Below, piece by piece: positions 1 through 64,000 of a stretch of 64,000 bases of DNA (position 1 is the first letter of the stretch; every line of letters starts with the position of its first letter). The notes beneath the pieces were generated by a model. That model saw only the letters and a list, made by a program, of their open reading frames with translations, was not told the origin of the DNA and did no database searches. The stretch comes from Siphonodentalium dalli (lineage: Eukaryota; Mollusca; Scaphopoda; Gadilida; Siphonodentaliidae), in the NCBI GenBank assembly GCA_032622095.1, contig CP136067.1, positions 93,612,707-93,676,706 of the forward strand. The letters run 5' to 3'. Position numbers and translations under genes: made by a program.

Positions 1-145
1 TCATAGTTCACTATGAATTCGTTTACAATACAATGCACATTGAGATTGTTTGCCAACAAAATAACTTTTTTGTCAGATCACTGACACAATTTCACACGTA
101 ATAATGTGACACATCAGTCACCTAATTTCCTGGAATATTTTTAGG

Positions 146-1433
146 TCATAAAACAAGCGATTTTCTTCCTCGTATGGCATCGGTTTCAGTCACCCCATTG
201 TCAAGCAGGTTCAGGCTAATCAAATTCCTCGTTCCATGCAGACCTTGAGGGGCCCCGTCGCATACTTCACAAATGTCACTGTCGGCAAGGCGCCATACTG
301 TTCCGAGGGTGGGTTCCAGTATGCACGGATCCGACCATGCTCGCCCGCTGCTGCTGGATCCTACCTCAGATTTTCGTCCTCCCATCTCCCTTTCACAAGC
401 AGGTGGGACGTACAAAGATCTGTCAGCCCCCTAGGGAGCAACTTAACTGGTATCGCATCACGTCACAATTTGCCATCCAAACTTGGATAATCACCATGCA
501 ATTTTGTATGAATTTTATGTGACTTTGAGAACAAAATACTTTCATCAATCATGTCAATGTGAGGCTCTTTATTGGATAATCAAAACTTCCAAAGTAAGTT
601 GCTCCCTGGCATCTACCCTCGGGTGGAATTGCTGTTAAGACCGTTTCCCGGGACTCTGCATGGCCGTAAAATGCTTGCTCTTTGACGGGAGGTGAGTTGT
701 CGCCAGTGTAGCCACTGGGGCTGTGGCATTTCATTCTATGTATATTCTGCCCATTCAACATGTAGTTCAATGCGGATTGTGTGCATTTAGAAACATTAAG
801 TGTGGTGTCCTCATGTTGGTGAGGTATCTGGATTTGTGTCGTGACCAAGTATATCGCCACCGCCCTACTGGCTGCACGGTATGATTCAGCTTCACGTCAA
901 GGTTTAAGCTGGCTCCAGTTAGGGGGGGGGGGGAACAGTCTGAACATTAATCATACCTCGATGTCTCTTCCCAGGCTTTACGCAGCCCTGTTTATTCAAT
1001 TTTTAAATTTAAAGATAACAAAATCCATGGTTTGGATCTGCCGATCCCACATTTAGATTACAATTCTAATTAACAGGGCTACTTGCCATCCAATGCCATC
1101 CAATGCCATCACTTTGGTTTTCGGAGAGCTCTTGCTGTTTTTTCTTGTGGCTCTAAAAAAGAACTAGAGTTAATTGCAAGGCATCGAGGTGTGGCAGACG
1201 CAGTTTCTCGCCTCCGATTTGGGTCCTGGGAGGTTCGAGGGGAGACCGAGCATTGGGCCACCAGACAGCGCGCCGGCTGATGCCGGATAATCTCGGGGGC
1301 TGTCCATAACAGTGTACATAGCACAGTCATCGGCCGGGGCAGAGACTTTTAACAAACACTCAATTTGTTCTACAACCATGAGGTTTTTCCAGGGCTCAAA
1401 CTTATTACCTTTCCACTTGTCACTGATTAGCAT
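146..1433 (-). other. Unresolved region with coding-like open frames
   Basis: I do not recognise a gene here. Three minus-strand frames (1433-1170, 860-549 and 415-146) are open over 87-105 codons, are richer in GC than the surroundings, and have mixed, protein-like composition with scattered cysteines. The plus strand is also open from 152 to 490, so strand is not settled for that piece. I found no convincing GT/AG pairs joining the frames and no MAM signature. They could be exons of an unrelated gene, a decayed element or chance. A G-run at about 922-933 interrupts any plus-strand reading. Confidence 0.2.
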
Positions 1434-1629
1434 TGTCCTTTGTTTATGGGTGGCCGTTCTATTTTTCTGGTGATAAATTTACACAGATCATCTTTCGCCC
1501 TTACTACGGTTCCATGGGGCGAAACACCAAGCCTTGGATTCCTTGCGAGTGTCAACCTGGCTTTCTGCAGTTATAGGCTCTTTTTTCTGCGAACCAAGTT
1601 GTGACTCACGTTTCTCGGTTACGTAGCGT

Positions 1630-2935
1630 TTTTCCGAAGACCCATAACTCCGAAGGTCCGATTCTCCGAAGGTCAGATTCTCCGACGCCCCGATTCTCAG
1701 AAAGCCCATAACTCCGAAGTCCCGATTCTTCGAAATCCCATAACTCCGAAGACCCATAACTCCGAAATTCCATAACTCCGAAGACCCATAACTCCGAAAG
1801 CCCATAATTCCGAAGGCCTATAACTCCGAACGCCCATAACTCCGAAGGTCTATAGCTCCGAAGGGCCGATTCTCCGAAGGTCCGATTCTCCGAAGGTCCG
1901 ATTCTCCGAAGATCATGTTTTATCGCTTATTAAATAGTGTACAGTCCAGTGGCGGGGTCAATGGGGGCCTAGGGAAGACCGCCCCCAAAAAACATGTCAA
2001 ATGTCATGTAAACGTCAGGAAATCCCTCCTAGGCATTCAAATATTCACAGTGTTCCTGCCCAGGGGAGCCCCCGGACCAACGATTGGGGGCGACCCCTTC
2101 CATGTATGCGCTCCCCAAATCAGGCCTTCGTGATATGCTTTCGGCATATCATATGCATGATATATCCCCCACATATCCCCCACATATGCTAATTAATGTG
2201 CACCCCTAAATGGGAACCCTGGCTCCGCCACTGATGTGCACCGGGTATATTATAACGAAACGCTGCAAGAATGTCAGAGTAGCCTAACATGCACAGGGTC
2301 GACAAGTTCTTCCCCGTTCACCCCTGTACATATTACTCTGGCATCTCATGGGCCAACGTAACGTTATAGTATCTGGTGTATAGTCAGTGGCGGGCCAGGA
2401 TTCCCATTTAGGTGGGGGCAGTAGGAAAAGTTTGAATATTTTGATGCCCCATGAACGATTTCCGGGCGTTTACATGACATTGGACATGTTTTGGTAGGGG
2501 CCCATATTGTCTGAAATAGCAAGTAGAGGTTTAATGGGGGCAGTGGGAATTTTGGGACCCCTTGGCTTCGCCACTGGACTGTACACTATTTAGTAAACGA
2601 TATACCCCGGTAAAACAAAATCTTCGGACCTTCGGAGAATCGGGCCTTCGGAGTTATGGGCCGTCGGAGAATTGGGCCTTCGGAGTTATAGGTCTTCGGA
2701 GAATCGGCCCTTCGGAGTTATAGGTCTTCGGAGTTATAGGTCTTCGGAGAATCGGCCCTTCTGAGTTATGGGGTTTCGGAGAATCGGATCTTCGGAGTTA
2801 TGGGCCGTCGGAGAATCGGGTCTTCGGAGTTATGGGCCGTCGGAGAATCGGGTCTTCGGAGTTGTGGGTCGTCGGAGAATCGGGTCTTCGGAGTTGTGGG
2901 CCTTCGTAGTAATAGGTCTTCGGAAAACCGGTCTG
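1630..2935. mobile_element. Foldback-type palindromic element, 1.3 kb
   Basis: The left end (about 1633-1912) is an array of CCGAAG-type words alternating with CCCATAACT and CCGATTCT. The right end (about 2618-2932) is the reverse complement of that array. Homology in inverted orientation continues inward almost to the centre near 2305, including CAGTGGCGG motifs at about 1948 and 2388 and their complements at about 2235 and 2577. The whole therefore reads as one long palindrome. The CAGTGGCGG/CCGCCACTG pairs look like termini of a smaller element captured in both arms. No transposase frame was seen. Outer ends are approximate. Confidence 0.75.
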
Positions 2936-3233
2936 ACACCCGTTTCTCTGTGCGTCGAACATTCATCAGCTTTTGACTCTACTGTCTTAGGACAATCCCA
3001 ATGGGCTTTTTGCCTGTAGTACCAGGATTAGATCTATTCTCGCTCAATATCATGGCTTTACAGTTTGGGTTAGCTTATCAGGTTACGATATAGACAATTG
3101 AACTCACGCAATCTTCTGGGGTGGCGGTACGGTAGGTAATAACCTGTTCCATGTGAACAGGTGCATTTCAGAACTTTGAGCCTTGCATCATGCCAACAAC
3201 ACACGTTGATGCCCTGCTTGAAGGAGTCCTTTG

Positions 3234-4223
3234 TAGGGGTGGCACGATTAGTCGTATAATCGATGAACCGTTGATAATGCCAATCATCGATTACCATTTA
3301 CATCGTCGATTAATATGCATTATTTAATTTGACATCAGGACATGTCCAGTATTATTGAATACCATGTTTGTTTTACACAGTTTAATCTACAACTGATGGG
3401 TTAACAACCTGTGATCGCATATCAACGAGATTCCGTCAACAGGAGTACTACTAACCTATGTTGCAATCAGTCTGCAGTTCATTTGATGATGCGCCATGGT
3501 TACTCTTCATGTTGTTGTTAATTCTACAAATTGGCGGCCCTGCAGCTTTGAAATTTTGGCGATGTCATTGTATATTTCTACTTGTAAGGCGGAACTACAT
3601 CTTTGATATATACCGACTGTCACTGTCTTCAATGAGCTGAATGCACTTGCCCTTGAATCTGATTGAACCAATGGGAGTTGATTGAAATTCTCTGGACACT
3701 AGGGACCCTATGGCATTTTAATCAGCAATGTTCTCCATGATGTCATTTGAGTATACTGTGCTTGAATAAGTATCCTTAGAGGTTAATTGTATAGGCTATT
3801 ACGTATCATGCAGTGAATGCTGAATGAACCTCGATATTATCAAATACAAACCATCGGCCATTCATTATGCATTCCTACTTTTATATGGTTTGCATGTTTG
3901 GCTATTCAGACACTGAAATTCATATTTACGTTCGTTCTAATGAACTCACAAATTCTATTATCACCATAACATGGCCGATAATTGTGCAGGTATAGAATAC
4001 ATTCTGTTCATTGGTCAATAAAAGTGGTTTGTGATGCACTTCATTACTGTAAACATGTCCTGAGCCGATTCCTCAAACAACAGTGACATTGTAGTTACCC
4101 AGCACCAAGCCAATAGGCCATATTACAGAATACTTCCACTGATGGTGTTAGGTACGATTAATCAATTATAGTCTATTGTTGCCGACCGATTGTCGATTAT
4201 CAAAATAAATAGTCGTGGCACCT
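3234..4223. mobile_element. Probable non-autonomous hAT-like element
   Basis: The left end TAGGGGTGGCACGA is matched in inverted orientation by the right end TCGTGGCACCTCT. Both ends continue into self-complementary words of the ATAATCGATTAT / CGATTAATCG type. The terminal sequence and subterminal repeats resemble hAT superfamily elements. I could not confirm an 8-bp target duplication: the flanks GTCCTTTG and GAATCGGG do not match. It is therefore old, rearranged or misbounded. The interior has no recognisable transposase. Confidence 0.5.
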
Positions 4224-5640
4224 CTGGAATCGGGCATTATTGTACTCAGTGCTCCTTTTTTGACATGCTGTCTTGCATTACTCAAACAGACGGGCAATTC
4301 GTCTAACGGCGCACATGAGACAATCATTGTTGGCGACAGAGAGTCTCTGCCCGCGGGGAGGACCTAGGGTCCGGGTCCTCGCTGTATGAGCGACAGACAA
4401 CCATCCGACCATACACACATGTGACTGGTCTTCGGTAAATTTTGCCTTCTGTTCACACCTCTGGCATACCTCCTCGACCTCATGTCGACCGAGTATATGC
4501 TTTCTCCTTGGTCGTTGCGGTGGGCTAAAAACAATAACTGCTCATGGACCCGGGCCCTTTGGCTGTTAAGAACAATCAGTGAATAACAAGCAGACACAAT
4601 CTTCTTGTTATCAACAGTCTGGTTGTTTTTGGGACCTTAATCATCCATGGCCTGTTCCTTCTTTCAGACTGTTTGAAGTAGTTCCATCACGATGGGTCTC
4701 CTCCTTCTACACATTTTCTAATATGTTACATGCAGACTGCAAAGTATTCCTTTGAATCAAGTGTACGTGTAACTGCATACACTATTGGATTGACAGGCTG
4801 TGGAGGTAGTTACAACTCAGGACTCTCCGAACTTTTTCTTCTCGATTGTTTCGATACCAGAAAACATTTTGGGAATTTCCAAGTCCTATAACGCTCTTCA
4901 TGGACTTAGTTACCTGGGGTTTTTGTTACCAGTTTCCAGACTTAAAGTAACTACCAATCATGGGCATTGTCGGACGGAATATGGCCTCTGTCCGGTGTAT
5001 TAATTCACTGAAATAAAATACTGTCCTTTTGATGGTCAGTCCGAAAATACTTCTTTTGCGCCTTTATCAGTTGGTCGAGTTAGACACCGTTACTGCCAGT
5101 AGGTCGCAAACCTTACAATCATGATGCGGTGGCTATTTAATTCTCGGTTTTCTTCACCATACATGACTTGGTGGTATGTTTCTAATCGTATTTACAGTTG
5201 CCACTTCCTCGTTTTGCATCCATATTGACCATTCAGGTAACAATAGATTTCCTTCCTCTGGTGTCGAAACGTTGGGATATCTTGGTTCGTTCAGTCACAT
5301 ACCATGGAGCAGGGTGGTCTATGCTTTCTGCATATGACCAGCTTACTCCAGGGAGGAGGTGGCACATGCATGTACCTGCATATGACCTTGGGGAGTTTTC
5401 ACAATTACAGGTTTGTCTGACTTCAGAACCAAAAGGGGGGGGGGGGAGGTGCAGAGATTCAGCCAATGGGCTCATTCTTCCACTTTCTCCACTCTACCTT
5501 GTACCATCAATAAAATTTGCAAATCGGTACCTTTTGGATCCATTTGTTGCTACACAGCAGGTTCAAATTAATTACTCTTAACTACAATACAATAGTTTCT
5601 CATTCCTCGCAGCCTCCTCCTATGAGTTGATTCTACCATG
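4224..5640. other. Intergenic or intronic sequence, nothing identified
   Basis: I read this for a missing MAM exon A (CxFE...FDW...GPxxDHT) on the + strand and found none. A 127-codon plus frame at 5198-5581 shows no recognisable domain and runs through a G-tract at 5435-5446, so I treat it as chance. No RNA gene was recognised. Confidence 0.4.
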
Positions 5641-5642
5641 TA

Positions 5643-5727
5643 GTTCAGTGTGTAACGTATCTTTGAAGGGAATATAACATTTTCAATAGAAAATACATAT
5701 TCCCTATAAGATACTTACACACTGAAC
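5643..5727. repeat. 85-bp hairpin repeat (GTTCAGTGTGTAA family)
   Basis: The left arm begins GTTCAGTGTGTAA and the right arm ends TTACACACTGAAC. The arms stay complementary through the AGGGAATAT / ATATTCCCT stretch around an AT-rich loop. A truncated copy in the opposite orientation lies at 8555-8608, directly before the first identified exon of the MAM gene. Confidence 0.75.
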
Positions 5728-5739
5728 TCACACTGCCCC

Positions 5740-6125
5740 AGTTTCCTGACCATGAATTATTCATGGTTATTCAAGGATAATTCATGAATAACCATGGTTA
5801 TTTAACCATGAATATTCATGGTTATTCATACTTTTTAACCATGGATATTCATGGATATTCGTGGTTGTTAAATGGCCCATATTCATGGTCCATGAATATC
5901 CATGAACAATGAATATCCATGAATAACCATAGATATTCATGGTTAATAACCATACATGTAGATATCCATGAATAACCATAGATATCCATGAATAACCATA
6001 GATATTCATGGTTAATAACCATACATGTAGATATCCATGAATAACCATAGATATCCATGAATAACCATAGATATTCATGGTTAATAACCATGGATATTCA
6101 TGGTTGATGAATATTCCCCAACCAT
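5740..6125. repeat. CATGAATA-word minisatellite, 69-bp higher unit
   Basis: The array is built from short words (CCATGAATA, ATTCATGG, GGTTATTCATG) that are one another's reverse complements. Between about 5930 and 6090 the words settle into a 69-bp period containing ATAACCATACATGTAGATAT. The long open frames on the minus strand follow from 69 being a multiple of three and are not genes. This is the left boundary array of the element at 5740-8262. Confidence 0.85.
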
Positions 6126-7259
6126 GTCAAATGTTTCTAGGTATGAAAGATACAAAATGTCTGCTGGTTTCCACATAATATAATTGTTCTGTTTTGGTCG
6201 ATAACAACAACTTCTATACAGATGCATATCATATAGAACTAGCAGTTTTACACAATTTAAGTTTGTACGTCAGTACTGTCACCTGCACTGCAGTGGCATC
6301 GCCATCAGAACTTCAGTACGAAAACGACACAGGTCGGCATGGGCTGGCCTAGATCCTAATATACTTGAATGCATATGGAACATCACCAGCTGAAATCACT
6401 GGAATTTCATGGTTGATCAACTGAATCCGAATTTCATGGTCATTGAATTTTCCTATCCAGTCTCCACTGTTCATCCCATTCAAAATCGGCGAGCTCGCCG
6501 GTTTCCGTGTCAAGACACCATCTCACTTCGAATTGAAATTTGGATGTATTGTAAACAGCACTACTACTAGTATTGCCTTCACATAATAATGAAGAATGAT
6601 TACGGTATTCCAATTTTATAGTTTTACGATGTGCACACACTGTCATAATAATCATATTCCATATAATTATATTCCTCAAAGTTCCCTCAAGTTCAACAGA
6701 TCCACTGATTGTGTGCGACGGTTTTCAATTTTGAAAATTAGAGTAATTTTGACCGCGCAAAATTTCGCCTGTTTGAAAAAGCGGCTTGCAGAAAGAAACG
6801 GATCGTTGAGGTTGTTTTATGGGTATTTTGCTTCATCAGGATTATTTCTACACAAAATATATACAAACAATGATTTACATTGGCATTATATTAATAAATG
6901 ATATATCTAAAACGTCGCACATTTTGTATGACTCAATTCCTTATTCCAGTTCCCGTTCCCGTTTTTCACTTTTAAATTTATTACTTTCGATTTCAAAGGC
7001 ACATCCCCCCCACGATATATTTGATTTGTTTTCATGATTATAAACCCAGGATCGCGACAATAAAGCTATTCGATAAAAGAACTGATAAAGCCACATGGGG
7101 TATTAAACCTTTTAAAAACATTATTTTGAATTTTGTTGTCCATAAATTGCATAATCCATCGCTTGTTAGATCGGAATTTAAAAAAAATAATCAGCCCCCG
7201 AAATTGGGAAAAAATGTCCCCACGGTAAATCACATGTTACCACGGTGTTTCACACAGAA

Positions 7260-7620
7260 TTGATTTATTTTGCTGTGGATTATGTTGAAACTAATGATGC
7301 AAATTATCAAACACAAACTTTAAACAAATATATGGTGAAAACAAAATTGAAATATTCCAAGTTTAAAATGCACATGTGGCGAACAAAGATTCCAATGCAC
7401 TAACTGCGAACTTGAAACTAATTTAAAATTTACTGTGAACTTATCGCGAATGGTTTGCCTCGAATCTAAATTTTCTGCAAAGTTGCAGCAAACATTTACA
7501 AAATTTACTGCAAACAAAAAGTTTGCGGCAAAGATCTGCGAATATGTGCAATTGACTTTCTGCGAACAAACCATTTGCCGCTAACTTGCAGCAAACAACC
7601 ATTTCGATAAGGGAATTATA
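7260..7620. repeat. Dispersed repeat, copy 1 (GCAAAGTTGCAGCAAAC family)
   Basis: It matches 19171-20025 in the same orientation over stretches such as TCTGCAAAGTTGCAGCAAAC and GCGGCAAAGATCTGCGAATA. It is rich in TTTGCnGC / GCAGCAAA words. It lies inside the CATGAATA-bounded element, while the second copy lies inside the CCACCATGG-bounded element. Confidence 0.8.
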
Positions 7621-8554
7621 TATGTCAACTTCCTTATCATCATATAAGAAAATATTTATATAAAATGAATATTAATTGATAGAAGCATTTCCAGACAGGT
7701 GTCTTCGACATTATTACTTAATACCGCAAAATATATAAAACGTGTTTACACCTGTTTACGAAGGGATAATCCATCTTTAATTAGTAAACACAGTTTGGTC
7801 TGATTTGATTGTTATAATTGCTTATTGTTCATGGTTGTTCATGGAAGGATGAATTCCAGAATTTTTTTTATTAAATATTAGACTTAAAATATTCATGGTT
7901 ATTCATGATATAAAATTGCTATCCTATTTGTATTTAAATGTTAAACACACTGCATTAGACTTGCCAACATTTCTTACTCAAAATATATACAAAAACTATT
8001 ATATATAAATCCATTAATACATTCATGTTTATTCATGCTTATTCATACTTCCATGGCTATTAGAATTTAATGTTTGCAATAATTCATGCTTATCCACACT
8101 TTTTCCTACCTTATAAACCTGCAAAATTTACTATTTCCAAAAGTTCATATATATTCATGCTAATTCAGACTTTAACACCATGATTAACCATGAACAAGCA
8201 TAACCATGAATATGAATCATGAATAAAGAATGAATATTCATGAATAACCATGAATATTCATGCTTTGTTCGTGCTCCATGAATTACAGGAAACTGGGGAG
8301 GTCCCTCCCAAATTGGGATTTTCCCTCCCCGCTGCTCGGTCACACCCCTCGAATCTTGTAAGAGGATGAAAAAAGATATCTTGACTGTGTCCCCACTTGC
8401 TTATATACATAACAAGTGAACAAATGACCTTGACCTGCTACGTCATATAAATAATGATTCAAAAGGGTACTTAAGCTATTTCGTACCAAAATAATAAATT
8501 TTAAACGGATCTCATAGAATCCTTTCTTGTGAATAAAGATGAATATACCATGTA

Positions 8555-8608
8555 GTTCAGTGTGTAAGTATCTTATAGGGAATATGTATTTTCTATTGAA
8601 AATGTTAT
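8555..8608. repeat. Truncated hairpin repeat abutting a splice acceptor
   Basis: It is nearly identical to the reverse complement of the right arm and loop of the 5643-5727 hairpin, from GTTCAGTGTGTAAGTATC to GAAAATGTTAT. It ends 13 bases before the first base of the exon at 8622. The final tract TTTCATCTTTCAG is not part of the hairpin repeat. Confidence 0.75.
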
Positions 8609-8621
8609 TTTCATCTTTCAG

Positions 8622-8884
8622 CAAATGGTTGGTACATGTTTATAGAGGCGTCGGCACCACGACATCCGAATGACACCGCCGTGCTTAACAGCCCTCTTAT
8701 CAGTGACACGTCAGCTTACTGCTTCAGCTTCTGGTATCACATGTATGGAGAAAACATCAATCAGCTCAACGTCTACCAACAAAACGACCAGTCGCCACGA
8801 CAACTCCTGTGGTTCCGACATGGTAACCAAGGCAATAAATGGATCCAAGCTCAGGTCGATATCGCACCATCAGGAGCTTTCAGG
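8622..8884 (+). CDS. MAM-repeat protein, exon B of domain 1
   Basis: First exon I can place, coding the middle of a MAM domain: GWYMFIEASAPR, then the third conserved cysteine in CFSFWYHMYG, then INQLNVY and GNQGNKWIQAQV. The acceptor is TTTCAG at 8616-8621 (entering phase 1) and the donor is AGG|GTAAGT (leaving phase 0). At 263 nt it matches the other B exons (257-260 nt). The domain's exon A was not found between 1 and 8621, so it is either upstream of the window or too diverged to see. The MAM fold is extracellular, so the product is expected to be secreted or a cell-surface ectodomain. Confidence 0.93.
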
Positions 8885-8916
8885 GTAAGTTCTCTAACCA
8901 AGTCTGATTATCGCGT

Positions 8917-9095
8917 GCCTGTCATTTGCAGAATGAGGTCCCCAGAGGGTGAATTTAGTGATGCTATCCTGCTTAGCGGGCTAGCATCACTAAATTCACC
9001 CTCTGGGGACCTCATTCTGCTTGGCTTCAACGTCTCTGGAAAGTTTCTTTATTATCAAATTCTATAGAAACTTCTTCACATAGATTCTATATTTT
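8917..9095. repeat. GAGGTCCCC foldback repeat, left part (split copy)
   Basis: A hairpin with arms GAATGAGGTCCCCAGAGGG and its complement surrounds TTTAGTGATGCT / AGCATCACTAAA, followed by the TTGTAAATTC-like interior. The rest of the element resumes at about 10445, so the 9100-10440 repeats interrupt it. Other copies lie at 10880, 13499, 28268, 29635, 32470, 34545, 51585 and 55990. Confidence 0.8.
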
Positions 9096-9169
9096 TTTTA
9101 GACGCCCGTTTGAAAAAATGGTCGTATTATGTAAATTGGTTGTCTGTCCGTCGTCCATCGTCCGTCCGC

Positions 9170-10400
9170 TTTTGGTTTCCGGATGATAACTTTAGATTGA
9201 ATCTTGTGAACTGAATCAAATTGGTATGTTAGTTTACCACACCAAAATACAGATCAAGTTTGAATATGGGTTTCGTCCGCATAATTTTGACTGAGTTATG
9301 CCCCTTTTTGTCCGCCGACCCAACGGGTTCGGAGGACTATTATAATCAGCATGTCCGTCTGTGCGTCCGTCCGTGCATTGGTCGCACCGTGCGTCCGAGG
9401 TTTCCGGATGATAACTTTAGTTAGAGTGAACCAAATTAAATTAAATTTGGTATGTGGGTTTACTAGCAGAAAAGACAGGTCAAGTTCGAATTCTGGTTCC
9501 GTCCGCCAATTTTCACCAGAGTTATGCCCCTTTTTTTACTTAGAAAACCCCTGAAAGTTGGTTTCCGGATGATAACTTTAGTAGAGTTAATCGGATTCAA
9601 ACCAAATTTGGTATTTTACTTTCTCCCAGCAAAACACAGGTCAAGTTCGAACTTGGGTTCTGCCCGATCATTTTTGGCAGAGTTATGCCCCTTTTTCAGT
9701 TTTTCTTCTGTTTTTTGGTTTCCGGATGATAACTTGATTTTGGATTGTTTATATGCAAAACCCGTTTTTTTGTGGATTACTTATATCAAAATACAGCTCA
9801 AGTACGAATTTCGGTTTAATCCGATAATTTTTGCGAGAGTTATGGCCCTTTTTTGTTTGCCGACCCGACATATAAAACCCCAAGGCGGACATGAGGTCAA
9901 CCGACCTTTTATTCGACTTAGATTTGACCTGATTTGCAGTTTCCGGATGATAACTTTAGATTGAATCAAGTGAACTGAACCAAATTTGGTATATTAGTTT
10001 ACCACCCCAAAATACAGATCAAGTTCGAATATGGGTTTCGTCCGCATGGTTTTGACTGAGTTATGTCCCTTTTTTTACTTAGATTTTACCTGATTTGCAG
10101 TTTATGGATGATAACTTTAGATTGAATGAAGTGAACTGAACCAAATTTTGTATATTAGTTTATCACCCCAAAATACAGATCAAGTTCAAATATGGGTTTC
10201 ATCCGCATAATTTTGACTGAGTTATGCCTCTTTTTCGACTTAGATTTTACCTGATATGCAGTTTCCAGATGATAACTTTATATTGAATCGAGTGAACTGA
10301 ACCAAATTTGGTATACAGCTCAAGTTCAAATATGGGTTCAGTCTAAATGATTTTGCAGGTCAGGTTCGAATTTGAGTCCGATCCGACTAAAAGTTGCCCC
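9170..10400. repeat. Degenerate tandem of a ~160-bp GGATGATAACTTTAG unit
   Basis: Unit starts (TTTCCGGATGATAACTTTAG or close) occur at about 9177, 9400, 9558, 9718, 9939, 10099 and 10261. Spacing is mostly near 160 bp, with two longer steps near 220. Each unit continues with AATTTGGTATGT, ACAGGTCAAGTTCGAATTTGGG and GAGTTATGCCCCTTTTT. Single or paired units recur at 34388, 50104, 50262, 51877, 52033 and 54728. Open frames in it are short and not conserved. Confidence 0.8.
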
Positions 10401-10444
10401 ACTCTACTCCAGAAACGGGCGTATTATGCCACGTCCTGACGGCA

Positions 10445-10690
10445 TGCTCTTGTTTAGTTTAGTTTCTCTATATCCCCAAATTGGCAGACGATACGTTGCA
10501 TAATCATTGTTCCGAATGGGTGTACATCACAATATTTACCATTTTGGAACTTCAATCTGAGTCTGTCTCCCATAGCAGATGAGGTCCCCAGAGGGTAAAT
10601 TTTGTGTTGCTAGCCCGCTATGCGGGATAGCGTCACTAAATTCACCCTCTGGGGACCTCATTCTGAAAATGACAGGCACACTAAACTCAG
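10445..10690. repeat. GAGGTCCCC foldback repeat, right part (split copy)
   Basis: It contains the conserved interior (TTTCTATATCCCC, TGCATAATC, GGGTGTACATCACAATATT) and the second hairpin, GAGGTCCCCAGAGGGT to ACCCTCTGGGGACCTC at about 10579-10663. It completes the copy that starts at 8917. Confidence 0.75.
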
Positions 10691-10879
10691 GTTTGTCTCT
10701 AACCAAGGCAATAAGAAATGAGTCTAGGCCCAGGTCAACATTTATATTGCACTAGCACAGAGTTTAGGGTAAGTTTTGTATCCAAGGTTACCAATGGACC
10801 CAGGCTCAGGTTGACATCACAATGACATAGACATTTAGGGAAGCTCTGTATCCAAGACAACAAATTGTTTCAGGAACAT

Positions 10880-11315
10880 AAATAGTGTGTCTGATATTTG
10901 CAGAATGAGGTCCCCAGAGGGTGAGTTTAGTGATGCTACCCACACAGCAGTCAACAATCACCATATTCACCCTCTGGGGACCTCATTGTGCTTAGGACTC
11001 ATCTTCGGGAAGTAATTATAGTCTCAAATGAACAGTGTTTTTAGTAATTTTTCCCTTGTGTTCAGTTTCTATATCCCCTAATTTGCAGAGGATGAAATGC
11101 ATAATCGAGGTGACTAATGGGTGAATATCACCAACTTCAACTGGGGACCTTCAAACTGATCCTAGGTCTCCCATAGCAGTTGAGGCCTAAGCAGAATGAG
11201 GTTCCCAGAGAGTGAATTTAGTGATGCTAGCCCGCTGTGCAGGATAATGTTTAAAATTAAATTAACTCTCTGTGGACCTCTGTCTGCAAATGTCAGACAC
11301 ACTATTTCAAGGCTT
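10880..11315. mobile_element. GAGGTCCCC foldback MITE, full-length copy
   Basis: It has outer ends of the form ATAGTGTGTCTGATATTTGC and their inverse near 11285-11310. A hairpin stands at each end around a shared interior (CTATATCCCCTAATTTGCAG, AATCGAGGTGACTAATGGGTG). Both hairpins carry the same CAGAGGGTGAnTTTAGTGATGCTA arm, so the element can fold at two levels. It is about 430 bp with no coding capacity. The palindromic MITE at 11316 follows directly. Confidence 0.75.
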
Positions 11316-11528
11316 GTAATGCCCTTAGTAATCGACCCTTTAACCACAGCAGAATTATGGGTAACTTTTCAGGATTTAGTCGGAAATATGGCTTGTTGCC
11401 ATTCATCGGAAAGTTCTCCCCGAGAGCTTTTCGATGAATGGCAACAAGCCATATTTCTGACTAAATCCTGAAAAGTTACCCTTAATTCTGCTGTGGTTAA
11501 AGGGTCGATTACTTAGGGCATTACTGTA
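11316..11528. mobile_element. CAGTAATGCCCTAAGTAATCGA palindromic MITE, copy 1
   Basis: The arms are complementary over about 100 bp (ACCACAGCAGAATTATGGGT, GGCTTGTTGCCATTCATCGG and their inverses) around a GGGGAGAG-like centre. Other copies are flanked by TA, consistent with a Tc1/mariner-type target. This copy ends only 19 bases before the exon at 11548. Confidence 0.85.
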
Positions 11529-11547
11529 CTTACTTATTATCTTCCAG

Positions 11548-11635
11548 ATCCTGATTGAAGGCGTGCGAGGCCTTAGTTACCGTGGTGATATAGCTGTAGA
11601 TGACATACGAGTTTCTCCTGGGACATGCAAATCAA
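11548..11635 (+). CDS. MAM-repeat protein, exon C of domain 1
   Basis: This codes the closing strand of MAM domain 1: ILIEGVRGLSYRGDIAVDDI, followed by the fourth conserved cysteine in PGTC. The acceptor is TCTTCCAG (phase 0) and the donor is TCAA|GTGAGT (phase 1). The length of 88 nt is typical of C exons here (88-118 nt). Its 3' splice site has a MITE ending 19 bases upstream, leaving little more than a short pyrimidine tract as native sequence before the exon. Confidence 0.93.
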
Positions 11636-11747
11636 GTGAGTAATTTGTTATTTTTACGAATCGACATCAGTTCAATTGAACTCAAAATTTAGGAATACAA
11701 TCGCCTGATATTGAGAGAACAGATAGAACATCTTCCGGAAGTTGCCA

Positions 11748-12353
11748 ATTACCCTGTCATGACTGGAGCCGTGCTGGTGCAGCATTAAATATTTTGTGCC
11801 AGTGCAATCTCTTATATATGTGAGTCTCCCTATGAACTGGCTTAATTACAAAGTCAAGGTAAATATTGTCAGGCCAATGTATTCTCTTATATATGTGAGT
11901 CTCCCTATGAACTGGCTTACAAAGTCAAGGTAAATATTGTCAGGCCAATGTATTCTCTTATATATGTGAGTCTCCCTGTGAACTGGCTTACAAAGTCAAG
12001 GTAAATATTGTCAGGCCAATGTATTCTCTTATATATGTGAGTCTCCCTGAGGTTTTCCCAAACACTCAGGAAGCTCCAGTTACAGTAATGCTCTAAGTTA
12101 TCGACTTCTTAACCACAGCAGAATTATGGGTAACTTTTCAGGATTTAGTCGGAAATATGGCTTGTTGCCATTCATCGGAAAACTCTCCCCGATGAATGGC
12201 AACAAGCCATATTTCCGACTAAATCCTGAAAGGGGAAAGCTTTCCGATGAATGGCAACAAGCCATATTTCCGACTAAATCCTGAAAAGTTACCCATAATT
12301 CTGCTGTGGTTAAGAAGTCGATTACTTAGAGCATTACTGTATGGAAGGGTTAA
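11748..12353. mobile_element. piggyBac-like MITE carrying a nested palindromic MITE
   Basis: It starts near TTACCCTGTCATGA and ends TGGAAGGGTTAA. Relatives at 30194, 46209, 52618 and 53475 begin TTAACCCTTTCATG-like, which fits TTAA targets and CCC-starting termini of piggyBac-type elements. The interior repeats a unit of about 70-75 bp (TCTTATATATGTGAGTCTCC, GGCTTACAAAGTCAAGGTAA) roughly four times at 11810-12055. A CAGTAATG palindromic MITE is inserted at TA (12083-12339), so the palindromic family moved later here. Confidence 0.6.
12083..12339. mobile_element. CAGTAATG palindromic MITE, copy 2 (nested)
   Basis: It is flanked by TA on both sides, with the same arms as the 11316 copy. The centre is expanded by an extra partial arm, about 12194-12240, giving three GATGAATGGCAACAAGCCAT segments. 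It lies within the end of the piggyBac-like MITE. Confidence 0.85.
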
Positions 12354-12892
12354 CTAATGGGTTTTTACTTTTTTTACTTTGTCCGAGCCTGTATTTTGAG
12401 TTCGGTCTGACTCATTTTGGCGGAGTTATAGCCCTTTTTCGACATAGAATCGTATACTCTGGGACGCATCTTTTGTCCGAGCCTGTATTCCATCATTTTC
12501 AAGTCAATTTTTAAAAAACTTGGCACACTTATCAACCAGCATGGGAACCTGCGCACTTGCAAGTTTTAGTTCAGTCGGAGTCATTTTGGCGGAGCTATTG
12601 CTATTTTTGAACATAGAAATGTTTTATGTTTTTTTATTTTAGAGTTATTAACCCTTTCTCAACACATTGAAGATGTGCAACATATTTAGTGAATATACGC
12701 TTTGTATCATATTGGTTTAATCAATTCCTCCTACCCATAAATCCTTCAAACCTGCCACCTTTGTTGGGGGACATTATGGTCAGCGACCTTTTATTTTAAT
12801 GCAGATAACCCAAGAATCTGCTACTGAAGCAAGAACATTTGAAGCGATGAAATGAAAACTAATAGTGCGTCCGTGCCGCCTTAGATATTATA

Positions 12893-13010
12893 CAGTAATG
12901 CTCTAATTAATCGACCTCTTAACCACAGCAGAATTATGGGTAACTTTTCAGGATTTAGTCGGAAATATGGCTTGTTGCCATTCATCGGAAAGCTCTCGCA
13001 GCATTACTGT
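12893..13010. mobile_element. CAGTAATG palindromic MITE, internally deleted copy 3
   Basis: The left arm is complete to GGAAAGCTCTCG. The right arm is reduced to the terminal GCATTACTG followed by TA. The termini are preserved, so this is an internal deletion of one arm and no longer a full hairpin. Confidence 0.8.
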
Positions 13011-13164
13011 ATATCTATACACCAGAACCTGTAATTGTATGGTCATAGATACAATTTGAAGGAAGTGCATTGTGTTGTTCCAATATAATGGTAGATCCTT
13101 TCTGTGTCTATATTCGGACCCATGTTCAAACTGATGCAATCCCAAACTTTTATGGAAAGGGCTT

Positions 13165-13270
13165 CCTTTCTAAGGATGTCCCCATAGCCGAGGTTGTTGC
13201 GTCGTGAATAAGATCATCACATTCTGGGCCAGACGAGGTTGGTGCGGGTTCAAACCCCGACATGGACGAA
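13165..13270 (+). repeat. tRNA-derived SINE-like head
   Basis: A perfect RNA polymerase III B-box match, GGTTCAAACCC, lies at 13247-13257. It is preceded by CCCCATAGCCGAGG at about 13171 as a possible A box and followed by CCCGACATGGAC, which could pair with the GTCCCC at the head. There is no complete cloverleaf, so I read it as a SINE promoter region and not a functional tRNA. The element tail is not delimited. Confidence 0.4.
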
Positions 13271-13498
13271 AATTGGGACTGATTTTCAAGCTTGATTGGA
13301 GTTGAGGGACATCTCAATATGATATTCCGATCGATACATGGTCATTTCGATAATAAATGTTCACACTCAATGAAGCAAGCACATTTGAAATTTATGAAAC
13401 ATACTGCGTCCGTGCCTCCATAAATCTGATATATCATCAAGACAAAACGGATAATGAAATAACTAAATCATCAAAGCAGTTGTGGCACATTTAACACA

Positions 13499-13937
13499 TA
13501 CAATTTTTGCCAAGCCTGCAAATAGTGTGTCTGTCATTTGCATAATGAGGTCCCCAGAGGGTGAATTTAGTGATACTATCCTCCACAGCGGGCTAACATC
13601 ACCAAATTCACCCTCTTGGAACTTCATTCTGCTTAGGCTTCATCTTCCGGGAATTATCTATAGGCTCAAATTAACTTTGTTTTTAGTTACTTTTTCCCTT
13701 CCGGGAAGTTTCTATATCCCCTAATTTGCAGAAGATAAAATTCATAATTGAGGTGACTGATTGGTGAACATCACCAACTTCAACTGGGGAAATTTAATCT
13801 GATACTTGGTCTCCCATATCATTTAAGGCATAAGCAGAATAAGCTTCCCAGAGGGTGAATTTCGTGATTCTAGCCTGCCATGTGGTATAGCATCACTAAA
13901 CTCATTCTACAAATGACAGACACTATTTGCAGGCTTG
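13499..13937. mobile_element. GAGGTCCCC foldback MITE, full-length copy
   Basis: The outer ends are AAGCCTGCAAATAGTGTGTC and its inverse, GACACTATTTGCAGGCTT. The interior carries CTATATCCCCTAATTTGCAG and AATTGAGGTGACTGATTGG. This copy defines the element ends best. It ends 47 bases before the exon at 13984. Confidence 0.8.
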
Positions 13938-13983
13938 AATTTTGCTTGCTATTTACACTAATCACTGCTGTATTTTATTGTAG

Positions 13984-14402
13984 ATAATCCAACAGTCTGC
14001 GACTTTGAGGCGCCCGCAATCTGTAACTATCAACAAGACAAAACAGACAAGTATGACTGGACATACCACAGCGGCAGCACCTCATCGGGATCCACCGGTC
14101 CACGATTTGACCACACATATGGCACCCAGAGAGGCCACTATGTGTATGCTGAAGCATCAGCACCTCATAGACTGAATGACACGGCTAGAATCGTTAGTCC
14201 AATGTACACCAATACCAACGGTGGGACGAAATGCGTCCAGTTCTATTATCATATGTATGGCATCCATATCGGAACATTGAATGTTTATTTCATGAATAAC
14301 AGACAGACGACCTTCACTAACCCGATCTGGTCAAGGTCGTATAATCAGGGCAACAAATGGATTCAAGGAACAGTCACAATCAATCCTCCTGCCAGTTATG
14401 GG
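13984..14402 (+). CDS. MAM-repeat protein, fused exon A+B of domain 2
   Basis: A single 419-nt exon holds both halves that are split elsewhere. A part: VCDFEAPAICNYQQDKTD, YDWT, then GPRFDHT. B part: GHYVYAEASAPHR, KCVQFYYHMYG, IGTLNVYF, NQGNKWIQG. Conserved cysteines 1-3 are present. The acceptor is TTATTGTAG (phase 1) and the donor is TATGGG|GTATG (phase 0). The junction codon with exon C of domain 1 reads A|AT (Asn). The A/B intron present in domains 4, 5 and 7 is absent here and in domain 3. Confidence 0.95.
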
Positions 14403-14512
14403 GTATGTTTATGTCATTTTGTGATATATAATTTTTCCAGATTTTGAACATTTTTAGTTTTAATCCTTTGGCAGGTAGAGTGACATATATGTTGGCGTAT
14501 TGCAGGGACCAG

Positions 14513-14818
14513 CCTAGAGATATCAAATTGTGAGAAGTCACTTCTCCCTGTTTGGTTATTAGGGAGAAGTGGGCTGTTATCAGGGAGAAGTAACAAGTAA
14601 CTTTGGGTGAAATTCAATTTACACCCCAACATCACCCTTCTATAATCCACTAAGTATTATGCAACACAAGAGCCCATTTATAAAAGAACACCATTATAAT
14701 CTATATTATATATACTTAAAACATGATGTTGGGACATGTGCATACTGGTATATAAGAGAGAAGTCACTTTTCCCTGAGACAAAAATAGGAGAAGTGGTAC
14801 ATTTTAGGCTGTTCCCTG
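14513..14818. mobile_element. Small inverted-repeat element with AGAAGTnACTTCT words
   Basis: The left end CAGGGACCAGCCTA matches the inverse of the right end TAGGCTGTTCCCTG. Subterminal sequence is made of self-complementary AGAAGTCACTTCTCCCT-type words at about 14540-14600 and 14758-14795. No clear 8-bp target duplication. There is no coding capacity. Confidence 0.6.
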
Positions 14819-17757
14819 CTGTTCTGTTGGCGGGTGGAACGAAATATCATTTACAGTAGTTTCAGAATAATATTGTGTTAGGGAGCTTGTCCAATTCCGA
14901 CGGAATCGGTGTTTCCGATGGATATTTCCGATCTCCGATACCGATGGCAATCGGAGTTTTTGTATCGGTATAAAACTCCGATTCCGTCGGAGATTTTTCG
15001 CTGTGTCGTCGGTAAAATCATCCGATTCAATCGGAGTTTTATATCGGAGTTCCCGTTCTTCAAGTGCGGTATGTTTTGGAAAACTCCGATCCCGTGAATT
15101 TTCGTAGGAGCTTTTAATAAATCGTCGTTTCGGTTCTTCGTGTATATTGTTTATATATATACCAGACACAACGGAGAAAGACATGTAACATGTTACGTCC
15201 ATTCTCAGCGACTCGGCCATTTCCGCTTCGCTGAGGAAATAACCTCCCCATAAATAGAAACCATATTCGCGCAATGCTAAAATAGGCCTATAATTATCAG
15301 TCGACGTAAACATCTCCGTAATAATTATAATATCAGATGAATTTATATGATATACTGAGTCGAAATTTATGTCGACTGTATAATTATATGCGTGCAGGAT
15401 TTGAACCGGTGGAATATGATATCTACTGGTAAGTATATTATTGGGTGCATATACAAGATTTGAAATACACTGGGTTTACGGTATTCTCAGAATCCGACGA
15501 TGTTGCAAATATAGTTTATATCGCTAAGTGCAGTTTAATATGGAATAATCCATTTCAATCCCGGCTGGGGGTGCAAATAATTATTCCATTTTCAATGACA
15601 TACCGGTACCCAGGTATTACAACGTACTGGTATCAGTACTGAAATTGTCTTCTAATGTTTCCAAATCCACCTGAACAAACCAAAGATCTATTTCTTGTTG
15701 CATTTTCTGAATAATTATATCGTTTGAACCAACTTTGCGATTCTTAATTCAACTTCGGTCGAGTGAAAACCACGTGTGTGTGTTGTGTTGCAAACCGGAA
15801 GAGTGGATCAATCGGGAGGTTATTGGAAGAGCCTGTATAATTGATGGAAGAGCCGGACCAATCCAGTGACGGCAGAATCAAGCCTCATCCAAATAAGGAA
15901 GTTGGATTTATTTTTATTTTTTATTGATATTGCGAATCGTAGGGATTATTCATATTTAAGAGACGAGTAATACCATCGCACCAGATACATAAACAACATG
16001 TTTTGCGAAAGCGACAAACTGAAAATGACGCAACCAACAATCACGTAATAAAATGTTATGATTTACTCGATATTAAAGCTAGATTTTTCCAGTTTTCTCC
16101 GAAAAGTTTAAATTATAATCGGAGATGGGATGTGTATTCCCTTCATCACAAGGATTTCCCCCTAAACGAACCGTCTGTTCAACTTTTTCTGGTGACTTTC
16201 TCAACTTTTCAGAGGAAGTTTGGCATAAATAAAAATGAAATTATTACACAAAACTCAAATCACATCGCCGTTTTGATATCGGAGAAAACTCCGATGAAAT
16301 CTGATTAAATCGGAGTTTTAACATCGTAGTTTTCATATCGGAGAAAAACTCTGATTTCATCGGAGTTTTGTTCAGAGTTCATCGGAATTTTCACCGGAAT
16401 TGATCGGACCCTTGCAAAACCATCCTATGATTTCATAGGATTATCCTATGATATCATATGATGAAAACCTTTGAAAAGCTTTGATGCATCCTACGAAATC
16501 GTATGATATCCTACGATTGAAAACCTTCGAAAACCTACGAAAACCTTGCGGTAAATGGAACGAAGAAACCTTTGTAAACCTACGAAATCCTTGGATGAGT
16601 GGGAGTTCCAATCCAAGGATTTCGTAGGTTTACGCAGGTTTTCAATCCTATGTTATCATAGGATTTCACAGGATGCATCCAAGGATTTCGTAGGTTTATG
16701 CAGGTTTTCAATCCTATGATATCATAGGATTTCACAGGATGCATCCAAGGATTTCGTAGGTTTACGCAGGTTTTCAATCCTAGGTTATCATATGATTTCA
16801 CAGGATGCATGCAAGGTTTCCCATATAAAAATCCACCATGGTCCCACCTTGGTAAAACCACCTTGGTAATCCACCATGGTAATCCACCTTGGTAATCCAC
16901 CATGGGGTTTTGGCCGCTTTCACGAAGGTGGAATACCGTGGTTTACCGAGGAGGCACCCTTGTGGAATACTGTGATTTACCATGGTGGAATACGGCGGTA
17001 TACCAAGGTGGCACCCTTGTGGAATACTGTGGTTTACCGAGGTGGCATACTGCGGTTTACCGAGGTGGCACCCTTGTAAAATACTGTGGTTTACCGAGGT
17101 GGCACCATTGTGGAATACTGTGATTTACCGTGGTGGAATACTGTGGTTTACCGAAGTGGCACCTTTGTGGAATGCTGTGGTTTACCGAGGTGGCACCCTT
17201 GTGGAATACGGTGGTGTTATCACACCACTATATCATACTATATATGTTAATAAACAGTGGTTTATAACCACTGTTTATCAACATGGTACAATATAGTGGA
17301 GCCATCTTGGCAACACCACAGGAAACTTTAAGATAAAAACAGAAAATGTGTTGAATGAATGAAAGGTTCCACAAAATGTGCCTTCATTGACAACAAATTA
17401 CATTCATTTTGTTTCACTGAAATTTTAACAAAATAACACTATTAAACAGTAAAATGGTTCCATCATTTCTTGTACTATACTGTTCTGTATCGCATGTCAA
17501 ATTTTCAACCCTATATAGAGCTGAGAAATCCAGTTCGATTTTACTGTATGACGTCGATCTTTGTATATGCTGGCCCGCATTGGTCAGTGAGATGGAACAA
17601 GGATATATGAAATGTAAATATATTTATTATTTATTGACTGTCCAAACATTGAGTCAAGTCTAAAGTTTGATGTCCTCACACACAAAGAATCTATGTGCAC
17701 AACTGTACGTGCTACAGTGATCTTGCAAAGCCTTGCATCCACGCGATCCGTAATTTG

Positions 17758-18075
17758 TTAGTTTATTGCAAATAACACAGATTCACTTTCCAGAAACGGC
17801 AACTTTTTCAAAAAATCACTGAGAATGTAATCTTTTTCTTTTAGTACTTTACCATCTTTATGACGAATTTTGACCGGCTTTTGAAACCAGGCAAATGAAA
17901 AATTATTCTTAACTCCAACGTCGTTGTATCGATCGCCTTCTTTCACAATTGAATTCATAACAATCACTTTTAAAACTTCTAATTTCTTTTGAAAGAGATC
18001 GCGAACCGTGAAACTCTTTTGTTCAAAACAAAAGAATGATCGCGGCAAAAAATATCCCGAAGTCCGTCGAGTCAA
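17758..18075 (-). other. Unknown open frame inside the third-level element
   Basis: A 105-codon minus frame with protein-like composition, rich in Lys/Phe/Asp (for example KSFTVRDLFQKK and AWFQKPVKIRHKDGK), in an otherwise AT-rich, stop-dense interval. I recognise no domain, and no catalytic motif is visible. It could be a relic of an element-encoded protein, a captured exon or chance. Weak GC enrichment at its 5' side (18010-18270) continues upstream of the Met. Confidence 0.25.
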
Positions 18076-18839
18076 CGAATACCATTGGCTTGATGTCGAG
18101 CGTCTACACCAAAGGAAGCGAATCGAGCCAATGAGAAGCTACGTATTAAACCGGCATGGTGCAACCGGTGTTGCCGAAAAAACAACCGGTGTCGCTTTGA
18201 ATGACCGGACAATTTATGTCGGCCGACTGAGATCGTCGCGAATAAAAAAAACATGCCCTTTGAAGTTTTGTATTTGAATAGACACATCGCGGCTTTTCAC
18301 ATTTCACACATAATATAACATCTCAAACTTTGTTGGCACAGAGTAATTTTCTGTTCACGGTGTCTTTCTTAGAACAGTCAGCTATTATTAGTGATGAGGG
18401 ACGCTCTGAATCAGATGTTTCTTTACCGTACACGTCAGAAAATGGCGAGTATTTGTCACTACCAATATCCGCTGACATTCACTCTCTATTTTTACCTGTA
18501 TTTTACCAAATCCTCTCATTTGAGTAATTGAAAATTGCATCCGCACAAGATATATTTTGTCTTTGATTGTGATAATATATGGACACGAACTTACCGATAA
18601 TGGAAAAATGTGGCCCATTGATAAATAAAAATTTCATATGCATGATTATAATATCCCTTTACTGGAAGCCATTCTCTGTATACTAAATATATACTGCATG
18701 CTGTTCACATTTGGGGGTCCATATTTCCATGTAGACACACTTCTTTAAGATAGAATTGAAAACACAATTTTATTCTTTTTCTTTTGTCCACCAAGACAAT
18801 AATAAAACTATACAATGATGTAAAATTATAAATTTAAAA

Positions 18840-19090
18840 CTGAAAAGTACTCAAAATCTCACTGAAAACTATTTGATCATTTTTTAGTGAAATTTTATAT
18901 TTAAAACTGAAAAGTACTCAAAATCTCACTGAAAATTGTTTTATCATTTGAGTGAAATTTTAGTGAAATTAACTGGATAAGTTAAAATAAATTTCAGTGA
19001 AATTTCAGTGAAATTAACTGAAATGGTTAAATAACACCAAAATTTGGTATTTTCACTGAATTTCACTGAAATTTCACTGAAATTTTGGTC
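18840..19090. repeat. CTGAAATTTCACTG word patch with short direct duplication
   Basis: ACTGAAAAGTACTCAAAATC occurs twice (about 18838 and 18906), and the patch then degenerates into TTTCAGTGAAATT / AATTTCACTGAAA words that are mutually complementary. Confidence 0.6.
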
Positions 19091-19170
19091 TCATTTTCTC
19101 TTGGGTTTGCATCCAATCTAAATTTACTGCAAAAAAATATACATGAAATATTTGTGGATTGCTAAAATAA

Positions 19171-20025
19171 AAACACTCGGCCAAGGATTGATGCCTTAAT
19201 TAATTTAATGTTTCAAATTATCAAATCCAAACTTTAAATAAATATTTAGTGAAAAATAAAATTCCAAGTTTGAAAAGCACATGCAACGAACAAATATTCC
19301 AAACCAAGATTCCAGCACACTTTCTCTTGGGCTCAAAATAAACATGCATGTTTATTATTTTCTTGGGAAATTTCCCCCATTCACAGTGCTTATTTGGGTC
19401 AATCTGCACGTTTATTAATTTTGAGGCTATTAGAATTGAAAAGAGCACAAAGTCAAGATTTCTATATGATTCTGATATCAAAACGATGAGCTTATAACTT
19501 TATGCATGTACATATTCAAGTACTAGTATACATGTACGGTATGGCATACATATGGACATTTAATTAATATTGAATAAAATACCACATGTACTCATGATGT
19601 TGATTCCTATACTTGACCTACTGCAAAAAATAATTTGTTTAACCAGGCATGTTGGTGTTTTGCTCAGAGTCCCCCTGCACTATTATTTGGGTCGGCACTT
19701 TTATTAACTTTCAATGGAATTCCCCCCCCCCCCCCTGCACTATTAATTGGACCTGCACTTTTATTTGGAGCCCGAGAGTACCGCAAAGTTGAAACTAATC
19801 TAAAATTTACTGTGAACTCATCTCAAATTGTTTGCCTTGAATTTAAATTTTCTGCAAAGTTGCAGCAAACAAACTAAATTTACTGCAAAGTTGCAGCAAA
19901 CAAAAAGTTTGCGGCAAAGATCTGCGAATATGTGCAATTGACTTTCTGCGAACAAACCATTTGCTGCAAACATGCCACACATTTGCCGCCAACTTGCAGT
20001 AAACAACCATTTCGATAAATATGTC
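19171..20025. repeat. Dispersed repeat, copy 2 (GCAAAGTTGCAGCAAAC family)
   Basis: Same orientation and order as 7260-7620, including ATATTTAGTGAAAA, CCAAGTTTGAAAAGCACATG and GCGGCAAAGATCTGCGAATA. It is expanded here by about 400 bp of extra sequence, including a C-run near 19725. Confidence 0.75.
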
Positions 20026-21170
20026 ATTGTGAAATACTTGGTTCCTAACTAGGGTATTTGGCCATGGTATGTTACTTTGGTAGAAAACTTAACTGTAGTG
20101 CCACCATGGTGGGACTTTATGCCACCTTGGTAGACTAGCGACTGTTCTACCACCAAGGTGATACATAATATGCCCCACCTTGGTAAAAATATTTAACTCT
20201 GCTACCACCATGGTTGAATTGGTGCCACCTTGCTAAAAATAATATCGTATGAATATTTCGTCTGAGTTTACTTAGACTGGTGATGGGTAATTGTTAAATT
20301 TATGAACATGTTCAAATCTTAGTTCAGATTGACAATGTACAGTTTTCCAAACTCATAATCACTTGAACCCTTCAATCCCTCATTGACACCATACTTTATA
20401 TAAATAATATAACTAAATAAATCATACTTAATATAATTAATATGTTTGTCTATATTTTTTAAATTGGCTTGCCCGTATTGGACAAATGCATTCATTTGAG
20501 GACGAATCTATAAACTAGTGTTTTTGAGTTGATACCAGAAATATTTCACAATTTGCCTGAATTTGGTTTTCACAGGATTCATTTCATCCAGTATAATTTT
20601 CTAAAAGCTTTGACAATATAGCAGAACACTTGGATCCAAGGTTTTCACAGTTTTTCAAAGGTTTTAAATGAATACAGAATTTTACTAATACCCCATTATC
20701 TAAGGATTTCACAGGTTTTCGAAGGTTTTCCTGAATGCAGGAATTTACTAATTCACAAACATAGGTTTTCACAGCTTTTCACAGCTTTCATTTTAAATCA
20801 TAAACCTTTGAAATCCTACGAGGACCTTGGATGCAAGCTTTTCGCAGGTTTTCACAGGTTTAGGAAAGTGGCTTTCACAGGATTTCACAGGTAGTGATAT
20901 TTCAAATATTATTTAGTGAAAAAACCTATGATGAATCGTATGATATCCTAGGATATCCTAGGATTACGAAGGTTACTTTTATAAACCTGTGATTCCTTCC
21001 TGCAAGGGCAGTTCTTGATCGGAGAAAAAACTCCGATCTAAGAAATTCCGATGATGAGGGAGAAAACTCCGATTAAAACTCCGATTAAAAGCTCCGATCA
21101 CCGACGGAAACTCCGTCGGAATTGGACAAGGTCCCTTACTATGTGCATAACTTTGAAAAATCATCTCCTA

Positions 21171-21282
21171 CAGTAGTGAGAGCTTTCCGATGAATGGCAA
21201 CAAGCCATATTACCGACTAAATCCTGAAAAGTTACCCATAATTCTGCTGTGGTTAAGGAGTCGATTATTTAGGGCATTACTG
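21171..21282. mobile_element. CAGTAATG palindromic MITE, half copy 4
   Basis: Only one arm plus the left terminal CAGTAGTG remain. The end is GGGCATTACTG followed by TA. It lies 35 bp beyond the right end of the 14881-21135 element. Confidence 0.75.
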
Positions 21283-21289
21283 TAGGTAC

Positions 21290-22160
21290 CAGCCTTGAAG
21301 TTTCAAACTGAGATTTGTCTCGAAAGTCGCCCTCCAGGCTGATCCCTGCTCCTAAAAAGGAAACTTTTCATGGATATAATGTGGATGGATATTATTTTAA
21401 TTATTCACATTGATTCATGCTTTTAATAATGTTGTTTGTATGATTTATTTGTTGTATTGGCGATTGTTACAATATTACTCAGTTTATTTGCAAAAATATA
21501 GTCACCCATGGATATGACATCATTATCGTCATATATGATGTACTTACTCGCCAAAGGATAACAGTGAAAAGAAACTTTCTGCTGGGTTGTTTATACCCCC
21601 ATAGCAAATAAGTTTACTTTATTACTAAATGCCGGTTATTTTCATAAATTTTGCATAAAAATTGGTGAGTTTAACACCATTCTTTAAAGACATATTATGG
21701 ACTTGTTCGGGTGCTTTGAACTGATAAGTTAGTACTCACGCACTGTGCCAACTGGGGGGATGTAAAAATCTACTAACATCGCCGAAAATCTCAACGAAAT
21801 CGACCATACCACTCCATAGAAAACATCACACAATTGTAAATACTTACATCTCGATTCGGGATGCAACAAACGGCGATAAACGAACGTAAATGATTTCGCC
21901 ACTGAGAGTCATTGAATTTAATTGATATATAAGAATGACGGTCTGTGTTGTAAATTTGAATTAACATTCGTAAAAATAACTACTTTGATCAAGATTATTT
22001 TACATTTCTATTTAATCACCCTACCTGAGTGTTTCACATCACTTTAATAGAAGTCCAAATAAATAAAAATACTGTGTTCTCAGGCACCAAAATATCTAGA
22101 AGACCTCTGGCATCAACAACTTTTATTTGCAATTTATCCAAAATTAAAAAAAAATCATAA
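21290..22160. other. Intronic sequence, nothing identified
   Basis: AT-rich sequence inside the 9.3-kb intron of domain 2. No exon signature, RNA gene or clear repeat was recognised. Confidence 0.4.
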
Positions 22161-22161
22161 C

Positions 22162-23026
22162 CAGACCTGTTTACTTTCCCGATTTCGGCGGGAGTCTCCC
22201 GATTTTGTGTCATTTCTCCTGTGCTCCCAATCGGGAAACGAAATCTCCCGATTTAAAAGATGAAACCAAAAATTAGCCTACAGCTGTAGCAAGCGATAAG
22301 CCATACATGCTATAGTGTTACAAATCAATTAGGAATATATCGCCTGCGAGTCAAACTGACAAAATGTTGACACAACGTTGACTCTCTTTTGTTTAACAGC
22401 GTTGAGTAAGTAAATGCGGTCTTCAATGTCCAGACAAGGATTATAATATGCCTTCCTTTTTGGCCACACTTAATAAAGTGTTGGTTTCTGCTTTAAAACT
22501 GCCGACTCAAATTATTATTATTGCCGATTTAAACTTTTTGTTTGTTTTTTTAGTTCTGTTTCCATCTTTGTGGTATTCCGTGTTTTATATACGCAATAAC
22601 AGAACGCGAATCGAACGGACCTCAAACTATTTGTCAATGCGCACTCTCTTTAAATTCACCTATGTTATCTGATGTTACTGAATATATTTGGCAACAAAAT
22701 TATCCGAGAGCACCATTTTATAGTGTGCAAATATAGTTTTAATCGTATTGCCTTGTTCAAAATAAAACGTGATCCATAACCCGGAAAAGCGTAATTTTAC
22801 TCCCAATGAATTAGAAATTAGAGACACTCGGTAGTCGGTGTCAAGGTCGTTAATTGTGGCAGATGCAAATCAAATGCAACAAACAGTCTATATGACATTT
22901 AGATGAAAAATATGAAGTTTTTTTCCATGATACTGACATTGAAAAAAATCTACCTATTTTTCACTAAATCTCCCTATTTCTGAGGACAAATCTCCCTATT
23001 TCCAATTTTGAAAGTAAACAGGTCTG
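22162..23026. mobile_element. hAT-like non-autonomous element
   Basis: The termini CAGACCTGTTTACTTTC and GAAAGTAAACAGGTCTG are perfect inverted repeats of 17 bp. The flanks ATCATAAC (22154-22161) and TTCATAAC (23027-23034) match at 7 of 8, consistent with the 8-bp hAT target duplication. Subterminal TCTCCCGATT / AATCGGGA words lie at the left and AATCTCCCTATTT words at the right. An interior stretch (about 22555-22740) is shared with 36000-36170. A 74-codon plus frame at 22448-22672 shows no transposase motif. Confidence 0.75.
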
Positions 23027-23293
23027 TTCATAACTCATTTTTCAATTTATTCACAATTAGAAATTTAATAATTTAAAGAAGTAAATGTCTAAGATAAGAG
23101 GCTTTGGAGGATAGATTCTATACAAAGCTTGGAAAATTGTAAGGTTTTTTTTAACCGTAAAATTTCCTATACATCCATTAATTTCTTAATTAAAATAAAA
23201 AGCCTTCCTCCCTCATCCAAATTCCCAAAAGTAAATGGCCTGAGAACACAGGTATTTATTTGTAATGGCCTAAGTTATATGTAGTACAGTAAA

Positions 23294-23467
23294 CAGTAAT
23301 GCCCTAAGTAATCGAAGTAGTTGGAAATATGGCTTGTTGCCATTCAACGGAAAGCTCTCGGGGAGAGCTTTGCGATGAATGGCAACAAGCCATATTTCCG
23401 ACTAAATCCTGGAAAGTTACCCATAATTCTGCTGTGTTTAAGGAGTCGATTACTTAGGGCATTACTG
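23294..23467. mobile_element. CAGTAATG palindromic MITE, copy 5
   Basis: Both arms are present, but the left arm lacks the ACCACAGCAGAATTATGGGT segment. The end GGGCATTACTG is followed by TA. It lies 229 bp before exon C of domain 2. Confidence 0.8.
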
Positions 23468-23696
23468 TACCTGTAACTCTTGTTGGTGAAATGATTCTGT
23501 TCATTAATCAGTGATTAATTTTGGGATTAACGACAGACTAAAATATTTACATTTACATGTTAATATGCGGAACACTGTACTAAGGGAATACATTGCACTG
23601 CAATACCAGCATTATCATGTTGGAAGTCAGATATGTGTGCTGTTTATTCCATTGAAATGAGCAGGTGCAAACTTATATTTGATTTTTTTTTCATAG

Positions 23697-23787
23697 ATTG
23701 CGTTTGAATCTGTACGAGGACGAGGCTATAGAGGAGACATAGCACTGGACGATGTCAAGATTGTTGATGGATCATGCACCCAAGCAA
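23697..23787 (+). CDS. MAM-repeat protein, exon C of domain 2
   Basis: It codes [20 protein letters not shown] and the fourth conserved cysteine in DGSC. The acceptor is TTTTCATAG (phase 0) and the donor is GCAA|GTGAGT (phase 1). The length is 91 nt. It is separated from its A+B exon by a 9.3-kb intron filled by the nested elements at 14881-23467. Reading frame and MAM consensus fit exactly across that gap. Confidence 0.93.
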
Positions 23788-23814
23788 GTGAGTGAATGAA
23801 TATCATTTGGATGA

Positions 23815-24655
23815 TCCTGAAATAAATGGTCCACTTAATGTTTGAATCCCCAGATCACATTAAATACAACATATTTTATATTATATGTCATTTGAAAGAG
23901 GGAGATCCAAGACATTGTATTGTCAACTTCTTATCCAGTCAAATAAACATTGTTTTTGTTGAGTGGTTGTGTGCTAAATTATACCCCCACTCTCAAAGAG
24001 AATGGGGGCATACTGGATTGACCTTGTTCGTCGGTCAGTCCGGACATTTCTCCCTCTGTTTTTTTCTGGCCCGATATCTCAAACATCGGTTGTCTGATCT
24101 TTTTGAAACTTGGAATGGATGTTCATTACTATGAGGGCATTCAATGGAGTGTTCAATGGTTTTTTTTCCAGATTTTCCATTTTAGCGTTCTTCATCTTTG
24201 TTTATCTGGAAATGTTGGGGTTTTTTTTGCGTCCGAGGCCACCGTTTCACGAATCTCAATAAAATTTGGTATGGGTGTTCACTACTATGAGGGCATTCAA
24301 TGGAGTATTCAATTGTTTTTTCCGTATTTTCCATTCTAGAGTTATTCATCTTTGTTTTTTTTATCTGGATTGTAAAGTCAGTCTATTCTTAATGCGGGGG
24401 GAATAACTCTATCTCCTAGTTTTTAATTTTGATGCTTCTGGGTAAATAACAGGAGAAGTCTTGTGGATGAATCTGAGAATATATATAACTTGATGGACAC
24501 TCCTAGGTCACAGTTCTTCTGTATCTTGTTTGAAATTTATCTATATTTGCTATTATTTCATGCCAACAATAGTCAATAACACTGACTCTGTATAGAAATA
24601 TTTTGGAACTCAAACATTAAGTGGGCCTTTATTTCTTGAATAAAGCAATCATTAT
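23815..24655. repeat. Inverted repeat pair around a GAGGGCATTCAATGGAG repeat
   Basis: CCACTTAATGTTTGAA (about 23830) and its inverse near 24608 bracket a repeat with two units of ACTATGAGGGCATTCAATGGAG (24127 and 24283) and TCATCTTTGTTTATCTGGAAATG. The same repeat recurs at 45790-46160. No coding capacity. Confidence 0.6.
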
Positions 24656-24928
24656 CTAATAGTATCCAACTATCATTCATGGCTAGCATAGTGGCTATTT
24701 GTGGAAAAATTATTCTAGAAATTAATGGATTTATATGAAATTTTATGGTTAAATAAATCATACAATTTTCAAGAATTCTAGAATGAATTAAAAAACCTCC
24801 CTCCCTCATTTAAAATCCCATATGTAAAACAAAAATATTAATTTTTAATTACCTTACCACTCTTCCCTCCTGCCAATAAGTACATACAACTTTATGCAAT
24901 TGTTGGTAAATAATTTTTTTCGTTTTAG

Positions 24929-25353
24929 CATCATGTGGCTTCCAGCAGAATCTTTGCCAGTGGACGAACGCTCAGACTGGTGACCAGTTTGATTGGATAC
25001 GATCTCGCGGGAGTACTGGCAGTCAATTCACTGGCCCCAATGCAGATCACACAATGGGAACTCCTCAAGGATACTACATATTCATCGAATCAAGTGCACC
25101 CCGACGTATCGGAGATAAAGCGAGATTACTCAGCCCGATCTTCCCACCGTCATCGACACCGAAATGTGTGAGCTTCTTCTACAGCATGCAAGGAGCTGAC
25201 ATCGGATCCCTGAACGTCCTCGCGATCTTGAATGCCACTCACGATACGCCGTACAGCGAAGCCTCCCTCTGGACTCTGAAGGGAGAAGGCGGTAGTACAT
25301 GGAGTCATGGACAGTTAGTTGTTCCAGCTCAATACACTAACAAGCCGTATCAG
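24929..25353 (+). CDS. MAM-repeat protein, fused exon A+B of domain 3
   Basis: The 425-nt exon codes SCGFQQNLCQW, FDWIRSRGSTGS, GPNADHT, then GYYIFIESSAPRR, KCVSFFYSMQG, IGSLNVLA and the domain's beta strands. Cysteines 1-3 are present. CDFE is changed to CGFQ, and the usual WYHMYG to FYSMQG. The acceptor is CGTTTTAG (phase 1) and the donor is CAG|GTCAGT (phase 0). Junction codon with domain 2: A|CA (Thr). The same A+B fusion as domain 2 suggests these two cassettes share a duplication history. The donor region is tandemly duplicated (next feature). Confidence 0.95.
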
Positions 25354-25421
25354 GTCAGTGTTTAGTAGGAACCCAGCTCATTACACAAACAAGCCATATC
25401 AGGTCACTGTTTAGTTGGAAC
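25324..25421. repeat. 49-bp tandem duplication across the domain 3 donor site
   Basis: Copy 1 (25324-25372) spans the last 30 coding bases and the CAG|GTCAGTG donor. Copy 2 (25373-25421) repeats it as CCATATCAG|GTCACTG with several substitutions. Use of the second donor would run into an in-frame TAG in GTGTTTAG. Confidence 0.85.
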
Positions 25422-25609
25422 AAAGTAAATTATTCATTTCATGTCAAAGAAGAAAATATTTGTATTTGCTAGTTTCCCTACCGAAACTATTTTCAACCCC
25501 ATACCCTAAAGTTTTTTTATATGTTTTCAAGAAAATATTTTGAGTTTTTTGTAAACTTTTTTGTAAAAACAAACTTTTCAATATCTCAGAATGGGTTGAT
25601 TTCTGTCAA

Positions 25610-27795
25610 AGCATTATGTATATTACGGTCTATACAGCGACAATGAAAATAAATGCTTGTGTATATTACGGTCTATACAGCGACAATGAAAATAAATCAT
25701 TGTGTATATTACGGTCTATACACCGACAATGAAAATAAATCATTGTGTATATTACTGTCTATACAGCGACAATGAAAATAAATTATTGTGTGTATTACGG
25801 TCTATACAGCAACAACTAAAATAAATCATTGTGTATATTACGGTCTATACCGCGACAATCAAAATAAATAATTGTGTATATAACGGTCTTTACAGCGACA
25901 ATGATAATAAATCATTGTGTATATTACGATCTATACAGCAACAACTAAAATAAATCATTGTGTATATTACGGTCTATACAGCGACAATGAAAATAAATTA
26001 TTGTGTATATTACGGTCTTTACAGCGACAATGAAAATAAATTATTGTGTATATTACGGTCTATACAGCAACAACTAAAATAAATCATTGTGTATATTACG
26101 GTCTATACAGCGACAATGAAAATAAATTGTTGTGTATATTACGGTCTTTACAGCGACAATGAAAATAAATCATTGTGTATATTACGGTCTATACAGCGAC
26201 AATGAAAATAAATGCTTGTGTATATTACGGTCTATACAGCGACATTGAAAATAAATCATTGTGTATATTACTGTCTATACAGCGACAATGAAAATAAATC
26301 ATTGTGTATATTACTGTCTATACAGCGACAATGAAAATAAATTATTGTGTATATTACGGTCTATAGAGCAACAACTAAAATAAATCATTGTGTATATTAC
26401 GGTCTATACCGCGACAATCAAAATAAATAATTGTGTATATTACGGTCTATACAGCGACAATGAAAATAAATTGTTGTGTATATTACGGTCTTTACAGCGA
26501 CAATGAAAATAAATCATTGTGTATATTACGGTCTATACAGCGACAATGAAAATAAATGCTTGTGTATATTACGGTCTATACAGCGACAATGAAAATAAAT
26601 CATTGTGTATATTACTGTCTATACAGCGACAATGAAAATAAATCATTGTGTATATTACTGTCTATACAGCGACAATGAAAATAAATTATTGTGTATATTA
26701 CGGTCTATACAGCAACAACTAAAATAATTCATTGTGTATATTACGGTCTATACCGCGACAATCAAAATAAATAATTGTGTATATTACGGTCTTTACAGCG
26801 ACAATGAAAATAAATCATTGTGTATATTACGGTCTATACAGCAACAACTAAAATAAATCATTGTGTATATTATGGTCTATACAGCGACAATGAAAATAAA
26901 TTATTGGGTATATTACGGTCTATAGAGCAACAACTAAAATAAATCATTGTGTATATTACGGTCTATACCGCGACAATCAAAATAAATAATTGTGTATATT
27001 ACGGTCTTTACAGCGACAATGAAAATAAATCATTGTGTATATTACTGTCTATACAGCAACAACTAAAATAAATCATTGTGTATATTACGGTCTATACAGC
27101 GACAATGAAAATAAATTATTGGGTATATTACGGTCTATACAGCAACAACTAAAATAAATCATTGTGTATATTATGGTCTATACCGCGACAATCAAAATAA
27201 ATAATTGTGTATATTACGGTCTTTACAGCGACAATGAAAATAAATCATTGTGTATATTACTGTCTATAGAGCAACAACTAAAATAAATCATTGTGTATAT
27301 TACGGTCTATACAGCGACAATGAAAATAAATTATTGGGTATATTACGGTCTATACAGCAACAACTAAAATAAATCATTGTGTATATTACGGTCTATACAG
27401 CGACAATGAAAATAAATTGTTGTGTATATTACGGTCTTTACAGCGACAATGAAAATAAATCATTGTGTATATTACGGTCTATACAGCGACAATGAAAATA
27501 AATCATTGTGTATATTACGGTCTATACAGCGACAATGAAAATAAATCATTGTGTATATTACTGTCTATACAGCGACAATAAAAATAAATCATTGTGTATA
27601 TTACTGTCTATACAGCGACAATCAAAATAAATAATTGTGTATATTACGGTCTATACAGCAACAACTAAAATAAATCATTGTGTATATTACGGTCTATACC
27701 GCGACAATCAAAATAAATAATTGTGTATATTACGGTCTATACAGCAACAACTAAAATAAATCACTGTGTATATTACGGTCTATACAGCGACAAAC
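25610..27795. repeat. 43-bp minisatellite, about 50 copies
   Basis: The unit is TTGTGTATATTACGGTCTAT followed by ACAGCGACAATGAAAATAAAT plus a variable di/trinucleotide. At least three variants alternate: CAGCGACAATGAAAA, CAGCAACAACTAAAA and CCGCGACAATCAAAA. Blocks of about 8 units (344 bp) recur in the same variant order near 26100 and 26441, a higher-order repeat. It lies wholly within the intron between domain 3 A+B and C. Confidence 0.93.
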
Positions 27796-27957
27796 AAAAT
27801 TAATCTTAGCTCAATCTTGCAGATAAAAAGACATGAAAATTAATCTATAAGAATATGCCAAAATTTTAAATAGAAATAAAAAAAATTCATTTTAAAACTC
27901 CCTACTGGCCATAAATTAGCTAGTCTTTAATTAGTCACATCATAATTTTGTTTTCAG

Positions 27958-28075
27958 ATTGCATTTGAAGGTGTTAGAGGAAAGGGTTACCGTGGTGACA
28001 TTGCGCTGGATGACATCTCTATCAGTAACGACAACTGCACTGTTATTCCAAATTTTGCAAATGTTCTGCAGACAA
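27958..28075 (+). CDS. MAM-repeat protein, exon C of domain 3 with linker
   Basis: It codes [20 protein letters not shown], the fourth cysteine in NDNC, and then a longer linker ([12 protein letters not shown]) than other C exons, so it is 118 nt. The acceptor is GTTTTCAG (phase 0) and the donor is ACAA|GTAAGT (phase 1). The linker may space domains 3 and 4. Confidence 0.93.
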
Positions 28076-28267
28076 GTAAGTGACATATAGAAAGAAAAAT
28101 AGATCAAAGATGCAAGGTTTGCTGAAATCCTGGATAATATTGAATCGGGCATTATATTTATAACCTTGAATAAATTACGAATGTGAAGTATTATATCATT
28201 ATCTCTCAATTGTGTCATTAATGCAAGTTAGCCAAATCGTAGATTTATTTTGATGCTATGCTAAGCA

Positions 28268-28560
28268 CACAAGCCTGCAAATAGCATGTTTGTCATTTGC
28301 AGAATGAGGTCCCCAGACTGTGAATTTAGTGACGCTATCCTGCTCGGCGGGCTACCATCACCAAATTCACCCTCTGGGAACCTCATTCTGCTTCGGCCTC
28401 AACTGCTATGGGAGACCTAGGATCAGATTGAAGTTCTCCAGTTGAAGTTGGTGATCGACGTTCACCCATTAGTCACCTCGATTATGCATTTTATCTTCTG
28501 CAAATTAGGGGATGTAGAAACTTCCCAGATGGGAAAAAGGAACTAAAATTTGAGTTGGAA
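28268..28560. mobile_element. GAGGTCCCC foldback MITE, truncated copy
   Basis: It begins AAGCCTGCAAATAGCATG with one hairpin, then runs through the interior in the opposite orientation (CAACTGCTATGGGAGACCTA, TAGTCACCTCGATTATGCAT) and stops near GGGAAAAAGGAAC. The junction between hairpin and inverted interior suggests a rearranged copy. Confidence 0.7.
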
Positions 28561-28785
28561 ATGTTCAGATAATAAGTTCAACAAACGACCATAGGTTGAA
28601 TTCTTCTGCACGTATCTTGTCATTTCATCTGGTTGTCGTCTGCTCATAAATCCTTAACATCCCTCCAAATGAATAATAGACCATTCCAATGTATACTTTT
28701 ATGTCTGCATGGGAGAATCAATTTAGTTAAACATATCAAAAATCTGTAACATTTAGAAATTAATTTTGGTTTTTATCACTTTTAG

Positions 28786-28926
28786 AGCCACAAGATGTCA
28801 TGTGTACATTCGACACTGACCTGTGTAACTGGATGCAGAGCACACACGACAAATTTAACTGGACGCAGACTCATATGTCAACACCATCACACGGGACGGG
28901 ACCCATTGGTGACCACACTGGCGGAG
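28786..28926 (+). CDS. MAM-repeat protein, exon A of domain 4
   Basis: It codes VMCTFDTDLCNWMQSTHD, FNWT, and GTGPIGDHTGG, with conserved cysteines 1 and 2. The acceptor is ACTTTTAG (phase 1) and the donor is GGAG|GTAAG (phase 1). The length is 141 nt. Here A and B are separate exons, unlike domains 2 and 3. The last 76 coding bases plus donor are repeated downstream in four degenerate copies. Confidence 0.94.
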
Positions 28927-28996
28927 GTAAGAATTTAACTGAAAGCCAAATGTCAACCCATCACATGTATCAATGGCAACCACACTGGTGGAGGTA

Positions 28997-29134
28997 AAGT
29001 AATCGACTCCCTAACCACAGCAAGTATGGGTAATTTTTCAGGAATATGAAAACAAGCCATATTTCCGACTAACACCTGAAAAGTTACCCATAATTCTGCT
29101 GTGGTTAGGGAGTCGATTACTTAGAGCATTATTG
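28997..29134. mobile_element. CAGTAATG palindromic MITE, copy 6 (deleted)
   Basis: Begins AAGTAATCGACTCCCTAACC without the terminal CAGTAATGCTCT, is deleted at the centre and ends GAGCATTATTG followed by TA. Confidence 0.8.
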
Positions 29135-29204
29135 TATATGAATTTAACTGAAAGCCAAATGTAAACCCATCACATGTATCATTGGCAACCAACTGGTGGA
29201 GGTA

Positions 29205-29421
29205 CAGTAATGCTCTAAGTAATCGACTCCCTAACCACTGCAGAATTATGGGTAATTTTTCAGGAATTTGTCGGAAATATGGCTTGTTGCCATTCATCTG
29301 AAAGCTCTCGGCGAGAGCTTTCCGATGAATGGCAACAAGCCATATTTCCGACTAAATCCTGAAAAATTAGCCATAATTCTGCTGTGGTTAGGGAGTCGAT
29401 TACTTAGAGCATTACTTACTG
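29205..29421. mobile_element. CAGTAATG palindromic MITE, copy 7
   Basis: Near-full palindrome with TA flanks: CAGTAATGCTCTAAGTAATC to GATTACTTAGAGCATTACTT. It is a close relative of copy 6 (both have CTCCCTAACC), supporting joint duplication. Confidence 0.85.
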
Positions 29422-29634
29422 TATATGAATTTAACTGAAAGCCAAATGTCAATCCATCACATGTATCAATGGCAACCACACTGGTGGAGGTATTTGAATT
29501 TAACTGAATGCAGACCCAAATGTCAAACCCAACACACAATGTGGGTCCCAATGGTGACCACACTTGCGGAGGTGTATGAATTTGATAACTGATTTTTAAT
29601 TTAAGTGGAAAAATAGTAATCTACGGCCAAGCTT

Positions 29635-30048
29635 TGAAATAATGTGTCAGTCATGTGCAGAAGGAGGTTTCCAGAGGGTGAATTTAGTGATGCTGCCCCA
29701 TACAGTGTGCTAGCATCACTAGATCCGCCCTCTAGAGACCTGCTTAGGCCTAGTCTGGGAAGTATCTATAGTCTCAAATTAACATTGTTTTTAGTTACTT
29801 TTTCCCTTCTGTTTAGTTTCTATATCCCCTAAGTTGCAGATAATAAAATGCATAATCGAGGTGACTAATGGGTGAACTTTAACTGGGGAACTTAAATCTG
29901 ATCCTATTTCTCCCATAGCAGTTGAGGCCTAAGCACAATGAGGATCCCAGAGGGAGAGTTTGGTGATGCTAGCTAGTGGGATAGCATCAGTAAATTAACC
30001 CTCTGGCCTCATTCTGCAAATGACAGACACTCTATTTCAAGGATTGCC
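29635..30048. mobile_element. GAGGTCCCC foldback MITE, diverged full copy
   Basis: Both hairpins and the interior are recognisable (CTATATCCCCTAAGTTGCAG, AATCGAGGTGACTAATGGG), ending AATGACAGACACTCTATTTC. Confidence 0.75.
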
Positions 30049-30189
30049 TCCAGCCACATAGTACAAACATTCAAATTTTAGAGAGAAATACAGAAATGGT
30101 CGACCTGGAATAAGTAAATTTTTGCTATTGGCTGCTTTGTGTACATACTGAGTATGCACCCACTTCAGTGCACTAGCACTTGGCCATCA

Positions 30190-30421
30190 TTAACCCTTTC
30201 ATGATGTGAGCTGCGCTGGTGCAGCATTAAAGATCCTGTGCCAGTATATTCTCTTATATATGTGAGTCTCCCATAGGGAGCCTCTCATATGTAAGAGAAT
30301 ACATTGGCTTACAAGGTCAAGGTAAATATTTTTAGGCCAATATATATGTGAGACTCTCATATATAAGAGAACGTATTGGGCACAGGGTTTATGCTAAATT
30401 TCAGGAAGCTCCAGTCATTAA
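30190..30421. mobile_element. piggyBac-like MITE (TTAACCCTTTCATGA family)
   Basis: Begins TTAACCCTTTCATGATG, contains TCTCTTATATATGTGAGTCT and its inverse, and ends CAGGAAGCTCCAGTCATTAA. TTAA at both ends fits a piggyBac-type target. Confidence 0.6.
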
Positions 30422-30616
30422 TAGTGGCAACTCAGAAATTAGTTTCTTGGAACCAGTGTTTCGAGAGTTGAAGCAATGTATGATTTTCCAAGATGGATTA
30501 TGATAATACCCTTCGGATGGAATCAGTTCTATGGTTTTCGCAATATTCCCGTTATATTTTTCCACTGAGAATTGCCATAACATTAATGGCCCATATTGAA
30601 TCTTATTATAATTCAG

Positions 30617-30876
30617 GTTCGTACCTGTTCATTGAGACGTCTGCTCCGAGGAAGCCTGGTGATAATGCCATTCTACAGACCGGTACCCTCCCTCCATCTA
30701 CCAACAGCGGAAACTGTTTCTCCTTGTGGTACCATATGTTTGGTCCAAGTATCGGAACACTGAACATCTACACAACTGTCAGCGGCAAGAATGTCAAGGT
30801 GTGGACAAGAACCGGAACTCAGGGGAACAAATGGCAACAGGCGAAGTTGAACATCAACAGTCCCAGTAACTACATG
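30617..30876 (+). CDS. MAM-repeat protein, exon B of domain 4
   Basis: It codes GSYLFIETSAPRKPGD, the third cysteine in NCFSLWYHMFG, IGTLNIYTTV, and GTQGNKWQQAKL. The acceptor is ATAATTCAG (phase 1) and the donor is ATG|GTGAGC (phase 0). The length is 260 nt. The G|GT codon across the A/B junction restores the family glycine. The frame is open upstream of the acceptor, but that sequence has no MAM similarity. Confidence 0.95.
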
Positions 30877-31297
30877 GTGAGCGAGAAATGATAATTGATT
30901 GCTAAGCAAGTTTTAGATTTGTTTTTTTACTTTGTTCGTTTCTTTCATTAAAATTTAGAGACATTTTGGAAATTATATTGGGCCCCGCGGCCATTCCCAA
31001 ACTGAATTAGTCCGATTTTCTCCAATTTCTGACCACATATTTCTTGTTTAATAGTACCGAAACGCGATGGTACGTTGCTTAAACACTCCATCGCTGGGTA
31101 CAGAACTGAAGATGATTCCAGTGAATTTTTTGTATATATTACTACAGACCTACACTATTACTTACATATCTACACCTACTTACTCATGTACATAACTCTA
31201 AATTTCAAAAATAACCCTTTCAATACTTCATGGCCTACACATACATTCTGAATTTCAAAATTGGTCAAACCCAGCTATGTACCACGGTCCCATTTTT

Positions 31298-32232
31298 AGC
31301 TCAACTTTACTTGTAAAGTTTGTGCTATTGCCATGGCTTGGTATCCGTCATCTGTGTGTGCTTGTGGAGACATCCATCAACAATTTCCATTAGCACGAGC
31401 TACAGGTCCTTTGGCACAGGCTACAAGTCGTATCTTTGGTCGGATCATTATGAAATTTGTCATGGCTGTTGACATTGACATGTAGATGGGAATGAGTCAT
31501 TTTGGGGTCATTCAGCCATAAAACATGGCCGCCAGTCACCATCTTGGATTTTACTCTTTGCATGACTAAATCCTTTGTCATGGACTAGAGGTTGTACCTT
31601 TGGTCAGATCATTATGAAATTGGTCATTAATCATAAAATTGACATGTAGATGGGATTGAGTCATTTTGGGTTCATTCGGCCAAAAAACATGGCTGTCGAT
31701 GACCATCTTGGATTTTACTCTTTGCATGAATAAATCGTTTGACACGGCGACTAGTCATCATTATGAAATTTGTCATGGCTGTTGACATTGACATGTAGAT
31801 AGGCAGGAAAACATGGCCACCAGCAGCCATCTTGGATTTCAAAATTCAATCCATTAGCACGGGTCACAGGCCAGAGCTAGTGTTCGTCTGATCTTCATGA
31901 AATTTCTTGTGCATGTTAATGTTGACATGTAGATTGGAACGAGTCATTTTGGGGTCGTTCTTCCATAAAATATGGCTGCCGGCATCCATCTTGGATTTTA
32001 CTCTTTGCATGACTAAATCCTTTGTCACGGGCTACAGGTTGTACTTTTGCTTAGATCATTATGAAATTTGTCATGTATGTTAACATTGACATGTAGATGG
32101 GAACAAGTCATTTTGGGGTTATTCGGCAAAAAAACATGGCCACCAGCTGCCATCTTGGATATCAAAATTTGATTCATCATTTCATTTATTGCTCATCACA
32201 AAAATTTAACTTCATCACAAAGTTGAGCCGTG
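31298..32232. mobile_element. AGCTCAACTTT-bounded element with ~165-bp tandem interior
   Basis: It begins TAGCTCAACTTTACTTGTAA and ends TTCATCACAAAGTTGAGC, short inverted termini. The interior repeats about five times a unit with GATCATTATGAAATTTGTCA, TTGACATGTAGATGGGAA, GAGTCATTTTGGGGTCATTC and CATGGCCGCCAG...CATCTTGGATTTTACTC. No coding capacity. Confidence 0.65.
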
Positions 32233-32469
32233 ATAGGACATTCATGTTACTGAAGCTTTTTAACTTTTATGACACACATGCATTTTAATTATGATGGTGC
32301 ATGATTCTACAATACTGGTACGCATACGCTTGTCATATAGTATGCTCTTATTGCCTCAATTCAAAACACCAAGCATACTTCTGTTATGCTCCTGTTATTT
32401 ATTTGACTTCTAAATTAACCATGTGGCACTTCGGAATGTGTACCTAGATTAATTGTACGCCTTTGTCCA

Positions 32470-32800
32470 TGTTACCGAAGGCCTAATCTTCTGGAAAGTA
32501 TCTATATTCTGAAATTAAAATATTTTTTAGTTACTTTTTCCCTTCTGTTCAGTTTCTATATCCCCTAATTTGTAGAAGATAAAATGCATAATCGAGGTGA
32601 CTAATGGGTGAACATCACCAACTTCAACTGGGGAACTTCTATCTGATCCCAGGTCTCCCATAGCAGTTGAGGCCTCAGCAGAATGAGGTTCCCAGAGGAT
32701 GAATTTGGTGATACTAGACCGCCTTGCATTATAGCATCACCAAATTCACCCTCTGGGGACCTCATTTTGCAAATGACAGAAACACTATTTCAGGGCTTGT
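32470..32800. mobile_element. GAGGTCCCC foldback MITE, 5'-truncated copy
   Basis: Lacks the first hairpin, starts at AGGCCTAATCTTCTGGAAAG and keeps the interior and the second hairpin (GAGGTTCCCAGAGGATGAAT to CACCCTCTGGGGACCTC). Confidence 0.75.
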
Positions 32801-33214
32801 GTATATGACCAAGTCCCCACGCAAGGCAACCCAGAAACGACTATCGAATGTAATCTGACACTATTTATTTTGGATATGACTGTATAGGCTGTAGAACAAA
32901 ATAAGGAAATAATGGAATACACATGACATTAGACAATTTTGATAGCAAAATAAATGAATGCATGGAAGCCAACTAAATAGGAAATATACTTTGGGTTAGA
33001 ATAGGAGTTATGGCGAATATCAGAAGAACTATCGAAAAATTTATTAAAGCAAGGAAAGCAGAAATTCATGTCATTTCCAAGCTAGAAATAAGATTTATAA
33101 TTCCTATAAACTGTGATATTACCAGAAATAACAACGGGAAATATTAAATAAAAGTTATTATTATCCATCCCTTAACTAACACTATTTCTGATAGGGCAAA
33201 AGCCGCCACGTGAT

Positions 33215-33674
33215 AATCTGGGAAAAAGTCATATTGGACTCCCGAATGTCATATTGGACTCCCAAGTGTGCAATATGACTTTTTTATCGGGACTCTGTGA
33301 CATCACAAATTAACTATTGAGATGCGCGCACAACACTGGTGGATTTAGCAGATGCTTCACTTCAGCATTGAGTTTTGTTTTTTATTTCCGTGTTTACTGT
33401 TCCAAATCATGCTTTCTGATGATCAAATACAGGCTTTTATAGAGAAATAAGTGCCCAAAAATACTAAAGTTTTATTCCCAACATTTGGATAAACATACAG
33501 ATGGATAATAAAAATGTCATCATACAATGTTGTGTACAGTATGAGTTTTTCTAGTACTCGTCCAGGTTGTGGTGAAAAGTCATATTGGACTTGACACTGC
33601 GTGTCTCGTCCAATATGACTTTTAATCACAACCTGGACTCGTACAAGAAAAACACATACTGTACACAACATTGT
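33215..33674. repeat. GTCATATTGGAC repeats and a 151-bp perfect-like hairpin
   Basis: 33524-33674 forms a long hairpin: ACAATGTTGTGTACAGTATG pairs with its complement at the right end. Complementarity continues inward through TCCAGGTTGTGnTnAAAAGT and CATATTGGAC to a loop of about 20 nt. Three further copies of GTCATATTGGACTC or its complement lie at 33220-33285. Confidence 0.8.
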
Positions 33675-33830
33675 ACAATGACTTTATAATATCTATGGTA
33701 GGTAGTGAACTTTATGGTAGGTAGTGAAATTTATAGTGGGTAGTGTACAGATTTTAGACATGTTGTAAAGCCACTCAGCAGGATGATTTATAATTTTTTA
33801 TTTTCGGTGGGCCATAAAAAGCACCTTATA

Positions 33831-34008
33831 CAGTAGTGCTCTAAGTAATCGACACCTTAACCACAGCAGAATTATGGGTAACTTTTCAGGATTTAGTCTC
33901 CCTGAGAGCTTTCCGATGAATGGCAACAAGCCATATTTCCGACTAAATCCTGAAAAGTTACCCATAATTATGCTGTGGTTAAGAAGTCGCTTACTTAGAG
34001 CACTACTG
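33831..34008. mobile_element. CAGTAATG palindromic MITE, copy 8
   Basis: TA-flanked (CAGTAGTGCTCTAAGTAATC ... TTACTTAGAGCACTACTG) with one arm shortened. It lies 143 bp before exon C of domain 4. Confidence 0.82.
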
Positions 34009-34151
34009 TATGCCATATTCTTATGAGCGGGCAGGTGTCTGAGAAACAACATTTTGTTTTGGCCTTGATTTCATAAAATTATACCAACTACATGTAGTTG
34101 TTTCCATGCGTCTGAACTCCTTTGTGCATTGGAATTATTTTTTGTATTCAG

Positions 34152-34242
34152 ATTCAGATTGAAGCCATCGCAGCTAGAGGCTATGGAGGAGATATAGCCA
34201 TAGATGATGTGAAGATGGATACCACACCATGTTCAGCAACAA
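34152..34242 (+). CDS. MAM-repeat protein, exon C of domain 4
   Basis: It codes IQIEAIAARGYGGDIAIDDV and the fourth cysteine in TTPC. The acceptor is TGTATTCAG at 34143-34151 (phase 0) and the donor is ACAA|GTAAGT (phase 1). An alternative AG six bases in, within the exon's ATTCAG, would drop two codons in frame; I chose the upstream one to match the IAFE/IQIE start of sister exons. The usual YRGD is YGGD. Confidence 0.92.
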
Positions 34243-34387
34243 GTAAGTACTCACTCTTTCTATCTGGTAACTTAGTCCCCTCTTTATTTTAAAGCATGAA
34301 TACTTTTTATATGCCTGCTTTAAAAAAATGGAATGAATTATATTGTTGGTCCATTTGTCTGCATGTCCGTCCATCCATTGGTCCATC

Positions 34388-34830
34388 CGTTTGCTTTTTC
34401 GTTTCCGATGATAACTTTAATAAGTGTGAACTGAATTGAATTAAATTTGTTATGTGAGTTTACTGGCCCAAAATACAGGTCAAGTTCGAATTTGGGTGCC
34501 ACACCCCAATTTTTACCAGAGTTATGGCCCTTTGTTGGAATTACCACTGGAGTAAATTCACCCTGTGGGGACCTCATTCTGCTTAGGCCTCATCTTCTCT
34601 GGAAATTTCTGTATTGTAAAATTTATATAGAAACTTCTTCATAGAGATTCTATTTCTTTTTTAGTTTAGTTTCTCTGTAACCAAAAATTGGCAGCTATGA
34701 CACATTGCATAATCGAGGTTCCCAATCGGTGTACATCACAATATTCACCATTTGGGAACTTCAATCTGAGTCTTTGTCTCTCATAGCAGATGAGGCCATG
34801 CATAATGAGGTGAATTTGGTGATGCTACTC
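34388..34830. repeat. GGATGATAAC unit joined to a GAGGTCCCC element remnant
   Basis: 34388-34540 is one ~160-bp GATGATAACTTTAnTAAGT unit. From about 34548 it joins a GAGGTCCCC foldback remnant (CACCCTGTGGGGACCTCATTC and interior). The two families are also interleaved at 8917-10690, so the join may predate both copies. Confidence 0.65.
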
Positions 34831-35142
34831 AATATTTGAAACATAAATAATTTCTGTGTGACACTTTCCTATTTTCATGTTACCGATTTATAACTACGGT
34901 GAGAATTTGAAATCCAAATTCGAAATAAAATGGTCTAATGTGGGCCATTTTTTTCGATGCAGCAGTGCCTGAGAATCAAAACCTTTATTTTTTGTGGCCT
35001 AAACATTTGTATTTACTTTGAAATTAAATCAATCAAATGTACTTTACTTAATATGCGAAGTACAAAAGTTGATGCCGAACTTCTCGTATGCCCCAAATTT
35101 ACTTGACCCTTTCAGTATCTATTACTTTTGTTCTATTTTTAG

Positions 35143-35280
35143 GTATGTGTGATTTTGAGTCAGGATTGTGTGGCTGGATTCAGGACAAAACGGATAACTT
35201 TGATTGGACAATTAATGTGAATCACACTCATAGTGCTGGTACAGGGCCAAATGGAGATCATACAACAGACACTGGTTATG
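35143..35280 (+). CDS. MAM-repeat protein, exon A of domain 5
   Basis: It codes MCDFESGLCGWIQDKTD, FDWTINVNHTHSAG and GPNGDHTTDTGY, the closest match to the family consensus in the window, with cysteines 1 and 2. The acceptor is TATTTTTAG (phase 1) and the donor is TATG|GTGAGC (phase 1). The length is 138 nt. Junction codon with domain 4: A|GT (Ser). Its B exon is 9.4 kb downstream, beyond two mobile elements. Confidence 0.95.
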
Positions 35281-35571
35281 GTGAGCAAACAATGACTTTT
35301 GTTTTTTCAATAATATTATTTGAAGAGAATTTGAATAGAACTTTGCACAAATATGAGTTCAAGTTTTAAACATTTTGAAAAGAATATTTTGTGAAGTGAT
35401 TTATACAAATTGAAAAAAAATAGCTCAAAATTTATTTTTCAACTTTCCTGAACTATTTTAAAGGGTTTTACCTTTTTTATGACATTATGGTATTATGTTA
35501 TCGTTCATTTTTCTCACCTGTGATATTCAGCAGTGCCCCCCCCCCATTTTGACCAGCATTATGTAAAATTG

Positions 35572-36335
35572 AACCCTTTCATGATGGGAGCTGCGCTGGT
35601 GCAACATTATAGATTCTGTGCCAGTGCATTCTCTTATATATCTGAGTCTCCCATAGGGAGCCTCACATATATAATTAAAAGATAATGCAATGGCTAACAC
35701 AGTCAAGGTAATAGTGGTAGGCCTATGTATTCACTTATATATGCGAGGCTATGGGAGACTTGCATATATAAGCGTAGCCAGTCGCCGGTGCGCAATTGGC
35801 GCGTGCATTGATGTCCCGGCGCGTAGCAGTTTATTACCGGCATGTAGTCTGGCGCGCGTGTAGTTTAACCTTCGTACACTCAAGTCAGTGGCATTTGGTT
35901 TGATTATCCAGAAATTCGATGATATTTGGCGGCATGCACTCAATGGGATGTAACTCTTAACTAACTAAGAACATACTATATGGCTGCGTAAACCCAAGTT
36001 CTGTTTCCGTGCTGGTGATATTCCATGTTTTGTATATGCAAAAAACGCAATAACAGAACCCAGAATTAAATACTATCAGTACGTACTTTCTTCTAATTCA
36101 CTGATGTTACCTGATATTACTGAATATATTTAGGCGACATTATTATCCGAGATCACCATTTTATAGATGCTGAAATTCCGGCTCTCAAATGTGAAATCTG
36201 GCTCCCAAATTTGCCATATAGGCATGTAAACTCGCTCCTGAAATTGTATAGCTAGGTCGGTCCCTGATAAGAAAATGCATTGTCACAGGGTTTTTGCAAA
36301 ATTTCAGGAAGTTCCAGTCATGGAATGTTTAAAAC
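35572..36335. mobile_element. piggyBac-like MITE split by another repeat
   Basis: The left part (AACCCTTTCATGATGGGAGC ... GCATATATAAGCG, to about 35772) and the right part (GCATTGTCACAGGGTTTTTG ... AGGAAGTTCCAGTCATGGAA, from about 36280) belong to the TTAACCCTTTCATGA family. The insert between them shares 36000-36170 with the hAT-like element at 22162-23026. Confidence 0.55.
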
Positions 36336-36445
36336 TGAATTGTCATATTGTATTTCGCCTGTTGGTACCCGTGATTGTTTTTACTAGTTTTTTTTTTTAG
36401 AAAAGAATTGGTTGACACCTTAACGTCCTTTATAACAAAACAATA

Positions 36446-39400
36446 CAGTGAAACCTCTCCAAACAAGACCCTCTACAATCTGAATCCCTCTCAATTCCGA
36501 ATGAATTGTTTGGTCCCGAATTTACCCAAGTGCATTGTCACTAATGATTATAGTAGAGGCTCTTATGTACTCCCGTGTGCACTTTGTGAAGAAATATAGC
36601 GACTATGCCAATGACGTTGCTTGATATCTCAGGCACCAGAAAACAAATGTTAGACACCTTGGGGTCGCGACCGGGTGGATTTATGACGTCATCAAGATGG
36701 CCGCCATACACAATTTCACAGTATGCACTTAGTCAGTTTGATTAATATCTACTTGTAAATTTATTATAGAAATTTGATTATCTCACCACTGACGTGAAAC
36801 TAATACCCCATACTTCCATTTGACAGAAAAAGTGGCCACCAAAAACCAAGATGGCCGCCAAAATGGCGACCGAAATTCGGAAAATTGATGATTTTTCACA
36901 CTTTCCTCTTGAATCATTAACCGATGTTTGAAATTTGTAACGAATAAAGACCTAAATTTGAATAAATTCTAGTATCCAGCCATTTCTACAACATAATATG
37001 TCATAGTTCGGATCTCATTCCTGCCAGCTATCTTTAAAATGTGAATTCAAAAATGTGCTACGAAAGTTAACCAAAATTCAATTATATGATTCTAGCCAAG
37101 AGTTGAACAGAAAATAACTGAATTTGATGAAGATAATGTAAAAATGTTTTAAATATGTAAATTGCCATATAGTTACACTGAAAATAATGCATTTTCGTTG
37201 AAGATGGCGGCCAAGATGGCTGCAAAATGGAGAAATCACCAAAATCTGTCCAATTTTTATTAATATCACTCATGTGTTGGGGAAAAGTAAATATATGTGA
37301 ATATGTGCTACTTTTTCGCGGACATCCATGGACTTATGGAATGATTTGTAAATTTGGTGAACCATGCAGCTGCTTATAACCGAGAATTCAACAGAATTAT
37401 ACCACGAAAATTAAGTCAAATCATCTTCATGGCAGCCACACAAATTTGCAGAATGGGCACAGAGTGAGGAAGAAAATTTAACACAGAAAATGAAAAATAT
37501 TTCTACGGCAATGATAAAATTGCACCAAGCTTCCTTTTGAAAGAACAAGATTGATAAAAAAAACCAAGATGGCTGTCAAAATGGCGACCGAAATATAGAA
37601 ATGTGTTGAATTGTTACACATGCCACTTACATCATTTTCGGTTATTTGTAAACTGTGGCGAGTAGGAATTGTCTTTGTTTTTATCAGTCATGACACCAAG
37701 TACTTTGGAAAACATATTATGCTGTAATTTGTGTCTATTTGTTGTCCATACTCCGAAAAATGCAAATTAAATAATTCGCTTTGTAATTTCACAAATAAAC
37801 TTGCTTATCGAGGTTCTATATTAACATTGGACATAAATAGGCATAATAAAACAAACAAAAGTGTACACAGTTTTAAATATCGTTAGTGTCATTCAATTAC
37901 ACTCGACATTGATCTATTTGACCCAAGATGGTCGCCAGAATGGCCGCCAAAACTCACAGTTATAAAATGTGACAAATGTTTATATTCTCAAACGGCATTT
38001 AGCAAAGGAGTTGGATATATTCGCCCAATCTAAATTATATACTATCATGTTAAAGTATATTGTGACTATGTTTGACCAAACATAGTTTGTTTATAATCGA
38101 GAATATATCAGAATGGACTCTTAGAAACCTAACATGAAATTGCCCAATATAATTTAAACGATCCTGCCCGTTTCCTGGGAAGGAAGTCAAACCAGATATG
38201 TGCTGACTATCATTATAAGGGCATAACGAGTACTCGAACGCAAAAGAATCCCATGCAGTCATAATACAGACAGAAATCCAACTTTATGGCTATATTATTT
38301 CGTTTGGGGCAGATCTGCTTTATTCGTTGCATATTCTTGATTAATTGTTGATCACGTTGATTTCGCCCGGCCACAAAAATTTAGAAGATTCAGGAAAAAT
38401 ATCACACCTTGGCTTCATCGAAGTCGAAGTTGCATTGCTATCATACTGCCACCGGGAAATATAATTGCTCAATTTAGAAATACACAGGCATTACATATTA
38501 GTGCAAACATTATTTCGTATCTAATTATGAAACAGTTGTGTCTAATAAGATACAATAAGGGGAGATTGCATTGTTCAGTTTCTTGTTTTTGGCATATCTG
38601 TGTTTCATCACCCGAAATTCGTTTGAATGGTTGAGACATTGTCACACTTCTCAAGACGTGAGTCAGCACATGTACCACTCTTGTTACTTCGTCCAATAGA
38701 TGGTCACATTGATGGTAGCCTAACTACAACCAACTCACCCCAGCAACTACAGTTGAATTACAAACTCATCTCGCAAGCTAACAGAGCTCACCACAAAACT
38801 CTCCGACTGCATATCAGAGACTCCATATAGAATGTTTCTTTCGGTTGTGGAATGGAGAGTCCATAATACAGATTTAATAAATAAATGTCAATACGGCCGC
38901 TGACCTCATAGCAGATACATTGCATATTCACTTCGATGTAGTCTAACAGAACTGTGCACGTAACCGAGTTAATGCTTGTCAGTTTATTTTAGAATATGTC
39001 AAAACATCAGTATCGGGAAAAAATAGCCTAAGGTTTGTCATTCTCCATGTCGAGTCCAGCAAGTGACAATAACGGCTCCTCAACTTCTTCCTGGTTGGCA
39101 ACGAAACAATATCGTGAAATCAAAATGCCTATGCCTAGTGCCAGGATATTTAGTGATGAAATACCTCATCGAAACACCAGAAGCTCATCTTTGGTCCATG
39201 CCATATGATGGTGAATCGAACTAATGAATGCAGTGACGGGTCATCAAGATCATTTAATGGAACGTTTATTAAGATTTCTTGCAAAACGTCCACATGGGGA
39301 CATTCATTAGCATTATACATCAACTGTTAGTTCACAGAAAGTAAAGATCTTCGAATCACAGAAACCCCGCAATCTCGAACGAAACCTTTAATTGTCCATC

Positions 39401-42400
39401 GAACAAATGTAGTTTATAGAATTTGCTGGCAAACCGCACAACCATAATATTCGGATCCACAAGTAGGCCAATAACAAGCTTGGAATATAGATACTGCGCA
39501 AAAGTTGGAAGTAATAGATAACAATGTTATTCTTGAATAGAGAGAATATTGTGGATTGTTAGCTATTTGAAGAGTCCATAACTGAAATATACTTCAACTA
39601 TTGCTCAGGAAGGTATACTATTACAACGTTTAACGACCTGAGTTTTCCGCAGACCTGATTTCATTGTAGTGGGATATCAAATGTTCCTGTATAAAACATC
39701 TGGAAAGAATACTACAAACTTTCCACCCAATAATAATACGTGTACCTCAACATGTCGGTGAGTTGAATTGCCTCTACAGCCAAGTCGAACTGTGCATTGG
39801 TGCGAAAATTATTATCAATTTTATCTGTAACATTGCCGATAGCCGATACAATTACAGAAATGCAGGTATTTAAAGAAAATTTGGTGTGAATATGTTTCTT
39901 GTATGACATTTTGATGAGACCGCATAACGCAAGCATGAAAGAACTTCGATAACACATGTGACAAAAATGACATAAGTGCATAAGTTCTGCACAGGAAGAT
40001 GTGGACCATACACGGAACGAACTTGTAGTATATGCAATATCCAGAAAACTATCTCTGTGGAACTCAAATACACATGTATACCAATTGAACTCATTATATG
40101 AGGCTATCTTCCTATCCTAGCTCGATCAAAATCAGCCACGCTTTCGCAAATCTTGGGTCTGGAGTCAGTGAGTTGACCTATGAGCTGTCCAGAGCTCCAC
40201 AACAGTTTCTGTTTTGGTACGAACCTGAACATAATTTATCTCTAGTCGCAAAATCGCATGTAATAAGCAGAGGTCTGGCAGAAATCTGCCGATGCGATTC
40301 TTCTTCGCAGAAGACAGATAGAGCTCATATCTGAACGCTCTCGTTTGGTAGTCTGCGACAAAGCAATTACTGTCATATAATCCCCTGATGCACACACAAT
40401 ATGAACTAGATGTTATTCAAGGACGAGCAATTGTAAACAAATTCAGTTTTACAAAAGTATACCCTGTGTTTTCGTACAAGTATATTAATAAGAACGAATC
40501 ACACAAATATTAGCTCCTATTCTTATATTTGGACTTAGTATACACTAATTATTAAGCTTGTTAACATGGAAGATGTCTGTAATGTCAACGCATTATATGC
40601 CGCTACTGTTTTTGGTTACTGCATTGTGTGATGTCAATTCAATTAATTGCTATGAGCAGCTGCATTTCGGTAGAATTGACTTAGTATGATGGCATTACAT
40701 GAGCAAGACAAGAGTCAAGTGAAAAATTCTTAGCCAAACCCCATAAGGGGGGCGATATCAAGGGGAAGTAATTAAAGTATTGCTCAATACCGACATCCTT
40801 ATTGTTGAGGTAGGGATTTTTCTCCAGTTGAGTCACCCAAATCAGGACATTTCCGCTGTACATGTAATGATGGATGTAATCAGCATATATTCAGATTTGG
40901 ATATTTTCAAATAGGTCAACATCAGATGAATTTATCTACTTTTCATGGTTTCTGTTTCCATTCTCATGAAATCTCGGATATAAGCAGCTACTGTTCGCAA
41001 AATATTCATATTGTATCAGATTGTATCAGCATTCCTGGCACTTTTGTCAACAGGGGAACAAATGTGTTTACCAGTAGTCACTGAAACCCACATTAGGAGC
41101 GTTATCAATGAAAACTAGCAAATTTGGATGATTTCTCCATTTTGGTAACCATCTGAGTCACCATCCTGAATTTAGATTTATGTGGATAATAATATCTTAA
41201 TCTACATATCATGGTTGCGGAATGATTAGATAGTATAATTCATTCAAAATAAGGTTGCTAGTAGCCACCGATTTCAAACCGCTGTGAATAATTTAAGCGG
41301 CGAGTGTGAAAAATCATCAATTATTAGAATTTCGGTCGCCGTTTTGGGAGCCATCTTGGATTTTGAGGTCCAAATTGCACCGTCAAGAGGAGGTGTGATC
41401 CAATGGTATTATTGGTCGCGAAACATAATCATTTCACTATCTAAATTTTCCCCCCAGACTCAATGCCAACTCTGAAATTGTTCATGGTTGCCATTTTGAT
41501 GATTTCATCTCATTTTCGTCGTTTCATTCTCTCGAATTCTTGAGTATAAACAGCCATTGTTCACAAACTATTCATATTGTTTCATATCTCCATGTTATTA
41601 CGCCAACACGGAGCAAATATATTCACCTATATTAACTAAATCGCACATTAGGAGTGATATCAAAGAAAATTTGACAAATTTTAGTGATTTATCAATTTTG
41701 ACAACCATTTTGGTCGCCATCTTGAATACAGATGCACTTTTTTGGTTATAATTATATGGCAATCTATATGTTTAAATCTGTTGCAAATGTTTGTCATCAA
41801 AATCAGCTATTTTCTGGGTAACACTTGGCTTGAATTACAAAATCGATATTTGGTAAAATTTCATAGCATATTTATGAATTCACATTTTGACGACATTTTG
41901 TAGGAATAAGACCCAAACTGTGAAATATTATGATGCCCAAATGGTTAGGTGTTTAAATGTATTTAAAATTAAGTTGCTATTAGCCACAGATTTCAAACAA
42001 CCGTGAATGTTTTTAGAGAAATATGTGAAAATTCATCATTTTCCCGAACTTCGGTCGCCATTTTGGCGGCCATCTTGGTTAAATGTGGTCAATTTTTCTG
42101 TCAAAGTGAAGCCTGTTATCATAGTATCACAACAGTAGAGAAATATTATATTTCGTACCATAAATTCACTACTAGCTATTAATCAAACTGATTCAGTGCC
42201 TACTCTGAAATGTTGGATGGCGGCCATCTTGATGACGTCATAAAACCACCCAGTCGCGACCCCCAGGTGTCTAACATTTGTTTTCTTGTGCCCCAGATAC
42301 CAAGCAACATCATGAGCATAGTGGCTATATTTCTTCACAAAATGCACACGGGAGCCAAAAAATGGACATAAGAGCCTCTACTATTACCTCTGTAATCCGA

Positions 42401-43247
42401 AACCTCTGTACTCCGAATACCGGACTGGTTTATTAGTCCATAAGTGAACAAATACACTAATGTTTACCTCCAATATCCAAACGCTGAAAATGATGGAAGA
42501 GGCCGAATGCATTCAGTTAATGATTTGAATGTTTCCGCTTTTGAGTTGACCTGTGTTGACCTCGATCATCGTCCGTGACAACAGTTAGTTACAAACGGAC
42601 GAATTTTTCTTGGTACATTAATCAAATTTGTTGAAAAATTAAAATGAATATAATGGCTGATAATAACAAGATACGGCCATATTTATATTAAATCTTATTC
42701 TAAATAAATTTTTAAAGGGATACCAGCCGAACGCGCATGCACACAGGTAATGTACGTTCGTACTATTGAATAAGCATACCAGTTTAATTAGCGGTCTTTT
42801 GTCTCGGTGAAATTAATTGAACAATGTGACTTCACGGATAATTAGAGCAATGACACGTTGTTTTTACAGCAGTTATTGTGCTGGAGTGGACTCTTTGTTT
42901 TAACAATTGTCCAAACTAAACATTAACTTGCTAAAAGTTCACGGTGGCGGTTTATTGTCACCATCGCAGTTTTAATCAACTTATCTCAATTAATGAGCCG
43001 TCGGGAAAATGACACCTCAGAGTTGAATATAGACCAGAATATTAAACTTAAAATATCCCCAGTCTACACCAAAGTCGACAAGAGCTCAGCATCAAGTGTG
43101 TCAAATCTACTGTCAACAACATTTTTAAAAACTGTGAATCACCATAAAATTTATCGTTTCCGTGTTTCCTGGTTTATCTATACATATATGTATATGTCTT
43201 ATTAGAAGGACCGATCCGAAGGGTGTTCGGTTAGAAAGGTTTTACTG
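36446..43247. mobile_element. 6.8-kb TA-flanked element with long inverted arms
   Basis: The termini CAGTGAAACCTCTCCAAAC and (inverse) CAGTAAAACCTTTCTAACCG are flanked by TA on both sides, resembling pogo/Tigger-type ends. Behind them, 36551-38000 and 40900-42390 are inverted copies of each other. Each arm is a tandem of about 360-bp modules containing AAGATGGCGGCCAAGATGG-like motifs (36849, 37204, 37566, 37926 and inverses at 41345, 41715, 42065). The centre (38000-40900) has only short frames and no recognisable transposase, so it is non-autonomous or decayed. Confidence 0.7.
38000..40900. other. Central part of the 6.8-kb element, function unknown
   Basis: AT-rich single-copy-looking sequence between the inverted arms. 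Short frames on both strands (60-90 codons) overlap one another and show no conserved motif. No DDE-type catalytic region could be recognised. Confidence 0.35.
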
Positions 43248-43804
43248 TATAAGGTAAAAAAAAGAAAAGATATTTGATTCTCAGGAAATATTTTGAAAAT
43301 CAATGCGTAGGGAGGGTTTAATTTCTATTTTTTATTTTGTTCTGCCCACTGACTGGCATAGTAGGCATATGTTATTATACCTTCCCAGGTTCAGAAAATG
43401 TAGGGACAACTTTATAATGGATTTAAACTAATTTAATCTGATATAAAGAATGACAAATTATGACATTATACTACCCGTACATCATATAGGGATTACCTAC
43501 AATGATCTATATATTGCTATGATTTTAATATCAGCAAAATCATGTTTAACAACATGCTCCGAACTACATATCCGATTCATATAAAAATACAGAACATAAA
43601 TGCAGTCGAAATGAAAAGATAAAGTGATGAAACAATGAAATTTAAAAGCTAGCTATGAATGTGATCGCCTGTGAACAGCTGGCTACATTTGTGATCGATT
43701 TGAAAAGTTAGCTATGATTATGATCGGTGCCTTGTGACAATGACCCCATTAGCAACATTAGCCTTATTTCCACTGTGGTTCTGGTACAATATCATCCTTT
43801 CAAC

Positions 43805-44691
43805 TAGGGTTGAAACGATTAATCGACTAGCTGTAGTCGACGCTGAAATGTCAGAACGTCGACTCTGAATTTTGCCGTCGACTAGTCGGAACATAGTGTA
43901 TTAGTTACATGTATAACGTTTTCAAGATCGATTCCGGCATAAACGGTGTTAACTGCGCGTAAGTTACGGTAAGTATAACGTTTGGTGGCACCCGGAATTG
44001 ACAGTGTTACTAGTATAGACACACACGGTGACCTGACTATTAATTGAAAGAATGAAATTGACAGCACAATGTCTCACTCGTCGTTTGAGGTCAAAGACAT
44101 CACTGCGACATGATGGCATTGATTGACGCTGCTTTATCGTTTGTTGGAGACCGCTTTGATCTAGACACTGTATATTTCAATTGATCTCGCACCGTCAGGT
44201 TTATATGATGCGACGCTGTGTGAAGGTCACTTAAGGTGACGTCATTGGTGCTACCGTATATAAATGATACTGACATTAAGAACTATAGGGCGTATTTAGT
44301 CGGAACATTAACATTTTATAGTGACACCGCTCGGCACCAGTTTATTGGTGATCACGTGACTAAACAAAATCTCGAACGCTGATATTAAATTTAAAACCTG
44401 TATAAATTATCGTGTTTCTAATCATTATCCACCACAGGTCTAATTATATAATTACATTCAGTGTGTTGGATAAATATCAAGATGTTTACTGTATTATTTC
44501 CCAAACAAATTGGTGTCTGTGCAGGGAAATGCGCTACGAAATAGACCGTCATTGTATCAGTCATCAGTGTACGCCACATACGATGAATTTTCTGTACCAT
44601 GTTATGTTTGAAAGGTACCGACTAGTCGACGCAACGCGACTTATGGGCCTCGACTAGTCGACTTTGAAATTCACTAGTTGTTTCAACACTA
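43805..44691. mobile_element. hAT-like element with perfect 8-bp target duplication
   Basis: The termini TAGGGTTGAAAC and (inverse) TAGTGTTGAAAC are flanked by CTTTCAAC on both sides (43797-43804 and 44692-44699). Subterminal GTCGACTAGTCG words occur at 43826-43890 and 44617-44663. It is 887 bp with no transposase frame. The right duplication ends 15 bases before the exon at 44715, so the element was inserted in the polypyrimidine region of a splice acceptor. Confidence 0.88.
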
Positions 44692-44714
44692 CTTTCAACT
44701 TTTCATTTTTTCAG

Positions 44715-44974
44715 GACATTTCTTGTACACAGAGGCATCCAGACCAAGACACATTCATGACAAAGCGAGGATCATGACCCCCGTGTACCCCGCTGCGAAG
44801 ACGGCATGCATGACCTTCTGGTATAACATGTATGGAAGGACTATGGGAACACTGAACGTCTATGTGAAACAAACAGGAGCATCTCTAGGAAGTCCCGCCT
44901 TGAGTATTAATGGTAACCAAGGGCAAAAATGGTTGCTAGGACAAGTACCGATCTCCACAGGATCTCAATACCAG
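44715..44974 (+). CDS. MAM-repeat protein, exon B of domain 5
   Basis: It codes GHFLYTEASRPRHIHD, the third cysteine in ACMTFWYNMYG, MGTLNVYV and GNQGQKWLLGQV. The acceptor is CATTTTTTCAG (phase 1) and the donor is CAG|GTAAGA (phase 0). The length is 260 nt. The A/B junction codon G|GA restores the family glycine. A hAT-like element ends just upstream and a tandem copy of the donor region lies just downstream. Confidence 0.95.
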
Positions 44975-45051
44975 GTAAGATTCCAAGGGAGATAATAAGC
45001 TCCGATCACCACAGGATCTCAATACTGGGTGAGATTCCAAGGGAGATAATA
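44948..45051. repeat. 54-bp tandem duplication across the domain 5 donor site
   Basis: Copy 1 (44948-45001) holds the last 27 coding bases, the CAG|GTAAGATT donor and the start of the intron. Copy 2 (45002-45051) repeats it as TACTGG|GTGAGATTCC. Both copies keep CCAAGGGAGATAATA. Confidence 0.87.
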
Positions 45052-45089
45052 CACTCTGATTCAGTCACAAGTAGAATTCTCTATTACTC

Positions 45090-45690
45090 ATATCTCGAGA
45101 ATGCTCGCCTTTGTGGGTATATTCCACAAATCTTACCCATATCTCGGCACGCTCGCCTCAATGGGTATATTCCACCCATATCTCGGCACGCTCGCCTCGA
45201 TGGGTATATTCCACCCATATCTCGGCACGCTCGCCTCGATGGGTATATTCCACCCATATCTCGGCACGCTCGCCTCGATGGGTATATTCCACCCATATCT
45301 CGGCATGCTCGCCTCGATGGGTATATTCCACCAATATCTCGGCACGCTCGCCTCGATGGATATATTCCACCCATATCTCGGCACGCTCGCCTCGATGGGT
45401 ATATTCCACCCATATCTCGGCACGCTCGCTTCGATGGGTATATTCCACCCATATCTCGGCATGCTCGCCTCGATGGGTATATTCCACCCATATCTCGACA
45501 TGCTCGCCTCGATAGGTATATTCCACCCATATCTCGGCACGCTCGCCTTGATGGATATATTCCACCAATATCTCGGCACTCTCGCCTCGATGGGTATATT
45601 CTAACCATATCTCAGCACACTCACCTCGATGAGTATATTTCACCCATATCTCAGCACGCTCGCCTCGAAGGGTATATTCCACAAGGTTAT
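45090..45690. repeat. 39-bp minisatellite, about 15 copies
   Basis: The unit is ATCTCGGCACGCTCGCCTCG followed by ATGGGTATATTCCACCCAT. Because 39 is divisible by three and the unit has no stop in several frames, it yields long open frames on both strands; these are not genes. Copies differ by few substitutions, so the array is fairly young. Confidence 0.93.
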
Positions 45691-45789
45691 TTTACCGTTT
45701 CTATACTAAATACTCATTGACGAGTTGTTATCCCTTAGGAAATGTTAGATAATAAGTTTAACCCTTTCTATACTAAATACTCGTTGATG

Positions 45790-46160
45790 AGAATGGGGGG
45801 TATACTGGATTGACCTCATCCATTCAGACATTTTTCCATCCGTCCGTCCATTCGGGCAGATATATCAAACACCGGTTGTCATATCTGAATCAAATCTGTT
45901 ATGGATATTCACTACAATGAGGTCATTCAATGGAGTTTTCAATCGTTTTTCCGGATTTTCTATTCTAGATTTATCATCTTTGTTTATCTGGAAATGTTGG
46001 TTTTTTGTCTGTCCGAGCAGATATCTCCACCACCGGTTGATGAATACTATCAGGGCGGGCAATTCAGTCGTTTTTTTCCGGTTTTCCGTTCTGGTGAAAT
46101 TTGATATGGATGTTCATTACTATGATGGCAATCAATTGGGTGATATAATCAAGCAATAAT
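45790..46160. repeat. Second copy of the GAGGTCATTCAATGGAG repeat
   Basis: Matches 23990-24370 in the same orientation: GAATGGGGG(G)TATACTGGATTG, TTCACTACAATGAGGTCATT, TTATCTGGAAATGTTGG. Confidence 0.7.
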
Positions 46161-46208
46161 GAAACTGGTTCAGTTCCCAATCAGACTTGGGACCCACACA
46201 AAGAGAGG

Positions 46209-46385
46209 TTAACCCTTCCATGAGTGGAGCTTCCTGAAATTTTGCGAAAATCCTATGCCAATGCATTCTCTTATATATGCGAGTTTCCCATAGGGAGCCT
46301 CGCATATATAAGAGAATAAATTGGCCTAACAATATTTACCTTGATCTTGTAAACTAGTGCATTCTCTTACATATGCAAGGCAAGT
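46209..46385. mobile_element. piggyBac-like MITE, truncated copy
   Basis: Starts TTAACCCTTCCATGAGTGG and contains TCTTATATATGCGAGTTTCC and its inverse GGAGCCTCGCATATATAAGA. The right end is not clear. Confidence 0.55.
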
Positions 46386-46571
46386 AGTAGTTATCACATA
46401 AAAAATGTTCAGATAATTAGTTGAATCCTTTCTAAACTAAAGCAACATTGATGAGTAGTTATCACATAGGAAATGTGATAACTACCCCGCTGGACAAAAC
46501 AAGTGTCCAATGCCACCGCGGTGTACTTGCCGTTCGGCCACGGTGTCACTTTGTGGAACCGCGGCTGAGCA

Positions 46572-46705
46572 CTGCGGCCGAACGGCAAGTACACCGCGGT
46601 TGAACGGCAAGTACACCGCGGCCGAACGGCAAGTACACCGCGGCCGAACGGCAAGTACACCACGGTCGAACGGCAAGTACACCGCGGCCGAACGGCAAGT
46701 ACACC
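46572..46705. repeat. 22-bp GC-rich tandem array, left
   Basis: Units of AAGTACACCGCGGCCGAACG plus GC, with substitutions at GGCC/GGTC/GGTT. GC content contrasts sharply with the surroundings. ACCGCGGT and GGCC are self-complementary cores. A few inverted copies lie at about 46513-46570. Confidence 0.9.
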
Positions 46706-49048
46706 GGGGTTAGATTCCTGGTTTGTATCGTCTTTTTTTCTCGAGTTTAAAACATGTTTTATTAGTAGAAATATACGAAGGTTAGTATTTTTAATTACAG
46801 GAAATTTAAATCCGTACATAATATCGGCTTTAAGGTCATTATGCAAATCACATTTATATTTAACCCAACTGTTTCAACGATCTAACGTACCGGTAGATTT
46901 TAATGGAACTTTGTTGTCAAATATAAAAAACGTCGACATACACCTGTCAATCATCCAGGATTAGTTTGTGAGATTTTATTCTCTGCTTTAATTGGTTGGC
47001 TGTGGGAGGAGCTTACCGATATTTTGTTCTAATGGCGTATGCTTTGACACCATAACCGAGATTTGGTAAACTGAAATGATTCCCATGTTTTTATTAGAGT
47101 TGCTATTATTTTTGGAAAAAAATATGATCCAATGAGCATATTAAATAAATGTGTTATATTATCGATCCATATGTGGCAAATCCATTGCCAAGTAAAAATT
47201 AACTGCCAGAAACTTAAAATACGCGACATTTTACACTTTGCTCGATCTATAAGTCCACGGTATTTGCCACCAGAGGATGGACTGAATAAAGATTACACAA
47301 ACAATGTGTGTTGAAATTTTTTTTTGAATTGTGATGGGACACGTGTATAAGGTCAAAAGGAATAATGCACACGTTTCCCCGAACGGACACCCCGAAATTA
47401 GGGGTGGGCGGTAAGCTTTTCAATTCATTTAATGTTTTACATTTTATTATGCATTAACAAGCTATTGAAAATACACCATTTATTGTATTCTCTACCAACA
47501 TTCCTAAATATAAGAATTTAGTCATCATATTCAAATAAAAAATTTCATGTTGACAAGTTTTGAAAACCACTAGTCCTGATCAGAAAATGCAGATAATTTG
47601 GGGGAAACATCGCGTGCACAAACAACCACGCGGTCAATACGTCATGCATGCGTTTATTACTGGTATAATTTATGTAGGAATCTGGATTTTAAAAACCAGA
47701 CAGATATGACATATATTGATATATATAGTATCTCAACAAACATGCTTACTGTAATAGTTTCATAAATAAATAAACATTGGAATACACAGCGGCGCCGTAT
47801 ACGCCAATAAAAAAAAAACGGAGAACCACGATTCTTTTGTTTTCGCAACGGCAGTACATTCTCAGATATTCCCGTTTTGTTGAAGCGATGCACTCTGGTG
47901 CCGTGTTTCCCAGAAAGCCGATTAATTTAGCACAATTCTAATGATCACATGATCTCCCTCCCATATCCGATCTATTGCAAATTCACAAAAACGAACCACG
48001 TGGTCGCATTTATTCAATGGATGTATAAACCATGCATGCCTCATTAAATTTTTATTTTGTTATATATCCATTATAAAGTATTGTTTACGTATATTGCCAC
48101 AAAAAATTGAGTGAAACCCTCGATTGGGAGGTTGATAACCGCCGTTAATTTTGCGCACATCTGTACATCTCAAATGCCAGGTGCACGCGAATTACAATTT
48201 ATTACGTCAGCATTATTCAGAAACAGGGCGCGAGGAATGTAGCAATGACATTGTTTGCTACATCGTAACTGTTTGAGTTAACATGATTGTGACATGTCAC
48301 TTTCTCCTCGATATTCCCTTTCAAGTTTTATCAAAGGTCAATTGGCATGCTGTCGCAGTTTTGTCTTTAAAGTAACCACGGTATTGAAAGGATTTGAATA
48401 TTTAGGTTCATAAAATCTTCGCGGGAGAAAAATACCTGATCACGCACAAACGCTCTTTATTGTTCATTCTGAAGACAATTCTGGCACAGATTTTTATACA
48501 TTCAATGGACGACAGTGAATTCCAAAAGGAGGTCCACATGGGTGGATGTTGTCAGTATATAATTCAAACCAAATAATAGTTTTAATTAATGTAAAAAAAA
48601 AATTATTTTAACAAGAGAAAACAACATCACAATAACAAATATTTCAACATGGGCAAACAAACAGTTCAAAATAGGATGCGACAATCCTTATTTTATAATC
48701 AGTCTTAAATGACAGCATAGTGATTCAATTCTCTCATGATGAGGCTACCACGTGTGCACGACATTCCAATACTTATTTCTCAAAAAGACACATGCTGCCA
48801 AATCTAGATGAAGTCTGTTGTCGGCAACATCACACTTCCGTGTCGCCTAATAATTATCAGCGGGAGCCTATTCTAATCAGTTTACTGGTGGGCCGTTGAC
48901 TACTTAAAAGATGATCACACCTTGTCACCAGACAGATTAACCCTCAAACATATAATAGATCGTCTGACGGACAGTATTTAGACAATGGCCTCATACAAGC
49001 CTCATTTATGGTGCCCTCTTTGTGTTTTTCAACATCATTCCAAGAATG

Positions 49049-49160
49049 GCAAGTACACCGCGGTCGAACGGCAAGTACACCGCGGCCGAACGGCAAGTAC
49101 ACCACGGCCGAACGGCAACTACACCGCGGCTGAACGGCAAGTACACCGCGGCCGAACTGC
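49049..49160. repeat. 22-bp GC-rich tandem array, right
   Basis: Same unit and same orientation as the left array, followed by inverted partial units (GCAGTTCGGCCGTGGTGGCA) up to the terminus. Confidence 0.9.
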
Positions 49161-49543
49161 AGTCAGCCGGTGGAGCCGCGGTGTTGTTGCAGTTCGGCCG
49201 TGGTGGCAACGCAAACCGCACCGCGGTTAAGTGGACATTTGTTTTGTCCAGCGGGGTACTCATCACATAGGAAATGTAGTTCATTTGTTGATCTTATTAT
49301 CTAAACATTTCTATTTATCTTTTGTCTGCTTTTATCACCTTAACATCCCTCCAAATCAATAATAGACCATTCAGTTGTAGACTTTTTAACTGACTGGGAG
49401 AATCCATTTATTATAGATGGGGGTAATTCTTTGATGGACTCTTCCATACATCTTTACACTCTACTTGATGTTCATTAACCTATATTTCACCTTTATTGTT
49501 TCCAAGTGAACAGACATGTTGAAATTAAGGATTTATCTTGTAG

Positions 49544-49775
49544 GTTGTATTTGAGGGAATACTTGGCACCAATTACTACAGTGACATGGCTATTGATGAT
49601 GTAAAGCTCGTTCCCAGTGCCTGCCCTCTGCCTGGGTCATGTGACTTCGAACTGAACATGTGTGGATATCTGAACGTACACCATAATGACACATTTGATT
49701 GGACGAGAAGTAAAGGATCCACGCCGTCCTACTACACTGGACCAACTGTCGATCACACCACAAACTCTGCTGCAG
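49544..49775 (+). CDS. MAM-repeat protein, exon C of domain 5 fused to A of domain 6
   Basis: The first part codes VVFEGILGTNYYSDMAIDDV and the fourth cysteine of domain 5 in PSAC. It then runs without an intron into domain 6: SCDFELNMCGYLN, DTFDWTRSKGSTPS, GPTVDHTT. The acceptor is TCTTGTAG (phase 0) and the donor is GCAG|GTGAAT (phase 1). The length is 232 nt, equal to a C plus an A exon. The near-invariant YRGDIA reads YYSDMA. The linker between the two domains is only about four residues, the tightest spacing seen here. Confidence 0.95.
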
Positions 49776-50103
49776 GTGAATATAATATTAATAATAAAAA
49801 TATAAAGATATTAAAGTGAATCATTTTAGTCGAGTACTTGACCAAAATTAACACTTTCAATCAAATGAACATTTCTACCCAAAGCCAAATCACTTTTCAA
49901 AGACATTTTTATGTACAAACAAATTTCAGAAAGTGAGAATCAAAGACACGATGTCTTCACAGCATAACATTTACCGACTGCACCATCATGCCACCACAGT
50001 AGTTTTTATATGCCCATTTTGAAAAAGAGGGCATGTGTTCTGTTATTGGTCCATCCTTCTGTCTGTCAACAGTCCGTCTGTTTGTCCATCCGTTCGCCTT
50101 TTC

Positions 50104-50420
50104 ATTTCTGGATGATAACTTTAGTAAGTCTGAACTGAACGGAATGAAATTTGTTATGTGGGTTTACTAGCACAAAATACAGGTCAAGTTCGAATTTGGG
50201 TTCCACATGCCAATTTTCACCAGAGTTACGGTCCTTTTTGTTGGTATTTGCACAAAATGTTTGTTTCCTGATAATAACTTCAGTAAATCTGAACAGAATA
50301 GAATGAAATTTGGTATGTGAGTTTAATAGCACAAAATACAGACCAAGTTCAAATTTGGTTTGTGCCCGCCAATTTTCACCAGAGTTTTGGCTCTTTATTG
50401 AAATTACAGCAGGCATATTG
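50104..50420. repeat. Two ~158-bp GGATGATAACTTTAG units
   Basis: Unit starts at about 50104 and 50262 with ATTTGTTATGTGGGTTTACT, CAGGTCAAGTTCGAATTTGG and CCAATTTTCACCAGAGTT. Confidence 0.8.
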
Positions 50421-50622
50421 ATATTTTGCCATGCCTATAGCAATGCTCTTGTTCATTAATGAAACGAGTTACTCCGAGGTCGCAATATACAAATCATAGT
50501 CCAATGATACCTCAACAATTTCATCAATCTTTTGTGATGGAATATGTGCAACATTTAAATTTTCAGTGTTCAACATGTTCATAGAATTTGAGTCGACATC
50601 TAAACCTGGTTTAATTTTTCAG

Positions 50623-50748
50623 GGTACTACATGTTTATAGAATCGAGTCAACCACAGAAGCAGGGTGACCGGGCATGGTTACAAGGAGAGACAATGCAAC
50701 CCACTCCAGGGTCGTGTCTATCATTCTGGTACTTCGAGTATGGTTCAG
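50623..50748 (+). CDS. MAM-repeat protein, exon B1 of domain 6 (GC donor)
   Basis: It codes GYYMFIESSQPQKQGD, then the third cysteine in SCLSFWYFEYG. It ends at an extra intron not seen in the other B exons. The acceptor is TTTTTCAG (phase 1). The 5' splice site is TTCAG|GCGAGT, with no usable GT nearby; reading on gives a stop after 12 codons. The next exon joins as G|GT to give the expected YG..GVGSLNVY. This is best explained as a GC-AG intron. Confidence 0.88.
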
Positions 50749-52217
50749 GCGAGTACTCACTGATTCTACTGATACAATAAAACCTCTGCAAACCAAATCC
50801 CTCTCCACCAAGCAGGGATTTAGTTTGTCTGACCCATAGAGAGCCCCACATAGACTGGAGCTGATGACACTCTGTAATATATGCTTCCATCTGCGTGAGG
50901 CTCCATGTTGGTTACCTATAATACATTCATGAGTTATTTCGCTTATTGGAGTAGGTGCAAGCCTAGATATCCCATAGAGATCCCCACATAGACTGAATCA
51001 GGTGACACTCGTAGTGCATGCTTCCATCTGTGTGAGGCTCCATGTGGGTTACCTATGAAACGTTCATGAGCAAGTACTCTGAGGGGGTCACTCTCACCAA
51101 AATATGTGCTGAAGGGTACACAAGGTTTGAAAATGTTCTGAAGGGTACACAGGGTTTGTGATCGGCTCTAACATCGTTACTTGAACTTGAAAGTCTGGTG
51201 CCCATTAGCAGGTTGTTTTCACTTCATTTTAGTGTTCAGTGGAACTTAAACAATTCTCTAACAGAAATCATGGCAGATACGAAAATTAAATGTCATTTAG
51301 AATGAGATTTCAAAACCTGTGTACCCTTCAGCACATTTTCAAAACCTGTGTACCCTTCAGCACTTTTTTGGTGAGAGTGACCCCTTCAGCCTGACTGATA
51401 CTACATATATAGAGTAAAGCCAAACCAAATCCCTCGCCACACCAAGTCTGGATTTAGTTTGTCTGAACCCATAGAGTGTAAACCACATGACTGACATCAA
51501 AGAGTTGGACTGTGAGCAGGAAAAAACATGCAATTTACTATGTGTTTTGTTTGTTGCTACAGACACCACTTGGTGGTCGTCAGCAAGCCTGAAATTAGTG
51601 TACCTGTCACTTGTAGAATGAGGTCCCCAGAGCGTGAATTTAGTGACGCTATCCCACACAGCGGGGTATAGCATCACTAAATTCACCCTCTTGGGACCTC
51701 ATTCTGCATGGCCTCATCTGCTATGGGAGACATAGACTCAGAGTGAAGTTCCCAAATTCTGCAAATTACAGGCACCTTATTCTTAGGCCTTGTCGTCAGG
51801 TCTCCACTGGCCAGAAAGTTTCATGAGCAAAATGCTACTCCCTTTTTTGTCAGAATTAGCACTCAAAATTCATTTCCAGAAGATAACTTTTGTAAGTCTG
51901 AACTGAATGGAATAAAAATTTTATATGTGAGTTTACTGGCGCAAAATACAGATCAAGTTCGAATTTGGGTTCCGCCCTGCCAATTTTCACTAGAGTTATG
52001 GCCCTTTTTGTTGGAATTTGCACTCAATTTTCTATCCCAGATGACAATTTAGTAAGTCTGAATGGAATGAAATTTGGTATGTGAGTTTTAAGTTCAAATT
52101 TGGTTTCTGCCTGCCAATTTTCACCAGAGAATTGTCCCTTTGTTGAAATTAACACTGCCATATTTTGCCATGCCCTAGCGATATTCTTTTTTACTCATAA
52201 ATTCCTTCTATTCACAG
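50749..52217 (+). other. GC-AG intron splitting domain 6 exon B
   Basis: 5' end GCGAGT after CAG; 3' end TTCTATTCACAG. It contains short direct repeats (CACATAGACTG at about 50848 and 50989; CTGAAGGGTACACAAGGTTT at 51110 and 51140), a GAGGTCCCC foldback copy (51585-51800) and two ~156-bp GATGATAAC units (51877-52150). Confidence 0.85.
51585..51800. mobile_element. GAGGTCCCC foldback MITE, short copy
   Basis: One hairpin (GAATGAGGTCCCCAGAGCGT to CACCCTCTTGGGACCTCATTC) plus inverted interior CATCTGCTATGGGAGACATA, with outer ends CAAGCCTGAAATTAGTGTAC and ...TTATTCTTAGGCCTTG. Confidence 0.75.
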
Positions 52218-52484
52218 GTGTTGGAAGCCTCAATGTCTACATGATAGACAACCAGAACAAGAATACAACAATCATCAGTCAGTCGGGAGATAAAGGCAAA
52301 GCATGGCAGAACCAAAAGGTCACTGTCAGTAACATCCGACCCTTCCATTTCGTATTTGAGGGAGTCATTGGGTCATCTTATCGGGGAGACATCGCTGTTG
52401 ATGATATTAAATACTCAAGTGGTTCCTGTTCATCATCAAATTCAACTACACCAGGAACAACTGCAACACCGATGACTACCCCAG
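52218..52484 (+). CDS. MAM-repeat protein, exon B2+C of domain 6 with Thr/Ser linker
   Basis: It codes the rest of domain 6 without the usual B/C intron: GVGSLNVYMIDN, DKGKAWQNQKV, then FVFEGVIGSSYRGDIAVDDI and the fourth cysteine in SGSC. It is followed by a linker rich in Ser, Thr and Pro (about 18 residues) that looks suited to O-glycosylation. The acceptor is TTCACAG (phase 1) and the donor is CCAG|GTAAAT (phase 1). The length is 267 nt. The linker resembles a hinge between the first six domains and domain 7. Confidence 0.95.
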
Positions 52485-52617
52485 GTAAATAATTACAAAA
52501 TTATGTTAATATGTAAATAAAGATATAAAAAAATATATATAAATAAAAAAATAATTACAAAATTCTGACACTGAATCTATTCCAACCTTGATCAATTGTT
52601 TTTAGATCGACGCTTAA

Positions 52618-52865
52618 CCATTCCGTGACAAGAGCTTCCTGAAATTTTGCGAAAACCTTGTGGCAATGCATTCTCATTTTTTATGAGCCTCCCATTGGGA
52701 GCTTCGCATATATAAGAGAATACATTGGTATAATAATATTTACATTGACCTTGTAAACCAGTGCATTCTCTTATATATGATAGGCTCCCTATGGGAGACT
52801 GGCATATAAAAGAGAATGCACATGGTCTTTAATGCTGCACCAGTGCAGCGTCCGCCATGAAAAGG
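52618..52865. mobile_element. piggyBac-like MITE with TTAA at both ends
   Basis: TTAA at 52614-52617 and 52866-52869 flank CCATTCCGTGACAAGAGC and (right) CGTCCGCCATGAAAAGG. The interior has TATATGATAGGCTCCC/GGGAGACTGGCATATA and related hairpins. This is the clearest member of the family for end definition. Confidence 0.68.
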
Positions 52866-52869
52866 TTAA

Positions 52870-53460
52870 CATGAAGTTTTCATGTTATTATAATTGTGGT
52901 AATGGCAATTATTCCCACAAAATTGTGGTTAAAACAATGTTTTCAGAAGATGGTATTCATAAATGGATATAGTGTGTCTGACATTTAAACCACAAAAATA
53001 AAAAAAATAACCAAATTTATGATCAAATATCACACAGAAACATGAAAGTTGGACAACAAATTTAGCAAAGTATTCTTAAGGAAAACATTTACTGTGTAGT
53101 TATAACTTTAAAAAACCCCAAGCCACATCTTTAGAAAGGAAATAATTTCTGAAATTACAAGATAGAATGAAATAAAGTATCCAGAAAAGTTGATCATCTG
53201 AAAAAAAATATCTGTGATGCTTTCTCTCTTAGTCTTATTCTATTATTTAGGCTAAAATAAATTAATTACTAGATTTACATCCAACTTTTTCAGAAAAATA
53301 GGACGGGAGGGCGTTTTTAGTTTTTATATTTTATTCTTCCTAACATAAATGGTCACGGTCTGTTTTAGATTTTGAAGCATTACCCTATCTTTTATAATAC
53401 AAGATGATATAGATTCTCCAATTTGATCAAAGTAGACTGACTAATGGTTCATTGATACAA
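52870..53460. other. Intronic sequence, nothing identified
   Basis: AT-rich with no exon signature or clear repeat. Confidence 0.4.
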
Positions 53461-53474
53461 AAATTGACGGTTAA

Positions 53475-53747
53475 CCCTTTGAGTGCCAGGTCGATTTTTG
53501 TATCAACCCATATGCCCTGTGCCAATGCATTCTCTTATATATGCGAGTCGACCATAGGTCGCCTCGCATATATAAGAGAATGCATTGGCCTAACAATTTT
53601 TCATCATTTGTTATTATTTTTTACAGTTTTTTACAATTTTAATAATTTTTTAAAAATCTAAATAAAAAAAAAAAGTTTTTTATTTTTTTAGGGCCGATTT
53701 TACAGACCGTAAATTAGGGCCGATGAGATCCCCTGGCACTGAAAGGG
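53475..53747. mobile_element. piggyBac-like MITE, variant copy
   Basis: TTAACCCTTTGAGTGCCAGG at the left pairs with CCCTGGCACTGAAAGGG at the right. It contains CTCTTATATATGCGAGTCGA and its inverse. The right flank is TTCA, not TTAA. Confidence 0.6.
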
Positions 53748-53909
53748 TTCATTAAGGAATGAGAAAAAAATTTACATAAAAAATATATTAAAATAAAAAA
53801 AATTGAGTAGTGGACTAAAAGAGGGTTGTGAGGGGATGTAAATCTAGCAATGTTTTTATATTGGCCCTATGAGTGTATTTAATCTCTGTTTGTATCTTGT
53901 TTCACGTAG

Positions 53910-54056
53910 CTCCTTTCTATAAGTGCACGTTTGAGCATGGAGTTTGTGGGTTGACACAGGATAGGACTGACCAGTTTAATTGGAAGACGAAACGAGGCAG
54001 TACTGGGAGTGTGGGTACCGGGCCATCATTTGACCACACCCTACAGAACTCCAGAG
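53910..54056 (+). CDS. MAM-repeat protein, exon A of domain 7
   Basis: It codes KCTFEHGVCGLTQDRTD, FNWKTKRGSTGSVG and GPSFDHT, with cysteines 1 and 2. The acceptor is TTTCACGTAG (phase 1) and the donor is AGAG|GTTAGT (phase 1). The length is 147 nt. Junction codon with domain 6: G|CT (Ala). The usual Trp after LCG is Leu. Confidence 0.94.
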
Positions 54057-54624
54057 GTTAGTATCTCGTCACAATTATCATACTGTATACACCCGTCAGT
54101 AGCCCATCACTGAGGATAAGGCCAGTCAATGTTTTTGCTCCAAAAAAAAATCATGGGGTGGGCTTATTTTTAGAACTTGGATGGCAAGTATATTTTGATG
54201 TCAGGTTAACTCTGAATGAAGATGACAGAAATTCATGCACAAAAAGAGCATTATTACTCTGCTAATTTCCATTGCAAACTCAATGTGTTTTACAAAATGC
54301 TGTATTACAATATATAAATATTAAATCAAATAATATACATCATGATTCATATAAAACACAACATTAGATTAGCGCTATGCAAACAAACTGAGATGTTGGG
54401 GGTCCTCAAATGTAAGCCCAGTCCCAAATTTTTGTGTCCAAAAAATCAGTATCATTCACAATCGTGGAATATCACACACTGTTTAAAACTTTGAGATACA
54501 GGTGTTCCGATGCACCAATCTCTGAGTTCCAGTTATTAATAATGGCTGACTGCTAGTGTGCTGAAGTAGGTCCGTATAGCAGCCAAGACATTAACATATG
54601 GTCACATCAGAGATTTTTTTATCA

Positions 54625-54655
54625 CCAGAATCCCCCCCCCCCCCCCCCCCCCCCG
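54625..54655. repeat. C-homopolymer tract
   Basis: A run of more than 20 cytosines in the intron between domain 7 exons A and B. A likely site of length error in sequencing. Confidence 0.9.
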
Positions 54656-55030
54656 GACTATAGAATCACCAGCTTCCATCCATCATGCATGCATCTGTCC
54701 ATTCATCTGTCCATTCATCCCAGATGGTTTTCGGATGATATCTTCATTAATAAATAGTTAAATAAAACAATGATATGTGAGTTTCTTGGTATTGGTTAGG
54801 GGCACAGGTTAAGTTTGAATATGGATGAGGTCTGCCTATTTTTACTGGAGTTATGTTCCTTGTCGACTGTGTAGCAGGGTTTCCGCTAGGGGTTGGGGGG
54901 AATGGTACCCCTATGGCCACTGGGGGAACTCTCAGTCTATCAACAAATTGCAAATATCTACATGTAATAGTATTTAGTAAGTCAGTCGATAATTTAAGCC
55001 ACGTTTGAATATCAGCAATATATATGAGTC

Positions 55031-55270
55031 CAGTAATGCCCTAAATAATCGACTCCTTAACCACAGCAGAATTATGGGTAATTTTTCAGGATTTAGTCAG
55101 AAATATAGCTTGTTGCCATTCATCGGAAAGCTCTGGCTTGTTGCCATTCATTGGAAAGCTCTCAGTGAGAGCTTTCCGATGTATGGCAACAAACCATATT
55201 CTGTCTAAATCCTGAAAAATTACCCATAATTCTGCTGTGGTTGAGGAGTCGATTATTTAGGGCATTACTG
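55031..55270. mobile_element. CAGTAATG palindromic MITE, copy 9
   Basis: Full copy with an extra partial arm at the centre (GGCTTGTTGCCATTCATTGG repeated). Right flank TA, left flank TC. About 240 bp. Confidence 0.85.
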
Positions 55271-55596
55271 TACATGTAGATAAAGACAAGGAATCATATT
55301 ATTGTGTTTTATTTTTGACAATTTGAAGGGTCTTTGTAAGATATGTTGTCATTTGGCATATAAATATTGAAAGGTACCGTAAACTGTGACAAAATTTCAA
55401 ATTAAATTTGCGTGTAAAATAAGTGTAATGACAAATTTTCGAAATGCCACAATCTATTGTAGAGGAAACATCTGGACTACATCTACATAATTATTGATTA
55501 GAACAATGGTAAAAAGGCCACCTTTTCCGGGGTTGTGTGTCCAAGCAGCCTTTTTGGTGGAAATTGTGGCTGAATTGCCTTTTATTTTCTCCACAG

Positions 55597-55853
55597 GCCA
55601 CTATGCATATATCGAGACATCAGGACAACATCCGAATGCCACTGCGAGAATATCGACACCATCACAAAACCTTGTTGGTACCAGCTGTATCACATTCTGG
55701 TATCACATGTATGGTATTCATGTCAATCGTCTTAACATATACGTAAATGGCGGCGGTCAGAAAAATGACACCTACTGGACGAGAAGAGGGACTCAGGGAA
55801 ACCTGTGGAAACAGGCTAACATCGAACTAGTCACCAGCACGAGTTCATGGAAG
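55597..55853 (+). CDS. MAM-repeat protein, exon B of domain 7
   Basis: It codes GHYAYIETSGQHPNAT, the third cysteine in SCITFWYHMYG, VNRLNIYVNGGG and GTQGNLWKQANI. The acceptor is TTCTCCACAG (phase 1) and the donor is AAG|GTAATT (phase 0). The length is 257 nt. A phase-0 donor demands an exon C, but everything from 56240 to the right edge is satellite, so that exon lies beyond the window. The gene is therefore incomplete at its 3' end here. Confidence 0.95.
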
Positions 55854-55989
55854 GTAATTATTATGTACATGACCCCTACGACTATCTTGAATTCTACAGC
55901 AGATATCTGTCTGAACTGAAAAGCCTGAACTGAAAAATCTCATGAATCCTCATATGAAATGTAGGAAGTTGCAAAAAGGATTACGCTTG

Positions 55990-56235
55990 CATTCAAGCCT
56001 CAAAATAGTGAGTGTCATTTCTAGAATGAGGTTCCCAGAGGGTGAATTTAGTGATGCTATCCTGCACTTCGGGAAGTACATGTATCTATAGTCTCAAATT
56101 AACTTTGTTGTTAGTTACTTTTTCCCTTCTGGGATGTTTCTATATCCCCTAGCAGAAGATAGGATGCATATCGAGGTGACTAATGGGTGAACCTCACCAA
56201 TTTCAACCGGGGAACTTCAATCTGTTCCTCTATTA
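55990..56235. mobile_element. GAGGTCCCC foldback MITE, internally deleted copy
   Basis: Starts TCAAGCCTCAAAATAGTGAG, with the first hairpin half deleted. The interior continues to AACTTCAATCTGTTCCTCT, where the satellite array begins. Confidence 0.72.
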
Positions 56236-56239
56236 TCTG

Positions 56240-59200
56240 GACCCTCTGACCCTAACATTAGCTAGTGCTAGTTAATTGAATTTCACTAGCAGAGACCAAC
56301 ATCAAGCCACATCAAATTCTTTTTATTATGAAATCTCCAAATTGTAAAAAAGAAAAGAAATCTTGAAATTGTAGAAAGAATGACCCTTTGACCCTAGCAT
56401 TAGCTAGTGCTAGTTATGCAATTTCACCAGCAAAGACCAACACCAGGACTAAAAAGCCACATCAAATTCATTTTATTACGAAATCTCAAAATGGTAGGAA
56501 AAAAAAGAAATATTGGAAATTGTAGACAGAATGACCCTTTGACCCGAGCATTAGCTAGTGCTAGTTATTCAATTTTACCAGCAAAGACCAACACCAGGAC
56601 TAAAAAGCCACATCAAATTCTTTGTATTACAAAATCTCTTAGAAAAGAAATATTGGAAATTGTTGAAAGAATGACCTTTTGACCCTAGCATTAGCTAGTG
56701 CTAGTTATTCTATTTCACCAGCAAAGACCAACACCAGGACTAAAAAGCCACATCAAATTATTTTTATTACGAAATCTCAAAATGGTAGGAAAGAGAAGAA
56801 ATCTTGGAATTTGTAGAAAGAATGACCCTTTGATCCGAGCATTAGCTAGTGCTAGTTATTCAATTTCACCAATAAAGACCAACACCAGGACTAAAAAGCC
56901 ACATCAAATTCTTTTTATTACAAAATCTCTAAAATGTAAAAAAGAAAAAATATATTGGAAATTGTAGAAAGAATGACCCTTTGACCCGAGCATTAGCTAG
57001 TGCTAGTTATTCAATATCACCAGCAAAGACCAACACCAGGACTAAAAAGCCACATCAAATTTATTTCATTACGAAATCTCAAAATGGTAGGAAAGAAAAG
57101 AATGACCCTTTGACCCTGACATTAGCTAGTGCTAGTTATTCAATTTCACCAGCAAAGACCAACACCAGGACTAAAAAGCCGCATCAAATTCTTTTTATTA
57201 CAAAATCTCAAAATTGCAGAAAAGAAAAGAAATCTTGGAAATTGTAGAAAGAATGACCCTTTGACCCTAGCATTAGCTAGTGCTAGTTATTCAATTTCAA
57301 CAGCAAAGACCAACACCAGGACTAGAAAGCCATATCAAATTCTTTTTATTACAAAATCTTCTAGAAAAGTAAACAAATCTTGGAAATTGTAGAAAGAATG
57401 ACCCTTTGACCCTGACATTAGCTAGTGCTAGTTATTCAATTTCACCAGCAAAGACCAACACCAGGACTAAAAGTCCACATCAAATTCTGTTTATTACGAA
57501 ATCTCAAAATGTTAGGAAAGAAAAGAAATATTGGAAATTGTAGAAAGAATGACCCTTTGACCCGAGCATTAGCTAGTGCTAGTATTTCAATTTCACCAGC
57601 AAAGACCAACACCAGGACTAAAAAGCCACATCAAGTTCTTTTTATTATGAAATCTCGTTGAAAAGAAAGCTTGGAAATTGTAGACAGAATGACCCTTTGA
57701 CCCTGACATTAGCTAGTGCTAGTTATTCAATTTCACCAGCAAAGACCAACACCAGGACTAAAAAGCCACATCAAATTCTTTATTACGAAATATCAAAATT
57801 GCAGAAAAGAAAAGAAATCTTGGAAATTGTAGAAAGAATGACCCTTTGACCCGAGCATTATCTAGTGCTAGTATTTCAATTTCACCAGCAAAGACCAACA
57901 CCAGGACTAAAAAGCCACATCAAGTTCTTTTTATTATGAAATCTCGTTGAAAAGAAAGCTTGGAAATTGTAGACAGAATGACCCTTTGACCCTGACATTA
58001 GCTAGTGCTAGTTATTCAATTTCACCAGCAAAGACCAACACCAGGACTAAAAAGCCACATCAAATTCTTTATTACGAAATATCAAAATTGCAGAAAAGAA
58101 AAGAAATCTTGGAAATTGTAGAAAGAATGACCCTTTGACCTGAGCATTAGCTAGTGCTAGTTATTCAATTTCACCAGCAAAGACCAACACCAGGACTAAA
58201 AAGCCACATCAAATTAATTTTATTACGAAATCTCAAAATGGTAGGAAAGAAAAGAAATATTGGAAATTGTAGAAAGAATGACCCTTTGACCCGAGCATTA
58301 GCTAGTGCTAGTTATTAAATTTCACCAGCTAAGACCAACACCAGGACTAAAAAGCCACATAAAATTCTTTTTATTACGAAATCTCCAAATTGTAAAAAAG
58401 AAAAGAAATCTTGGAAATTGTAGAAAAAATGACCCTTTGACCCTAGCATTAGCTAGTGCTAGTTATTCAATTTCACCAGCAAAGACCAACACCAGGACTA
58501 AAAAGCCACATCAAATTTATTTCATTACGAAATCTCAAAATGGTAGGAAAGAAAAGAATGACCCTTTGACCCTTGCATTAGCTAGTGCTAGTTATTAAAT
58601 TTCACCAGCAAAGACCAACACCAGGACTAAAAAGCCGCATCAAATTTATTTCATTACGAAATCTCAAAATGGTAGGAAAGAAAAGAATGACCCTTTGACC
58701 CTTGCATTAGCTAGTGCTAGTTATTAAATTTCACCAGCAAAGACCAACACCAGGACTAAAAAGCCACATCAAATTCTTTTTATTACGAAATCTCAAAATT
58801 GCAGAAAAGAAAAGAAATCTTGGAAATTGTAGAAAGAATGACCCTTTGACCCTAGCATTAGCTAGTGCTAGTTATTGAATTTCAACAGCAAAGACCAACA
58901 CCAGGACTAAAAAGACACATCAAATTCTTTTTATTACAAAATCTCCTAGAAAAGTAAACAAATCTTGGAAATTGTAGAAAGAATGACCCTTTGACCCTGA
59001 CATTAGCTGGTACTTGTTATTCAATTTCACCAGCAAAGACCAACACCAGGACTAAAAGGCCACATCAAATTCTGTTTATTACGAAATCTCAAAATGTTAG
59101 GAAAGAAAAGAAATATGGAAATTGTAGAAAGAATGACCCTTTGACCCGAGCATTAGCTAGTGCTAGTATTTCAATTTCACCAGCAAAGACCAACACCAGG

Positions 59201-62200
59201 ACTAAAAAGCCACATCAAGTTCTTTTTATTATAAAATCTCGTTGAAAAGAAAGCTTGGAAATTGTAGACAGAATGACCCTTTGACCCTAGTATTAGCTAG
59301 TGCTAGTTATTCAATTTCACCAGCAAAGACCAACACCAGGACTAAAAAGCCACATAAAATTTATTTTATTATGAAATCTCAAAATGGTAGAAAAGAAAAG
59401 AAATCTCGGAAATTGTTGAAAGAATGACCCTTTGACCCTAGCATTAGCTAGTGCTAGTTATTCAATATCACCAGCAAAGACCAACACCAGGACTAGAAAG
59501 CCACATCAAATTCTTTGTATTACGAAATCTTATAGAAAAGAAATAAATCTTGGAAATTGTAGAAAGAATGACCCTTTGACCCTAGCATTAGCTAGTGCTA
59601 GTTATTCAATTTCACCAGCAAAGACCAACACCAGGACTAAAAAGCCACATCTAATTCTTTTTATTACAAAATCTCAAAATGGTAGGAAAGAAAAGAAATA
59701 TTGGAAATTGTAGAAAGAATGACCCTTTGACCCGAGCATTAGCTAGTGCTAGTTATTCAATTTCACCAGCAAAGACCAACACCAGGACTAAAAAGCCACA
59801 TCAAATTCTTTATTACGAAATATCAAAATTGCAGAAAAGAAAAGAAATCTTGGAAATTGTAGACAGAATGACCCTTTGACCCTGACATTAGCTGGTACTT
59901 GTTATTCAATTTCACCAGCAAAGACCAACACCAGGACTAAAAAGCCACATCAAATTTATTTTATTACGAAATCTCAAAATGGTAGGAAAGAAAAGAAATA
60001 TTGGAAATTGTAGAAAGAATGACCTTTTGACCCAAGCATTAGTTAGTGCTAGTATTTCAATTTCACCAGCAAAGACCAACACCAGGACTAGAAAGCCACA
60101 TCAAATTCTTTTTTATTACGAAATCTGATAGAAAAGAACAGAAATCTTGGAAATTGTAGAAAGAATGACCCTTTGACCCTAGCATTAGCTTGTTCTAGTT
60201 ATTCAATTTCACCAGCAAAGACCAACACCAGGACTAAAAACCACACCAAATTCTTTTTAACACAAAATCTCAAAATGTAGAAAAGAAATAAATCTTGGAA
60301 ATTGTAGAAAGAATGACCCTTTGACCCTGACATTAGCTGGTACTTGTTATTCAATTTCACCAGCAAAGACCAACACCAGGACTAAAAGGCCGCATCAAAT
60401 TCTTTTTATTAAGAAATCTCAAAATGTTAGGAAAGAAAGGAAATCTAGGAAATTGTATAAAGAATGACCCTTTGACCCTAGCATTAGCTTGTTCTAGTTA
60501 TACAATTTCACCAGCAAAGACCAACACCAGGACTAAAAAGCCACATCAAATTTATTTTATTACGAAATCTCAAAATGTAGAAAAGAAATAAATCTTGGAA
60601 TTTGTAGAAAGAATGACCCTTTGACCCGAGCATTAGCTAGTGCTAGTTATTCAATTTCAACAGCAAAGACCAACACCAGGACTAGAAAGCCATATCAAAT
60701 TCTTTTTATTACAAAATCTCAAAATGTAGAAAGTAAACAAATCTTGGAAATTGTAGAAAGAATGACCTTTTGACCCAAGCATTAGTTAGTGCTAGTATTT
60801 CAATTTCACCAGCAAAGACCAACACCAGGACTAAAAAGCCACATCAAGTTCTTTTTATTATGAAATCTCGTTGAAAAGAAAGCTTGGAAATTGTAGAAAG
60901 AATGACCCTTTGACCCGAGCATTAGCTAGTGCTAGTTATTCAATTTCACCAGCAAAGACCAACACCAGGACTAAAAAGCCACATAAAATTTATTTTATTA
61001 TGAAATCTCAAAATGGTAGAAAAGAAAAGAAATCTCGGAAATTGTTGAAAGAATGACCCTTTGACCCTGACATTAGCTGCTACTTGTTATTCAATTTCAC
61101 CAGCAAAGACCAACACCAGGACTAAAAGGCCACATCAAATTATTTTTATTACGAAATCTCAAAATGTTAGGAAAGAAAAGAAATATTGGAAATTGTAGAC
61201 AGAATGACCCTTTGACCCGAGCATTAGCTAGTGCTAGTTATTCAATTTCACCAGCAAACGCCAACCCCACGACTAAAAAGCCACATCAAATTCTTTTTAT
61301 TACAAAATCTCAAAATTGTAGAAAAGAAAAGAAATCTTGGAAATTGTAGAAAGAATGACCCTTTGACCCAAGCATTAGCTAGTGCTAGTATTTAAATTTC
61401 ACCAGCAAAGACCAACACCAGGACTAGAAAGCCACATCAAATTCTTTGTATTACGAAATCTTATAGAAAAGAAAAGAAATCTTGGAAATTGTAGAAAGAA
61501 TGACCCTTTGACCCTGACATTAGCTAGTGCTAGTTATTCAATTTCACCAGCAAAGACCAACACCAGGACTAAAAAGCCACATCAAATTCTTTATTACGAA
61601 ATATCAAAATTGCAGAAAAGAAAAGAAATCTTGGAAATTGTAGAAAGAATGACCCTTTGACCTGAGCATTAGCTAGTGCTAGTTATTCAATTTCACCAGC
61701 AAAGACCAACACCAGGACTAAAAAGCCACATCAAATTAATTTTATTACGAAATCTCAAAATGGTAGGAAAGAAAAGAAATATTGGAAATTGTAGAAAGAA
61801 TGACCCTTTGACCCGAGCATTAGCTAGTGCTAGTTATTAAATTTCACCAGCTAAGACCAACACCAGGACTAAAAAGCCACATAAAATTCTTTTTATTACG
61901 AAATCTCCAAATTGTAAAAAAGAAAAGAAATCTTGGAAATTGTAGAAAAAATGACCCTTTGACCCTAGCATTAGCTAGTGCTAGTTATTCAATTTCACCA
62001 GCAAAGACCAACACCAGGACTAAAAAGCCACATCAAATTTATTTCATTACGAAATCTCAAAATGGTAGGAAAGAAAAGAATGACCCTTTGACCCTTGCAT
62101 TAGCTAGTGCTAGTTATTAAATTTCACCAGCAAAGACCAACACCAGGACTAAAAAGCCGCATCAAATTTATTTCATTACGAAATCTCAAAATGGTAGGAA

Positions 62201-64000
62201 AGAAAAGAATGACCCTTTGACCCTTGCATTAGCTAGTGCTAGTTATTAAATTTCACCAGCAAAGACCAACACCAGGACTAAAAAGCCACATCAAATTCTT
62301 TTTATTACGAAATCTCAAAATTGCAGAAAAGAAAAGAAATCTTGGAAATTGTAGAAAGAATGACCCTTTGACCCTAGCATTAGCTAGTGCTAGTTATTGA
62401 ATTTCAACAGCAAAGACCAACACCAGGACTAAAAAGACACATCAAATTCTTTTTATTACAAAATCTCCTAGAAAAGTAAACAAATCTTGGAAATTGTAGA
62501 AAGAATGACCCTTTGACCCTGACATTAGCTGGTACTTGTTATTCAATTTCACCAGCAAAGACCAACACCAGGACTAAAAGGCCACATCAAATTCTGTTTA
62601 TTACGAAATCTCAAAATGTTAGGAAAGAAAAGAAATATGGAAATTGTAGAAAGAATGACCCTTTGACCCGAGCATTAGCTAGTGCTAGTATTTCAATTTC
62701 ACCAGCAAAGACCAACACCAGGACTAAAAAGCCACATCAAGTTCTTTTTATTATAAAATCTCGTTGAAAAGAAAGCTTGGAAATTGTAGACAGAATGACC
62801 CTTTGACCCTAGTATTAGCTAGTGCTAGTTATTCAATTTCACCAGCAAAGACCAACACCAGGACTAAAAAGCCACATAAAATTTATTTTATTATGAAATC
62901 TCAAAATGGTAGAAAAGAAAAGAAATCTCGGAAATTGTTGAAAGAATGACCCTTTGACCCTAGCATTAGCTAGTGCTAGTTATTCAATATCACCAGCAAA
63001 GACCAACACCAGGACTAGAAAGCCACATCAAATTCTTTGTATTACGAAATCTTATAGAAAAGAAATAAATCTTGGAAATTGTAGAAAGAATGACCCTTTG
63101 ACCCTAGCATTAGCTAGTGCTAGTTATTCAATTTCACCAGCAAAGACCAACACCAGGACTAAAAAGCCACATCTAATTCTTTTTATTACAAAATCTCAAA
63201 ATGGTAGGAAAGAAAAGAAATATTGGAAATTGTAGAAAGAATGACCCTTTGACCCGAGCATTAGCTAGTGCTAGTTATTCAATTTCACCAGCAAAGACCA
63301 ACACCAGGACTAAAAAGCCACATCAAATTCTTTATTACGAAATATCAAAATTGCAGAAAAGAAAAGAAATCTTGGAAATTGTAGACAGAATGACCCTTTG
63401 ACCCTGACATTAGCTGGTACTTGTTATTCAATTTCACCAGCAAAGACCAACACCAGGACTAAAAAGCCACATCAAATTTATTTTATTACGAAATCTCAAA
63501 ATGGTAGGAAAGAAAAGAAATATTGGAAATTGTAGAAAGAATGACCTTTTGACCCAAGCATTAGTTAGTGCTAGTATTTCAATTTCACCAGCAAAGACCA
63601 ACACCAGGACTAGAAAGCCACATCAAATTCTTTTTTATTACGAAATCTGATAGAAAAGAACAGAAATCTTGGAAATTGTAGAAAGAATGACCCTTTGACC
63701 CTAGCATTAGCTTGTTCTAGTTATTCAATTTCACCAGCAAAGACCAACACCAGGACTAAAAACCACACCAAATTCTTTTTAACACAAAATCTCAAAATGT
63801 AGAAAAGAAATAAATCTTGGAAATTGTAGAAAGAATGACCCTTTGACCCTGACATTAGCTGGTACTTGTTATTCAATTTCACCAGCAAAGACCAACACCA
63901 GGACTAAAAGGCCGCATCAAATTCTTTTTATTAAGAAATCTCAAAATGTTAGGAAAGAAAGGAAATCTAGGAAATTGTATAAAGAATGACCCTTTGACCC
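56240..64000. repeat. ~146-bp satellite array, about 53 copies, reaching the window edge
   Basis: The unit contains TGACCCTTTGACCC, GCATTAGCTAGTGCTAGTTA, TTCACCAGCAAAGACCAACA, CCAGGACTAAAAAGCCACAT and AAATCTTGGAAATTGTAGAA. Unit length is mostly 142-153 bp, with 128-bp variants lacking an AATATTGGAAATTGTAG segment. 61500-64000 repeats 57978-60478 with an offset of 3,522 bp, apparently without differences in the parts I compared, so units are organised in a higher-order repeat of about 24. Short open frames reading SISPAKTNTRTKKPH arise from the unit and shift frame between copies, so they are not coding. Confidence 0.95.

Follow-up and report, generated by a model that had tools for sequence, protein, structure and literature searches.

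Transposons of the hAT, P-superfamily, MULE and CACTA types are already described as having short subterminal motifs, which vary from one element to another. In the hAT element Herves, a motif repeated at both ends is sufficient for binding (PMC3143072), and in Hermes the first two subterminal repeats are quasi-palindromic and are bound cooperatively by BED domains (PMC10368747). According to the passages on these two hAT elements, the short motifs near the ends differ between elements (PMC3143072, PMC10368747). Galileo, a foldback-like member of the P superfamily, has several sites for its DNA-binding domain, some of them in direct repeats of the TIR, for which a role in end specificity was proposed. 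The Galileo TIRs are 1.2 kb long, and their THAP sites lie at distances of about 70, 561-577 and 701-718 bp from the terminus (PMC3688188). The MULE foldback element Muta1 is described with a TSD of 8-9 bp, a 145-bp TIR that consists of a short terminal motif and nine tandem 12-bp repeats with spacers of 3-4 bp, and non-autonomous derivatives with varied interiors (PMC5225508). The soybean CACTA element Tgmt has a short TIR, a 3-bp TSD and a subterminal motif whose direct and inverted copies form stem-loops; the CACTA motif differs between families, and TNPA-like proteins are presumed to bind it (PMC2613891). PIF/Harbinger elements encode in ORF1 a separate Myb-like protein that binds their TIRs (PMC2836001). 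The non-coding, Helentron-derived HINEs of oyster carry satellite-like arrays between two modules and have a short palindrome at just one of their ends, the 3' end (PMC7492417).

End recognition by transposases has been worked out for only some elements, and arrays of this kind are open to misreading as microsatellites. Here, we analysed a window of 64 kb of Siphonodentalium dalli DNA (the whole stretch), in which 48 kb with about eight families and their private end words would amount to a natural catalogue of putative sites of end recognition. This catalogue could be matched to transposase DNA-binding domains through a search of the host genome. The elements (Table 1) are members of a known layout, in a dense and varied collection. 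At the level of titles and the first lines of abstracts, where an existing account could be missed, no description of this element set was found.

Table 1. Position and main features of the elements in the window
Feature	Position	Strand	Description
Element E1	1617-2940		Foldback; arrays of a 16-bp unit form the TIRs
Element E2	3234-4226		Termini TAGGGGTGGCACGA / CAGAGGTGCCACGA
Element A	5736-8298		Perfect 13-bp TIR CCCCAGTTTCCTG; CATGAAT arrays
Element F	14503-14818		Short; TIR CAGGGANCAGCCTA; GAGAAGT words
Element D	14881-21135		TIR GGGA(G/C)CTTGTCCAATTCCGACGGA; TSD TTA; CTCCGAT words
Element C	16409-21014		CCCTTGCA near both termini; CCTATGA/CCTACGA words
Element or inner shell B	about 16829-20240		CCACCATGG / CCACCTTGG words
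Element H	43805-44691		TIR TAG(G/T)GTTGAAAC; TSD CTTTCAAC; GTCGACTA words
Element G	46485-49256		TIR CCCCGCTGGACAAAACAA(G/A)TGTCCA; 22-bp tandem unit CACCGCGGCCGAACGGCAAGTA
A-interior segment	7292-7610	+	Shares homology with parts of 19206-20018 (in B)

Word arrays lie at the ends of most elements

The elements are apparently non-coding and intronic, within a MAM-domain gene of an animal. When 30 ORFs were searched against Pfam, two MAM exons alone reached the cut-off; the 25 searched among the 73 element ORFs of at least 60 aa gave no match at the cut-off. A sequence search of the PDB with the 126-aa ORF at 17758-18138 (minus strand) returned a best E-value of 0.31, and neither the unit of G nor that of E1, each searched as an exact pattern, had a match in viral contigs.

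An unbiased scan of 638 windows of 300 bp yielded 78 with an array-type 7-mer, that is, one present at least five times and commoner than in any of 60 dinucleotide shuffles. Three plain satellites account for 32 of them. The other 46 overlapped the listed element ends by at least 60 bp in 40 cases and did not in 6. The corresponding Fisher p-value of 1.6e-33 is overstated, because the scan windows overlap and the ends of B and C were partly taken from the arrays. The original prediction had named independent microsatellites with no fixed relation to element ends as the case that would refute it, and the 40 of 46 non-satellite array windows on ends rule this out within the window.

With one mismatch allowed, the chosen words occurred at 26.5-71.6 per kb in the ends, 0-4.1 per kb in the interiors and 0.05-5.6 per kb in the background, although palindromic words may then score at two overlapping positions (10 pairs at offset 3 in A). 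Since these words were picked after the ends had been inspected, the 7-mer scan, the sharing matrix between ends and its null tests are less circular. Visual inspection served to place the ends of B and C and, for every end, its inner limit.

In the sharing matrix (100 shuffles), computed without the outermost 30 bp, the right end with which a left end shared most 7-mers was always that of its own element (9/9, maximum of both row and column). As predicted, each element has a separate word. E1 and D were the only pair with a strong cross-match, at 17-18 compared to 103 and 37 on the diagonal. In eight of the nine elements, no shuffle and no background block (500 of each) reached the left-right sharing observed, and the predicted arrays of short words at both ends hold for most of the list. 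The exception is E2, where the sharing of 3 lies inside the null (maximum 7) and the word array is not significant. The word quoted for E2, CGATTAATCG, was found once in the window, at 43816 (in H), and not in 3234-4223. Apart from E2, a motif is clustered at both ends and rare inside, as in the subterminal-repeat layout of Herves, Hermes or CACTA elements.

Alternatively, the words could be sites for host proteins of transcription or chromatin, and the elements would carry them as enhancers or silencers. Transposons may carry host binding sites, and short words of mixed orientation would suit such factors. However, host factors predict shared words, and each family has a private word paired at its own ends, which makes this explanation improbable.

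Words as short sites and as tandem units

Words in both orientations are found within the ends of six elements (A, D, C, B, H and G). For the first five of these, such mixed orientation goes together with a conservation that fades beyond 8 bp: at 9-24 bp from the word, the information was 0.04-0.15 bits, compared to 1.24 and 1.68 bits in two plain satellites. Inside the word it was 1.46-1.68 bits, a value inflated by copy selection, and the contrast with the flanks is the informative part. For these five elements, sites therefore fit better than a repeated unit. In E1 (16 bp) and G (22 bp), on the other hand, head-to-tail units were found in which information extends throughout (1.00 bits in E1 and 0.45 bits in G at 9-24 bp). 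In addition, tandem blocks are present in A (69 bp), C (66 bp) and B (57-91 bp), which shows that growth by duplication acted there too. Part of the copies thus stems from duplication.

The original prediction had offered cruciform- or replication-driven growth of the words as an alternative. Arrays without function may have grown by replication slippage, hairpin-driven duplication or unequal exchange, with cruciforms from long inverted pairs seeding copies. This fits E1, most of G and the tandem blocks in A, B and C. Moreover, nine segments from the ends of A, D, C and G folded far better as single strands than their shuffles (z -4.2 to -8.4), compared to 0.36 to -1.01 for three interior controls. 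However, the E1 segment folded no better than its shuffles (z +2.41), conservation over all copies fades in the five elements named above, and the word is common to both ends and scarce between them. As a full explanation, such growth is rather unlikely.

We consider it fairly probable (about 0.7) that the arrays are sites for a transposase or an accessory protein in old non-autonomous DNA transposons of several superfamilies, partly inserted into each other. Each element would have TIRs at the cut site, followed inwards by an array of a family-private word common to both ends. The word would most likely be recognised by a DNA-binding domain of the family transposase or of its accessory protein; candidate domains are the BED finger in hAT, the Myb-like ORF1 in PIF/Harbinger and THAP in the P superfamily. 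With many such sites at each end, binding to a word that is short and otherwise common would gain in avidity and specificity. Words of mixed orientation and in inverted pairs would suit a dimeric or multimeric protein, and several arrays were enlarged by tandem duplication. Such arrays have precedents in Herves, Hermes, Galileo and CACTA elements. We infer protein binding to the words, the superfamily assignments and a role in synapsis. The predicted transposase-binding arrays are consistent with the words at the ends and with these precedents, whereas the single self-complementary design proposed with them was not borne out: E1 and G are mainly tandem, and TTCGGAG/CTCCGAA is not self-complementary. 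We thus rejected the rule that the words are always self-complementary. Among the words originally quoted, the half-word or unit recurs, but two were wrong as written. GTCGACTAGTCGAC does not occur in the window; CCTATGATATCATAGG, CCACCATGGTGG and AGAAGTNACTTCT occur once each and ACCGCGGT four times.

Helical phasing (9.5-11.75 bp) was rejected as a general rule. Only C (11.0 bp) and G were significant against random placement, in G as a trivial consequence of the 22-bp unit; A, D, B, H and E1 were not above this null.

Termini and target duplications

TSDs are present in three elements (H, E1 and D) and likely in a fourth (C); none was found for A, F, E2 and B. As predicted, the termini and target sites speak for more than one superfamily, the TSDs being CTTTCAAC, CGTTTCTC, TTA and TTGATCGGA.

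In H, the 8-bp TSD lies flush with both termini (43797-43804 and 44692-44699). The TIRs of hAT elements begin with C/T-A-G-N-G, and the termini of H, TAGGGTTGAAAC and TAGTGTTGAAAC, agree with this. The target duplication suggests that H is a hAT-type non-autonomous element, with its words at both ends. The 8-bp TSD and the hAT-like TIR are as in the accounts of Herves and Hermes. In contrast to these, no transposase was recognised by Pfam in the two scanned of its five ORFs of at least 60 aa, and binding to its words is presumed. The arrays of A, C, D and G are longer and denser than the sites described there for Herves and Hermes. We take the termini of E2 and the TIR of F to be hAT-like. No direct repeat over 3 bp was found at the termini of either, where a hAT element would have an 8-bp TSD, which may have been lost by decay. 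F has four and three copies of its word at its two ends.

The borders of E1 were defined by its 8-bp TSD itself (1609-1616 and 2941-2948), which lies in the 8-10 bp range of Mutator-like and foldback elements and suggests that E1 is one of these. Sea-urchin TU elements are foldback elements as well. The arrays of E1 (TCCGAAG...; about 1633-1911 and 2629-2924) have one orientation per end and a TRF period of 16, with 279 and 296 bp and 16.5 and 18.5 copies, and its arms of 280 nt are 79% complementary. The words TTCGGAG/CTCCGAA were counted 16/1 and 0/20 in the two ends, and neither end contained an inverted pair of 7-mers. Its long TIR is made of a terminal motif and tandem subterminal repeats. 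As far as Muta1 is described, E1 resembles it in the 8-bp TSD and in its 16-bp period, and its arrays are longer than the 145-bp TIR. The few, widely spaced sites reported for Galileo differ from the arrays of a 7-9 bp word found here.

The arrays of A contain both orientations of the word (5736-6125 and 7820-8298), with the tandem block at 5913-6091 in the left array. Judged from the published description of Tgmt, the CACTA layout is closest to A, C and D, but a CACTA terminus is absent from all listed elements. HINEs, which also come from a marine invertebrate, resemble the elements here in being non-coding and in carrying satellite-like arrays; the HINE arrays as described are not at both ends.

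The arrays of G (46570-46706 and 49044-49161) have the same orientation at both ends (alignment score 196 forward versus 16 reverse), and inverted copies of the unit adjoin the termini. Its TIR is flanked by TA, short enough that it may match by chance. The border is uncertain because the end match continues about 12 bp further out.

The nest of D, C and B

The words of D were found at 14881-15100, 16250-16408 and 21015-21135, and its TSD at 14878-14880 and 21136-21138. TSDs of PIF/Harbinger are 3 bp long and of the T-T/A-A type. TTA on each side, which at 3 bp may match by chance, makes D perhaps PIF/Harbinger-like. However, arrays of this size do not figure in the passages on PIF/Harbinger (PMC2836001), and the three D ORFs scanned gave no Pfam match, be it to a DDE transposase or to a Myb-like protein.

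C sits in the right-hand array of D and interrupts it. Its words lie at 16409-16828 and 20600-21008, with the tandem block at 16611-16820 in the left array, and CCCTTGCA is flush with the left terminus and 6 bp inside the right one. C is flanked by the 9-bp direct repeat TTGATCGGA (16400-16408 and 21015-21023), by which it is perhaps a Mutator element. The words of B occupy 16829-17215 and 20060-20240, and its left array is largely tandem (periods of 13-26, 23, 34, 57 and 91 bp).

It is doubtful that C and B are inner shells of one composite D with three successive word arrays at its ends. The order of the words from the outside inwards (D, C, B) is mirror-symmetric and the search of the borders of B revealed no TSD or clear TIR, as a composite would have it, but nested insertion yields the same mirror order. 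Moreover, TTGATCGGA flanks C and has no other copy on the plus strand of the window, although six of its nine letters are D's own word.

The A-interior segment matches its pieces in B with 80%, 87% and 96% (28 bp) identity. We would speculate, with little confidence, that unrelated families in this genome diversify by a concerted swap of inverted-pair word arrays at both ends, the word being an evolving private key that keeps the transposase of one sister family away from the other. A and B, which have this interior DNA in common at 80-87% identity but quite different end words, would be such a pair; the shared interior could instead be a nested third element. In the search for a left partner of the array in this interior, none was convincing. 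The segment of A carries TTTGCNGCAAA words, which are also element-internal and away from recognised ends. Likewise, an ACTGAAA array at 18.7-19.2 kb lies inside elements and not at a recognised end.

Word arrays at the ends of the elements

Repeated 7-mers on either strand were sought in 638 scan windows of 300 bp, and a scan window was called array-positive when it held at least five copies and lay above all 60 dinucleotide shuffles. This was the case for 78 of the 638, of which 32 were accounted for by three plain satellites (25.6-27.8, 45.1-45.7 and 56.2-64 kb). The ends of the listed elements were overlapped by at least 60 bp in 40 of the 46 remaining positives and in 32 of 474 non-significant non-satellite scan windows, an enrichment whose p-value is indicative only, since scan windows share sequence with one another and the arrays had helped to define the ends of B and C. 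The six off-end positives were found at 12.0-12.4 kb (two), at 18.7-19.2 kb inside B (three) and at 51.1 kb (one). An array of TTTCACTGAAA-like words lies in the interior of B (18820-19090), away from any recognised element end.

After trimming 30 bp from each terminus, we compared all left with all right ends by the number of 7-mers shared per position pair. As first noted, each element has its own word: sharing was highest between the two ends of the same element in nine of nine rows and nine of nine columns (Table). Between elements, only E1 and D matched strongly (17-18); their words, TCCGAAG and CTCCGAT, resemble each other. Left-right sharing beat every value of 500 shuffles and 500 background blocks in eight of the nine elements. 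E2 stayed within the null (3 vs a null maximum of 7). Word density was 26.5-71.6 per kb in ends vs 0-4.1 per kb in interiors. The arrays at element ends are a real and well-supported pattern, although their first description was partly wrong. The palindrome CGATTAATCG, assigned to E2, occurs once in the window, at 43816 in element H; GTCGACTAGTCGAC does not occur in it, and three other quoted full palindromes occur once each. What recurs is the half-word or unit.

Table. Elements and plain satellites of the window. TSD, target site duplication; TIR, terminal inverted repeat. Orientation counts are for neighbouring word copies at most 40 bp apart, overlapping palindrome matches included.
Feature	Position	Termini, target site or period	Own-end 7-mer sharing	Inverted/direct neighbours
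E1	1617-2940	TSD CGTTTCTC; 16-bp arrays	102.6	2/33
E2	3234-4226		3.5	
A	5736-8298	perfect 13-bp TIR	49.1	33/19
F	14503-14818		9.7	
D	14881-21135	GGGA(G/C)CTTGTCCAATTCCGACGGA, TTA both sides	36.9	11/10
C	16409-21014	within D's right array; TTGATCGGA at both flanks	24.8	16/16
B	about 16829-20240	arrays only; no border resolved	13.3	6/12
H	43805-44691	TSD CTTTCAAC flush with TAG(G/T)GTTGAAAC	30.6	6/1
G	46485-49256	matching termini, TA at both flanks	103.5	2/11
Satellite or minisatellite	25608-27805	period 43 bp		
Satellite or minisatellite	45135-45682	period 39 bp		
Satellite or minisatellite	56304-64000	period 151 bp		

Two kinds of array

When all copies were aligned, information at 9-24 bp from the word was 0.04-0.15 bits in A, D, C, B and H, so that what is common to all copies is the word and not a longer unit. 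At the same distance two plain satellites had 1.24 and 1.68 bits, E1 had 1.00 and G 0.45; the arrays of E1 and, for the most part, those of G are tandem. Tandem Repeats Finder reported a 69-bp block (2.6 copies) in the left end of A (5913-6091), a 66-bp block (3.2 copies) in that of C (16611-16820) and periods of 13-26, 23, 34, 57 and 91 bp in that of B, indicating that duplication of multi-word blocks contributed to these arrays. For D it gave only a 12-bp unit (2.9 copies, 21063-21098) and for H no tandem repeat.

The words had been described as self-complementary or present in both orientations. The word of E1 is not self-complementary, since inverted 7-mer pairs are absent within either of its ends. 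The two ends of E1 are mutually inverted (alignment score 275 vs 13), and the two arrays of G run in the same direction (196 vs 16). Folding of single-stranded DNA gave z-scores between -4.2 and -8.4 for nine segments from A, D, C and G. For B the value was -2.7, for H it was -2.4 and -2.7, and for E1 +2.4, while the three interior controls scored 0.36, -1.01 and -0.63. Helical phasing of the words was not general across the elements tested.

Termini, target sites and coding content

Several superfamilies had been proposed to converge on the design. Differing termini and TSDs in E1, H, D and likely C point to more than one superfamily; A, F and E2 showed no TSD at their termini and B has no resolved border. 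The termini of F and E2 we take to be hAT-like. The ends of D match over 28 bp with two mismatches, target included. The flank repeat of C has no further plus-strand copy in the window; six of its nine letters are D's word, and at the right terminus CCCTTGCA matches only 6 bp further in, so TTGATCGGA is likely, not certainly, the TSD of C. In G the end match runs about 12 bp beyond the TA, which leaves its true border uncertain.

The window is AT-rich (62.5%). Two ORFs match Pfam MAM (13962-14447, E 7.9e-33; 24910-25365, E 2.6e-30), so the elements appear to be intronic, in an animal gene whose MAM exons are repeated. Additional ORFs were judged exon-like by eye. The elements look non-autonomous: of their 73 ORFs of at least 60 aa, nine of them in E1, 25 from elements other than E1 were scanned, and none matched a Pfam family at its cut-off. 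A 126-aa ORF in the interior of B (17758-18138, minus strand) is protein-like in appearance; it matched no Pfam family, and a PDB sequence search gave nothing convincing.

Comparison with known transposon ends

In elements that have been studied, short motifs repeated at transposon ends are binding sites. CG/AATTCAT, which recurs at both ends of Herves, is bound by the Herves transposase, a four-copy probe being enough (PMC3143072), and the BED domains of Hermes bind repeats of which the first two form a quasi-palindrome, with cooperative binding (PMC10368747). The Galileo THAP domain has one near-end site and two in the direct repeats of the long TIR; its authors propose that extra sites give specificity to a short motif, and note that binding of foldback and Phantom repeats was untested (PMC3688188). 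PIF/Harbinger TIRs are bound by a Myb-like protein (PMC2836001). In CACTA elements the motif varies by family, and its copies stand in both direct and inverted orientation and form stem-loops (PMC2613891). Among mosquito MULEs, short subterminal tandem repeats are present in 10 of 12 families with long TIRs; the active Muta1 has nine 12-bp repeats with 3-4 bp spacers and a TSD of 8-9 bp (PMC5225508), a plan to which E1 is close. By analogy with these elements, the words here are most likely docking arrays for a cognate transposase or accessory protein. The elements are best read as further cases of an already known layout; exchange of end words between related families, if true, could add interest.

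Shared interiors and neighbouring repeats

A and B share interior sequence in the same orientation (7292-7395/19206-19302, 80%; 7403-7589/19780-19975, 87%; 7583-7610/19991-20018, 96%), which contains TTTGCNGCAAA words. This could reflect insertion of a third element into each of them, or common ancestry of A and B with differing end words. A left partner of such a third element was sought in the window and none was found.

A is flanked by copies of a short palindromic repeat (5625-5728 and 8537-8612) with 59-nt arms (5670-5728/8554-8612, 98% complementary). In the E1 interior (1951-2577) the arms extend as a matching inverted pair (1921-1965/2558-2602, 87%), with CAGTGGCGGGG close to its left and CTTCGCCACTG close to its right side, an arrangement that looks like a further element in the middle. 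An element at 36550-42384 has TIRs about 1.1 kb long that are 73.8% complementary and start with ATAGTAGAGGCTCTTATGT; it has no array-positive scan window, and just outside its right end is a two-copy 16-bp repeat, ACCTCTGTAATCCGAA, resembling by eye the E1 unit. Near-perfect palindromes of one family, 209-261 bp long and 87-95% self-complementary, occur at 11316-11524, 12081-12341, 29206-29416 and 55028-55273, and the window holds further, partial copies at other places.
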